DNA from: Asterochloris sp. CNOR1
Lineage: Eukaryota; Chlorophyta; Trebouxiophyceae; Trebouxiales; Trebouxiaceae
Direction: 5' to 3'
NCBI GenBank assembly: GCA_963969365.1
Contig: OZ017751.1
Location: 434,001 to 498,000, forward strand
Length of the DNA stretch: 64,000 nt
The notes below the pieces were generated by a model. It made no database searches. It was not told the DNA's origin and saw only the letters and a list, made by a program, of their open reading frames with translations. The number at the start of each line of letters is the position of its first letter. Position 1 is the first letter of the stretch. A program made the translations under genes and the position numbers. Shown one piece after another: positions 1 to 64,000 of this stretch.

Positions 1-156
1 TTCCAATCTTGTCGTACAATGCTCGCAGCTCAGCAGCCTCTGCCTCCCTCTGCTCTGCACCGGCAGTCTTGGCGTGCTTCTGGAAAATGATATGAGTCAC
101 GTCTTTGCTGAAACGAGTGACCACTCTAGCTCCCAAAGCCTCCATCTTTGTGATCA
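1..156 (-). CDS. BRCT-domain protein, fragment running off the left edge
   Basis: One exon is visible on the minus strand, starting after a CCTGCAG acceptor at 157-163 and running off the window. It begins V-I-T-K-M and contains LGARVVTRFSKDVTHIIF, the beta2-beta3 core of a BRCT domain, a fold that binds phosphopeptides in DNA-damage and cell-cycle proteins. An Ala/Glu-rich helix follows (AEAAELRALYDKI). The exon enters in phase 1 and splits a Val codon, exactly as the BRCT exon at 9832-9675 does, and the two align along their whole length, so these are paralogues. The first half of the domain should lie to the right, but I found no convincing exon between 157 and 2704. Microcephalin-type BRCT domains are the nearest match I recall; the wider function is unknown. 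Confidence 0.7.
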
Positions 157-2704
157 CTGCAGGAGGGTGACACAGACTTCAACAGTGCAATTGTGTTTGC
201 CGGAGGCGTGCATGACAGCAATGCAGTGACATTATGTCCAGTCACTCTACCTGCACTCTTTAAATTGAGGACTGCATGGCTGCAGAAGACCAGAGCAACG
301 ACATCATGGAGGATGGCCATGCTGCGCTGCTGCGAGGCTGAGGGCTGACAACAATGCCAATCTATGACAGCTTCATGCCATGGCACTTCTGGCAGATTGC
401 CAGCTTGCCAAGTCAGGACCGGTCAATGTCCGAGACCGTGACCCTTCCCGCAAGACTCAGCTCTGAATAATATGAGGGACCATGGATGTAATGCAGATCT
501 GGCGACAGGCACGGTCAAAACCTGCATGGGTCAAACGTGTTGCATGCCCCACTCAAAGCATGCGCAACTCCCGCACAACAACCCCATTGACTGACAGAGC
601 AGCTGGTTCGCAATACAAAGTTTTTGATGGGTCTGAGAGGAGAATCTTGTGAGTTGTCATCTCTGTTTGTTTTCTGTTGCATATGGCTGTATGGACATGT
701 CCAGAGGAGATGTCGTCTGCAGCAGAGGTGCGATGGCTGCTGTTCACATGGCCATTTCATCACTGCAACATCCTTGAAGGGAGCACCAGCATGGCCTGGA
801 GACCAGCCGAATACAGTTTTGCACCACACCAGCAGAAGATGGCCATCTGGCATTGCTCCAATCACTTTGTTTTGAGCTGCAAAGGTGCAGGTCATGACCT
901 CCTCACGTCACAAGAGGTCACCTGGGTGCTCTGTGGTTGGCCTGCCAGCATGGCTGCGGCTGGAGCATACACGCCCGCTACCAGATAGCTGACAGTAGGC
1001 ATGTGGCCTGCTGCATTGGACCCACCAGCATGACTTTGACTGGTGCCTAGGAAGCTGTTCAGTTGGTCGTGAGAGGCGACCTCGACTTGCTGCGAGGGGC
1101 TCGTCAGCATCCAGCACCCTACTCCTGGTGGAAGCTCTGAGAGTTGACAAGGAACTGCCTGTACGAGGTGGTGGATGTGCTGTTTCCGCAGGTGTCTGGT
1201 ACAACCATGTGCGCCACTGCCTCAGAAAGTCTACGCCAGACCTTGCACCCTTGCTACCAGGCTGATGTACACTTACCTTGTGCTGCAGCGTCCTGCCGAT
1301 GAGACTGTTTTGCAGACCTTGGCATGCAGAGGGGTGACCCTGGATTGCTGGTTTGCCCCTTGTCCATCTACCCCTGGACAAACCTGAACTGGTTACATAG
1401 ATCCTGTCCTTGAGCATACATGTGCAGACAATTGATCTCCAGGAACCTTCATGGCTCTACAATGTTGAGGATCATCATGTAGGTTTCTATTTCATGACTG
1501 TTGCAAATACCTTCAGGTCCCAGCCTTTGCTGTTGGGGGGGGGGGGGCGGGGGGGGGGGGGGCCTGCAGAGGCAGGGAAGCTTGCTGCTGACCGGCGAGC
1601 TGCAAATGTCGGGCTGATTGATGAAAGAGGCCACTGTGTTTTAACAGAAAGGAACTTGAGAAAGAGGCCTGGTTACGGCACTGTCGCGAAATAGGCTGCG
1701 CCTCGGACTGGCTAGGGAACTGGCTGCTGCAGAGGATCTGCATGCAGCAGGTGCCTGTCAGCAGTGTGGCATGGCAAATGCCACCCATCACTGTCAATCA
1801 AACAGTGCACCCACCCTGTGAATGGCCACACAGCGAATGTGATCAGTTCTCATGAGGCACTGCAGGGATTTTGGCCAGCACTTGATTCACGTCTCACCAC
1901 AGAAAGACAGGGGCTCTCTCAGCTGTCAACAGCACTCAAGTCGACGTCAGACAGCTCTGCATCTGATGAGATGGTGTCAGCCGGACGCTTGCGCCTGGCC
2001 GCCGCAGCTGCGGCAGCCCTGGGAGGTGGCCTTGCTCCAGCAGCACCTGTAGACAGGGCCCATCAAGCATGTATTTTGGAGCTTGAGACCGAGACCAAAC
2101 AAACAACAGCAGAGTAGAGACATGTGACCATTTTGCAGAGCTCACCGGGCAAACTGTACTTGGCATTTGCATCAAGAGACACATGCAGGGCCACAGCTGC
2201 TGGCTGATGAAGCAGGATCCTGCTGCCACACCAGCAAGGGACTGACCAAGCACTTGCTGATGCAGGCTGCAGCCACGAGTTGGATGCTCGAAGGCGTCTC
2301 AGCAAATGCACACACAGGATGCATCCAGCCGTCTCATAGGCCCACCTGCTGCAGCCTTCAGAGTGAGCACAAACTAGGCATTGCTGTACACATCAGTTTG
2401 CCAGCATCTGCTGCAGCCTCTAGCCTATTCACTGTGGAGGTGCTGCCTGGAAGCCAGAGCACTGATCTTTGCAGACCAGCAAGTGAGACATATTCACGCA
2501 GCATGCCCTACACCCAACCTACTACTTTCTGACTGCGCTGTGCATCAGGTAACTGATGTGTAGACCTTCCATGTGCAACCCCAAAGACTCGATGGACGTG
2601 TGCATCAACCCATATGCTGCACCTCTAGTCAATCAATCAGGCAAGTTGCCAGAAGCTAAGACAACAACCACACCAAAATTCACATTCAAGCAAGCAGTTG
2701 CAGA
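157..2704. other. No supported gene model; contains a poly-G tract
   Basis: About 2.5 kb between the BRCT fragment and the AP2 gene. Open frames here are short, lack recognisable domains and mostly reflect the CTGC-rich composition. It may hold introns and the 5' exon of the left BRCT gene. A nearly pure G tract, broken by one C, occupies about 1537-1562. I see nothing else supportable. Confidence 0.5.
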
Positions 2705-5700
2705 TCACAAGCAGGCAGCTGCTGCTGCCTCCATCCCATGTGCCAGCAAGACGGGGTGATGGCCTTCCCCCAGAGCACTGGCTGCCAAGATGCTGGGAGC
2801 TGTCAGCCCCAAGCTACCGCAGGCTCCAGCCCACCCATCCGTCAGCACTGCCAGGGGGCCAATGTGATGACTGCGCCAGCAGCGAATCATATCTGCAACT
2901 GCAGGTCACAGTCAGCCCACCTGCTGCAGCCTCCAGGCCATTGACCAGGGAGGCAGCCTCGTCACCCTCACTGCCAAAGCGCACCCACAGCTCATAGGCT
3001 GAATCTGTGCCCAGGATGGCCTCCAGCCCCTCATTGCTGTGGCACACAGCCTGCAGGGATACACCAGCAGCGCTTGGCACTGTTTACTGCGCTGTGGCAC
3101 ACTGCAGGGTTAGTTTGCATGTCTTGCCGTCAGCCTGAGGTGGCAGCCTCTCATGAGCACTCAACAGGTCAGCCAGCCTTCAGCATGAAGCACCCCACCA
3201 GGCGGCCTCACCTTCTGCATGAGGTGATGGTCCGCCATGTCACCGGTGTAGTCTGACAGGGGGAAGTTGGTGGCGGCCCCGCTGCCGTGGAGGCGCACCA
3301 TGGACCGGTCATACGCCCTGGCAGCCTCAGCCTCCTCGCAGAACAGGCCCAGGTAGATGTGTTTGTGGGTGCCTGGCAGGCCCACACGGGCCTCCCACCG
3401 ACCTGCAGAGCGCTTGCGCCTATTGATCTGGTTCCCTGCTGCTGTCAGGCAGTGTGTGGGGCAAGCAGGGATTACCCCATCACCCCAGCGTCAGCGAGTC
3501 TGCAAACCTTAAAGAGTCAAAGCCTGCTGAGCAAGGGCCGCCTGGAGTTGGTCAGACAGCTCAGCTGCTCACGGCCTAGCTGCCCCTTTCAGTCCTGAAT
3601 TGAAAGCCTTCAAGGGCCAGCAGCACAACAGGCCCGCCACAGGTTCCCTGCAGCCCTTCCCCCACACAGGGACAGCAGTTGCGGCTGACCTGTGGGGTGG
3701 TGCGTCACCCCTCTGTAGCTGCTGGTGCCACCGCTGAAGCTCTGGCTTTTGCGCCGCACCGCCATGATCAGTTCCTGAAGGTTCCAGCTGCCAGCCTTGG
3801 TCAGGAAGTCGGCGTACCTGCACAGGGAATATTCAAGCTGTGCAATGTCAAGGAGAGCAAAGTGGAGGTGCAGGCAACTTAGGGAGGCACAGCCCTACTG
3901 TGCCTCCAGATTGGGCCTTAGCAGAGGACAAAGGCAGTGACTGAGAGGAAGCATCTCGGCCAATGAGGTAGGCATGTGTATGCAATAAGCTTAATCAGAT
4001 AGCAGCCGGCCAGTAAGCTGACTGCATCAGTGCGCACCGTTGTGGCACACACAGTCTGGAGTAGGCCGGACTGACCTGTCGACATCATAGTTGGTCTTGA
4101 CCTTTTTAGGGTTGGTGTGGTTGCACTTGATGGCCACCACATCATAGGCCTCAGCTGCCTGAATCTCCTCCTCAAAACCTGCAGGGTAAGTCAGGCCAGT
4201 GGTACAGAAGTCAATGCCCATGCATATGCTGCAGGTATCACAGAGACCACAGACGGACCTCCTGGCCGGAAGTGGCTGAGAGCAGAGTACACCCTTGCAG
4301 TGCCAATCACAGCCAGGCTTGGGTCGCAGAGACCCACAGGAAGCAGACGGCTTCGGCAACCCACACATAAGCATAAGCTGAGGCAGGACAGCAAGGGAGC
4401 AGCCGCGGTTGGAGCACGTGCTGTCTATTGTGATGTCATTTATGCATATTTAGATGCCAGTGCAATGTGCTACCTGAGGATCATAAGAGTTGCGGCTGCC
4501 TTTTACTAGGCTTTCAGTCCCAAGCCCATTGCACCTGTCCCGTAAGTTTCTTGCAATGGGCAGGCGCCAGACCCTATATGCCGTGTTGCAGAGCAGGCAG
4601 GGACTCACCACCAAGGTAGACCTGCCGCCCAATGTCCCTGACCCAGATGTGCGCCTCCCACCTGCAGGCCGACGAAGTGCAGGCTCAACTAATGACAAAG
4701 GCAGCAGTCGGCTGAAATCTGAGTGAAGCTGCCATGCCAACCATCATTTTTGATGCGTGTCTCCCACCTACAGCTCAGTCAGGCACAGGCTCAAGTTCAA
4801 AGGCAAGTGCCGTCTGCAAAGTGGCTGATGCTGCAGTGCCAGCTGCGAGCCCTAAGGTTGCATCCAATCTACAGGCCTGTGCAGCACAGGCTTCACAAAC
4901 CAAGACAGGCAACAGCTTGCTGCAGTGAAGCTGTGGGCTGCTCGGGCTGAATGGACAAAGCCTTGCAGCCTGCAAGGCAAGAAGCTAGGCCCCTGTGAGC
5001 ACGCAGCCTTTGGCCCCTGCAGCTGATTCACATTCCAGCCATTGTACATGTTGTGCATGCAGGCCTTCACCCCGAGTTTGAGTGGTGGTCCGTATGCTGT
5101 CATAAATGCCTTGAGGGCCCCTGCTCAGGATTTTCAAGAAAGAAAACCACACATGATACCACTAAGCGCGTCAGCGATGCTGTAACGCCCCATGACTAGC
5201 ATTGCCCAGCTGCAGCACAGATATGGGCACTGATGCAGAAGCAGCTTGAGTGCTCACAGGCTGCTGCGGTGGTGCTTGAAGACCCATGTAAAAGCAGCTT
5301 GCAGCCAGTTTCAGGGCTTATGCAAATAGCATAAGTGTGGCCACTGCATCTCTCACCAGCAGATGCAGTGTTGATGAGTGGCCACTTAGAGGGCGATGGC
5401 TGACTTCGGCACAACTGTGACTAGCACTGCATGCAGACAGCATACCCAGCTCTCACCGGCCGCTGCGGCGGTGCTTGGTGACCCCAAAGAACTTGCTGGA
5501 GTTGCGCCGCTTGGCTGCCGGCAGGCTGCTTGTGTCCTTGGGACCCTCCTCTGCCGGGGCAGCCCCTCCCCTTGGATGTGCAGCTGCTGCTTCCTTGCCC
5601 TGCAGGCCACACCTGTCGTGTCACAGAGGTGGACATATCTTGAGCTGACAGAGGCATAAGCAGTGGCCCCCTGTGGCATCCCAAAGAATGGGCTTCTGCA

Positions 5701-6037
5701 CAACCCAGGCCAAGGTGCCAGGCCAAAGAAGTGGTGGGCCAGAGCGCGCAACACTCAGAACTCACGCAATTGATGGGAATGCACAGCTCTGGGCCAGGAG
5801 ACTGCAGGCTGCACCTAGGTACCGCTTGTAAAACCCCCCTGGGGCCTGCTCTGGGCTCCTCTCAACACGTAAGCATCATTTCAAAAGCAGATGGTTGCGT
5901 ACCTCTTCCTGAAGGGCTGCAGGGACAGGCGGGGCCACCACGCAACCTTCTGCTGCAGCTGCGGCGCGCCATGCATGTGCAGAAGCCTTTGCAGCCGCCC
6001 GTGGCGCTCTGCCAGGGGTACCCTGCACATTTGGCAT
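2705..6037 (-). CDS. AP2-domain transcription factor with two AP2 domains
   Basis: A DNA-binding regulator of the plant/algal AP2 class, acting in the nucleus. In-phase exons: 6037(or 6022)-5903, 5599-5457, 4661-4609, 4178-4076, 3817-3690, 3402-3212, 3050-2921 and 2898-2705 (stop). AP2 domain 1 is split over three exons: SKFFGVTKHRRSGR, then WEAHIWVRDIGRQVYLGG, then FEEEIQAAEAYDVVAIKC. A linker with the typical YADFLTKAGSWNLQELIMA helix leads to AP2 domain 2: SSYRGVTHHPTGRWEARVG, then HIYLGLF, EEAEAARAYDRSMVRL and ATNFPLSDY. A short tail follows. The ATG at 6037 is a possible start, but a TGCAG acceptor at 6023-6028 would instead join exon 1 in phase 0 to the exon ending at 6321. The 5' end, and whether this is a separate gene from the BRCT gene, are open. 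Confidence 0.85.
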
Positions 6038-6320
6038 GGTAGCATCACGCAACCAGGCATGCTGTCAGGGATGCAGAGTCTTGGGACACAGAGCCTGTAC
6101 TCACTGCACCAGGGTACCATCACAGGCAAGCGTGCTGGGCGCAGCACCCTAGGCGGCTGCACCACCGGAGAGCTATGACACTGCGCTGTTGAGATCTGTG
6201 CTGAGGCGCGACCAGCCCAGAAAGTGCAGCTTTGACAGGCTGGGTCGCCGCAGTTCCTAAAGCCTCCACAGAACAGTAGTGCATGTGGTAACAAGCATGA
6301 CCACGCCCATAATCACTCAC

Positions 6321-9300
6321 CCTGCCAGCGGCCCCTCCCTCGGTGTCTGTAAAACTGGCAATGGTGAGGTTCATGGGGACCGCACTGGCCTCAGACTGTG
6401 CGACCTGGGACCCCGCCTGAGCTGGCTCCTGCTGCATGGCGGCGGCAGCTTCAGCCCCTGCTGCACCAGCGCTGCCGCTGTCAACGCTCGAGAGCGCCGC
6501 GTGCGTGCTGCCACTGACCCTACCAGCAGGCCCCGCAGCTGTGGCTACATGCGGCTCCTCGATGCCATCTGAGGGAAGCTCCGGTGTGGGGGTCTTGGAC
6601 GCCTTTCTGGCCGCTCTGCTTCGCTTGGGCCTGCCGCCATCGCTGCGTCCGCTGGCGGGGCGCTTGTTGGGCGCCGATGCATCCTCAGCACTCAACCTAC
6701 AGCCGCAGAGTAGCAGCCATTTTGCAATGTTGCGTCACACAGCAAGTCAGTAGAGAGCTGCCCTGACACTTAGTGTTTGCAGCACAAGAAGTGCAGCGAA
6801 GGCTACTGCAGGCCATTGAAATGAGCCCACACTCGATGTGAGGAGGAACTGCTACTTTGATATGCTGTGGGAACAGGGCTGGCATCCTCACCTGACGTTT
6901 TTGGCGGTGATGCTGGCGGCTGCATGGTCAGCCCTCTTCAGCCCTGCATCACGCTCTGCAGCTGCCCTTATGATTCTGTCAGCAATGGTCTCTAACCGCC
7001 GCACACTGGACGTCCGCTTGGTCGACTTTTCAGACTGCGCAGCTGCAGCAGCGATACAGGACAGCGATGGTGGTGGCATGCCCTTTGAGTGTGCTGTCGT
7101 AATCTGGCACTAGTTCGCAACACATGCTGGCTGGTGTGCAGTTGGCCCGCTGGAGGCTTGATCAGCAGGTGGGATCCCCTCGGAAACAGAATGTGCCATG
7201 CAAACCATTATGCTGCTTGGCGCCAGGACATGGCGGTCTTGGGCATGAGCAGCTCCAAATGCTGCCTGCATCTGATGTCAGCCCTTGACACACTTGGCCC
7301 AGTGCCTGCATTCCCAGGCAGCAAGTCTGGAGTCATGGTGCAACTGGCCCAGTGACTGACTGCTCAGGGCCAAAAGTTAGAAAACTAGTCCAAGGTGAGT
7401 GACAGGTCTCATGCGCAGCCCACACCAGGCAGCTGTCCCAGCCTACCTGGCCCAGTGACTGGGTTCCTCAGGTCCAGCAGTAGGGCAGCCACAGCTGCCT
7501 CCTCCTCAGCAGCCTCGCTGTCAGTTTCAGGCTTCATGTCCTCAGCTCGACCAGCAGCAGCAGCTGCAGCCACCGCCGCAGCCCGGCAGGCCTCATGGTC
7601 CGCAGCAGAAGCCTGGCCGCCGGCCCCACTGCTGGGCTGGCCACCAACTCCTGCTGCTGTGCCCTGTGGGAGGTGCAGCTTCAGCACATCTGCCGTGCGG
7701 GGGCGCTTGCGCGCCGGCTGTTGCCCCAGCAGGGCTGCCACCTTGCTGGCCTCCTGCTTCAGCCACTGTAGCTCCTGCACAGGTGAAGGCCAAGCTCAAC
7801 CATGCACCTCTCAGCTGTGCCACCCAGCACAGTTGCCGTTACAGACAGCAGTGCTGATTAAGTAAGCTAATGCTGCTTGTTGACCACATGTCATGCTGTG
7901 TAGCGGCAGTGCGCAGTCCTGCAGTGATTGTAGGCGCTATGGGAGCATCTTACTGGTATATAGAGATCCAGACATTTTGATGCACTGCCGCTTAACGGCA
8001 CCTGGCTGGCTGGGGAGGGGATAAGCACACAGCTAGCGGGCAACACAACATGGCAACTAGTGTCCAGAAGGTGTGTGCCATATCGGAGGGACTGAGAGAC
8101 GGGCAGACCAGCTGGGCGTGATGCTGACACCAGATCATGCGCTCCAGACAGGGTCCAGCACTCACCTCTGCATCCAGTGGAGCCCCATTGACCTGCGCCA
8201 TCTGCTGCGCAAGGGCAGCATCTGCTGGGCTGAGGGGCAGCCTGTTGCTGCTGCTGGCAAATGCAGCAGCTGCCAGCAGCGGCCCAGGGCCCATTTCGCC
8301 TGCGCCTGCAGTGTCCTCCTGCTTGAGCACTGGGACTGCCACTGGACTGCGCAGTTTGGGCACTGCGCCTGGCATGGCTGCACCAGGCGCCAGCCTCGCA
8401 GGCGGCAGTAGCTGCCTGTTGGGCCCAGCAAAGTCAGCAGTTCCAGCTGCAGCAGAGAGTGTGTGAGAGACCAGAGGGCACCAGCCAAGGCCACCTGCTG
8501 GCTGATGGCCTACCTGGCCAGCTGCAACCGGTCATGTGCTGCACCCCATGCTCTGATGCACACCAGTGTGCTTGAGAGCCAAGGTGCTAGACATTGCACG
8601 CTGTCTGTGCCATTTGGTGGTGGTGGGCGGTTGCTTTCTCATACAAGGCAAAGGCAAGTCTGTATGCGCTGCTGCCTCAGGAAAGCTGTTTTTGCAGGCT
8701 CTAAGACCGCATGACCCTGCGCAACAGCGCACCTGCAGCTTGTGGGCAGGCTGGCGGCCTGGCAGGGCCAGTCTCTGGAGCACTTCCTGCCGGAAGGTGT
8801 CCATTTGTGCCACCTGCAGCAGCAGCAGGCAGTAGGCACAGGGGCAGTCTGCCGCATCGGCCTGTAAGTTGCACCCAGCACATGTCAGCCTAGCCGATAT
8901 TGTCTGGCACGGCCTGTGAGATACTGCCTGCACCTGCCTGAATGCAGGGTCAGCACATGCAGCTGTGCTAGGCAACCATCAGCCGAGCTGTGAGCAGCAG
9001 AATAAGGATTGCACACAGTGTTGCCCCTGATCACCTGGCAGTGCTGCCCCAGACAAGCAGGCTGTGGGTGTCTGGCTGCCGAGTCTGCCTGGCCTCCGAA
9101 TGGCATAGTCCCTCTCCTGCAGGCACTGAAACTGGCTGGAGAGCAGCTCTTGCTGCAGGTGCTGCAGGGACGAGGATTGCAATGTCTCTGGTCAATGTGC
9201 GGCAGAGCCAAATGACTCCTGACAGCCAGCAGCTCTTCCTGCCACCAGCAGGTACCCGCGACTGCGCTTACATCGGCAACTTGGGTGCTGCCATGGCAGG

Positions 9301-10310
9301 CACTGCTGAGAGCCCCCAGCGACAACATCTGCAGATGGGGATGTATGTCCTGCCATGCACAGTCGCTCCCAGGCCTGCTCACCATTGCACGCCGCTGCTC
9401 CGTGACACACTGGTCCACCCAGGCAGGGGACACCACCCAGACGTGCACGCCAGCCTGCATTATGCACACACAACTCAGCTGCCTGCAGGGCCTCTGGGCA
9501 CGATCCACACAACACAAGTGGCCAGTAGGGTGTGTGGCTCTTCAGCCACACCCCCTCAAGCTCTGGCCAAAAGCCATGTCCTCACAGCAACAGGCACGAA
9601 GGGCGTGTCAAGGCAGCGCTGGTGTGTGCAAACTGCAGCCGTGGTCGCACACTGAGCTACAGACTGGTGCTGACCTGGTTGATCTGCTCAAACACTGCCT
9701 GCAGCTCAGCAGCATGAGCGCCACTCTGCTGAGTGGTTGCAGCTTCTGGCTGGTTATCAAACAGAATGTGTGTGACTGCTGGGCTGAACATTGGCACGAC
9801 TTGTGCTCCCAGGTTCTGCATCCTCATCATGACTGCAGAGGACAGAATAAGATCTCAATTTGGGACTCTCTTCCGCTGATGATGTTGGAGCACCAGACAG
9901 GTGCAGCAGGGATCCCTTCAAGGGCTTTCATAGACATTGCTGCTGCACAGGGCCTTCTTGAATGGTGACGATCCCCATAGGCAGCTGTCACAGGACACTC
10001 AGGCACAGGTACTGATGCAGATCTAGCAAGGCAGGCCGACTTAAGGGGAGAGTTCATTCTTGGCAGAGCAAAGCCACCTGCTACATAAGCTAGCTGGCAC
10101 TTGCATGCTCATCCGAGGCTTGCCTGGTGCATGCTGCAGGCCACTGGCTGTGCCAGCTGCAGGCTAATAGCTGGTGGCCCCACAGCATGCAACCTGGCTG
10201 CGGCCTGTTGCCGGCCTGGTGCATGTCTGACCTGTGTTCTCCCAGCCAGGGGCTATGTCCCTCCCTCCTGCCACCATAGCCACCACGTTGCCGAGGATGG
10301 ACCCGGCCAT
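6321..10310 (-). CDS. N-terminal BRCT-domain protein with a long disordered region
   Basis: Exon 1 (10310-10232) starts at an ATG preceded by an in-frame stop and encodes LGNVVAMVAGGRDIAPGWEN. Exon 2 (9832-9675) continues with LGAQVVPMFSPAVTHILF, and exon 3 (9454-9383) with VHVWVVSPAWVDQCVTEQRR. Together these make a complete BRCT domain with its closing Trp. Further in-phase exons (9161-9035, 8861-8733, about 8446-8162, 7774-7447, 7042-6892, 6696-6321) encode Gln/Ala-rich, probably disordered sequence with basic patches (ARKRPRTADVL; KRPASGRSDGGRPKRSR) and a short coiled coil near 6950-7000. The frame through the exon near 8446-8162 is uncertain. The last exon ends in phase 0 at a GTGAGT donor (6320-6315), so the coding sequence must continue, possibly into the AP2 exons. 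The nuclear-like basic stretches suggest a chromatin or DNA role, which is inference. Confidence 0.65.
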
Positions 10311-10509
10311 CCGTCTGATCTGTGCGACGGCCTGTGCTGCCTATCTCTCCACCTGCATAACTGACTTCAAACCACCTCACAGCCAAAGACAATCAAAGCA
10401 GCTGTCACCTCGACTAATCCAATGTGCCTGGGTCTGCCAACCCTCACGAAGCCCTAGGTTCTCAGGATCCGGTCATGCTTGAGGCTAGCTGTGTCTCAGA
10501 CATGTCTGC
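10311..10509. promoter_or_regulatory. Short divergent promoter region, BRCT gene / THG1
   Basis: Only 199 bp separate the start codon of the minus-strand BRCT gene (10310) from that of the plus-strand tRNA-His guanylyltransferase (10510). Both transcripts must start within or near this stretch. I see no clear TATA box. Confidence 0.4.
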
Positions 10510-11909
10510 ATGGCCAACAGCAGGTTCGAGTATGTCAAGCAGTTTGAGTTGGACGACTCCTTGCTGCCCCACTGCTGGATCGTCATCAGGCTGGACGGCA
10601 AAGGCTTCACCAAGTGAGGCTGGAGCCAAGCACAGAGCCTTCTCTGGTGGCAGACTGAGCAGGTTCCTCCTGAATGCAGATTTTGCGCGTTGCACAACTT
10701 TGACAAGCCAAGCGATGCCAGGGCTTTGCAGCTGATGGACCACGCTGCCCAGGTGTGCTGTGCAGCAACCGTCATCTGTTCAGTAGCTCAGCTGGGCGCC
10801 TGAGCATCACGACACTGCATTGCAGACTTTGATGCGAACTCTCTCAGACATCAGGATAGGATTTGGACAGAGCGATGAGTACAGCTTTGTCTTCCACAAG
10901 TCGACACAGCTCTACGGTGAGGGCCTGGTCCTAACAGGTACTAAGGCTTGAATGGTTGCCCTGCACAGGCTTTCATATCATGCCTCGCCCACACAGTGCT
11001 CCCTTGCACACTTCCTCAGCCGCCTCCAAGCAGGAAGGACGTGGCCCAGGGTCATGCCCATCATGTGAACCTCTCTGTACTCATTGATGCCTCACAGCTC
11101 TGCTTCCGCTGCTGACAGGCCGTCGCAGTTCCAAGCTGCTGTCCATAGTGGTGTCCACTTTCACAGCAGCTTATGTCGACGGCTGGGATCGCTTCCTCCC
11201 TGGCCTGAAACGACAGGCCCTGCCTGTCTTTGACGGCCGCACAGTGTGCTACCCCAGTGAGCAGAGTCTGAAAGACTACCTCGCCTGGAGACAAAGTGAC
11301 GCCCACATCAACAATCAGGTGGGCTAGGGATGTGATTGCAAGCTGTTCTCATCAACATTGCTGCATGCACTGCATGGAAGCCGCTGCCTGGAAGCCCCTG
11401 CCCGCACAGACCATCTCTGCTCTGCACGCTGCTGACACGCCTCTCCCCGCTGCAGTACAACACATGTTTCTGGGTGCTTGTCCGCCAGGACGGCAAGTCT
11501 CCTGCTAATGCCCAGCAGCTCCTGAAGGTTTGCTGCTTGCTGAAATCAATGCTGTTCAGCTACTGCCAGTTTGGGCTACACTGCCAATGACCTGACATGC
11601 AGGGCACACAGACTGCACAGAAGAATGAGCTGCTGTGGCAGCATGGCATTAATTACAATAGCTTGGAAGCCCGCTTCAGAAAGGTGCAGTGTTGTCTTCA
11701 TCCGCTGCTGTGTGCTTGAGATTCTTTTATCTGAAGACCCTTGTGCTGCCAAGCAGGGCACTATCATCATCAGGCATAAGCAGCAGCAAATAGTCAAGCA
11801 CACCCTTGAAGGCCAGCCTGTGCTGCGGGAGGTGTCTGAACCTGTCGTGTTGCATGAAGACTTGATTCAACCAGAGTTTTGGCAGCAGCACCCGACTGTG
11901 TTGGGATAA
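10510..11909 (+). CDS. THG1: tRNA(His) guanylyltransferase
   Basis: Adds the obligatory extra G at position -1 of tRNA-His, the identity element for histidyl-tRNA synthetase. Seven exons join in frame: 10510-10613, 10680-10752, 10826-10916, 11098-11318, 11456-11527, 11603-11683 and 11757-11909. Family hallmarks in order: start [26 protein letters not shown], carrying the first metal-binding Asp; [11 protein letters not shown], the second catalytic acidic motif; [19 protein letters not shown]; the [16 protein letters not shown] motif typical of eukaryotic Thg1; and the INYN element near the end. Length and motif order fit the family and no exon is missing. It is divergent from the BRCT gene 199 bp upstream. 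Confidence 0.94.
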
Positions 11910-12377
11910 GGGATTTAAGTGTGGCTACTACTTGGGTCTGTGTCAGTTCTGGCGCGCGCTGCAATTGCATTGGGGGCAGGTCACTGGGCCTGAGGACTGG
12001 CAGGGAGAAGGGGCTGCAAAATCCTGCAAGATCTCGGGGGTTAGCATCACTTACAGAGGGGCACCTCAGATTGCTTTCAACCCTTTTTGGGCATGGGTTT
12101 GCTGTACAGCTCGGGTACAGCCTCAACAACAGCAAAGTGTCAGGGGCTGGGCTGGTCACGGTGGCAACAGCAGAGGAGGGCAGGTCCATGGGTGTCTCAA
12201 GACTAGTTCTGAGTCCGCAGCAAGCCCATGCAAAGCATGACATGCAGGGTGTCGAGTGTTGCTAGGCACAAGCAGGTCAGCCACTGTGCTTCCCAGTGGC
12301 AAGGCGGCGGGGGAGTGGAGTGGCCCCATACATAAGCAAGAGTCAAGAGTTCATTCACTGGGGCACCCCCCCCTCCC
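11910..12377. other. Intergenic region between convergent genes
   Basis: THG1 (+) and the RRM gene (-) converge here, so this stretch should hold both 3' untranslated regions. I see no domain-bearing open frame and no strong hairpin. Confidence 0.4.
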
Positions 12378-15367
12378 TCAGTGCATGCGTTGCCGCTTGC
12401 TTGGCATGGGGTTCTGGAGGTTTGGGGGGCTGCGGCGGCCGCTCTCAGGGTAGTTGCCCACCCCCCGCGCATAGTGGCGTGGCATGAAGGCCGCCTGAAG
12501 GGACGCTAGATGGGACTCCAGCATCTGGGGCGGCAGGCCCATGAGGGTGCTGTACAGCTGGCGCTGCTGGAGGGACAGCTGGTGGGCAGCCGGGTCCATC
12601 TGGCGAGACATAGCCATCAGTGGGTCCATCAAAGGGCCCCCCATGCCGCCGCCACGCTGCTGCTGGAGGTGCAGCATGGCTGCCGTGGACATGGACATGA
12701 TGTCGGACGAGCGCCCAAACATGCTGTTGGGGTCCTGCATGCCTCGCAGCTGTGCCTCCAGCAGCTGCCTCTGCTCATGGGGCCCCAGCATGGCCGCCCG
12801 CCGCTGCGCCTCAGCCAGCATCAGCGGGTCGGCCATGCCTTGGTGGGGGGGCAGCATGTAACGCTGCTGCTGGGCCGCCGCCTGGTGCTGCTGATGCAGG
12901 GAGGGCAGCCCGGCCATGGCCGCTGACCGCTTCTGGGCCTCCAGTGCCCCACGGTGCTGCAGCTGCGCGGCGGCCTGCTGCCGCACGTAGCTGCGGGACA
13001 CCTCCCCATGATCCGGCGGCGAGCAGGGGCGGCTGGCGCTGCCCCGGCTAGTACGGCTGAGCGGCCGTGACACGGGCGACTGGTTGGCCTCGTGAGCTGC
13101 AGGCGGCGGCTGCTGATGGCGGGCGCCCGCACCTGGGGAGGGCGACCTGCTCACGGCCGCGCTGGGCGGGGCAGATGAGGGGCCTGGTTTGAGGGTGTTT
13201 GTGTGAATCGCTGTTTTGGAGGGGCGCACACGGACTGTGGCAGGCCCCATCATCTGCAGGAGGTGGGAGGGCTGGGGCTGGGTGCAGGGCGTGCAGGTGA
13301 GTGTAGGCAGTGGCCTCATGGGACGCGCGCTGGCCACAGCCGGTTCAGGCTCAAAGCGTCACGCTATGTGCTAGTGGGCAGGGCAGTGCAAGTGGTAGGC
13401 AAATGGTGTCGCGCATGGTGGGCAGGGTGGCCAGAAGGTGCTGGCAGTCAGAGGCTGATGAGGTGGTGGACAGCGGCGCAGAAAGAGAGGCAGGGCGGCG
13501 AAGAAAGTGAGGCAGGGCGGTGTATGGCTGGGGCTGGAAGGCGCACCGTGTTGTCATATTCCCTTGCCGACCGCGCCGCATCCTTGGTGTTGAACTCCAC
13601 CCAAGCCTTCTTCTGTCCTGCTGCTGCTGACAGGCGCACTGCAATGACTTCTCCACAGGCTGTGAAGAACTCTGCAATTGCCTGCGAGCAGAGGGAGTAC
13701 AGTGGGTGTCAGCAGAAGAGAGAGGCGATGCCAAAATACAGCAGGACTCGGCCATTTCAGCAGAGGTGCGCAGGAAGGGGCCCAGGCATGTCTGTCAACC
13801 TGCCAGATGTGGCTGCAATTCAGCAAACACATTGCCACTGCAGTATAGGCCTTGACAATCCCACCTCAGCTGTCAATGCTCAAAGCGAAAGTTCGCCTGC
13901 TCCAGAGGTGCTCCCCCCAACTGCACACCTGCCTCTTGCCCCAGGCACAAGGTGCACAACGGTGACATTGCAGAGTGGCAGGCAACCCCATGACACATCC
14001 ACAAGGGCCCATCATGGTTGTGGCATGACCAGCAGGGAACAGACCATACCACCTACCTGCTCATTCATGTTGTCCGCCACGCTCTCCACAAAGATGGTGC
14101 GCGCCACCCGGTCGGGGTCTTGGGGGGGGCGTTGGGCTGCCTTCCCCCGAGAGTCCACCACTGGAGGCGCCTGCACCCCGGGCAGGGGCCCCAGCAGCAT
14201 GTTGAACGCAGGCAGCTGCTGCATGAGCCGCGCTTGGGCCTGCGCCTGCATCAGGTTGAAGGGCTGCCCAAGCATGGGCATCGCCTGGGGCGGGGGCGGC
14301 AGTGCGGGGCGCTGGTCGCTCTTGGCCAGGCTGCAGCGGATCTGGCGGTCCCCCACCTTCAGGCCGTCCATGGCCAGGGCTGTGTGGGCCTCCCTGCAGG
14401 CCAAAGGGTTTGCTGAGCTTGAGAGCCACGATCGAGGACTTGGCTTGTGCAGCAGAAAATGCTCAGCCCCTGGGCGTGCAAACACTGTCCACGTTGTGCA
14501 AGAACACGCCTTTTGCAGTGGACGTAGAGGTGCCTGAGATTGTGAGCCCTGGCAGAGGGATCGTGCATCAAAGAGGTGTGGCCCCATCCACGGGTGCCTG
14601 CACTGGATGCGCCTCATTCTGCATGAGGGACTGCATCTTCACAGATGGGAAAGCAGGACACATGCACATGCAGCCAATCCCAATGGGAAGCCAGTGCAGA
14701 GGGGCGATGCTGAAATACAGGAGCTGGCAAGGCAGGCACAAATAAAGAGGGGCAATATGACAGTAGCTGAGGCCCGAGCCAGGCGGGGGTGCAGCAGAAA
14801 CTCACGAGGGCTCTGAGAACTCAATGAAACAGTAGACAGTATGGAGCCCCTTCTTCCTGCACACAGACGAGGAGTGAGGGATCCAGACCAGGAGAGCACA
14901 GGTTGATGCAGGACAGCTTACTGTCACAATGGCTTACCCTGCGATGCGCACGTCTGTGACCCTCCCTGCATTCTCAAAGATCGATCTGCAGGCAAAGCAG
15001 GCAAGGTGTAAGTGCAAGCCCTGATGCACGCCAGGAAACGTCCAGCGCACCACCAGCCTCACCTGAGCGTGTCCTCGTCTACAGTGGCGGGCACATTGCC
15101 GCAGTACACAGTCCTGGAGTCCTGCAGCACTTGAGCCTACAACTCAGGCCACCTGTCACAGCAAGCAGCCCTGCCGCATGATCCGGGCTGCAAGGGCTAG
15201 AGGAAGGCTGCACAGCCGGCCAAACAAGACGCAGCGTCAAAGAGATAACCGTCTCTTGCGGAACGTGTCCAGGCAAGGCGGGGCATTGTGTCCAGTTCAG
15301 CACAGCCCTGCCAGGAGGCGCTGCAAGGCAAACGGGACCGTAAGGCGCGAAAGGCGCTCACCTGCAT
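12378..15367 (-). CDS. Two-RRM RNA-binding protein, CID8-13 type
   Basis: A cytoplasmic mRNA-binding protein by family analogy. Exons in phase: 15367-15362, 15121-15063, 14985-14938, 14856-14806, 14393-14057, 13681-13547 and 13253-12378 (stop). RRM1 reads RTVYCGNVPATVDEDTLRS, then FENAGRVTDVRI, VYCFIEFSE (RNP1-like) and AHTALAMDGLKVGDRQIR. RRM2 starts VARTIFVESVADNMNEQAIA and closes with GPATVRVRPSKTAI. That RV.PSKTAI ending of each RRM is characteristic of plant CTC-interacting-domain proteins CID8-13, which bind poly(A)-binding protein. The roughly 290-residue C-terminal exon is Gln/Met/Pro-rich and low-complexity. The start is uncertain: the preceding exon (about 15470-15362) is open but has only one in-frame ATG, at its very end, so a PABP-binding PAM2 motif would have to lie on an exon I cannot identify. 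Confidence 0.85.
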
Positions 15368-15543
15368 GGTCAGACTGGCATTGCTCCGGCTGTTGACGGC
15401 CTCCTTGGAGTACTGACTCTGCAGCTCAAAGACCCCTGCCCCAGATACCTCAGGCAGCAGGAAGCTCTGCACTCACTGATAATCTGGTTGAAAAATATCA
15501 AAGACAATTTAAATTGCCTTCTAGCTTCCGCAGTTCTGCAACC
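15368..15543. promoter_or_regulatory. Short divergent promoter region, RRM gene / COX7C-like gene
   Basis: At most 176 bp separate the two inferred start codons. An AT-rich stretch (about 15487-15515) contrasts with the GC-rich surroundings and could include core promoter elements. The open minus-strand exon at 15362-15470 may use part of this interval as 5' UTR or as additional coding sequence. Confidence 0.35.
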
Positions 15544-15983
15544 ATGAGCCAGGCTCTCAAGAAGCTGGTGCAGGAGGCCCCCAAGGCTGTCAGCCTGGGA
15601 GCACGAGGCATCAGGACGGGTGCAGCTGCCAAATCTGGGGATCATGGCCATCACTCCACAGGGGTGCGGCCACAATGGCACTGTAAATGCACTCCAGCAA
15701 ATGCTTGCGCTGCTGCTCAGCATTGGCAGACCTCCTGGTGCCTGCAGAGCTACGAGGATTACATCCATGCGCCCCACATGTACAACATCGACCGCATGAC
15801 CCATAAAAAGCTGAAGTTTGGCTTGGGCTGCGCCTCTGTCCTTGGGCTGGGCCTTGGCATACCCTTCTTTGCAGTTCACTTCCAAAACTCCAAGATGGTG
15901 AGGCCTGCCATGGGTTCCTATGCTGTGCACTTGTTCCTGCCACAGCTTATGACACTATCACGTGCATCATGCAGGCCACATGA
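15544..15983 (+). CDS. Small mitochondrial protein resembling cytochrome c oxidase subunit VIIc
   Basis: Three exons (15544-15663, 15748-15897, 15975-15983) join in frame to a 92-residue protein starting MSQALKKLVQEAPKAVSLG, an amphipathic, Arg/Ala-rich and acid-poor stretch typical of a mitochondrial presequence. After HAPHMYNIDRMTHKKLKFG comes one membrane span, ASVLGLGLGIPFFAVHF, then a short polar end. The layout (presequence, single span ending in Gly..PFF.V..Q) resembles cytochrome c oxidase subunit VIIc of respiratory complex IV. That identification rests on topology and a few residues only. The last exon supplies just Ala-Thr-stop after a 77-bp intron; without that splice the frame stays open to about 16029 with unlikely sequence. 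Confidence 0.55.
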
Positions 15984-16067
15984 GCCCCAACTCCGCCGCA
16001 ATGGTGCCACCAGAGTCTGCGTGCAGTAAACTTGACTATGTAACGCATGTCAGGCCATTTCAACGCT

Positions 16068-18004
16068 TCAGTGCTGGGCCGATATGAGGGCATTTGCATC
16101 CCCCAGGGGCCCTGCTGCGTGCCAGACTCCTCCGCCGTTGAGGCCTTTTTGGCAGAGGCCTGACGATGCGGTGAAGATGCTGCTGCCACCAAGGCCCTGC
16201 ATGTCAAAATGATGCATTGTTGGCAAGGCACAGCAACCAGTCATTGCACTCAGCCTGGCCACAAGAGACTCAGCAAGTGAAAGCTGATCTGCCACCCATC
16301 AGGCTGCCCGATTACACAGCACAGCATGGGCAGGCGCCCCACCGCGTCAGAATCCCAGCCTTCATGAGAGTAAGAATCAGTGCAGCGCCTAATGGCTGCT
16401 CTGTTTTCCCGTGTCTGAAGGCATTCACCTCAGCAGAGAAGTCGCCCTTAAAGTTGGATCCATCCTGCAGCATCCAGGTGCCCTGCACAAATTTGCCCTG
16501 GCTCCAGGTGCCCTCCTGCTGGCTGGAGGTCGCCTGCAGCATGCATGAGTTGGCGTTTCGATATTTATAAAGCTGGTTTGAGCAGTGTGCAGGGCACATG
16601 GCTGGTAAAGGTAGCTGGGTAAGGCTGCAGGCACAATATAGTGCTGACACTCTCAGGATGGACTGGGGAACTGACGTTTGCCTACCATTCAATCAGCTGC
16701 AGCATGGCTGCCACAAGGCTGCTCCTGCCTGTTGAAGCTTGTTGCTGTGCAGTGATGTGTTTACTTTGATGGTGCTGAGCCGCCTGCCTGGGACTTGCTG
16801 CAGAGCTGCCAGCATGCTGTTGCTAGACACAAGCTGCAATCAAAGCAGGCCTCACTTTGAAAGACCTTGACAGACAGAGAGCCACCCCTGTGCTCTGGTC
16901 CCTGCCATGATTCGCTCTGGTGCTGACAAAGAGCTGCCGCAGTCTAAGCATGCCTTACCTTGAAGTAGTACGAGCCACTACCATGCTTCAGGCCCTGCTG
17001 AAATGTGCCCTGAAAGATGTCGCCATTGGGGTACTTGTAGCAACCGTCCCCATCTGGTTTGTTGTCTGCCCACTGGCCTGCAGCCCACAGCGCCCACTGT
17101 CACTAAGAGGCTGGCAGATGCCGATGGCTGTGCCAAAGAGCACCATTTGCGGCTGCAGGGCAGCGACGCCACAGCCCATGCACCCTGGCCCTTGGGGTAT
17201 ATGGGCGCCATTTGCGTAGTTGCCTGTGCAGATGGGCAGGGGTGGCAGGCAGACTACAGCAGGAAATGGTCCAGCAGTGTTTGCCTGAAAGTGGGTGGGT
17301 GCCAGTGGTCAGTGGAGCATTGTGCAAGCCGCATATCACACAGCAGTAGAGACCCCCACTGCCGCTGCACCAGCCACAACGGCCCATGGCATGGAGTGGA
17401 GTTGCATAAGCGGGGGGGTTCTACATTTTGGGCCAATGACAGGCAGGGGCCCGCAGCAAGGCATGCAGATGATAAGCCCTATAATCCTCCAGCATTCAGA
17501 GCAATGAATAGACAACAGGCCTTTCAGCAGCAGGCAATGGTACTTGTGCAGCGCTCACTCTTCCACAGCACTCACCTTCGTACTCCCCCTTGTCTGGGAA
17601 CACCATGCGCCCCTGTCCATGCCTGGCGCCAGCCCTGTAGTCGCCGTCATAAACACTACCATTGCTCCAGGTGTATCTGCCTCTTCCATCTCGCAGGCCG
17701 TGCTGCAAGGTACCCTCAAACTTGTCGCCTGGCTTCTCCTCTTCCTCTTCATCTTTCTTAGGTGGTGGGGGGAACTGCAGGACACCCTGCATGAGGACAG
17801 TGCAGGGTGCCTGCAGGAGCAACCATGGGCAACGGCAGGAGCTGCACTGCATGCTCATTGCAACAACTGCTGAGGGTGATGGCACAGGCCCTTGATGGGG
17901 ATGTCTGCTGTTTCGATGTGGCCCACCTGGCCGTGGGCTTTGCCAGCATCATCGTATTCTCCAGTCCACTTCAGTTGCGGAGTCCCGCTGCCTTCTTCAG
18001 CCAT
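16068..18004 (-). CDS. MORN-repeat protein, radial-spoke-head-1-like
   Basis: MORN repeats (about 23 residues, Y.G.W..G..HG.G.) bind membranes or form protein scaffolds. Exon 1 (18004-17927) starts MAEEGSGTPQLKWTGEYDDA. Exon 2 (17786-17576) has an acidic run followed by FEGTLQHGLRDGRGRYTW and YDGDYRAGARHGQGRMVF. Later exons carry GNYANGAHIPQGPG (about 17230-17150), GDGCYKYPNGDIFQGTF (about 17092-16970) and EGTWSQGKFVQGTWMLQDG (about 16533-16430). At least five MORN units are visible. The unit arrangement resembles radial spoke head protein 1, but plant-type MORN proteins without any flagellar role look similar. The 3' end is uncertain; I placed the stop at 16068 in an open frame after a TGCAG acceptor. 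Confidence 0.7.
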
Positions 18005-18201
18005 GGCTTGTCACTCAGACGTCTTGCTCATGCAGGCTTAGGTCTGCGATCTTACATGACACCATCTCTTAGCTGCTCACAGCCTTGACAAAGGAATGCT
18101 GAGTGGATGAGCAGCATTGTCAATGAACATCACAGCCCAACCTCACTGTGTCTCCTGAAGTAATGATCTTGAAACATCATGAGGAGCAGGCCCGCAAACC
18201 A

Positions 18202-18680
18202 TCACAAGCTCAGTCTGGTGGTCCCGAGCAAAGCCTGGCTATGGGAATGCGGCAAGGAGAGGCCATAACGGCGGACAGCATGCTGCTACAATTCATGCCA
18301 CCAGGGGATTGGAGCATTGATTTTGGGGGGCGCCGCAAGCCATTGTGACCAGCATGACTTGGCTCCTCGTGATAACAGAGTGGGGAGAAGAGCAAATCCC
18401 CTACTAAGTAAAATAGAGGGGTCAAGCAGTGGAGCTCCACCGCTTCCCCATGCTATATGGGTATTTCTCGGTCTGGCGCCAAGATGCCGCAGGGCAACAT
18501 GAACCAAGGTCGACACTGATGCACAGGCACCTGCTTTTCCGCAGTGCCTCTGGTGCTTGGCATCAGCCTCACTCTCACCCCGAGCTGAAGCTGCCAACAG
18601 CCCTCCTCACGGGCTGCAGCACTCGCAGCTTGCACCAGACTGAGGAACTTGGACATCACCGGCCTCGCTGGCTGCTGCAT
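18202..18680 (-). CDS. Possible small two-exon gene, unknown
   Basis: A minus-strand frame beginning at 18680 (MQQPARPVMSKFLSLVQAA) runs to a GTGAGA donor near 18592. An acceptor ending GTAG near 18290 would continue it in phase 0 to a stop at 18202. The first part is a plausible amphipathic helix. No family is recognised and it may be spurious. The rest of 18005-19015 shows nothing I can support. Confidence 0.22.
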
Positions 18681-19015
18681 GGGCTCAGCGGCCAGCCCTC
18701 CTGCCTCAAGAAAGTCGCAATGGTTTGAAGGATTATTCTTTAAACGGATGAGAGGTGTCCATCCAGATTGCTGGCGGCTGGACCATGCTGGCCCCTGAGC
18801 AAGACCTTACTGTCTACATTATGGTGTATGTATTCAGCAACACCAGGCTGTGACACTTGCTGCATCTGAGATACCTCCACCCCATGACAGCAATCCCCCG
18901 TTACAGCCACTAGCTGGGTTTCAACGCCTGTGGGTAGGTAGACAGATCTGCTGCAATCTTTGACCAGCTGGCGTTAGATTTGTTCACCCCCCATCAATTT
19001 ATTCGCATTGCCAGA

Positions 19016-21792
19016 ATGATCGCGATACTGTCCATTCGGCAGGCCAGGCCTGTCTGCACTCCCTGCAGGTTTCGCACAGTGAGTTGCAAGGCCGAGGCAT
19101 CAGTTCCTCCCTCCAGGAGGCAGCTTCTGTCTGCTGGAGCTGCTGGGGCTGCCAGCCTCCTGTTGACTCGGCAGAAGGCTGTGGCGCTGGAGCTCTTTGA
19201 TCACACGCAGTACAAACGTAGGTGTTATTTTCTACCTGATTGCAGCCATCCTGCCGCAGTGCTGAGCATGGCAGCCATGTCCTTCCATCCTGGCGCATGG
19301 CTCTAATAAGTTGTGGCACCTGACATTGACAACCCTATTGGGCCTGTGCAGCCTCGCTCGACAGGCTGGACCAATCCAGGGACGATGCAGCCAACTACAA
19401 GCAGGCCCGGTACTTCATGCAGGAGCTGAACCTGCTTGGGTGAGGATGGCACTGCAACCTGTCAGCAGCATTTCCGTGCTCTCTGCTGCTGAGGCTCCTG
19501 CTGCGTTCCCAGGATTCGCTCGGAGCCACGCTACAGTCAGCATTATGCCTGCCACACAGGCTCGTATGCATGCATGCACAGCCCTGCATGAAATCGTAAC
19601 TTATCCTTACATCATGCCCTCTTGGCCCTGTGTCAAACTCAAAGCATCAGCAGCGTTCATGGCCTGCACTTGCAGAGAAATGCTTTCCAGGTGCTGGCCG
19701 CTCCAGTCTATGCTGCATCAAGCTTTGGCCCCATGCTCGACCACACGATAGCACCTGAATATCAGGCTGAGCTCTCCCTACCTCCCTGTGCATCAGACCT
19801 GTGGCCTTCCAGCCCTTTAGCAGACCACCCATTTGCATCACCCTTCTTGTGCACTTACTGCTGCCCTGCAAGCCTGCCAGATGCACAAGGCATCTCTGCG
19901 TTCAAGTGCCTCACCTGGTCTGTGCTGTCCCTGCCTCCCTGCAGCAGCGAGCTAAACCCCCAGAATGCATCTCTGCCGCTTGCCACCCCACCCAGCCTGC
20001 CCTTTCCATGCCTCCCAGCAGCAGTCTGCCTGACAGCTCTGTGGTTGCCAGCACGCCGCATTGTCCCCTTGCCATAGAGCATCGCTTTCACAAGCCTGAG
20101 CAGTCCATGCCGCCCTCCCACGCGATGTGCATGCGCAGATGGCATGAAGACCCCATACCAAGCTGCTCACTCCCTGGCCCCATGCAGGCTCGCTGACCAT
20201 GCACAGGAGGGCACGCAAGTCCCTGCTGCACTTCAGCTGCTCAATCCCTGGCCCCATGCAGGCTGAATTGGTCACGCAGAGGACGCGCAAGTCCCTGTTC
20301 CACCCAACCTGCCCACCTGCTCTGCCTCACTTCTGGTCCCCTGCAGGCCTCTGGAACGTTTGAAAAGAGACCTACAAGTCGCTACTGCATCCAGCCTGAG
20401 CGTTCCTGGGCCCCTGCTGGCTCGCTGTGCATGCAAACAGGGCATGTGAACCCCACCTGCACCAGCCTGAGTGCTCCCTTGCCCCCTGCAGGCCTGAGGA
20501 GCATGCAAAGAGGGCACGCGAGTCCCTGGACAGGCTGCAACGCGACATCAAGGCGTCCGTGGACCGCAAGAGCTGGCCCCGGGTGACAGCAGACCTCAGG
20601 CACCAGATGGGCACCCTGAGGTGAGCTGCAGTCTGCAGATAACCTGGGCAATTGCAGACCATCTGGGTGACCATATCCGGGGAATTTTTGTCACATGATT
20701 TCGCAGAAGTCAGGCACCGGACGGGCAATCTGAGGTGAGCTGCCCAGAGCAGAATGGCAACCAGATATCTTGTGCAGCTGCACCGGTCACGCAGACTCAG
20801 CAGCATCCCTGCATCTGGGCCAATCTGCTTGTCACCCAGTGCAGACTCTACAGCCTGCGTTTCCTCCAATGCTCCCTCTGCACCTCCTGCAACTTCACCC
20901 ATCGTGCAGATGCAATGACCCTCCTGCGACTGGGCCAGGCTGCTTGCCGCCAGTGCAAACTCAGCAGCCTGCAAAGCGCCCCCTGCCTTGCTGCCAGGCT
21001 TTCTGCCCTGCACCCATCTGCTTTCACCCAGAGAGTACCTTCCATGCAGCCTGTAGTCTGTGCGCCCTGATTGGTGCAGAGTGCTCCCTGTCCTGCCTGT
21101 GGGTCTGGCTTGCACCCGCTGACCGCCACCATGCAGGGTCATCAGTGGTCCTGCGTGTGCCTCAAAACATTTCCTTCGTGCAGGCACAACCTGGACAAGC
21201 AGTTGCCATGAAGCGAATATGATCAGCACTCCTGCACTCCTTCTGCACATATTCTTCTGGTGTGCTGCTGGAACAAGACAGACAAGCCGACTGCCACAGG
21301 CAGGCAGCAGCCCTCCTGCAGCACTCCCTATCGAAAGCTCTCTCTGGCCTGCCTGCAGATATGACCTGGACAAGCTGATTGCGGCCAAGGACAAGAGCGC
21401 CCGCAAGGAGGCCAGCAAGCTGGAGGAGGCAGCCATGCAGGCGCTGTCAGATGTGAGTCCCTCCTGTGACAGCCAGAAACAGCACTGCTCATGCCTCACT
21501 GACCAAAAGCCCAGTCTGCCTCATACACCCCCATCCCTGCTGTGGTACCTTGCTTGCTGAGTTGTCTGCATGGCGGCTGCAACTCGCAGGCTCCTGCCTC
21601 ACAATTCCTCACCCTGCTGCAGCTGTCCAACCAAAAACAGCGGCAAAGGTTTCCTGCTGGCGCCCTGCATGCCAACCTCGTTTCACCCTGCTGCAGCTGG
21701 ACCAGTCCGCCCGCTACAATGGCAAGGGTGCCAGTGAAAATTATGAGGCTGCAGTCAAGGCGCTCAGCGATGTGGTGTCCTTCCTGGCGTGA
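19016..21792 (+). CDS. psbQ: PsbQ-type photosystem II oxygen-evolving enhancer protein (OEE3)
   Basis: A lumenal subunit that stabilises the Mn/Ca cluster of photosystem II; NDH-associated PsbQ-like paralogues cannot be fully excluded. Five exons (19016-19217, 19352-19439, 20492-20620, 21359-21452, 21697-21792) sum to exactly 203 codons including stop. Residues 1 to about 30 are a basic chloroplast transit peptide. SRRQLLSAGAAGAASLLL followed by AVA is a twin-arginine lumenal signal with a processing site. The mature part starts LELFDHTQYK and is all-helical: LDQSRDDAANYKQARYFMQE, AKRARESLDRLQRDIKASVD, WPRVTADLRHQMGTLR, LDKLIAAKDKSARKEA and a final ALSDVVSFLA. This four-helix layout with a conserved Trp and LR..(M/V)GTLR is the PsbQ signature. 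Introns 2-4 contain decayed copies of neighbouring exon edges. Confidence 0.88.
20164..20453 (+). repeat. Decayed tandem copies of the PsbQ exon-3 acceptor region
   Basis: Four imperfect units (about 20164-20225, 20239-20297, 20326-20386, 20391-20453), spaced about 65-85 bp, each resemble the genuine acceptor plus the first 35 bases of exon 3 (20470-20540). They share a CCC(T)GGCCCC.TGCAGGC core, then a CATGCA(A/C)AG..GGGCACGC-like stretch and AGTCCCTG. They lie inside intron 2 and lack a usable frame. Confidence 0.75.
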
Positions 21793-22487
21793 CGTCCTCA
21801 CATGGCCAGTGTATTTTGATAGTGAGAGATGGAGGCCCCAGTTGATTGACCGCACCAGCCAGTGTTTTTGATCTCTTGTGCTGCAAGCAGAACTTGTCTA
21901 AGAGTGTTCAGTTTGCACCCATGGTGGTGCAGAGGAGCCAGACGTTGCATGTTGAGATCGTTGTGCTGACTTCAGACGTATGTGCCTGTCAGCCTGTCTC
22001 CTGCCTGTTGTGCTCAAGTCCCCAACACAGATGCCCTTGTGTTAAAGTAGCACCTTCCTGCATGCATACGGTTTTGTTGGACAAGTGCATCGTGCCCGCA
22101 TTGGTGTACCAAAGCCCATCGTTTTCATGTGAGTGAGGATTACTGTGTGCTGTGACATTTCCCTGCTTGCACTGAAGCGACCTCTGGCTGCTGATGAGTT
22201 CCTTGATGAATGTACCCCTCCTGCATGTTTGTACCTTGTGATGTACCTTGCTGAATGTGATGGCTGTATCAGCAGATGAACAGCTCTGAAGTGTGTAAGC
22301 TGCAGGGTGAGTTGAAACACAGGAACAGGTTTGGTTGGTTACAAGGCTTGTCATGAAGGCAAAGGAGTTCAGAAGGCAGGAGAGTCGCATGGGCATCAGT
22401 ACTGTGCAAAAGGTTGTTCAGAGCCTACCCTGAGTAGGAAAGCAATGCATATGTACACAACTGATGAGCATGCTATATACAGCCTGA
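21793..22487. other. Intergenic region between convergent genes
   Basis: Follows the PsbQ stop and precedes the end of the minus-strand GATA gene, so it should hold two 3' untranslated regions. It is AT-richer than the coding flanks. Open frames are short and featureless. Confidence 0.4.
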
Positions 22488-25400
22488 TCAGGCAGGGGCG
22501 TGAGCTGTGCCGAGCCTATGAATGGAGCAGATGTTGCAGGAGCCATTTCTAGCTCCAGATCTTCTGCACCTGCAGACCCACAGAGCAGGAGTGAGCCGCA
22601 ACGTGCTTGACAGCTGGGACGCGGTGCTGAAGTGGTGAGCGACGAGCTTCTGGATGCCGTCAGTGTTGCCACGCAGCCAGGGGCGCTCATCATGCTGAGT
22701 GAGGTGGGCCGCAAGCTTCTGCACGGCTGCAGGTGCCAGGATGCCGGAGTTGGGCTCACTCGCTGCAGCAGACTGCTTGCCTGTGTGTGGTGCCACATGG
22801 CCAGCAGCGTAGAGACGGCATCTGCATCACTCGGGTCCAGGTTCCTGCAGTCATCAGCACAGCCCAGCTCAGCTCGTTACACCAGCTGACGGAACTCTCA
22901 CAGTCACCTTGAGCAAGCTAATCCAATCTCAGCAGCCGTCAGCACAGCATGATGTGAAAGCCGGCGTGCCCTCTCACAGTCACATGGAGCATGCTGGTCC
23001 TGTTCCCCGCAGCCGTCAGCACAGCATAGTCCAGCTGAAGTGCTGGTGCTACATGGTTGTGCATACCACTCAGCACCATCTGCCCCAGCTGCAACGCACT
23101 GGATCTAGGACAGGGGACACCAAGCCAATGGCAGCCAAACACCTTGTGGCAGAAAGTTGCCGTCCCCTCACTTGCGGTGCACAGTGCCAGTCCACCTCCT
23201 GACTCCAGCAGGGCAGACATGGCAGTCAGCTGCAGCCTGCTCACCTCTTCTACCGCAGGTCGGCCCCAGGGCTCCTACAACATGCACCCCTGCGTATTCC
23301 TGAGGCCCCAGCCAAGCCACTCAGGCATGCCCACTCGCTTGTTCTGCAGCAGGTCAATCCTGGAGAGCTCCCACCCCGACCCTGGCACTTTCCCTGTGGG
23401 CTCCAGTCAAGCAGCTTTGTCTTGTCAGGCAGCTGGTGCCAGCTCACTTGTTCTGCAGCAGATCCTTCCCAAAGAAGGGCTCCCACTCGCGTCCCTGCAG
23501 GTCCCCGCTGGCTCCAAAGTTGCCTGACACCCTCCCGTGTGCACCTAGGTCGCTGGACTCGGCCGCCTCGCTCCTGGCCTCACTGCTGGGGGTGTAGGCA
23601 CCCAGCACGCTGCGGATGCCCCTCCTGCACAGCAGACTGGCACCCCCATCGCTGCATATGCACCAAAAAGCCAGGGGTGCACCAGCTGCCTTCGCCGGGA
23701 CAGAGCGATGCCCCACCTGCTCACCAGCATGGCTTCCCATCATCAGGCAGGCGCTGCACATGCACCAGCATAGATGATGTGCACTGGCTGCCATCAAAGG
23801 ATCGGAGCAGGCTAGGCAGCTGCTGGCTGCAGGCAAGGCAGTGCCCAGCTGCAGATGTGCAGCCACTGCTGAGACTGGCTGGCAGAGCTGTGAGCCAGAA
23901 ACGGCCGCTACTCCCGGTATCTTGACCAGCCACACCCCTCAAAAAGCTGTGTGGCCGTGAGCCAGTGACACCAGGTCCAGCTGCACACGGCCTGACTGAA
24001 GCCCAGGGCATGCTGCACTCTGCTGAGGGGTCTAGGCTGGTGGGTTACTGGCTGAGCTGGACTGTACCTAGCTAGCTGGCTGCATCGCTGTTGTGTGCTG
24101 CTGGCACTCACTCAACAGGTGTGTCAGGAGAGCCCAGCTGGTCCACAGTAATCCCCACAGTCACGAAGTCCTCTTTCAGGTAGGCTGGCGTCTTGATCTT
24201 GCGCCTCTTGGGGCCCTGTACAAACAATGGTGATGCGTCTCAAGAGCCAATGAGATTCCTTCTCAAAGGAGAGCCACCTTGGGGGCATGCTCTTGAAAAT
24301 CAGGCAGGTACCTTGGGAGGCACATTCAGTGTTTCAGCAGCATCTCACCTGGGGCACGCTCTCTGGCTCGCTGATGTCAGACTCGAGGGGGGTGTACTCG
24401 TGCTCAGAGTCGTCCAGAGATATCTCCTCCACACGGCGCTTCTTGGGGGCTGCCACGCGCTTGCTAGCGCTGTCAGGCTTCTGCAGGCACACAGGACATT
24501 CAGGTCTTGGGCACAGTGACTGCAGCAGGGTGACTCACTCCTTGGGGCCTGAAGCATGCCCACCAGGGCTGACTGGCTTCAGCAGGCACACTGGGCGCTG
24601 TGTGCAGGGCACCGGTCTCCAGGCACAAGGGAGGCAATAAGGGTGTTGGGCCAAACGATGCTGCCTGGGCACTGCAGGCACCTAGGTGCTCAATTGCTGG
24701 TGACAGCAGGCCCTGCACATGCATAGCGTGACAGCAGCCTGTGCCCATGCCTAGAGTGACAGCAGCCCATGCCCATGCACATACATAGGGTGACAGCAGC
24801 CCAGGCAAATGCATAGGGTGCCACCCAGCCATGCAGCTCAGCTTGGCCAGAGCTGCATAGCTGGGTGGCAGCCCGCCTTGGCAGCACAGCTGCAGGCGCA
24901 GCTCAGGCAGGCTGTGCAGGGCGTCAAGAAACACGTGCCATGCCAGCACGGCCTCGAGAGCCCACTCAAGGGACTCACTGCAAAGCCGGGGAGGTTGCCG
25001 CGCTTGTACTTGATGCCGCAAGCATTGCAGGCAGTCTTCAGGCCATAGGGTCCGTCCCTCCACTGGGGCGTCTCTGCAGGCCAAGCAGCAGGGTGCTTGC
25101 TGCAGCACTGCAGGGGCGTGTTGGCTGTGAGGCCAGGCAGCTGCCATGCAAAGCTGGAGCACACTGTGGCGTCAGTACGGGGCCAGACAAGTCGCTCCAA
25201 CAGGAAAATACAGTCCAGGCAGGAGTTGCTAAGGGGAGGACATGGCCTGGAATGTGACAGTGGCCACATACAGGAACACAAAAGCCCAGATCTTCAGGCA
25301 GGGGACAGCCATTGCAAGCATTGGTCAGGGAGAAGTCCTCGCTCTAGTTGCAGCTGCCAGCTGCTTGGACACCGTGACCAAGCAATGCAGGAGCAGGAGG

Positions 25401-25624
25401 CAGAAGCCAGCAGCGAGTCAAGCTACCGAGGAAGTAACACAGGGTAGCAATTTGATTATCTGGGGCTGACACATACATGCCTGCACTTGTGCTCACCAGG
25501 ACACTTTGTATGCAAAAGGATCACTGGCCAAGACACACAAACCTGTTACGTGGCAGTGCACACAAGGGCCCCGGCAGTCAGCCTCCTTCTGCTGCTGGAA
25601 CTGCGACAGCTTGGCGGGCGTCAT
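22488..25624 (-). CDS. GATA-type zinc-finger transcription factor
   Basis: Exons in phase from the right: 25624-25543, 25073-24979, 24480-24359, 24215-24112, 23651-23448, 22844 to about 22780, then a C-terminal part ending near 22488. It starts MTPAKLSQFQQQKEADCRG. The single class IV zinc finger is assembled across the first splice: CVHCHVTETPQW, then RDGPYGLKTACNACGIKYKR, giving C-x2-C-x17/18-C-x2-C with the TPQWR and CNACG motifs. A nuclear basic stretch (RVAAPKKRRVEEI), an acidic stretch (DDSEHEYTPLESD) and a second basic stretch (GPKRRKIKTPAYLK) follow. Exon 5 ends REWEPFFGKDLLQNK, and AVQKLAAHL and IQKLVAHHF lie near the end. The last splice is unresolved and may use a GC donor. A start further upstream is possible. 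Confidence 0.82.
24712..24822 (+). repeat. Short degenerate tandem repeat
   Basis: Three to four units built on CATA(G)(C/G)GTGACAGCAGCC followed by (C)CATGC / AAATGC, spaced roughly 30-45 bp, inside an intron of the GATA gene. Confidence 0.65.
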
Positions 25625-27221
25625 CTTGGGGGGTTGCTCCCTGTGCACCACACGGGGCATCGTGGCTGGTACAGGCAGGTGTGTACCTGCACCAGATGGG
25701 GGCCGCAGCTTCCAGCGGCACCATTTTCAGGTGCATGCTTGCAACATGTGAGCGGGTGCACTTTGGGGAGCGGGCGCAGCTTTGGGCACAGTGCCCCGAC
25801 TCGGCCAGAAGGAGCAGACTTGCACACAGCGTCTGAGTTGTCTTTGCTGCATGCTGTGAGCTGTTGTGCAACATGCAGCACAGACTATGCACCCGCCCAG
25901 ATGTAGGAAACTATGAGCAGGGCCCAGCAGCTTGCTGGGGTCATCATGCAGAACTGCACAAACCATAACCAGTAGGAACATGCAGGCATGGAACGACCAC
26001 TGCATGCAATGAGCCACTCTGCCTGTGCAGATAGCATGCGATGGCTGCCAGAGCAGGTGTGCAGGACCAGGCTGGCTGCATGCACTGAATGTTGGCCAGA
26101 TGTGCTGGTAGTTGGCTGGCACTCCTGAGCTGAGCTGATGTGGTCGAATGCAGCATGGGTAGGCAGGCTCCAATCCCTTGGAGTGATAGCAGTGCTGCAT
26201 GCACAGGGTCAGCAGGCCTCTCAGCAGGAGACGCTATCCTGGTCAAAGGAATCTGATATTGAGGTCTGCTTGCCTTGCATGAGTGAGGGGTGGGTCACTG
26301 AAAGAGAGTGGAAGGCCAACGGAGAAGCCAGAGCATAGGCATCGTGGCCGAGCATGTATCCCATGCCTCCCCCAATCAGATAGTTGACCATGGCTGTGCA
26401 GGCAACGTCTCCACTTTCCTGCGGCAAAGTGTGCAGGTGAGATCAGCAAGTCAGTCTGCATGCACTCCTCCTGCAGTGGAGCAAATCAGTGCGCCATCTC
26501 AAATTGGCAGGCTGCACAGTCATGATGCGTACTGCGGAAGAGACCAGGCCTAAGAAAACTGCCCTTAAATCGACATGCACTGCAGATCCAGGCATCCACT
26601 TGTCAGTGGTCAGAAGGGGCTGGCGCTCTTGATCATGACTGAAGACTTCCAGCTCACCTCAACGTTCAGATGTCCGTTTCACGATGAGGTGTCCGCTCCT
26701 GTGCTGTATTGCGAGGCGGGGAAACCCTGCTGTTGATGCTGAACAGGATCGGGGCGCTCCTGCATGCACATTACACGGCTGACCTGGCTGTCAGTGGCAT
26801 GTGGGTCTACACCTCTGCCAGCACAGCCTGCTCCATGCCCTGATGTGAACAGAACACGACGGGGAAGCATACAGTGTGAACGGAACACCACAAGTCTCAG
26901 CCTGGCACACCTGCTTCTGAGCTTCCCAGGCGTTCCGTGGTATGCTCTTTCTCAGCCAATGGCAGCCCCTGCTGATTGCAACCGCAAGGTGACCAGCGAT
27001 CTGCTGCTTAAACAATTGGCCTTAAACTTTTGCTGTGCCGTTTTGTTTTCTTGGGACAGTGACCTGAGCCAATGGCTCCATGGCCTCTAAGGCCCTGGTC
27101 GTGCCTGCTTGGCTGACTGGCTGCATTCTAGTCTTTAGCTGAAGTGATCTCAGCTCCAGATTGCCCTTCTCAGTGGCAGGAAGGGCAGCACGCACCTGAT
27201 CACCCGCACAGCAGCAGGCCA
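25625..27221. other. Intergenic region, divergent GATA / ankyrin genes
   Basis: About 1.6 kb between divergent starts. Two minus-strand pieces could be exons of a small unmodelled gene: a Gly-rich segment at about 26410-26330 (AMVNYLIGGGMGYMLG, glycine-zipper-like and membrane-compatible) and a Gln-rich one at about 26770-26680 (RPDPVQHQQQGFPASQY). I could not connect them with a start or stop, so I do not call a gene. Confidence 0.3.
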
Positions 27222-30200
27222 ATGCAGGCTTTGTGGCAGCAGTGCAAGGTGTGCATCCACGCCCTCATTGCTGTGCTGCTTGGACAGTCCCATGGCTGCG
27301 ATCAGCAGAAAGCGGCCAGAACACTAACGGACAATCTTCACCTGCAGGCCCTTGCAGCTCTGATGGATACTGGCAGGACACTGCAGGACCTTGAGCGCCT
27401 GGACGCACATGTCCTGTGCTCAGCCCTGTTCAGGGCCAGGGACCACCTCACCCCCTCAGAGCTGGTCGAGCTCAGCTTTCTCCTCCACCTTGTGCCGGGC
27501 ACGCTGCCCCTCCAGTGCAGTGCAGGGAGGCAGGGACTGCTTGTGCACATTGTGTCCCAGTACGTCTTAACAGGGGCAGCAGGTGCGTTTGATACTTGCA
27601 CCCTCTGCTTGCTGACTGCCCTGAATGCTCTTCACCTCATGTTTGGCGCTGTACATGAGATACACTGGCTTTGCCTGTCTGACTGTGATTCTGCTGAGTG
27701 CTACACATGCAACCAAGTGCCACCGCGCTCTGCCACACGCACCAATTGTGTGGTGGCTGTGCCAAGCTCCCTGCTGCATGCTGCCATAGCTATGGGCACA
27801 AGAACTTGCTGCAGGGCAAGATGAGCTGCACAGGCTGGTCGAGCTGCTGATGTGGGATCGTGCACTGCTCAGAGGCGTGGACCGCTGGGGCAGGCAAGGC
27901 CCCCTGTATTGCTGCTGACCTGGCACATAGCTGTGAATGACATTCGATGGTGCACTGTTCAATGGTTGCATGGCGCAAGTGGTCAGGCCCTGTTGCTTTG
28001 CTGATGTACAGGCCCTGCTGAGGTTCATGTTGTCTCAGCTTTGCGATGTGCCCCAGTACAAGGGCAGCCCGACACCAACTGGTTCAGCGCATGCACGTGC
28101 AGGTCGCCGCTGCACTATGCAGCTGCACGCGGGTGCCTGGAGGTGATTGACCTCCTGCTGGAGGCTGGCGGTGACCTTCAGGCCACAGATGAGCGCGGCT
28201 GCACCCCGCTACACTATGCGGTGCGAGGCCAGACAGCCTGCCTGCTGCCCCCTGACACATGTCAACATTCTGCATACAGATGTTCAGCCTTGCTGCAAAG
28301 GTTGCTCTCCCAGCCCCCTCATTCTGGCTGCTGAACATGTTGGTTGCAAGGCCACAGTGGCCACCAGACGCGCCCTGCTCCACTGTGTGATGCTCTCCAA
28401 AGGCTGCGAAGGGTCCCATACCCTCGGAAGGCACAAGTGACAGTGCATGCCTGCAAAACCCATGTCGTGATGAGGCAGACCCATGCTTTGCTGCTCTCCT
28501 GAGCCTGGACTAGCTACGTGCATAATCAGCAGAAGCCTCCAAGCGACAGGGTGCTGCCAGGACCTTATTTTCGCAAAATTGCTGCTGCCAGTCCTGATGT
28601 ACAGTGTGTATTGATTCTAGATTGTTGATGTGCTGTCAGTCTGCCCTCAATATACAGGTGGCTGTCACAATGCTGATTGCGCTTCACAAGCTGCAGCAAT
28701 GACGCAGGTTCATGCCGGCTGGAGTGCTGAACCCTTGACAGGGTTCCAGCATGCTCCCATATGTTGCATGGTGGCGGCCAGGAGACTGATCTCTCTTGAC
28801 CTGCTGCAGAAAGGCAAGGATCCAGGTAGCCCATTCATGCAGGCTGCAGTGCTTGTTGAGCATCTGAGAGGGTGCCAGCATGCTCCCCTGCAGGGTGCAA
28901 TGTGTTTCACCTTTTGGGGAGCTGCCGGCTTGCTTCCATACAGGTGGCTGCCCGACGGTTGACCTCGGTGGAGATGCTGCTGCAACGCGGGGCGTCTCTC
29001 TACAGTCTAGATGTCAATGGCTGGACCCCAGGGCACTATCTTTGCTGCCACCCCTTCAACTCAAGGTAGCAGCTGCTGCTTGTCTGTGTATGCAGCTCTG
29101 CATGCGGGAAAGTGTTCTACTCTACCTTGTTGAGCGCTGCTGCAGTTTGCTGGTCAGGGATCCATGTAGTGAAAGTGCAGCAGCATGGCATGCGCACTGC
29201 CTCTAGAATTCTGGGCATCAAGCACATCCCCATTCACTGCCTGTGTGTGCAATTTGGCGGAGGCGCAGTCAGATGGCACGAGCAGCAGCCTCCTGGGCTT
29301 AAAGGTTACCTTTGCTGGCCTGCAACAGCGTTTTTGAAAGTGTGCTTGGCTGCTGTGTGGCAGCGTCCAGCTGAAGTGTGCATGGGGCGCAGAGCAGCTT
29401 ATCATAGGACCACCGATAAGAGCCTGCCCTGCAACCATTCTGCAGAGCCATTCTGCAGAGCCAGCCCCCCTCTGCGCCATCATGCAGGGACATCCAGCTC
29501 GAGTGCGTGTGCATCGCCTATGGGGTGCGCTGGTTCCAGGATGCGTTTGCGGCCCTGGCCACACCGCCCGCCCTGCACGCCTTCGAGTATAGCTGCCAGT
29601 CCGGCTCCAACGAGAGCAGCGTGCCTGCGGAGTGGGTCCCCAAGCAGGACCTTCCATGCGACGCCTCCACCTCTGTGGCAGCTGTGCTGGTGCCTGGGGG
29701 TTCGGCCAAACCTCGCCAGGTGGTGGCCACAACCACACGCTCAGAAAGCTCAGGCAGCCTTCCAGAGGCGTCCGTGCAGGAAGGCAAGGAGGGGGAGCCT
29801 GCAGATGGGTGCTCTGGCGCTGCTTGCAGAGCCAGTGACCAACCAGGCGCCTGCAGGGCTGCCAAGCCTCATCTCAGGCAGGGTGTGATTGCGGTTGAAT
29901 GCTGAACAGGTGGAGGCCTGCCAGATCACGCCCTGCAGTCAAGGCAAAGCCCCGTCTGGTGAGGAACTGGCAGGCAGGGCCACCGTCTGCTGCCCACGGT
30001 CAGACAGGTGCTGCTTAGCTGGCGGGGCATGCCAGAGTCTGCCTGCAGAGCTTGTCTGCGGGGGCCCTGGGGTTGGGGGCTGTCACATGGTGCTGCAGAG
30101 CTGGATCATGGGCTGGATGATCTGGCCACTGCATCGCAATGTTACATTGGCTGTGCATGTAGACCGCCTCCCATTATGTCAAGGCTGGATGCTGCCGTTC

Positions 30201-33200
30201 TGTGCTGAGCGAGCTGCACCAGGTCCATCCCGGCGCTGCAGACGACTGCCAGCCAGATGCCAGCCCCAGCGTCCCTGGCTGTAGCAGCGACAAGGGCTCA
30301 GAGCACTCAGCGCCCTGCAGCCCGCCCTGCAGCCCGGGCCACGACAGCGTCTTCGGGAGTCTGCAGTCCCCCCGGGACCTCACACCCTGTGGCTCTGGCA
30401 ACGGCACTCTGTGGGCCGTGCTGCGCCCGAGACACATCCCGACCGACAGCCAGGGGCGCACGCTACTTCACTATGCTGTTGTGGGTAAGGTGAGCTGCTG
30501 GCAGCCACTTGCTTGCTGGTGCACTGCCTTCTTTTGCAATCTGAGGGACCAGGCCAGGCACTTGGTGGGCTGCAGCGCTGGTGGCTCCAGCTCCACTTGT
30601 TGTCCAGTCACGCCTTGCTGTGCGCTCAATAACACCCCTTGTCACTGGGTTCTGCGGCATGTTCCCAAAGACAGTAAGAGTCGCACTCTGCAGCAATCGG
30701 GATGTGAGCAAGTTGCACTGCTGGCAACCAACTGCTTGCTGGTGCTGCGCCTCAAGTGCTCTAGGACTTGCACTGCTGGCACTGCAGCCACAGCCCTTAT
30801 TGATCAAGCTGTCTTAGGGTGTCTGCTGGCCGCATTGCTGAGGGCGGCCTTCTGTCAGGCAGCACTAGGGCTCTGCCAAGCTGCACAGGATCTGTAACAG
30901 ACTGTGAAAGCACTTGATCGGCAACCCCAACTGCTGGCTCACACAGAGAGGCTGTAATGGTTCTGCTGGCGGTCATGCTCTGCGTTAGGCCTGCAGGAGA
31001 GGTGGCTGCTGGACCACTTGCTGGAGCATCCTGAGACGTATGGCATCAACGCCGCAGGTGAGTCACCATGGTGTGTTGTTGTGGCTGTGCCTTCAGCTTT
31101 CTTTGCTTCTGTGTCTGGTGTCACTGCCCTACACATGTGCTCCTGGACCACATGTTGTCTCCTGTCTGCTGCAGACCATACCGGCAGCACGCCACTACAC
31201 CATGCGGTGCGGGTGACGTGTGGCAGGGGCTGGACCCACAAGTGTGGTTCAGAGTGCGTTCAGATGGTAACAGCGCTGCTGAAGGCTGGCGCTGACACCA
31301 TGCGTGTGGACAACAAGGGGCGCACTGCCCTGCACTACTGCTGCATGGTAAGCTGACATAGGACGTGCTGATGACACACTGTGCATGTAATCTGAACTGC
31401 ACTATTGACTGACGAGCGTGTGGCCGGCATGTCGACAGCAAAGGGTGCACTGCTTTCCACTGCTGATGCTTGATGGCATGAAGCAGGCCTGCCTATTTGA
31501 GCTTCACAGTCATTGTTACATTTGCACAACGCACTGAGGCATGCTGCGGCTTGGGACGTATGGTGCTGGACAAGCTTGTAAGGTTGCTGCAGTATTGCCC
31601 CTGCCCTTTCCTGCAGCGGCTTCTAGATTGAGCACCCATGCCATGTCTGCTGCTGTGTATCCAGGGGCCCACCTTACCCAGCGCCTCTTGCTTGCCTCTG
31701 CAGTTCACTGCTGCATTACCTGTGTTGCTGCCTGCAGAGGGCTGCCTGGCCAGCAGTTTTTGCTCGGTCCTGAGGCTTGGCTCATGCGTCTGTGACTCTC
31801 TGCCTGCAGAGAGGCTGCAAGACCAGCAGTTGCCAGTCCACCTTGGAGCTCCTTTTGGTGGCGACACCGTCTGCAGCGCTGAGGGACTGGACCGGGCGGC
31901 CGCCACTGCACCACCTGCTGCTGGTGAGCACAACATTGTCAGTCAGTCCCTGCCCAGAACTGGACCACTTCCTGCTGGTGCGCTTGGCACGGTGGCCATG
32001 GTGCCCTGAGGGTGGCCAGTGTCCTGAGCGTGGCCAGTGTCCTGCCAGCCTGCTCCTAAAGTTTGAGGTCAGCCAAATACTGCCATGCATGCTCCAAGTG
32101 CCCTTTTGCTGAAGGTGTCTGAGCACACCAAAAACTAGGCATGGCCCCAATGCAGTGAGGGGACCACGCGCTGCCTGAGAACGTTGCAGCTGTGATGATG
32201 TCCTTGTATCAAAGGCTTGCATGCCTGCAACGCAACACACCCCTTTGTGCGGCCCTCAGGACGAAGGCTAATCACATCACAAACCTGCAGCATTCCAGTG
32301 TCAAGACGGTGCCATGCTGCGTGGTTCAGCGGCATGCTGCATTCCCTGCAGGTGTGAGAGCCAGCCTGAAGCCCACACTGTCTGCCGCACCAGGAAGGCA
32401 GACCATGTGGTGCTGCTGCGCCTGACACAGTCTCGGGCCTGCAGCTCATCGTCAGTTTGTGCGTTGCTGCAGGCAGCTGACCCCAACTCTGGCCTGGCGC
32501 AACTCTCAGTCTGTGCGTTGCTGCAGGCACCAGACCCAGTCTCAGGCCTGGAGCTGATCGTCAGCAGCAGCCGCGCAGTCCCCTTGGACCAGCCCCAGGC
32601 AGGCAGCGAGGGCCTGCGGGCAATGCACCTGTGCATGCCGCAGGACGTCCGCCGGAAACTGCTGGAGATGGGGGCTCACGTGGATGTGCGCAGCCGCCTG
32701 GGCTGCACGTCGCTGCACTACATGGCATGCCAAGGAGGGCTGTCAGAGTAAGCTTCTCGCCTATGGTTGGCCGCCACTTACCTTTGCTTCTCTAGGAGAA
32801 ACAGTGTGCGGCTGCGCGGCCTGCACCGCTGCAATATGTGGCCTGGCCCATGTGCCCGATCTGGCGTCACCTGGTCAAGCAACCACCCATGGCAGAGGTT
32901 GGGCTGCACTGCGCTGCTGTCTGCCTATTGTGTGTCCCTTACACCATGCGCTGTCGGCCTGAGCCAACAAAGAGCTGGGCTTGATCATGGCGGTTGCTGG
33001 CCAACAGAAGTTGCCAGGCTTCTGCTGACGTAAACAGTGACCTTGCATGCATGAGGGTTGCCGCTTTCTTAAAGTCAGGAGCTGCTTGCAAGCACCACTC
33101 ACTATGGAGAATGCAGACATGAATTACATCCTTGTGGAATTGGCTGGTGCAGGCCTGAGAAGCGCGCCAGTGACATCATTCAACTGCTGATGGCTGGGGC

Positions 33201-33783
33201 AGACCGTATGGCCAGAGATGGGATGCAAATGCAGGTGGGGCTTGTGCATGACCAACGTTGACGGTGTGCCTTGCTGGGTGTGTGTCTCACCTGTGGGCCC
33301 GTGTGGCGTGTTGTCTGGGCTTGAGGCTGTGCAAGCTTTTGCTTCCAGCAGACACATGCTCTTGCAGAACGCCCCCACTGCCAGCGGTCGTGGAAGCCAG
33401 TCGAAAATGGCAACCATGGCAAAGTAACAGCTTTGGGGTCAGGCCGGGCAGAGCCTGGCTGGCGCTGCCAGGCTTGCCCTGCAGAGCGTGCCTGCAGTCC
33501 CCAGTTTTGTCAGCAACCTGGCTGCCCACCGTGAGCCCTTCTCTGCCTGCAGGCTTGGCAGTATGCAGCTCTGCATGGGCAGTTCCCCTGGCCTGTGATG
33601 GAGGCGCTGTGTGGTGCAAACTTTGCATTCCCAAAGCTTAAACGCCTGGCGTCACCCTGCCTGGGCAAGTCCGCGCTGATCAAGGATGTTGCCAAGGTTG
33701 CGCCTGACAGACACCTAGCTCAACACCTTCTGAACTGTGCTGTGCTGCAGCTGGTCATGACCTCCCAGGGCCGCCAGCTGTAA
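27222..33783 (+). CDS. Ankyrin-repeat protein, many small exons
   Basis: Ankyrin repeats are helix-turn-helix protein-interaction units. The start MQALWQQCK (27222-27248) joins in phase to 27348 (ALAALMDTGRTLQDLERLD). Recognisable repeats follow: SPLHYAAARGCLEVIDLLLE and GCTPLHYAVRG near 28105-28230; VAARRLTSVEMLLQRGASLY near 28944-29000; GRTLLHYAVVGK near 30455; GSTPLHHAVR, VTALLKAGADTMRVDN and KGRTALHYCCM near 31180-31345; ALRDWTGRPPLHHLLL near 31880; RRKLLEMGAHVDVRSRLGC and TSLHYMACQGG near 32650-32740; and DIIQLLMAGADRMARDG near 33175. Long Ser/Pro-rich inserts sit around 29520-29880 and 30230-30420. The last exon (about 33550-33783) ends LVMTSQGRQL. No catalytic domain is visible, so the partner is unknown. 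Several introns carry copies of adjoining exon starts. Confidence 0.8.
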
Positions 33784-34139
33784 CGAGCTTCTATCAGCAC
33801 TTGAACTACAAGTATCCACAATTGCCAGTAAGACCAACACACTGTGCAAACAAACCCATTGCTTGGTTAAAGTTTCTTGGCCCAGTCTTCATTTATTGCC
33901 TTCCTTTGTATCATTGTGAACGAACATGTCAAATGATGGCAAGTAGTAAATGCTGCTGGGACGCGGGCAGATGTACACATGACAATGGCATCAAGTGCAG
34001 AAAAGACATGAATGCAAATTTACTCAATCTGTATTGGGAACAGAGATGTGCTCAGACTCAGGGACCAGACCCAGGGAGGTGATTGCTGACTTAGAAGTGC
34101 CACGGGCACCAGGTACAAATGTGGACCCAAACGCTGCAA
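33784..34139. other. Intergenic region between convergent genes
   Basis: Lies between the ankyrin stop (33783) and the inferred stop of the minus-strand bZIP gene (34140). It is relatively AT-rich and open frames are featureless, consistent with two 3' untranslated regions. Confidence 0.4.
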
Positions 34140-37100
34140 TTATAACGCCAGCTCGGCAATTCGAGCATGAGAGCTGATGGCCTGAGAGCCTATCGACTGG
34201 AAGCCACTCAACAAAGCGCTGCTTTCGGCCCCATGCAGGACGGCAACGGCATCGGCCAGGACAACAAGGTCCAGGGTCATAGGGTATGCAAGGACCTGCA
34301 GACCAGGCAGAGGGAGACTGAATTGCATGCCAGCATTTGACCCCAGGCTCAGCAGGCAACACCTTCTGAGCATGGACGTGGTTCGCAAACATAAAGTAAG
34401 CACTGCATCTCAATGCATCAGATGTTGAGCTCACTGTGGCTTCTGCAAGCTGAAAGGGGGTCAGACATTTGCGAAACATGGTGCTCTGCAGCTTCTGCCA
34501 TGCCATCTGCAGGCAGCAACAGGGTAGGTAAGAGCCAGCTTGCCTGGCAGCATAAGGCAGGGCAGAGACAATGCTGGTAGACTTACCATTTCCTGGGTCA
34601 GCACCTCATTCAGAAGAGCTGCCCCTTTGGCAGCAGTGCCAAACCCCACTGCAGCAGCCTCACTGCTGTGGACTTTCTGCTCTGAAAGCTGCAGGAGTGC
34701 AGAAGCAAGAATTGAGGTGGCAGGATCCTGCACTCCCGAGCGCAAAAGGACATCTTGCTGCTCAGCCAAAGCCCACAGGGCGGCACGACTCACCTTGCCA
34801 AGGGTGGCGCAGATCATAGTCCTCTTGGCAACCAAGGGCTCTGTAGCCTGCATGACACAGCCCGAACTCAGCAAGGAGGCGGACTTTGACCAGATGCTGC
34901 CGAGCTGAGGCTGCATTAGGAACAGCTTTGTGCTTACCTTCTTGTAGTGCTTGAAACACTCGATGATCTGAAGTTGCTGATCCCTGGTCAAGCGCAGGTG
35001 GGCCTGCAGCATCGCCAGGAGGCTATCACCAAGCTGTGGAGGCTTTAGCACACAATTCTGAACACACATGCCGCCTCAGCAAGCACCTCTTCAGGCAGCA
35101 CAGACCAGCTGTGCTTGTCTTTGAGCCACACAGAATCCAGGCGCGATATGAGACACAGATGTAGCTATAATCCGGGGGTTACAACAGGTGAGGACATCTC
35201 AATTGGGTTCAGTGACAACGAGCCAGCACGCCATGCTCTGCACCATACTCTGCCCCATGCTGCACAACCCTGTGGCAGCAGCCAGGCTGAATGGTACTGA
35301 GGTACCAGCTTAACAGACATGCTGAGCGTTCTGACCCCAAAAGGTGCAGCCAACCTGCTTGATGCTGGAGATCAGTCTCTGTTTTTCTTTCCTTTCTGCT
35401 TGCGCATGAGCTGCTTGCAGGACGTGCTCAATGCTCTGCGCCCACCGCTCCTGATTGTCACACCACCCATGGTCACGCCTCCACACAGGCACAGACAAAC
35501 CCTCCAGGCAGTGGCCCAGGTTCCTTGCACACAATAATGGACTCCAGTGCTTCTCGACTGACCACAAGGGATGTCATGGGTGGCGTCTCCTGGGGCACAT
35601 CCTCCAACTTCTCGCACAGCAGCTGCCGTATGTTCTGCTTGCCGCACACGGTCATGGCCGCCGCCCCCCAGTTCCCGCACTCGTTCATGGCCTCTGTGAT
35701 GTCCTCGACCACGGGCGAACGATCGTCGCCCCCGGCATCCGCAAGCATGCTGGCAAAACGGTTTATGAAAGCCTGCACGGAGCAGTGACCTCAGAACACC
35801 GCCATGCAGGCTATGGGTCGGCAGGGCAGCCGCCTGGGAACCATCAGGTGGGCAAAGCATGAAGGCCGGAAAGTGTGATGCTGATAGTTTTGCAGGCAGA
35901 ACTTCCATCAATCCGAAAATCCCCTCGAACCCTGTTGGATTGCCCGGGCACCTGGTGTCTCCCAAGTTGGCCATAAAGAAGGGGGTGGCGGGGGTGTGGT
36001 GTGATATGCAGCAGGTCAAAGGCTGAGAAGGCAGCTGCAAGAAGAGGCATGTCTGTAGGTAACGCATCTGATCCAGCACCCAAGAAGGGTAGTGGGAGCA
36101 AGCCCTCCTTGTAGGTCTGCTGGTGCTGGGCTGCGCCGTGCGGATTGCGTGCCCAGCAGAAACCGCTCACCCAAGGGCAGCCTTAGGCACACCCCCTGAA
36201 AGGCTGCTGCCACAGCAGGCATCCATACTGTCCTCAGCCCGCAGGTCTGACATGGCCCACCTGGTACGTTTGGCGGGCCAGTCTGCCCTTGAAGCCGTGA
36301 GACTGGCCAGCAACCTGCCACCAGCCTGACACAGCCCACCTTGTATGTCTGACGGTGCTGGGCCACGCTCATGCGCATCATGTCGCTGATCAGGAACTGG
36401 CGCTTCTCCTGCCCCAGCGTGCGTATGGTGACGACTGCGTTGGGGCTGAAGGGCGCGTCCCGCGAGTACTCAATCATCTCTGTGCACACGCTGCTGTCAG
36501 GGATCTGCACCCAGCAACAGGGAAGCTATCTCTGCAGTTGTCTGTCAGCACAGCAAGCCCCAAGTGCTCCCCCACGCCTGTGCATCTGGAATGGACATCC
36601 TCAGGACATTGCAGATGCCTTGCACATGGTTGGTCCGCTACTTGTATGCACTGGGTGCTGTAGAGGCCCTGCAACCAGCATGAGCTTGCATGGAGGCAAG
36701 CCTGGTGCCTTGCGGGAAGGCGCCCCGCGTGCTGCTCCGCCTTTGGATGTTGCTCAAGTCATTCCTGTTGGTGCAGAGTCGCGATGCAGACCCGCACCTG
36801 CGGCTCCCTGGACCCGTTGACCACCATGGCCTTCTCCAGCGTAGCGCTGCGGGAGCTAGCCACCTGTTTCAGCCTGAGGGCCTCCTGCAGCTGGCTCCGC
36901 AGGCTGGCAATCTCCTGCTGCTGCTCCTGCTGCTTCATCTGCAGGCATCAGCCAGCCAGGCAGGGGTAAGGGTCTGCAGCGTTGTCACAAACGAACACGA
37001 GACCTTGGCCCTCAGCATGCGCCACAGGCACTGTTGCGGGCAGAGTTGGCCACTGACTGCCACGCATGGGGGACGGCCAATTGCTACAGCATGCCAAGTG

Positions 37101-38880
37101 CTCCTCCTGCTGCTGCTGCTTCATCTGCAGGTGCAAGTAAGTTGTCACCTGCCGTGGCGGCTGCACTGGCCTTGGATCAGCTGAAGCATGGACAGCTGTC
37201 CTGCCGTTGCTCTGGCTGCTGTCGCAACAGCGCGGGCAGCGTCGGTGGTCGACGCTTGCTACAGGGATCTTGTGGGCATGCCTCTCAGGAGCACTCGCAG
37301 GACACCAGGATGCACATCCCCCAAAGTAGATGGGCTGGCCTCTCAGGCCCACACAAAGCCCACCGAGAAGGATGCGACTGCGTGGTCCCTGGAAGCTTAC
37401 AGGCAAGCCCCCCACCTGGCAGCCAATCAGCATGACCCCACCTTCTGCTTCTGGCGGTGCCTCTGCTGCGCCCGCTTGTTCTGCTCTGCTTTGCGCAGCA
37501 CCCTGGCCTGCGTATCCCCCAGCGCCCCCTTCAGAATTTCGTCCTGGCTCTGGCTGCTGTTGCTGGAGGTGCGCGCAGGCTCGGCCACTTGCACAGGCGC
37601 CCCGCCTACACTGGAGACCGGCCCTGCTCCCTGGCTTGGCGCTGGCCCAGCTGTGCCCTGAGACACAGCCTGAGACGCCGCTTCCCCTGCAGCCGACAGA
37701 GATGGGCAACACCTGAGCTGGGGGGCACTTGCACAGATGTTGCTGGGTGTGCACTGGCCGCCGGCCCCATGCACTGCCCCACTGCTGGCCCAGCCGTGCC
37801 AGGCCCAGCTTAGTACTGAGGCGCTCTCCCAGCAGCAAGCAGAAACTGAAATGCCTGAGCCAAGAACCAGCTACAAAGAGGTTGCTGTGCTTGCACTGGA
37901 CACGGGCCCTGTACACTGGCTCACTGCTGGAGACGGCCATGCCCTAAGACACAAAACAGGACACCATCCGATATGCAGCCAGCAGGTATGGACGCCTCTC
38001 AAGTTGGAGGCCATCGGCATGGGTGCTGTGCCTGCACGGATGCCAGGCCCCCGTTCAACTACACTGAGTGAGCCCACAGTTGCAGAGCGGAGACCATTGT
38101 TCAGCATGCAATAGGCTCCCCCGGGGCGCCATGTCAGTGCTTCCCACACGCCTGAGACCCTTCAAGACCTGACCCCAGAACTGAGACCCTTCAAGTCCGC
38201 GACTCACCGCTCTGATCGTCAAAATGCATAGCTTGTGCTGCTGGAGAGCCCCAATGAGATTTGCTGGTGGGCAAGCTACCCCAGGTTGCCATGCCGCTGC
38301 TTGGGATGGAGCCCTGCTCTGAGGGCTGCTCCTCGTCTGACACGCTGACCACGGGGGGCAGGCAGGCCACCAACCGCTTCTGGGAGTTGGAGAGGCTGGG
38401 CAAGCCTGAGAGGGAGGGAAGCTGCATGCTGAGGCCCTGGGACGCCATGGCCTCACTGCCTGGCCCTTCCACAGGCTGCAGACCTGCAGCAGGCAAAGCA
38501 CATTCGGGTTGCAGCACAAGCTGCCTGGGACTGCCGTTGAGAAGGTGCAAGCAACTTGTCACTCTTGGCACAGCTGCAGCTCATACACTATGCTGAGACA
38601 TCGTTCATCTGACAGCACTGGCAGGGCAAGCACCATGCAGATCTCAAGACAGCAAAACTTGAGCGGTACCTTCCATAGACATCGCAATGGCATTTGCAGG
38701 CACCACGAGGTGCTCCATGCCGCAAGCTGGCTGTGCCTGAAAGCCAGAGAGCTCCGCTGGCTGCTCCAGTTTGTATTCCCACTCCTCGCTTGTCAGCATC
38801 TGCAGGGTCTCATCATCCATGCCCCAGTCAGGAGAGTCCCTCTGCAGCTGAGGTACAGGCATGTTTGTGAGAGTGCTCAT
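34140..38880 (-). CDS. bZIP transcription factor
   Basis: The start at 38880 (MSTLTNMPVPQLQRDSPDWG) opens an acidic, Gln-rich N-terminus. A Ser/Pro-rich exon (about 38500-38205) follows. The basic region is on the exon ending near 37440: VLRKAEQNKRAQQRHRQKQK, fitting the N-x7-R/Q bZIP consensus in a divergent form (NKRAQQRHR). The zipper continues on the exon at about 36943-36795 (MKQQQQEEIASLRSQLQEA, then LRLKQVASSRSATLEKAM). Downstream helical exons of unknown fold are SVCTEMIEYSRDAPFSPNA (about 36500), INRFASMLADAGGDDRSPVV (about 35770), SIEHVLQAAHAQAERKEKQR (about 35430) and LLAMLQAHLRLTRDQQLQII (about 35020). The end (LLSGFQSIGSQAISSHARIA near 34170) is inferred. Chlorophytes have many such bZIP proteins with long unannotated C-termini. 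The plant DOG1 domain is not evident. Confidence 0.75.
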
Positions 38881-39145
38881 AGCTAATATCGGGCCCCAGG
38901 CTCAAGATCTTTGTGAATCGCTAACGGTTGAGTATACACCATCCAATGCTGCCCAGACTTGCGTTAGTTCAGATCGCTTCAGGGACCTTCTCTGCCAGAT
39001 CCGGTTTCAAAGAAAGCAAACCTGAGACCGCAGCTGCTGCAGCAGGTGGTTTGCTTTCAGGCCAGAAACGATTTCCAGCAAGTCAAAACGAGGGATGAAA
39101 TGGGGTGGGCCTTTTCAGGCGCAATGCTCAGGACCCAGAGATCAG

Positions 39146-42100
39146 TCAGAAGTTAAAGCTGAATTTGGGAGCAGCTTGACAGGTGCTGGCCTCTAGTGTT
39201 GGCCTGAACAGGCTCTGTAGCCCTGGCGCTTTAGCCTTGGGCGTAATGCTGTCGAGCGCCTTCTTCAAGATCTACAGACAAGGTGAGGAAGTGCTGAGGA
39301 GAGCATGGATGGGCCCAGCAAAGGCCAGCGACCTTTGCAACAAGCAATGTGGTTGCATATGCTCAGAATGTGAGAAGGCATGTTGTACTTAAAGCAACTG
39401 CATGCAGGCCCTCAGGATGTGCAGCAAGCCAATACTTGAGGGTGTTTCTGCTCCAGCGCGACAACAAATCTGTGGTACAAGTCTGCCCTCTCCTCAGGAG
39501 CGCAGCCCGACACGAGCTGCCTACTGCCAGTTCTCAGGAAGCGCAGCACATGGGGGAGGTTCACTGCGCTGACAAAATTCTGGGTGACAGCTGTTGTGTT
39601 GTCCTGCAGCCAGATGGGCAGCCGTGGTATGCAACCTGCTGATGTGGCAGGGGCTGCGGCACCAGCAGGGCCGAGAAGGGCCGGCAGGCAGGCTTCAGAC
39701 AAGGTGGCCACCAGCAATCAAAGGGTTAGGTGATGAAACAGCGCTCTACCACCTTCAGGCCGCGCCTGCCACCCAAGGCATTTCCTGAAACCAGGCACAA
39801 GTCGCACCTCTAGATTGAGGGCCAGGTGCCACCACCCCTTGGGGACAAACAGCACCTCCCCAGCCCTCACAATGCCCTCAACTGGCCTGAGTTCCTTGGC
39901 ATCCTCATAGAAGTTGAGGAACCACTCGATTATGGACACTGGGGACGCCACATCCACGCCGTCTGGGCTTGCATGGACTCCTGCAATGGACAGGGGCAGC
40001 AGTCAGGCGTGGGCGGCCAGTTGCAGGCAGGCTCCTGGTGTGGGTGATAGGTGCTGTGGGAAACAGAGGTAGTCCAAGCACCGGCCCTTTTCAGCTGTGC
40101 GTTTACACCTAAACAAAGCGACCTGCAGTTGCAGGCAGGTCCCTGGCATGGCAACAGGTTCTGCTGGAAGCAGGGGCAGTCCTGGCGCCATCCGTTGCAG
40201 CAGCACGGATACGCTCTCAGGAGCGAAATGGTCATGTATAACGTCTTCGTCATACAGTTCAAAGCTCCTTGCAGGGCTGTGGCTGCTTGCTTGAATTGAT
40301 GCACGCTCTTCAGGCCTCATGACAACATGAAACCCATGCTTCACCTGGCGGCAGGATATGGGGCGGGAACAGGACCCACTTCTTGCTGCCTGAGACGACT
40401 GCATTCCAGGCTGAGGTGCTATTGGGATCCTGCACAGCAGCGTAACCTGCATCTGAATGCTGCCAAGCTGCTGTTTCTCAGCATGGACCGCACATGGTGC
40501 TGCCACTGAGTGTTGACAGGGGGAGTCGGCAGTCAGCAGTGAGTGTGGCTAGAAGCAAACCTGATGGTCTAGCTGCTGCACTGTGCACGTATAACTTGGC
40601 TGGAGAAGTGTAAACACTGTACCTGGTGAAATGTGCTCCCAGAACGCTTTGCCCCCACAATGAGCCACCGGAAGTCTGGTCGGGACGGCCCCAGCACAGA
40701 GAAGAGGTCCTCAGCAAATGGTGCAGGCACCTGCATCCACCCAGCTGGTGCTCTCAGCTCTCAGCTTCAGGTGTTGTACTTGCTGAACGCCGGAATATTT
40801 GCCATATCTGCAGGCACCGCTGTCCTGCACAGCCTGTTGCGCCCACAGCTGCACAGTGAGCTTTATACAAGCTGTGCCAGCAGCTCTAAATAGGCAGCTT
40901 TGCAGGGCTGCACTGGAGCCAAGCTGTGGCTTCAACCACAGCTGGCAGGTACAAATGATCAAGTATCGCTGGAGCTGTGCCAGCCCTGCACAGCAGCTGC
41001 ACAGATGCAGCAGGCAGAGCCCAAGCTGTTGGTGCTCTGCACCAGCGCAGGACAGGGCCATCAGATGCAGCGTAGCCTGCCAAGCCAGAGTCTCCAACGA
41101 ACGACCAGGAATGGTACCCCAGCCCACAAGGGCGCAGCTCATTCAAATTGTGCCAGTTGAAGGGCATTGTCCTGTCAAAGGGGTGGGCGTAGAGCAGGGC
41201 CACCAGCGGCAGACGCAGTTGCTGTGCCAGCAATCCCAACTCCTGCCCTCCTGCTCGCGCACACCTTGAAGTCATCCGCTAGCTGGGGCGCCTTGTCAAA
41301 AGCGTGCTTGTCAAAGAGGTAGAGTGGCATCTCGTCCATGGTTCTGGAGCAGTACTGCTGGAATCTGGCAAAGTCCATGGCATAGTTCCCCACCAGGACA
41401 CTCTGACCAGCAAAGGCTTCCTGCAGATGCTGGGGTGTCCACTTGCGCAGCCCAGGCCAGTCTGCAGCCTGCACACAGACAGTGTGGGCATCTGTGCAGA
41501 TGTCTGTGAACATGGTCTGAAGTGCTGTCACCACAGTCAGCTGAGCAGATGTCTGCCAAGTGTCATGCTCATTGCTCAGCTAGGCAACTGGCCAAGCACC
41601 ATGGCTCAAGCACCAACAGCTGCCGCTAGGAACCCTCAGATGGCCTGTACCCTCTCCGCATATGGGATGCTGCTCACAGGACAGCAGGCAGGCCGCCGGG
41701 GCACCAAGCAAATTCTATTGTCCCCCAAGATGCCAGCTTCATGGTCAAGCTAGCATGTACCAGACTGGGCAACACAGCCCTGTCCCAATGCAGCAGGCAG
41801 CCTCGACCCTTAGGTCAGCACCAACACTGTGCTGGTGTGACGTTCAACCCGTGCAAAGCCAGCAGGTGGCCTCACCCCATCTGTCAGCACCACAGGGTGG
41901 TTGGGTGCCTCATACTCCGTCTGGAACTGCTGCAGGCTGAGGCCGGCACGCCGTGGCAGGGACTCGTGACTCAGCCACTCTTGCCTCAAGGGCACTGTCG
42001 CACAGTGCCATGGCTGGTACAGCAGGTCTGAGAACATGCCCCGCACCCGCAGGGGGCCCTGCAGACAAGTGTGCAAGCGTCCTGAGTCTCTGCACCCTGC

Positions 42101-43230
42101 AAAAACATCAGAAGCCGCTGGGGGCCCGCAGGAAGCCCTGCCAATATGGTGTTGCCACAGCCAGGCACAGACTGCAGATGAGCGGGTTGCTGCATGCATC
42201 TCTCGTGGCAGTTAAAGGCTGGACTGCACAGGTCAGCTATGCGTCTCTGCCGAAAATCCTGTAAGGCGCCTGCGGAGGGGGCTGCATGGCAGGCATCAGC
42301 TATTGGACCTGCTTGCTCCTGCAGGGCATTTGCATGAGACTTTGTTGATGATCATGAGGACACATGCACACCTTCCCAGGGGCCTTTGTACCTGGCAGGT
42401 GGTGCATAGTGACACATAGAGGTGAGGCAGCAGGGGGCTGCAGATGGTTGCTTGGCACATGCCCTCCAAGCAAGAAAGCACCGACGAGACAGTGCCAGGG
42501 GCAGGCCCTGAGTGGGTCACAGACAGACCGCACCTTGCGAGGGGTGGCAGCACCTGGTAGGTTGTGGTTGGCCTGAAAGTAGGTCTGCCGCCAGCTGCTC
42601 TGGAAGCTGAAGCTGCCCTCAAGCTCCTGCGCAACACAACATGCCACAGGCTTGGGCCATACACTGTGCCAATCGCACTGGCAGCGGGGTCCTCTCCTGC
42701 AAAGCTTGGGTACAGTCCAGCTCTCCGCCCCCTTCACATGGTCAACAGATGATGTCACCTCTAAGCTCCTGCGAGGTGCAGTCCACAATGAGCTCAAAGA
42801 CAGAGCCGCAGAGCTGCAGCAGCTTTTGTCAGCGAGGAATAATGGAGCTTGCTCAGAAGCTGACATCCCACTGTGAGGCCTTCAACCAGCTACAGCTGCA
42901 GGCCCAGAAGCCTGAAGCACTAAGCCACGTCGTACTGTCACATGGAGCCTTAAACATGTGGAAGGGCCATGTCGAGAGAGCAAACAGGATGCTGAGAGTC
43001 TACTGAACCGCGATGCTTGTTGCACATCGACCGCATGAGGCCACTCCACACAGTACAAGGCCCACCTCCAGCACCAGCGTCCGCCACAGCTCCTCGTGTT
43101 GTGCGAAGCAGTACAGCGCCTTGCTGACGCAGCTGAGGCAGGCCAACTGGGCTGCCTCAACCTGCGCCAGCAGGTGCAGCAGCAGCTCATCGCTCAAAAC
43201 AGCCAGGTCACCCAGGCCTGCAGCAGCCAT
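39146..43230 (-). CDS. F-box and JmjC-domain protein (JMJD6 / At1g78280-like)
   Basis: A Fe(II)/2-oxoglutarate dioxygenase fused to an F-box. Exon 1 (43230-43066) starts MAAAGLGDLAVLSDELLLHL and continues VSKALYCFAQHEELWRTLVL, a clear F-box for Skp1 binding. The JmjC part follows over many exons: FQSSWRQTYFQANHNLPG (about 42600), GMFSDLLYQPWHC and EYEAPNHPVVLTDG (about 42040-41890), WTPQHLQEAFAGQSVLVGNY (about 41440), DLFSVLGPSRPDFRWLIVG (about 40700), DPNSTSAWNAVVSGSKKWVL (about 40430), EGIVRAGEVLFVPKGWWH (about 39850) and DNTTAVTQNFVSAVNL (about 39590). The last is the conserved AVTQN strand. The upstream iron ligands (H-x-D/N-P) are compatible with the DPN motif, and the distal His is in KGWWH. 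The C-terminus reads APKFSFNF before a stop at 39148-39146. Substrate unknown; JMJD6 relatives hydroxylate lysines. Confidence 0.86.
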
Positions 43231-43591
43231 GGATATGATGTACATGGATGTTGACAATGATGAAGGAAGGTCCCCAGCAAGAAGGCATCCAGGAGCAGTC
43301 ATGCCACTGCAACCTTGAATAGTAGACCACCTGTGCTTCGGATTTGTGGGTCTCTGTAGGCAAGGGAGTTTCCCCAAGGCTGCACGCCCTGAGGGTGCCC
43401 TTGAGCTTCCCGCTCGCCCTTGTCATCCTGTTCATGCTCTCGTTTACGCTTTCTGGCCATGTACAACTGGGCATGGATTCAGAGTCCGCATCATCAATTC
43501 TGCTCTCACACCCTGCACAGTGGGACCGCTAGCACCGGGCCAGGGGGGCTATCAGCAGCCAGTAGGTCATTGGTCTGTTTACCCCCCCACC
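43231..43591. promoter_or_regulatory. Divergent promoter region, JmjC / EGF-RING genes
   Basis: Divergent start codons at 43230 (-) and 43592 (+) leave 361 bp for both promoters. No TATA box or conserved motif stands out. Confidence 0.4.
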
Positions 43592-46500
43592 ATGCCCTTG
43601 ATCAGACATGCCATTGCTGTTCGGATTGTAATAGCATGGCTTCTTACCACCACAGGTAAGCCTGGAGCTAGCAGTTCCAGCTTTACACCCTATTCTTGGC
43701 CAGAGCCCATGCTCGTTGACACACATCGTTCACATGTGCAGCCATGCAGCTGGCAAGAGGGGCATATTGCCCCTCAAATGTCAGCATCAGGGCAGATGGC
43801 AGCACATGGCAAGCATTGCCTCTTGAGCCTGGCTGTACCCAGTACCTATCAATTCCCACAGGCGCCTGCAGCGGAGTGGATCCGTGAGCACTGCTGCCAC
43901 CCTGCAGACCTGCAGCTCTCATCAATGTCTGATCGTCCCCATTGCTGAATGCTGGAGGCGGGATGCCACGCCTGCAGACCTTTGTGCAGTTTGGCATCCT
44001 TCAGCTGCAGACAGTGGTCCTGTCATTTCTGCCCACGCTTCTGCAGGCCCTAACTGTCTGTGCCGCCCCTGCAGACACTTTCTGCACTTTGAGATGTGGG
44101 ATCTGGATCAGGTGGGGTTGAACAATGGCATGGGCAGCCCCGATGACCCGACAAGGGCAGACCCTATCTTGCTGATGGCAAAGGGGTACCTCCCCAGCGT
44201 TGGGTTCAGAGATTTCAATGACCCATCCAGCTTCTTCTTCAGCCCCTACTCTGCCCTCAGTGACACTGTTGGCTACCAGCTGGAGCGCCCCTACATGCAC
44301 ATCCAGACCAGGTCAGGTGCCCCCATCGCTGTACTGGCTGTTGTGCTGCCATTGGTCTCGATTCTCAGGGCATGATGGCACGCACCCATGCTGCTGGCTT
44401 GATGCTGCCTGGCCAGCTTCTGGCAGCACCGCTGGTGCCGAGCATGTGCCATATAAAGCCTGGTCGACTTGCAGCACCTCTGACTGCACAAGCACATCTG
44501 ACACGATGCCAGCGGGCAGTGCTGGCAAGGCATCACTCCTGCCTGACGGCTGAAGTTGGCACACACACGGAGAGCAGATGTGCAAGCGCCATGACCTTCT
44601 GCCTGTCCACTGAAACCAGGCACCGGCCAACATACTGCAGCTTTGTCCTCACACCTGACGCTTTTGGCATCTAATTTCCAGTTCAGACAGCTCTTGCCCC
44701 GCCTGCAGCTATTCAGCTACCACCCCCTGCTCAGCCCAGTGCCCCCCAACAGCAACCAACCCCAATCAGTGGTGGGTGGCTGTCCAGAACACCCCATTCA
44801 CAGCGAACACCCTGACCTACCAGATCCGAGCCAGCTGCAGCGCACAGCCCCAGTGCCCCAGCCCTGTGCTGGCCACTGGCGGTGCAAGAATGCCCCTGGC
44901 ACAGTGCTCAGCACATGGGCAGTGCACCGGCCAGGACGATACCTGCACAACAGCTGTGAGCCTCCAGTTGCTTGCTTTCTTGTTCTGCTGTCCTGAGCCA
45001 GACGCAGCTCACAGCACCAGTGCCGCTGGCACATGGGTGACGCACCGGTAGTCCACTGGCCAGGACAGCACCTGCATGGCTGCCGTGAGCCCAAGGCAGT
45101 GCTGACTGCGGTGGCACCCTGCAGAGCGCCATCAAGCATATGCTGCACTGCAGTTCCGCCCTGCAGTCTCTCACCCTCGCTCTCCGCATGGACCTGCAGA
45201 ATAATATTGACTCTGGGCGCTGTGGGGCGTGCACCTGCGATGCAAATTGGGGGGATGTGGGCTGCAACATGCCCACGCCTTTGCTTGACTGGAGCGTCCC
45301 CACTCAGGGAGCCCAAGTGCCTCCCGGCAGTTGGCAGTACTTTAGCATCCAGGTGCGCCCTACAGCCTGTTGTGTAGGTTGTGGTCGATCACATCTCCAC
45401 ACAAGTCGGTGGCAGCCATCCAACAGTGAGTTTCCAGCACCAGTGAGCTCCAGTACCAGCAGCTGCCCTGCGGCTGCGCAGCCTGCCTGGCGCTGCAGCA
45501 CGCAGCCCAGAGCTGCAAGTAAGTACCTCTGCTGCTGCCAGTGCACGGCGTGGTCTCAGGCAGTGTCAGGCGCTGCCTTGCCCTACGCATGGCAAAGCTC
45601 TGTGATCATGGCAAGGGGTGCCGTTCTGCATTGCACCCTGCAGAGCCAGGTGCAATGTTGGTCAATGGCTCCCTGCTCATGACTCCTTGCCTTTGCAGCT
45701 GTGTGTGCGCAGCACCAAATCGAGCAGCCCGCTGTCAACTTTCTTCCTTAACACAGCTGTGCCTGCACAATGCATAGCCCCCTGCCATGTGTGGCCCACA
45801 AAGCCCTTGACAGTGCCAGTGTCGCTGCCATCCACTGCTGTGGCAGCCCATTGTGCACTGCATCATTCTCTGTGACAGCTCTGCCTGCTGCTTGCATGGT
45901 GCTTGCCATGCACTGCTCACAGCCCTATGCCACTACTGCCTGCAGCCGCCCTCCTACACCTTGCAACGTACCATCTGCATCATATGTGCGCGATCAGCAG
46001 TGCCCACACCTTTAAGAGCTGTTTGGCTGACACTGCCTCCAGTGCTTCTGGCAGCTGCCCTCCAGCGCATTATCTTCAGGGCCAAAGGGGCAGCCCATGG
46101 TGTGAGCGTTTTCAGTCAGTCTCAGCAGCAGCTGTGCCCCCTTCCATGCCTCCTGCCTGCCATGCATGACCGACAAGCTGCTTCTACTGTCTGCAGCTGC
46201 CGTCCAGCACCCCTGCCCAGCAGCCTACGGTGGGAGCTGTCAGCCTCGAGATGAATCGCACCCGCGGAGACGAGGTGCTCTTCCTGATGCCGGCCTCTGC
46301 CGGCCAGCAGCTTGGCAGCGTGCCCTCCCTAGTGAATTATCAAAACTACGCTGACAGCTCCAGTTTCATGGATCGCTCCGACAGGCACAGCTGCTTGCTG
46401 ACCAACCAGTCCGGCTTGTGAGTCAATCAGCACTGGCCAGATGGATCAACTGTTCCTCTGAGCATGGGCATTAACATCAAGGAGTTGGGCCTGTGCGTGA

Positions 46501-49500
46501 CAGCTTGCACTGCGTCACCCGCCTGAACTGTCAGAGTTGGCTGTGCATGTCCCGCGGGGCCTTCTGAGGTGCCGTGCATGGTCCAGGCGCTGGCGCTGTC
46601 TGTGTTGCTTACCAGGAGCCTTCTGGTGTGACAACGACCCACGTCTGTCACACCAGAAGGCTCCTGGTATGCAACACAGACAGCGCCAGCGCATTGTCAA
46701 GATGTTCCCCTTCATTGACCTGTGAGTCATGCGTGGACTGCATAATGTCCCAGCCTGGCCCTGCAGCAGATGAGTGTGTACAGCTGTGGGTGCAGCTGGG
46801 TCTTGCTGCATGCATCTCAATAGCCATTATTGCCTGGCGATTTGGTGCCCAAATATTAGACATGCTGCAGACGTATAGGCACGTGAACCTCTCATCCTGT
46901 GCTGCAGGCTCTACGGCGCTGTCCTCAACAACAACCTCTACCTGAAGGAGACTGCCAACTTCACTGTCCAGGCAGATTGGGTGCCCTTGCTGGCTCCACT
47001 GTGCCCCTTCAACTGCTCCTTCCATGGCCGCTGCATCAGCACTGGCAATTGTGACTGCGACCCAGGTGGGTTCCTCCTGTGTGAAGCGGGGCTCCTGGGT
47101 AGTCTTTCCTCTTTTGGTCAGGCTGCATGTGGGTGCTGACAGCAGTGTTGCCAATGGCGCCACTGCATGAGCACGAGCACTGGCATCTGCGACCCAGGTG
47201 GGTGTGTCCAGACTGCAGCGGGTCTGCACCCCGTCGTGGGTTTGCTTGCGGGTTGCTGCGACTAGCATGGGCAACAAGTCTCTGATGCAAACGGGCTTTG
47301 TCAGTGTGCAGTCTGTGATGAAACACCTTACTGACTGATGCTGACATGGCCGCTGTATCGGCATCTGTCATGCGTGGCCGGGTGTGGCCTGTTACACATT
47401 CCACAGGGGCCTCTAGCAGCCAGCTGCAGGGTCCACATGCTGACCTGCATATCTGCATGTTGTGACAATGCAGGTAAGCAGCAGTGGCTGACAGTGCTGG
47501 GCTGCGTGATGCAGGCCTGCCACGGCCCCAGGTAGTGTGGGGGCTGCTGCCAGCCACCCCACTGCTCCCATTCAACACAATCAACAAGTTCACAGGGCCC
47601 CTGCAAGCAAATATGTGCAAGGCCTGCTAATCAATCTGGTGCAGGCCCTGGCTCAGTTGCAGCACAGAGACACGACAAGCAACTCATGTTTTGCCTGCCA
47701 GGCTGTGCAACAGCTGTGCAGGCTGGTACTATGACCACTCAGACGGCCAGCTGCCTGCAGCAGAGACGCCCTCCCTTCAAACGTCTGACTTCACTGCAGG
47801 CTATGGTGGGAACCAGTGTGAGGGCCTGCTGACCAGCCTGCCCCCGATTACACAAGCCCTAGGCAGCCTGCAGCCTGGAGAAGTGGCATACTTCAATTAC
47901 ACTGTCCTGCCCAACAACACTCAGGGCATTGTCGTGAGCTTCGACAACGATGGCGGCCATGCAGTGGTGGTGATCACGCAGGGCGCATGGCCCACAGTTC
48001 AGAACTATGACTTTCCCATCCGGTGAGCTGGTGCTGAGAGGCATATTGGTGGGAGTTCAGGTGGGAGCAAAGCAGGTGAACCACCACATGCCATGGCCAT
48101 GAGTCAAGAGCAACATTACAGGACTGGTGGTCAAGGAATTAGGTGTCTGCCACAATATGTGCACACCAAGCAGGCCACTGCCCATCAGGCGAGCTCACCC
48201 TCAATCTTGCAAGCATCTGTGGGTAGTGAAGCACGTGGCGCTGCTTGCAGACATGTTTGAGTGAGTCGGGAGCTGCTCTTGCTGTCCTGGTTACACCTAA
48301 CAGGCTACCTGCGGCGTAGTCAGCGCAGAGTGGACTTGTCCTGCATGCCCTGAGGCAACAATGCCTTTGGCAACCCTTACCGTGCTTGCCTGCTGTCATG
48401 CAGCAGATCTGTGGCAGTGCGCCCCTCAGGCCCCCCACAAGCAGCTGCATGTGCCCTGCCTGTCAGTGCTGCCTGCCTGCGTGACATGAATCATCTCAGG
48501 GCTTGCCTGACAGAAGCACGCAAGCTGCCAACAGCAATCATACTGGCCGGACATCACTCTGCCCTCCTGCCCTGCAGGATACAGTACAACCAGGTCGGCC
48601 TCACCAACGTGGCTGTTTCTGCCAGCTCACTGCCGCCAGGAGACTACATCATTGCAGTGCTCAACCTTGACTACTATGACCACGAGTCATTCACCTATGC
48701 GCTCGCGGTGGGTTGGCTTCTGTCAGCCGCTCTGAGCAGAGTACCGGCCCTGCTTCAAGCAAGCCACCATGAGGCATTGAGTTTCAACCCCACTGTGGGT
48801 CAAGCACTGTTCACTGCGGTGTTGCTCAGCAGCGTTGTCAGCCCCTCAATCAGGCAGAATGCTGCAGCGTCATCATATAGAGGCCTTACAGAGAGTGGCA
48901 GCATTTATCTGTATGAGGCTGCGGCAGTCATTATCTGCTCTCACAGACTGGGCACAAGCCCTTTGCAGAGACCTAGGTTGTCACCCCTGCCCCACCTACC
49001 AAAGTGCCCACAGCAGGTGGTTGGCTGTGCCCCTCCCCACCTGCCCCACACCAGCCAGGTGGACCTACATCTAGGTTGTCTGCCTGCAATGCAGGTGTCC
49101 CCCTACAGCAACAGTGCTGCCCGCCTGGCTCCTTTCCTGAGCCTTGGACTCGGACTTTCATTCTTTGTGGTCCTCTGCGTCGCGCTGGCCCTGCTGAGGC
49201 GCAGCGTGGAGCGCCATGGGTGGCCCTGGAGGTGGGCTAGCTGCTGTACTGGTATTGCTGCTTGAGGCATCCATGGGATACCTGCACAACATGACCTGAG
49301 GTGTCACACAATTCTCTGATGTCTGATGTCCTGCACACTCAGCTGCACCCAGTTTGCCCAGACCGCCATACCCTCTGCCAATCGCATCGCCCCTTTGGTT
49401 GAAATCCATCGTGTTTCATTTGGAGCTTGGCCAGAGTGTCAGACAGGGTCTGCTGCGCACTGTTGTGGACTCAGTGAGATTGTGGCTGCTTTGACCTCAC

Positions 49501-51604
49501 GCTGTGCTGGGCCGCGCATGCAGCGTGACCTGCATGGCAGTTGTTGCTGCTTGGAACCCTGAGCCGTGTGGGAGCGCAGCCTTGCAGTGCTTTTAAGGTG
49601 GTAGGCTGGTCGCACCAGCGATCTGCATCTCAGCCCGCTGCAGTGCAATGTTTGGGTTGTGTGGTCGGCTTCAAGCCACTTCTCATATCCTCTAACCACC
49701 AATTGGTCCCAGCCCCAGACAGCTCTCATGCCTGATGTAGCCTGTGCTCTGCTGCAGCCCACGCTCTGACCCAGCATTTGTCGTCCCGGCAGGACAGGAT
49801 GGGATGCAGCCCTCTGCGCCGCCCAGGCCACGGGGCATTGAGGCTCAGGTTGTGGCTGCCTACCCCAGTGCTCCCTACAAGGAGGCGAGACGCCCTACAG
49901 GTCAGTCCCCTGCCCCAGAAGTGGCTCTTGGCTCCAGCTGTTTGTCACACCTAATGTCAGGTACCTCTTGAGCTGCCTTGTAGTCCTGTATCGGTCGCTG
50001 TGTCAGGATCATCTTGAGATACCATGCAGTCCTGTGTGCCTTGCTGTGCTGGGCTGCCCATGGCTGCCTGTGCTCACATAAACAGACAGCTGAGTTATGG
50101 TTGCTGCATGCACTCAGAAGGTGACAAGCCAGAGCTGTGCTGCCCCCTGTGCAGGCAAGAAGCGCCCGAGCAGCACCACTGGGGACCGCCGCGTCAGCCG
50201 CGAGCAGCGGGATGCAGAGCTCATCAGCGCAGTGCACAGCGGGCGCGAGACGACGGTGCCGCTGTCGCAGATCAGGTGGGCTGGTGCTTGGTTGTGGGGT
50301 CGAGCTTCACTGCTCAGGGCACGTGACCCTTGCTCTGCTTTCAGTGGCTGGCTTCCTGCCTGTTCCCGGTGTAGCAGGAGTCTGCGGTCCCACCAGGCTG
50401 TGCTACCATGGTGCTTCATGCCATGCTGTGGTCCAGAGCAACATCGTTGCCCCGGGCCAGCGGTGCTTAATTTGACCCCCATGGCCCCTTTCCGGGGCGC
50501 ACAAGGCCTGACCTACATGCTTGCCTCAGGATTCTTAAGCCTGCATTGCCTTTGAGCACTGCTCTCTCAGATGCAGACATCAACGGGCCCACGCACTGCA
50601 TGATCAGATGTTCTGATGCATCAAGCCCTCATTGATGGGGTTGTCACCTGCACTGAGAGAGCTTTGCCACCTGGGCACGTGTGCTGTCCCTTCCCTGCCT
50701 GGCCGCGCGCTGCCTTGCCTGCCTGCCTGAGCAGGGCATGTGAGTATCCCTGATGCATCATGCTCTCTGCATGCCTCTCGACTTGCGGGCACGCGTTGCT
50801 TGCAAACCTGCCTGCCCCAACAGACAGGGCCACCGGCTGCCCCTGTGTTGCAGGGAGTATGAGGGCCCCTGCTGCGCGGTGTGCCTGGCGGACTATGAGG
50901 ACGGTGAAGTTATCACCACCCTCCCACAGTGCAGCCACAACTTCCACCAGGAGTGCATCACCCTGTGGCTGTCCCAGCACACCACCTGCCCCATGTGCCG
51001 CACCAGCCTGGCCCCCCCGCCGCCCCCTGCAGCACCGCCGCGTCCCCTGCAGCAGCTGTTGCGAGTCTCAGGCAGTGCAGGGAGTGCCAGTCAGCCTCTT
51101 GCAGGGGGGCAGCTGCGCACGGCAAGCGCCCCCCTGCTGCTGGAGCCGGGCCAGGGGGGCTGGCCGCGCCTGGTGCTGCAGCCGGCGGCCAGCAGGCAGC
51201 AGAGTGCAGACCTGGGGTCCAGCAGCCCCAGCAGCACGCAGCGGCAGCAGCAGGAGCCGCTCATGCAGCGGGACGGCAGCGGGCAGGGGGACTGGCAGCC
51301 CAGCACTGCAGCTGACCCGCGCAGGGGGCCGCGCTGGCTGCTGCTGCGGCTGTCTGGCAGCAGGAGAGCTTGGGGCAGCCAGGCTAGGCCTGTGGTAAGG
51401 TTTCAAGTCTTTCAGCCTTTCAACCTGGTAGCAACACCTTTGCAAGGGTCTGGTGAGCCCAAGCCACGCAGCTTCACGTTCCAGCAGCCGACATGCACAG
51501 TTTGGCATGCCACTTGTGCCCTCCATTTAGCCCTGCATGACCCGATGTCCAGGCGTGAAGTCACAACCAGGAAAGCCTCTTTGCCAGTGATCTTGATGGG
51601 GTAG
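43592..51604 (+). CDS. Single-pass membrane RING-H2 protein with EGF-like ectodomain
   Basis: Predicted E3 ubiquitin ligase at the secretory or plasma membrane. Exon 1 is a signal peptide (MPLIRHAIAVRIVIAWLL). The ectodomain spans exons with FHFEMWDLDQ-like sequence (44075-44310), Cys-rich EGF-like pieces (CSAHGQCTGQDDTC near 44920; RCGACTCDANWGDVGCN near 45220; CPFNCSFHGRCISTGNCDCD near 47010) and beta-rich segments (LGSLQPGEVAYFNYTVLP near 47870; LPPGDYIIAVLNLDYYDH near 48640). A membrane span follows near 49140-49195 (LGLGLSFFVVLCVALALL). Cytoplasmic exons (49770-49900, 50158-50275) lead to the RING-H2 at about 50868-51005: CAVCLADYEDGEV, then PQCSHNFHQECITLWL and HTTCPMC, a complete C3H2C3 set. 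The Pro/Gln/Ser-rich tail runs to the stop at 51604 unless a GTAAGG donor near 51394 is used. Intron boundaries between 44 and 48 kb are approximate. Confidence 0.8.
46587..46692. repeat. Near-perfect inverted repeat (47-nt arms, 12-nt loop)
   Basis: Arms at 46587-46633 and 46646-46692 are reverse complements except for one position (a T/T opposition in the middle). The transcript of either strand would fold into a long hairpin. It lies inside the EGF-RING gene, probably in an intron. Candidate small-RNA precursor, MITE-like insertion or recent inverted duplication. Confidence 0.9.
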
Positions 51605-52175
51605 CCACTTCACGGCTCGGGTGAGCTTCATAGCATACAGATTTTGCTGGCATGCATACTGCAGCAGCATGTCGTCACAACGCAACAAGCGACGTGCACA
51701 CCACAGCAGGCAATGGTGTCCTCCACGCACTCAGCATTACCATACATAGGCTGGGAGTTGTGCAATAATGTGACAGTTGTACCTGCCAGTGGCACCTAGG
51801 GAAGATGCTGTTCAGGGCTCTGATGACCTGTGGGTCATGTTAACTTCTGCAGCAGCCGTCATGTACAGCATTGCAAACACTTTGTGACCTCGGCATAGCA
51901 CACCCCAGCCCCCAAGCTTGTAGGCGTGAGCACAGAAGCCTGTCTGCCACTGGCATTGATTATGGGGCAGCCACTTCAGAGCACCGCTGAGCTTCCCAGG
52001 GAAGCATGTCATCAACCCAGCAGCGTCAGTATATGCACCAGTGCATGCACTTTGTTCAATCAGCAAAGCATGATGCAGCCCCCAACCTTAGAGTTGTCGC
52101 ACATCACCACCAGAGCACTGTCTTGATACAGGATCTGTCTGCAGGTGGAGCAGAGTGTGCCAGACATGGAGCCCA
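51527..52175 (-). other. Duplicated minus-strand coding-like fragments, unknown gene or relic
   Basis: Two minus-strand stretches share a protein-level motif: KLTRAVKWLPHQDHWQRGF (near 51630-51570) and KLSGALKWLPHNQCQWQTGF (near 52000-51930). A Cys-bearing frame starts at about 52168 (MSGTLCSTCRQILYQDSALV). This could be a small gene with duplicated exons, or relics of one. No family is recognised and no complete model is possible. 52176-52567 shows nothing else supportable. Confidence 0.35.
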
Positions 52176-52567
52176 CCCATTCAGCAGCAAGCCATGACAT
52201 CGAGCTGGGTATGGCAGATCACCGGCGGCCTTGAGGAGCAATGACTCTTCTGGTAGTAATGGGTCACCTGCCCAGCCATCACACTACCAGTGCTGATAAC
52301 GGGGTACAGATGAGGCATGCCAGTGCAATTGGTGTTCGTGCTTATGGTCTTCCTCTAGATTTGGATGACTAGACCTGCCTCAGCATGGTGCTAAGTGCGT
52401 ACCAACCACATTAATGCACATAATATTATCATCCTGACTACAACAGAGCTTTCTTGAAGTCGATGGGGAGACCTGCGATTCAGTTTCGAACAGGTAACAT
52501 GCTGCAATAGCAAGTTTTTAAATCAGAGCTGACAATGGACAGGACGGCACATCTCATCACATAGGAG

Positions 52568-54055
52568 TTGAAGTGTGCTGGGTTGCTAGAGGTGACACTG
52601 GCAGCAATAGGTCATGTTATCACAGGCCATGTGACACCCTGTAACCTAAGCCCTAAGTCACAGAGGCAAAGCATGTACGCCCAAGACTCGGCAGCGGTCA
52701 GGGCTGGAGGGGGCATATCTGAGGCATTCAGGTGCCTGCAAGGAGTGCAGCAAGGCAGCCCCCTCAGCCCACTCCTCTTTGGACTGCTGATCGATGTGCT
52801 GGACAAGGTCATGCGCAAAGTTAAAGGAAACCATGCAGCCACGCTCATGTTTCATGATGTGCCGCTGCTGCTCTTCGCAGACGATTTGGTGCTCATGAGC
52901 ACAAGTGAAGAAGGACTGCAACGATTGCTGAATGCTTTACAGATATTCTCTGAAAACAGGCGGCTCAGAGTCAGTTTGGTCAAGACGGAAGTGGTGGTGT
53001 TTGAGACACAGCGCCAAGAATGCAGCACCTTCACATACAGTGGGCACCCCCTGACGCGCTTGGATTCATTCAAGTACCTGGGCCTGTGGTTTGAAGCCAC
53101 CAAGGAGGGCTTTGCCAAATCCCTTGGCGAGCACCTGGAAGCTGCGCGTAAAACCATGAACAACATGCTCAGGCGCTGTGCACAGATCAGTCTGACGTGC
53201 CCGCGCCGCATCTGCAAATTGTTTGATGCCTTGGTGCTGCCCATATTGAGCTATGGCTGTGAGGTCTGGTTCTGGGACCACAGAGCAGGCACACAAGCCA
53301 CAGCGCAGCTTGAGTCTCTGCATGCACAATTTTTGCGCAGATTGCTTGGCATCCACTGCCACACACACAGTCTGATTGCACTTGCTGAGTTTGGCAGATA
53401 TCCCCTGGCAGTGCATTGGCAGCGGCAAGTGGACAGGTTCAGACAACGCATTTGGGACCTCAAGCCGGAGCTTCAGAAGGAGCCCCTGCTATGGGCTATG
53501 TATGACGGCGTCTGCTACCTGCCGCTGTACCGCGACCTCTCCTTGGCCCCCTTCTGTGCACTACAGGCACATGGCAGCGCAGAGACAGCCCCTGGCAAGG
53601 AACAGCATGAGCAGCGCTTCAGGGACTGCCAGGCCGCCACCGTGGCCACCTACATGCAGATGCGGGGTCCCAACACGGCCTATGCCATGCAGACATACCT
53701 GACCAGGATCAGAGGCTTCAGGCTACGCAGAGCCTATGCCAGCATCAGGTGCAGCAGCCACCAGCTGCGCGTACAGACTGGGCGATACCTATTGCCCCAG
53801 CTCAAGCGAGAGGACCGGACATGCCGAATCTGTGGGTCACCGAATGAGATTGAGGATGAAAGCCATATCCTGCTACACTGCCCAGGACTTGCAGACCTCC
53901 GGTCTGCTCACAGCCACCTGTTTGCGGAGCAGCAGCAGTCGTTGGCAACGCTGTTTGAACAACCACCAAGCCGAGTGGCCACATACATCAGGGCAGCACT
54001 GCTCCAGCACGCAAATGTGCTGGGCATCACTGGGGGCACATCTGGGCCTAAATGA
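52568..54055 (+). CDS. Reverse transcriptase of a LINE, N-terminally truncated
   Basis: RNA-dependent DNA polymerase for target-primed reverse transcription. Visible motifs: GVQQGSPLSPLLFGLLIDVL (motif 4, B region), LLLFADDLVLMST (the FADD catalytic motif), LRVSLVKTEVVVF (motif 6) and FKYLGLWFE (motif 7), followed by thumb-like helices. Near the end CRICGSPNEIEDESHILLHC is the C-x2-C...H-x4-C zinc-binding motif common after LINE reverse transcriptases. Residues 1 to about 40 derive partly from the short repeat at 52608-52660 and are not reverse-transcriptase sequence, so the listed Met is unlikely to be a native start. The frame is otherwise intact over about 1.45 kb, suggesting a young copy. 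Confidence 0.9.
   Translation: MKCAGLLEVTLAAIGHVITGHVTPCNLSPKSQRQSMYAQDSAAVRAGGGISEAFRCLQGVQQGSPLSPLLFGLLIDVLDKVMRKVKGNHAATLMFHDVPLLLFADDLVLMSTSEEGLQRLLNALQIFSENRRLRVSLVKTEVVVFETQRQECSTFTYSGHPLTRLDSFKYLGLWFEATKEGFAKSLGEHLEAARKTMNNMLRRCAQISLTCPRRICKLFDALVLPILSYGCEVWFWDHRAGTQATAQLESLHAQFLRRLLGIHCHTHSLIALAEFGRYPLAVHWQRQVDRFRQRIWDLKPELQKEPLLWAMYDGVCYLPLYRDLSLAPFCALQAHGSAETAPGKEQHEQRFRDCQAATVATYMQMRGPNTAYAMQTYLTRIRGFRLRRAYASIRCSSHQLRVQTGRYLLPQLKREDRTCRICGSPNEIEDESHILLHCPGLADLRSAHSHLFAEQQQSLATLFEQPPSRVATYIRAALLQHANVLGITGGTSGPK
52608..52660 (+). repeat. Short repeat family member A
   Basis: Shares a TATCACAGGCCATGTGACAC stretch followed by CCTGYAAC, flanked by TAGGTCA and (C)CTAAGTCA, with the element at 62861-62923. 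It sits at the 5' truncation point of the LINE and is read through in the reverse transcriptase frame. Confidence 0.75.
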
Positions 54056-54342
54056 GGAACAGACACCCTGGGTGACCCCCCTATGTGCCGTGATGTGTCC
54101 CCAGCTCACCAGCTGCTGATTAGAGCCCCAATTTCATAGCAATGCGCTAGACTCATCACATGATTGTTTTCCCCTAAGGTCCCCATGCTGAGTTGTTGCT
54201 TGGGGTGTGCCGCCTTGGAGCCTGGTGCCCTGCGAGGGGAAGACTGCTGGTCACAGTCATACCCAAGCATAACTCTCTCATGACTGCGAAGTCTACGAGC
54301 TGAGAGGGCGTGGCAAGCCAATCAGGGGGGCTGGGCCCCCCC

Positions 54343-54621
54343 CTGCGCCATACAGGATCCAGGGTGTTTGCATTTTGGGCAGCAACCTCAGCTAGCAGTC
54401 CAACGTGGTGATGAAGCCCAGCACAGTGCTAAGGCCTGCTATGAGCCGGCTCCCTCTTTACCAGCCAAGTACAGTGACCTGCTTGATATGCCTGTACTGC
54501 TTCTTTTTGTACCCCTACACCTTCCGCAAAGTTCATTGGTAGGATGAAATGATCATGGTCCTATGCCCGTGCATTGAGGCTACGGACTTAAAAATTAAAT
54601 CATCATCATCATCATCATCAC
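54343..54621 (+). repeat. LINE 3'-end unit, copy 1
   Basis: The 3' end of the retrotransposon, from CTGCGCCATACAGGATCC to the (TCA)n tail. It is repeated almost identically 289 bp downstream. Confidence 0.85.
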
Positions 54622-54631
54622 ATACATACCT

Positions 54632-54900
54632 CTGCGCCATACAGGATCCAGGGTGTTTGCATTTCGGGCAGCAACCTCAGCTAGCAGTCCAACGTGGTGA
54701 TGAAGCCCAGCACAGTGCCAAGGCCTGCTATGAGCGCCGGCTCCCTCTTTACCAGCCAAGTACAGTGACCTGCTTGATATGCCTGTACTGCTTCTTTTTG
54801 TACCCCTACACCTTCAGCAAAGTTCATTGGTAGGATGAAATGATCATAGTCCTATGCCCGTGCATTGAGGCTACGGACTTTAAATTTAAATCATCATCAT
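54632..54900 (+). repeat. LINE 3'-end unit, copy 2
   Basis: A second copy of the same 3' end, again finishing in a short (TCA)n run. By eye it differs from copy 1 at only a few positions. It is probably a second, severely truncated insertion, or a tandem 3' end produced in one insertion. Confidence 0.85.
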
Positions 54901-54971
54901 GGAAGATAAAGTATACCCAAACTCGAATTCAAACGAGCATCCTCTGTATCATCGCACCAGGGCCAAAGACC

Positions 54972-57047
54972 ATGGCAGATCCGAGCTCTCTCTGGGCTCA
55001 GCCTGACATGTTGCAGACTTTCTCAATCACAGTCATGCCTTCTGGTCACCTCGCAAACGAGGATCTGCAAAGCTTCGATTATGTGCTGTTCACATCAGAA
55101 CCTGCGGAGGAGTCAGCTTCTGACCTCACTGTCTTCGTGACGAAACGGCTTGATCTTCAGGTCCAGCCTTTGTTCTATGTCAGCATTGCTGGAAAGGCCC
55201 TTGGCTTGGTGTTGGGCCGTATCATCAGCAGGTTCCTGGGGAGATTGCTAAGCAGCAGCAATCGGCCTTTGACCAGTCAGATGCCATTTGCTGGGCAGCT
55301 CACCATCTTCTGTGACCTCGCAGCACCCAGGCCAGCACCGGCAGCTCGGCCAGCATTAGCAACTGACAAATAGGGGCCAGCGCCACCTGGGCAGCAGCAA
55401 GGCAAGGGCACCAATGCGCTTTCTGCGGCTGCCAATGAAGCTGTGCAAAAGTACTGGAACAGGATATCGACCGACCTTGAAGGTACGTTGCACTTGCTTG
55501 TTTTGATATTGCACCTATCCCTGGTCTGGCATACTAAGCCGTGCACATTGTGTCTGCAGGCAAGCTTGCTAAGCCTGTGTATCTGTTTGCACTGAGCAAG
55601 AGTGGCATGCTGGTGGACTGGGTAAAGCGTGCTGTCATTGCCCATGTCTATGAGGGGTCTCCAGCACTTGCTGAATCCCTTCAGACCATGGAGCAGGAGA
55701 AAATGTTGTGGGAGCATGTGGTCAATTAAGTGGCCAGGCTCAACATTCTCGCTGCCAGCCTGGGTGCCATGCTTGCTGCCCCCAAGTGTTCACAGTGTTC
55801 ATCACTCTTGACTCCTTGCAGTACAACACAAGCATGCCTTGAAACCAATTGCCAGCTGCCGCGCACTACATCTTGCATGTGCTGTGCAGGTATGGGGGCA
55901 ACTACAACAACAAGACCATGACCCTCATGAAGGGCAGGGGGACAGCTCAAAAGGGCCATGCCTCCAGCACGGCCAAGTGGCTCAGGAAACTCACAGTGTG
56001 GCGACAACGTGCCGCCTGACGTGCAAGGTGCGGTGCTGCTTTCCGCTTGCACTGTGCAAACAGCTTTAAATCTCATCATCTCCCAGCCTGTCCCCTCCGC
56101 CCTGTTTTTTCCAGCACACCTTGGTGCGCAGGCATCAGCAGTGTCTGGCATTAAGCTTAGATCTTCTGTGGTTCTGCAGATATGCTAGACAGGGTTGACA
56201 AGAAGCGAGAGAAGGTTTCCAGGAAGCGGGTGAGCTGCTCTCTGCAAGAGCCCTTGTGCTCGTCAAACCTGCCAGCTAAGAAGCGTTGCTGCTGGCACAT
56301 GTCAGGAAGCATGCAAGGTGCATACCTGCCTGCAGCGGTCAGGCGAGGGCAGGTGTGTCGCGGCTACCAAGCCGGACTCAGCAGCTGCTGGGGCAGCCTC
56401 TGCCGGTGTGGTTACAGAGGTCAGCCCTGTGGTTGTGTTCAAACCACCTGGTGCTTCTTGTGATGTGCAGTCTGTCAGGAACGACCTGCCTCCGCAGGCT
56501 GCTGCTGCTGACCAGTTGTACTTGGAGGAGCAAGCAGCTGAGTATGAGCGCAGTGTGGCACCGGCAAAGCCGCGTTGCAAGAAGCTGCGCACACCGGCTG
56601 CCGCGCCCTTGACAGGTGTGCGGTGTCATTACCATGGCTGTGTTAACATCTTGCCTGATGCTGAGGGCTCATGCCCTGCCCAGCTGTTCTCAAGACCACC
56701 TCTGAAATTGTGTTGTCTGCTGCAGAAAGACAGCCACGCGCAACTGTTGTCAAGGCCACAGGTTGCAAGAGGCTGCGCACACCGGCTGCCACGCCCTTGA
56801 CAGGTGCTTGTGTCATCACCATGGCTGCGTTGCCTGATGCTGAGGGTTCATGCCCTGCCCGGCTGGTCCCAAGACCACCCCTGAGACTGTGTTGCCTGCT
56901 GCAGGAACTCAGCCACGCGCAGCTGTTAGCAAGGCCAGCAAGAAGCCGCAAGTCAGGAAAAAGCAGCCTTTGCAGCAGGAGCAAGAGCCAAGCGAGGCCA
57001 GCAGCAGCGAGAATGACGGCGGGGATGACAACTCCACGGATTCTTGA
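54972..57047 (+). CDS. Unrecognised multi-exon gene
   Basis: The frame is open from 54840, inside the LINE tail, but the first plausible start is the ATG at 54972 (MADPSSLWAQPDMLQTF). The N-terminal part is globular (FSITVMPSGHLANEDLQ; LTVFVTKRLDLQVQPLFYVS) with a hydrophobic helix (GKALGLVLGRIISRFLGRLL). Possible later exons encode AVQKYWNRISTDLEGKLAKP and SGMLVDWVKRAVIAHVYEG (55430-55690), YGGNYNNKTMTLMKGRGT (about 55890), a Lys/Arg-rich piece near 56190, and a low-complexity basic/acidic tail ending SSSENDGGDDNSTDS with a stop at 57047. The link at 55373 and some splices are unproven. No family is recognised. The tail contains near-identical exon-intron repeats. Confidence 0.5.
56560..56940 (+). 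repeat. Tandem repeat of about 187 bp containing exon, donor, intron and acceptor
   Basis: Two adjacent units. Each has GCAAGAAGCTGCGCACACCG-like coding sequence, CCCTTGACAG followed by a GTG(C) donor, an intron with GATGCTGAGGG(C/T)TCATGCC, a TGCTGCAG acceptor and a CAGCCACGCGCA(A/G)CTGTT exon start. Splice-site-like sequences are kept in both copies. Confidence 0.85.
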
Positions 57048-57249
57048 AGCTTTTCACAGCATGCTCTTTCCTGGCCAGCTGGTGATGCTGTAGGTGGCTG
57101 TCCAGCTGCCTGGCTGTGTACAGCTGTGAACAGCCTGCAGGCTGGCCATGAGCAGCATGGTCCACTCTTAGCTTTGCAGACAGCTGCCTTCTACAAAGCA
57201 GCAAACAGCTGCAGCTGCATACAGGCCCACATTGAATAGAACAGATGAT

Positions 57250-57783
57250 CAATAGTGAATGCTCTGCATTTGTTTATTTAATTTCCTCCTTCATCCTCTG
57301 TACCATGACAGAATTCACATTCCTGGGCTTCTCCTTTACGTCTAGTGAACCTTCCTCGATAGTCCGCTTTCTTCCCCGGAATTTCCGCGGAGTTCCTCCC
57401 GCTGTGCAAAAACCCAAGGGAAGGGCAAGGAAACCTGGAGAATCATGGCGGAAATTTGATTAAGTTCTTGGAAACAGGCGGAATCCGGGAGGAAGATCGG
57501 GGAAGGCCTCAGTTCTCTGAGTGATGGCAGCAAGAAGGAAGCAAGGGCCAGCAGCATGGCCTCCTCAAGGTTCAAGAATGGCCTTGCTGCTGAGGTCAGG
57601 AGCCGCATGGATTCCTTGGGCAGCACCATGGCAGCTGTTGTCGGGGCTTTAGAAATGGAACGTGAGCGCATTTCTGCCACCAGGACAGTCAGCTCACTGC
57701 AGCAGCTATGCAGCAGGTACAGCAGTATTCCAAGCTGCTTGGCAAGCGTAAGCAGAGCAGCTGAGCAAGTCTTTGATTTTTAA
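57250..57783 (+). CDS. Possible two-exon gene, unknown helical protein
   Basis: The second exon is the better part. After a GAAACAG acceptor near 57477 it reads EESGRKIGEGLSSLSDGSKK-like sequence, then MASSRFKNGLAAEVRSRMD, STMAAVVGALEMERERISAT and a stop at 57783. It is strongly helical with coiled-coil character and Ser/Lys-rich. The proposed first exon (to about 57462, ending KPGESWRKF) is AT-richer and weak, and the start is unknown. Reminiscent of helper proteins of DNA transposons, but I cannot assign a family. Confidence 0.3.
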
Positions 57784-58354
57784 CAGATCTGCCATGACAA
57801 TTCCTACCGCCATTTACCTGCACAGGTCACGTTTCTCTGCTGAAAGTCATACTTTACTGAGCGGTGCAACATTTCACTCAGAAAGTGAGATTTCACTCCA
57901 CAAACACACATCTCATGCAGGGGGCAAGCCTTTAAGGCTTGCCCCTGACAGACTACACTTGAAACACTCCTCACTCTTGGTCTACATAAATCGAAGATCT
58001 GCATTCCCGCGTAACCCTTTTCTCTGGGCCAATCAAACATTTCTGGCTAGCCACTGCACAACAAAGGCCTCACTACACTTGAACTACACTTGAAGGTATC
58101 AATCAAAGGGAGCTGGCCTGACCAACACATGTGGTGGCTTGTATGGCCTGGTGGCGTCTACACTTGAATCCCTGGTGGCAAAAGAGGACCTCCTGGGGGC
58201 TTGAAAAGGGCTGCACTCGCGCAATGTGTGCATCTGTTACAAAGTCATGGAATCTGGCCATGCAGTTGCAGCATTCACACCTGTGCTGTGGCATTTCAGT
58301 ACATATGTTTGCAGTTTCACATTCCTGTGACAGGCCTGCTTCATCTAGCCTTCA
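57784..58354. repeat. Repeat-bearing intergenic stretch with a palindrome
   Basis: A perfect 10-bp stem palindrome (GGGGCAAGCC...GGCTTGCCCC) sits at 57921-57945. The 11-mer CTACACTTGAA occurs four times in the same orientation, near 57953, 58073, 58084 and 58158. The region is AT-richer than its flanks and shows no coding signature. It may be a relic of a small DNA element. Confidence 0.7.
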
Positions 58355-59584
58355 TCACATCAGCAATGACAGCTGCTGGCAGATTGTATACAATCGTACG
58401 TAACTGACACGTGCCTTTGCTGGCGCACGATCACCCATCCATCCAGCAGGTACGTGCTGGCTGAACAGGGCAATGAAGGCCTGCTCGTAGTGATGCTTCA
58501 GCTTGGCAACCGAAACGCTGCCAGGGCTGGACTGCAACCTCTTGATTGGCTCAAGGAGCCTAAATCGGTAAAATTCAGGAGGGTGTCCCTCCTCAAAGTT
58601 GTGGAGAACCACCACCTCCCGTCTCAGGCTCTGCCCATCTGGCCCCTGCAAATACTTCATCATGCGCTCCCGCTTGCTGATTTGCTTCTGTTTGGGGAGG
58701 GCCTTGAACTCCTCCTCATCATAGGCAGGGTTGGGGATGAACTCACCCGCCTCACGCCTGGGCACAGTACTAAAGAAGCCCGTCACCCTCGGCAAGGCGC
58801 TTTCTGTGCAACCCACACTCTCTGCGGCGGCTTCCAGCAGACGCTCAAACTCCTCATGCGTCTTGCATGGTGACTCTGGAGTTCCTGCCATGATAGCTGC
58901 TGTTGCCACCTGGATTGGGCCTTGTCGTCCAGCGCTCTTCCTGGGGCCTCCATGCGAGATGTCCCACTCTTCAAAGGACATGAACTCCACTGTCCTGTGC
59001 TCAGGATCCTTCGGGCGGTGATTCGCATGGTCGTTGTTGTTCACGTACAGCGACCTGTAGTCGCCGAGCCCTCAGGCCGAGAGCCGCTCCAGCATCTGCT
59101 TTCAACTCATTGAACGTCTTAATCTCCACAGACCCAGTCTCTGTGCCAAGATGGGTGCCATGGCATCAGCAATACAGGCTTTGACAGCGCTCTTGGTCTT
59201 GGGAGCCTCAGAAACCACAAGGAAGTGTACATGGTGATTGCCCGCCTTGTGGTGAAAGGTGCCTGAGTACTTCTTCATGTCGTGTTCAAAGACACGCTTC
59301 AGAGCCGCCATGCTCTGCCGCGAGACCTGAGGCAGCTGGCCCTCAGTGATGGTGATGTGATTGACAACGATCTCAAAGTTGCGCTCTTGCAATGGCCTCT
59401 TGCCACTGCCTTGCTTAGACTGCATCCTAGCCTGCTTTCCTATGGAGTGAGATGGAGAAGCTCTAAGTGAGAGCTCAGCCCATGGCGACAATCTCAATGT
59501 TGCTTTGATCCTCTCGCTGCTGCCTTGAGTAGACTTCATCGCTGCCTGCTTGAAGCAAGCAGCCAGCTCTGTCTGCCTGATCAC
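58355..59584 (-). CDS. Protein with an HxH motif, possible HUH-type nuclease
   Basis: Two same-frame minus-strand open stretches (59584-59102 and 59044-58355), separated by two in-frame stops, can be joined by an intron of about 70 bp (donor GTGGAG, acceptor CTACAG). The first carries FEIVVNHITITEG (a hydrophobic strand), QSMAALKRVFEHDMKKYSG and GTFHHKAGNHHVHFLVVSEA. The hydrophobic-H-V-H-hydrophobic core resembles motif II of HUH endonucleases (rolling-circle Rep proteins, Helitrons, Replitrons). The second contains YVNNNDHANHRPKDPEHR, KRERMMKYLQGPDGQSLRR and a helical end; Tyr in MMKY could be catalytic. No helicase is attached. The assignment is motif-level inference only. If the stops are real the gene is broken. 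Confidence 0.45.
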
Positions 59585-60005
59585 AGACTAATGCTGAGCA
59601 GAAAGGATTGTCATGCACTTACAAGCCTCTCCCCCCCTTAGTTTTGGTGAATTTGGTGGGGCTCACCTGCCCAGACCAGCTGCATTTGCCAGGCAGATAG
59701 GTAGCACATGTCAAGCAGAAGGGATGGACATGAGCACATGTCAGGGGCATATGAGCCCCTTTTCCCCTGACATTAGGCCCCCCTCCCCTAACTTTTGGTG
59801 AGCGTGGTGGTGCTTGCACAGTTCAGCTCTGTCTGCTTCAGCACAAATTGATGTCAATCGAGGAGATGGGCATGCCTGCATGGGCCCTCCTCTTCTGTTT
59901 CTTGGTGTTCATGGTGACATGCACCTGCCCAGACCAGCTTTGTTTGCCTTGGCAGATGTGTCCAAACTGATGTTGAGCAGAAGGGATGGAGCCAATGTCC
60001 GGACG
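59563..60005. repeat. Degenerate repeats of about 120-130 bp
   Basis: Four decayed units start near 59563, 59680, 59821 and 59940. They share GCTCTGTCTGC(T/C)T or TTTGCC..GGCAGAT stretches, an (A)ATG(T)(T/C)GAGCAGAAGGGATGG core, and CACCTGCCCAGACCAGCT between units. They overlap the 5' end of the minus-strand gene and extend upstream of it. Nothing coding is apparent in 60006-60515. Confidence 0.6.
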
Positions 60006-60068
60006 TTGAGACTTGTAAATCGACCAGCGCACCGACTGTCAGCCCTGTGGTGGATTCCTCGACCTATA

Positions 60069-60101
60069 GTAAGCTATGTTACACCCTGCAACACAGCTTA
60101 C
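60069..60101 (+). repeat. Short repeat family member B (distant)
   Basis: GTAAGCT (60069-60075) and AGCTTAC (60095-60101) are perfect 7-bp inverted ends around TTACACCCTGCAAC, the same core as the two larger elements. Confidence 0.45.
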
Positions 60102-60515
60102 AGCTTAGAGGCCTGCTCCGGTGCAGAACCGTTACTGTGTTCATGCCCATGGATACTAGTTGATGATGGTAATCTGGAAAGTTCATTTTAATGCCGTATT
60201 ATTAATCCTTATACGGATACAACTTATTTAAAACGACTGATCTCACAGCCCTGAAAAGCAGCCTGGCGGAGCTGAGAGGGCCGCTTACTACCTGAACCTC
60301 TCGAAGTAGTGCCATGCAGCTCCTGTTGGGGAGGCAGCATACTTAGTATGCTCATTGCAGAAAGTTGGACAGCCTGCAGCATCCTAAGCCAGGTCTACCC
60401 TTGTGTACCTCGCGCCGCCTTGTTCGTGGCTGTGGCTTGTACAAGCCAAGGTTTGACATCCCAATGATGCACTCTGGCAGAATGGGCACCTGTCAGCAGC
60501 ACCTCGTCCCTGCAG

Positions 60516-62698
60516 GTCTAACCACGCCCTCAGGAAGCGCCTCACCACCACAGCGCAGACTCAGGAGTCAGAGGTAATTGCTACGCACCAGGCATGTGTC
60601 GGTCCATCACTGAACCAATGCCATGGGGTACAGGGTGTCGATGGCAGGCCATTTTTTGACAGGGAGGTGGAGCAAGCCCAGTTGCTTAACCAGCTCAGAG
60701 AGACCCCAGACAACTTGCTGCTTGTGCTGGGCCCTCTCAGCAGTGGCAAAACCCGGCTGCTTCAAGAGGTTCTGCGGAGTGACAAGCTGGACACCTCAGT
60801 GTCATGGTTCAGCGGCCGTGATCAGAAGCTGTCAGATGCCAGTGTGATGGCTGAGGCCCTTTCTCACGAGCTTGTCGCCCAGCTCAATGCCTTGGAAATT
60901 GGGGAGGGGGTGATGCAGACAGCCAAGCAATTGGTCCAGACCAAATTGGGCATCGACATCAAGTTGCTTGATGGCAATGAGACCATTAAGCTGTTGCCTG
61001 CAGCACTGGCAGCATCAGCAACACCCACTTCATCTGCCATAAACATGCTGATTGGTGCCTTTGAGAGTTTGCTGGAAAAAAGGGAGGCAGCCTCTGGGTC
61101 GCCGCCAGTCATCTGCATTGATGAGGTTAATGTGCTGATGGACTGCTTTGAAGGTGACAGAGCGTTGCAGACTGATCTCGATGCTCTGCTGAGGTTCTTC
61201 GTCCAGGTGGGATGATTTGCTTGTTGCTGCATTGCTTTTGCTGTGATGTGCATATACTTGTGGACACCTTTGCTCCACGCAGATCACTAAGGTGAAGCAG
61301 CGGGCCCATGTCATTCTCGCCACCTCCGAGTACAGCTTTCTGACCTGGCTGCAAAATAGTGAGCCTTCAGATTCTGTCCTCAACAGCCATGTTCATGTTG
61401 CAACTCACCCTTTTGTCTCATGCAGAGGTGAAGGTCGGCTTTTTCATCACAGAGGTCATTGGGGACTTCCCTGAGCCAGAGGCACGCGAGTTTTTCCAGG
61501 GTTTCTGAGCAACAACAGAGAAGTCACTGACACGCAGTGGACCAGCGTCTTTGAGGTGAGTCACAGGTTGCTCTCTCCTGTCATCTGGTGTGGCGCAAAC
61601 ATTGTTGGAGCTGGTGCCTTCTGCTGCATTGCAGGTCTGTGGAGGCAACGCTGGCTTGCTGACGACCACTGCCCGGTTGATCAGAAGCAACGGCGATGTT
61701 CAAGAAGGTTGGTCACTTGTGCTGGCTGTGCATCGCGTCCAGCACTATGCTAGATATGCTGACATGATCCCCCATTTGTGTCACAGCTCTGAAAGTGGTC
61801 TGGCGCCAACCCTTTATGGCGGTGAAGTCTGGCCTCGCGGAAGACCGTCTGTGGGGGTCAGAGCAGTGTCGCACCATGCTGCGGTTCATTTGTGAGTCTG
61901 ACCATGCAGCAGTGATTGTTACAGATGCACACCGGGAGCTCAAACCAGGCGGCAAGCAGGCTGTGCAGGCCATGGTGAAGGCCGACCTGTTGGCCTACAG
62001 GTCAGCATCAGGTAAGCATGTTGCCACTTGATGCTGTTGCCTGCCCTGGTACGGCGCAGAGGAAATAGCCCTCCATCAAAGTTGAGCCTTCCTTGCGCTG
62101 CAGCATGGGCAAGAGACATTCCATTGGAAGCCTTTGGCCCAGAGCAGGAGGCCGTGCTGACTGCACCCACAGCCACACATTTGTATTGCATGCGCCGCCT
62201 GCAGGGGCGCGGTGCCTTGACGGTAAGCGAGTGATGGTGGTGGTGTGAGAGGCAGGTGCACATGTTGGCACACAGTGCTTGTTGCCATTGACTGAGTGAT
62301 GCATGGTTCTGAGAGGCCCTCAGCCTGAGGCCACCGTATGTTGTGACTGCACCCTCAGCCACAAACCTGTCCAGCATGTAGTTCGCACAAGGATGGCTCC
62401 CTTTAGGCAGGCACTGAGGTGAAAGCTTGCAATGGTAGAGTGCTAAGGCTGCTTACTATTGGAGGCTCCTCGCAGCAGGTGCTGCTGATGCTGTCTGTTA
62501 TATGTTGCAGGCTGCACCCAAGTCTTGGAGCAGCAGTTTCAGGATGTGGGTGGCGAGATTACTAGGGGGAAAGCAAGGATGAAGGTGCTGAGGATAACCA
62601 AGCCAGAGGGTTGGGAGGATGAGCTTGCATACCTGCGTAAAAAGGACAAGCAGCTCCTTGAGAAGGAGCTCCTGTTGCTGCGCAAGTCAGACACTTGA
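60516..62698 (+). CDS. P-loop ATPase of the archaeal-ATPase (ATPase_2) type, apparently frameshifted
   Basis: A STAND/AAA-like NTPase of unknown role; families of this type are multicopy in several green algae (general knowledge). Exons: 60516 to about 60576; 60634-61206, carrying FFDREVEQAQLLNQL, Walker A GPLSSGKTRLLQEVL, SWFSGRDQKL and Walker B PPVICIDEVNVLMD; about 61283-61360 with HVILATSEYSFLTWLQN (sensor-like); about 61426-61556 with VIGDFPEPEAREFF and VTDTQWTSVFE; VCGGNAGLLTTTARLI near 61635; a winged-helix-like exon (61787-62000); AWARDIPLEAFGPEQEAVL near 62105; and a final charged helix ending LLLLRKSDT. Between EAREFFQ and the continuing FLSNNREVTD the frame shifts at 61498-61502, as if one G were lost. 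The start is undefined. Confidence 0.72.
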
Positions 62699-62860
62699 GT
62701 GCAGTCAGTGTGCTGGTCCAGCAATGAGTGCTTCATGCTGTCTAAGTCCTGTAGCCTCACAACCTGTGTGTGGCCTGGGTTGTGAGTGTTTGTTAACCTA
62801 CAGCTGGTCGATTGCTGTGCATGGAGATTGCAATATGTACTGCTACATTGCATCCAGGCA

Positions 62861-62923
62861 CTTAGGTCACAATATCACAGGCCATGTGACACCCTGCAAC
62901 TCAGTCCTAAGTCTTGACCTAAG
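62861..62923 (+). repeat. Short repeat family member C with 9-bp inverted ends
   Basis: CTTAGGTCA (62861-62869) and TGACCTAAG (62915-62923) are perfect inverted repeats around the same AGGCCATGTGACACCCTG core seen at 52621-52642. The size of 63 bp is compatible with a very small MITE-like element. Confidence 0.75.
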
Positions 62924-63140
62924 ATCAATATTCCATGCATCTGTCACTGCATTCTGCAGGCCAGCGCAGTAGCCGGCAGCGCACTGCAACTGCTGCAAAG
63001 GTCTGTTGCCATATTTCTGCTTGTGAATGCAGGTGTCCTTTCAGCCTGTGAGGTATGTTTGCTTGTATTGCAGGGGCCAGCATGAGGGGTGCTGGCAGGC
63101 AGCGCCTTGCACTATGACAAAACAAGGGCCTGAGCCCTCA

Positions 63141-63950
63141 TTATGCATGAAATAAGCTGTGTGTGAGGGAGCAGCATGGCGCTTTCCAATCTGAGTCAGT
63201 GCATACAGTCTCAGGTGTGTCAGGCTCACTGAGTTCGTCATGTGGAGCTGCCTCTTCATTGTCCAAAAAATTGTCAGGGCCAACAGGCCAGTGTGGCACA
63301 TGCACCATGAAAGTTTTGACCCATGCAAGCACCTCCCTTTTCTGTGGGAAGTCTGACAGCACATCCAGGCCGAAAGGCTCGATGTCAGGTCTCAGCTTCT
63401 GGATGCTGTACTGCGTTGATATGGCATCTGCAGCTTGGGCGACCACAACACGCTGATATGGGCGTTGCGTCACCCCCTTTGGGAAGAAGATCTCCTTCCC
63501 GTCCAACTCGCTGAATTTCATTCTGCGCAGGGCCTCAGTGGCATGTAGTCTGCATGCAGAGACATCCAAGCTGCAGAAGCTGGCAAGAAGGCGCTTGCTG
63601 TTGGCTGACTCACATGGTGTGCAAGATTCCTGTGACGTGCTGTCTGCACGCAGGGCCACAAATGCAGATAGCCATCCAACACATGAAAGTGGTCAACAAG
63701 GCTCCGCAAAGACATTGCCAAAAAAATCAACTCACCCTTTCTTGTTAGGTGTTCGATTGCCGTCCTTGTCAACCTTCTCACACAGCTCTGCGGGGCTTTT
63801 GTCCCACAGGTCCACACTGAGTACCCGAAAGCGGAGCACGCCCAGCGAGTCATGCTGCAGGCAGACCTTTCGCTGGTTCCAGGCCTGCGGCCGCAACACA
63901 CCTAGTGTTGAGTACCTTCCAAGGTTGCACAGAGCAAAAACAGCTGCAAG
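63141..63950 (-). CDS. Unrecognised gene, 3' part
   Basis: Two probable exons on the minus strand. One (about 63889-63750) reads AWNQRKVCLQHDSLGVLRFR, then VLSVDLWDKSPAELCEKVDK and ends at a GTGAG donor near 63744. The other opens after TGCATGCAG near 63548 and runs to a stop at 63141, with MKFSELDGKEIFFPKGVTQR, QYSIQKLRPDIEPFGLDVL, LAWVKTFMVHVPHW and an acidic end (PHDELSEPDTPETVCTDSD). The connection between them and the 5' end are unresolved, and the gene probably continues beyond the window. No family is recognised. It lies in the repeat-rich right-hand part. Confidence 0.4.
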
Positions 63951-64000
63951 GTGGGGCCAGGACGACATCAACAAGTCAGTCCCTGCAAACCAGATCAAGC

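Follow-up and report, generated by a model that had tools for sequence, protein, structure and literature searches.

RESULTS

Local direct copies in the genes of the window

The stretch of DNA under study (the window, 64 kb) was analyzed together with 200 kb of contig C1, i.e., 264 kb of the 56.4 Mb, with exons and introns predicted by a self-trained HMM without RNA support. Pfam searches confirmed the PsbQ, GATA, ankyrin, RING, and ATPase_2/AAA_16 assignments of a preliminary description of the window, whereas EGF was matched only below the cutoff and no bZIP match was obtained, the scan covering 723 of the 1037 residues of the corresponding gene model. Rfam at gathering thresholds returned nothing. 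All six genes named in that description contain or adjoin at least one pair of local repeats (Table 1).

Table 1. Local repeats in the window, with coordinates as positions of the whole stretch
Feature	Coordinates	Strand	Spacing (bp)	Identity	Remarks
PsbQ-like gene, degenerate local direct copies	20123..20528	+			Exon calls inside doubtful; PsbQ Pfam 5.1e-22; no other genome match reported
PsbQ-like gene, pair	20123-20225/20423-20528	+	302	73%	
PsbQ-like gene, pair	20161-20231/20235-20303	+	73	79%	
PsbQ-like gene, pair	20385-20444/20457-20516	+	72	79%	
PsbQ-like gene, exon end with GTGAGC donor (20589-20629) and intronic copy (20703-20743)	20589..20743	+	114	85%	
PsbQ-like gene, second pair in the intron of the preceding one (20808-20858/20923-20972)	20808..20972	+	~114 again	80%	
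GATA-like gene, intron-intron pair	22895..23027	-	76	82%	GATA Pfam 2.9e-8
GATA-like gene, acceptor edge (24466-24495) copied into the intron (24565-24594)	24466..24594	-		83%	Decoy AG lost
Ankyrin gene, exon end (46 bp) and intronic copy	31302..31472	+	125	76%	Ank Pfam
Ankyrin gene, acceptor edge (31800-31831) with its copy upstream in the intron (31728-31758)	31728..31831	+		88%	Decoy acceptor intact
Ankyrin gene, acceptor edge (32519-32564) copied into the intron (32411-32455)	32411..32564	+		83%	Decoy AG lost
F-box/JmjC (bZIP-like) gene, exon start with CTGCAG acceptor (36915-36945) copied into the intron (37101-37131)	36915..37131	-		90%	
F-box/JmjC (bZIP-like) gene, exon-intron pair and intron-intron pair	37609..37953	-	286 and 142, respectively		
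EGF/RING gene, exon end with GTGAGC (44891-44962) and intronic copy (45021-45091)	44828..45091	+	130	72%	No other genome match reported
EGF/RING gene, pair (44828-44857/44995-45024)	within 44828..45091	+	167	87%	
EGF/RING gene, exon end with GTGGGT (47027-47093) and intronic copy (47159-47225)	47027..47225	+	132	75%	Decoy donor intact; no other genome match reported
LINE-type 3' tail (candidate), tandem pair with (ATC)n ends	54340..54900	.		97%	Directly after RVT_1 ORF 52673-54052
Two tandem units (56574-56758 and 56762-56937)	56574..56937	+		84%	
ATPase gene, direct pair upstream of or touching predicted first exon (5 exon bases)	59664..59990	+	260	78%	ATPase_2 Pfam
ATPase gene, intron-intron pair (20 bp)	62158..62363	+	186	95%	

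The near-intact case reported earlier between 56560 and 56940 is a true tandem duplication (83 to 84%). Each unit comprises an exon end, a whole predicted intron, and an exon start, and the duplication added one exon and one intron. Two units are present on C6 and in two paralogs, on C4 and C11, and a single unit in two further paralogs, on C8 and C15; the latter two are the only single-unit state seen in relatives, providing a comparison before and after duplication for this one case. It differs from the other pairs in that a complete intron with exon flanks was copied in tandem.

The tandem pair following the RVT_1 ORF, absent from the preliminary description, looks like a LINE-type 3' tail and stands outside the exon-edge pattern. 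It was counted within the 86 pairs described below and left out of locus, third-copy, and decoy counts; having no exon-intron columns, it does not affect the codon-position mismatch counts.

Repeat pairs are direct and short range

Self-blastn (at least 31 bits, spacing of 50 to 600 bp) retrieved 86 direct pairs spaced by 62 to 575 bp (34 in the window and 52 in C1; median, 127 bp) and only 5 inverted pairs (1 and 4, respectively), in agreement with the direct orientation claimed earlier. In a stricter set (at least 40 bits), direct pairs at 50 to 500 bp, 0.5 to 3 kb, and beyond 3 kb numbered 19, 0, and 1 in the window and 25, 0, and 6 in C1. The 4 inverted matches of the window at this threshold were all self-palindromes (<50 bp), and the 4 of C1 consisted of 3 at <50 bp and 1 beyond 3 kb. 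None of six runs of order-5 Markov shuffling yielded a direct pair closer than 1 kb, and inverted pairs numbered 0 to 1. Local similarity in direct orientation is genuine and greatly exceeds chance. Pairs touch 69 of the 621 predicted introns (approximately one in nine). Three loci (20123..20528, 44828..45091, and 47027..47225) were searched against the genome with a method that skips very common words, and each matched only itself; dispersed repeats are rejected for these three loci on the basis of their single genomic match.

Exon edges are copied into their own introns

At a score of at least 32, donor edges matched their own intron directly in 19 of 547 cases and never in inverted orientation (0/547), as opposed to 1/1641 direct and 2/1641 inverted matches to introns of other genes. 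Acceptor edges behaved alike, with 17/561 direct and 0/561 inverted matches to their own intron versus 1/1683 and 0/1683 to those of other genes. Equal matching to other genes or in both orientations, which the preliminary description had set against its own reading, was therefore not observed. Five of the six named genes carry an edge copy, the ATPase gene having no true one at the cutoff used for the repeat pairs; further copies occur in the gene with the tandem units at 56574 and in a predicted gene at 1490-10310. Local direct duplication thus recurs across unrelated genes as well as on a second contig, and it does make introns longer, as proposed. The statement that copies always lie near the exon that they resemble is partly a matter of detection bias, with 16 of the 64 loci being intron-intron pairs without any exon.

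Random duplication and selection probably account for the pattern

The mutation involved is of a known kind, here unusually visible. We consider it probable that the pattern reflects ordinary random local duplication plus selection, not aimed at exon borders. Slippage during replication, or tandem duplication where breaks are staggered, would copy tens to hundreds of bases directly, ~60 to 400 bp away, with roughly random placement within genes. Events breaking exons would be purged by selection, whereas intronic or junction-crossing events would be tolerated because splicing can stay on the outer original site (first donor or last acceptor). The spare copy would then drift neutrally in the lengthened intron. 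Old events would be recognizable mainly where one copy consists of exon and splice signal, since selection preserves the exon copy and intron-intron copies diverge twice as fast; this slower fading would make junctions appear to be the source.

We simulated random tandem duplications, discarding them only if both ends fell in an exon. Over the full age range, the simulations gave the observed fractions of exon-containing (0.64 to 0.70 versus 0.69 to 0.70 observed) and intron-intron pairs (0.22 to 0.28 versus 0.21 to 0.25) and approached that of junction-spanning pairs (0.41 to 0.57 versus 0.59 to 0.60); priming at exon-intron junctions, as suggested earlier, is not required and finds no support. 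Simulated junction/exon/intron-intron fractions of 0.57/0.70/0.23 compare with 0.60/0.70/0.21 observed, and those without large indels (0.52/0.66/0.26) with 0.59/0.69/0.25; single age slices spread the junction fraction from 0.23 to 0.64. At odds with the simulation, which predicts ~5% intergenic loci over the full age range, none of the 64 was intergenic. In 22 of 29 loci, similarity extended further on the exon side, as expected with the exon copy held by selection; simulations without large indels gave 56% (380/677).

Simple uneroded tandem duplication agrees with these class fractions but not with block length. Matched blocks have a median of 46 to 51 bp (0.40 to 0.41 of the spacing) versus 98 to 117 bp (0.79 to 0.97) when the full range of ages was simulated and large indels were absent or mild. 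Under heavy erosion by large indels, at 0.1 per substitution, simulated blocks came down to 69 bp and 0.41 of the spacing, with the junction fraction falling to 0.41. Old-only slices (t 0.2-0.4) gave 66 to 82 bp and 0.40 to 0.56 of the spacing, with exon-containing and intron-intron fractions of 0.80 to 0.87 and 0.11 to 0.16, respectively. Either way of shortening the blocks spoils another fit.

Short templated insertions (SDSA, polymerase-theta end joining, or fork backtracking) offer a possible, though not the likely, explanation; they would paste a 30- to 70-bp patch from nearby at a distance, the spacer being original and not an eroded tandem unit. Blocks cover only ~0.4 of the spacing even at high identity, the ratio of matched length to spacing being at least 0.8 in 14 pairs, 0.5 to 0.8 in 18, and <0.5 in 54 of the 86; the median spacer is 70.5 bp, with the donor proximal and the copy short. 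Flank similarity past the blocks is slight: in 48 pairs with spacers of at least 60, one flank shows none (z 0.7) and the opposite flank a weak signal (z 3.1). Leftover similarity in spacers averaged 39.1 (own direct), 33.8 (own inverted), and 32.1 (null), and only 8/64 direct and 3/64 inverted comparisons lay above the 95% point of a null that mixes lengths, so that a resemblance to the expected neighboring unit is left in a minority. Third copies at regular spacing are weakly enriched (19/79 versus 10.2 expected, score of at least 24). Templated insertion should, however, yield inverted copies too, an expectation of ours based on one inverted exon copy described in PMC2671141, and the 5 inverted pairs face 86 direct ones. 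Moreover, the strongest pairs include several that abut head to tail, namely, C1 112562 (93%, length 89, spacing 79), C1 149902, C1 124231, and those at 20161 and 56574 in the window.

That duplication was targeted to junctions, with priming at TGCAG/GTGAG-rich exon-intron borders, seems doubtful. Rotation of the annotation, which ignores selection and survivorship, placed 18.0 ± 3.3 loci across a junction, and the observed 38/64 were reached in 0/1000 rotations. Compared with 0.40 to 0.54 across nine simulated age and erosion settings, the same 38 loci (0.59) represent a 1.1- to 1.5-fold excess; thus, a modest excess may remain. In both comparisons, predicted exons of <30 bp were counted as intron. 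The size of the excess nevertheless hinges on the erosion model and on purely predicted gene models, the exon-containing fraction does not exceed that of random duplication when all ages are taken together (0.69 versus 0.64 to 0.66; 0.70 versus 0.70), and intron-intron pairs occur at the expected frequency. CTGCAG is ~11- to 12-fold over-represented everywhere (expectation by simple arithmetic from counts), and its occurrence at exon edges is therefore weak evidence for priming. We also regard as improbable an algal-lineage signature unlike simple slippage or known templated repair, in which direct local duplication would be confined to transcribed genes, truly prefer exon-intron borders 1.5-fold, serve as a main source of intron length, and leave spaced, non-inverted short patches.

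Intronic copies decay nearly neutrally

Under random duplication and selection, the spare copies would be free to drift, and they do decay nearly neutrally. Exon-versus-intron mismatches at the three codon positions were 102/609, 82/610, and 140/609 (16.7/13.4/23.0%). Stops numbered 5 in 558 decoy codons, all within the 217 single-difference codons, with ~7 expected neutrally. Synonymous differences made up 84 of those 217 versus 27% expected, a surplus that we attribute to synonymous changes on the exon side but that would also allow weak constraint on some of the copies. Decoy mapping, which skipped introns adjoining predicted exons of <30 bp, assigned 28 positions to 24 sites; 19 keep GT/AG, in support of the earlier notion that decoy splice sites are left behind, 16 score no lower than the 10th percentile of real sites, and 3 acceptor decoys outscore the used site.

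It is very unlikely that the intronic copies are functional, whether as alternative or mutually exclusive exons or as selected decoys. The 16 of 28 decoys in the range of real sites, the 3 outscoring acceptors, the peak of mismatches at third positions, and the synonymous surplus would fit such a role, but second positions still differ in 13.4%, stops approach the neutral rate, and most blocks fall short of exon length (median of 51 versus 114 bp). Coding alternative exons in particular are not favored, given the 5 stops and no strong third-position bias.

That introns were born when exon segments carrying AGGT were duplicated in tandem is scarcely credible: 15 of 508 introns had at least 26/66 in-register matches (7.1 expected), 6 had at least 28/66 (2.05 expected), and gapped donor-versus-acceptor matches numbered 4 versus 0.5 (score of at least 32), but none of the 508 reached 30/66 or more (0.46 expected), mean identity outside the splice signals equaled background, and no strong case emerged. 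Chance or shared composition can practically be dismissed despite the abundance of CTGCAG, since the inverted, 0.5- to 3-kb, other-gene, and Markov controls, all near zero, refute chance, splice consensus, and CTGCAG richness alike.

DISCUSSION

Messer and Arndt reportedly described short insertions as tandem duplications in 2007, and a case of intron gain by tandem genomic duplication is said to be known from potato. The mechanism of short (<100 bp) insertions as tandem duplications in human and mouse cells (PMC8355091) shares with our pairs the direct, adjacent or near copy, the short unit, and the character of a general mutational process; the algal copies, in contrast, are old, intronic, and often separated by a spacer, and the mutational step is one that we infer. 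Duplication in the course of repair, through capture of proximal DNA (Pace et al. 2009, PMC2671141; proximal copies with a median of 147 bp and as far as 5 kb away), likewise places short nearby copies, including splice sites and exons, in introns of the same gene, whereas the algal blocks are ~50 bp long, lie within 600 bp, and are nearly all direct. The gain of introns through tandem genomic duplication (reviewed in PMC3443670) also involves splice signals, but here existing introns were lengthened, and none of the 508 introns gave a strong donor/acceptor match in register. Introner elements (PMC3443670) are repeated sequences in algal introns as well; they form dispersed families, unlike the three loci tested here, which match only themselves. 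Exonize (PMC12343006), applied to 20 eukaryotes, reports intronic and boundary exon matches, generally fewer in lower eukaryotes; these are exon-to-intron matches inside one gene too, but the tool seeks coding-exon matches, and the algal fragments often carry the splice signal. Exon-edge copies in green-alga introns were not found in the literature searched, with most subscription journals outside it, and we do not claim their absence.

Purging, together with slower fading beside conserved sequence, can yield an exon-edge association without an exon-aimed mechanism, which calls for caution in reading such associations. Decoy splice sites are a by-product of local duplication. With approximately one in nine predicted introns bearing a trace of duplication, the introns of this genome can serve as a fossil record of intron lengthening.

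Gene models and sample

The analyzed sample, comprising the window (C6:434001-498000) and 200 kb of contig C1 (C1:1000001-1200000), covers 264 kb, 0.47% of a genome of 56.4 Mb in 21 contigs. Gene models were predicted ab initio by a simple HMM gene finder trained on this same sample, which settled on the donor MAG/GTGAGY and the acceptor YTGCAG/G and delivered 64 genes with 621 introns. The GC content of the C1 sample (0.58) and the many introns per gene agree with the reported figures for Asterochloris glomerata (56 Mb, 56-62% GC, 9 introns per gene; PMC6652019). Pfam scans of 10 of the 13 window proteins backed Thg1, PsbQ, GATA, ankyrin, F-box/JmjC, RING, reverse transcriptase, and AAA/ATPase_2, with no match for 2 of the 10. 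CTGCAG occurs 222 times in the 64-kb window and 744 times in the C1 sample, ∼11-12 times the mononucleotide expectation, a surplus for which the acceptor consensus probably accounts only in part.

Local repeats are direct and closely spaced

At a bit score of at least 40, the window yielded 19 direct (same-orientation) pairs of similar stretches with a copy-to-copy spacing of 50-500 bp and C1 yielded 25, with 0 inverted pairs at this spacing and 0 direct pairs at 0.5-3 kb in either; >3 kb apart, direct pairs numbered 1 and 6, respectively. Order-5 Markov shuffles yielded 0 direct pairs within 1 kb in 6/6 runs. At a bit score of at least 31 and 50-600 bp, direct pairs rose to 86 (34 in the window and 52 in C1) vs 5 inverted ones. 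Blastn drops matches close to their own diagonal, so that periods of <60 bp lie outside coverage; no pair at such spacing appeared at a bit score of at least 28. C1 lay outside the discovery of the pattern and therefore serves as replication. The preliminary description, according to which introns grow by tandem duplication of exon-intron junctions, thus captured a real and well-seen pattern of local direct copies, repeated in C1 and nearly empty in the controls. In the refutation test set by that description, exon edges matched their own intron directly at 19/547 donors and 17/561 acceptors, vs 0/547 and 0/561 in inverted orientation and 1/1641 and 1/1683 directly in other genes. Five of the six genes named as carrying edge copies do have an exon-edge pair; in the sixth, the ATPase gene, all that passes this cutoff is one pair within introns and one located upstream.

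Some repeats may form arrays or belong to other elements (see table). Two pairs in one PsbQ intron (20589-20972), both spaced by ∼114 bp and nearly in a common register, hint at a decayed four-copy array. The clearest degenerate array of the sample is C1:1122053-1122832, where exon-edge copies recur in steps of mostly 86-112 bp with a third copy in register. The tandem at 54340-54900 resembles the tail of a LINE, the element being followed by an additional tail in truncated form.

Repeat features of the window
Feature	Coordinates	Description
LINE-type element	52673-54900	RVT_1 ORF, then two 270-bp tails, 97% identical, ending in ATC repeats
Palindrome	46587-46692	106 bp, near-perfect (92%), intron of EGF/RING gene
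Smaller palindromes	24816-24873, 43122-43172	
Tandem units	56574-56758, 56762-56937	84% identity

A tandem duplication added one exon and one intron

The case described as near-intact (56560-56940) is a real tandem duplication, but no intron was lengthened: each unit holds one complete predicted intron together with the end of the preceding exon and the beginning of the following one, and the event therefore added one exon and one intron. The gene concerned (55474-57529) has no Pfam match and has dispersed copies on contigs C4, C11, C15, and C8. Of its five genomic matches, three have both units, namely the window copy itself and those on C4 (97.5% over 2.05 kb) and C11 (88%); the matches on C8 and C15, the latter broken on its left side, align to one unit, which is the preduplication state. 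The C4 and C11 copies lie ∼1 kb and ∼21 kb from a contig end, suggesting subtelomeric spread.

In-register donor/acceptor similarity is the signature of introns gained through tandem genomic duplication (PMC3443670). None of 508 introns reached a match of at least 30 of 66 (0.46 expected), and no strong case for intron birth by duplication emerged; lower cutoffs gave a small excess (15 vs 7.1 expected at 26 and 6 vs 2.05 at 28).

Exon association explicable without targeting

Junctions were spanned by 52/86 observed pairs vs 27.6 ± 4.4 under rotation of the annotation, and by 38/64 vs 18.0 ± 3.3 after merging pairs into loci, excluding predicted microexons, and dropping the LINE pair; 0/1000 rotations reached either value. 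Rotation, however, permits within-exon duplications, which selection would remove, and disregards the roughly twofold slower fading of exon-intron relative to intron-intron copies. We simulated random placement, with events rejected only if both ends were exonic, exons and splice signals constrained, and introns neutral. Junction, exon, intron-intron, and intergenic fractions were 0.57/0.70/0.23/0.05 simulated vs 0.60/0.70/0.21/0.01 observed, or 0.52/0.66/0.26/0.05 vs 0.59/0.69/0.25/0.00 when spacings were taken from the data and each locus contributed only its best pair. Exon association thus needs no targeting of the kind that the proposed copying primed at junctions would imply; stronger indel erosion over the full age range lowers the simulated junction fraction to 0.41-0.44, under which a junction excess of up to ∼1.5-fold remains.

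The blocks themselves are short, spaced, and almost purely direct. Their median is 51 bp (86 pairs) or 46 bp (64 loci), 0.40-0.41 of the spacing, with 54/86 pairs covering less than half of it, vs 69-117 bp and 0.41-0.97 in simulations over the full age range. A heavy large-indel setting shortens simulated blocks enough, but the junction fraction falls to 0.41; an old-events-only setting also shortens them enough, but exon-containing pairs rise to 0.80-0.87 and intron-intron pairs drop to 0.11-0.16. Flanks outside the blocks (48 pairs) show no similarity on one side and weak similarity on the other. Such blocks could reflect frequent larger indels in these introns or an origin of many of the copies as short patches. 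Capture repair of the usual type is disfavored by the near absence of inverted copies.

Fate of the copies

Exon-vs-intron mismatches at codon positions 1, 2, and 3 amounted to 16.7, 13.4, and 23.0%, with stops at 5/558 decoy codons, and divergence mostly reflects neutral drift of the intronic copy plus slow synonymous change in the exon. Among codons with a single difference, 84/217 are synonymous vs 27% expected, a proportion that fits this reading but would also allow weak constraint on some copies. Twenty-eight decoy positions (15 donors and 13 acceptors) mapped at 24 distinct predicted splice sites. Judged by sequence, the copies may supply decoy splice sites, as proposed: 19/28 retain GT or AG, and 16/28 have scores no lower than the 10th percentile for 470 predicted real donors or 470 acceptors. 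Decoys outscored the used site at 0 donors and 3 acceptors, a comparison biased because the gene finder leans to the stronger site. For the general part of the pattern, the best reading is that local duplication of an ordinary kind acted together with selection and survivorship.
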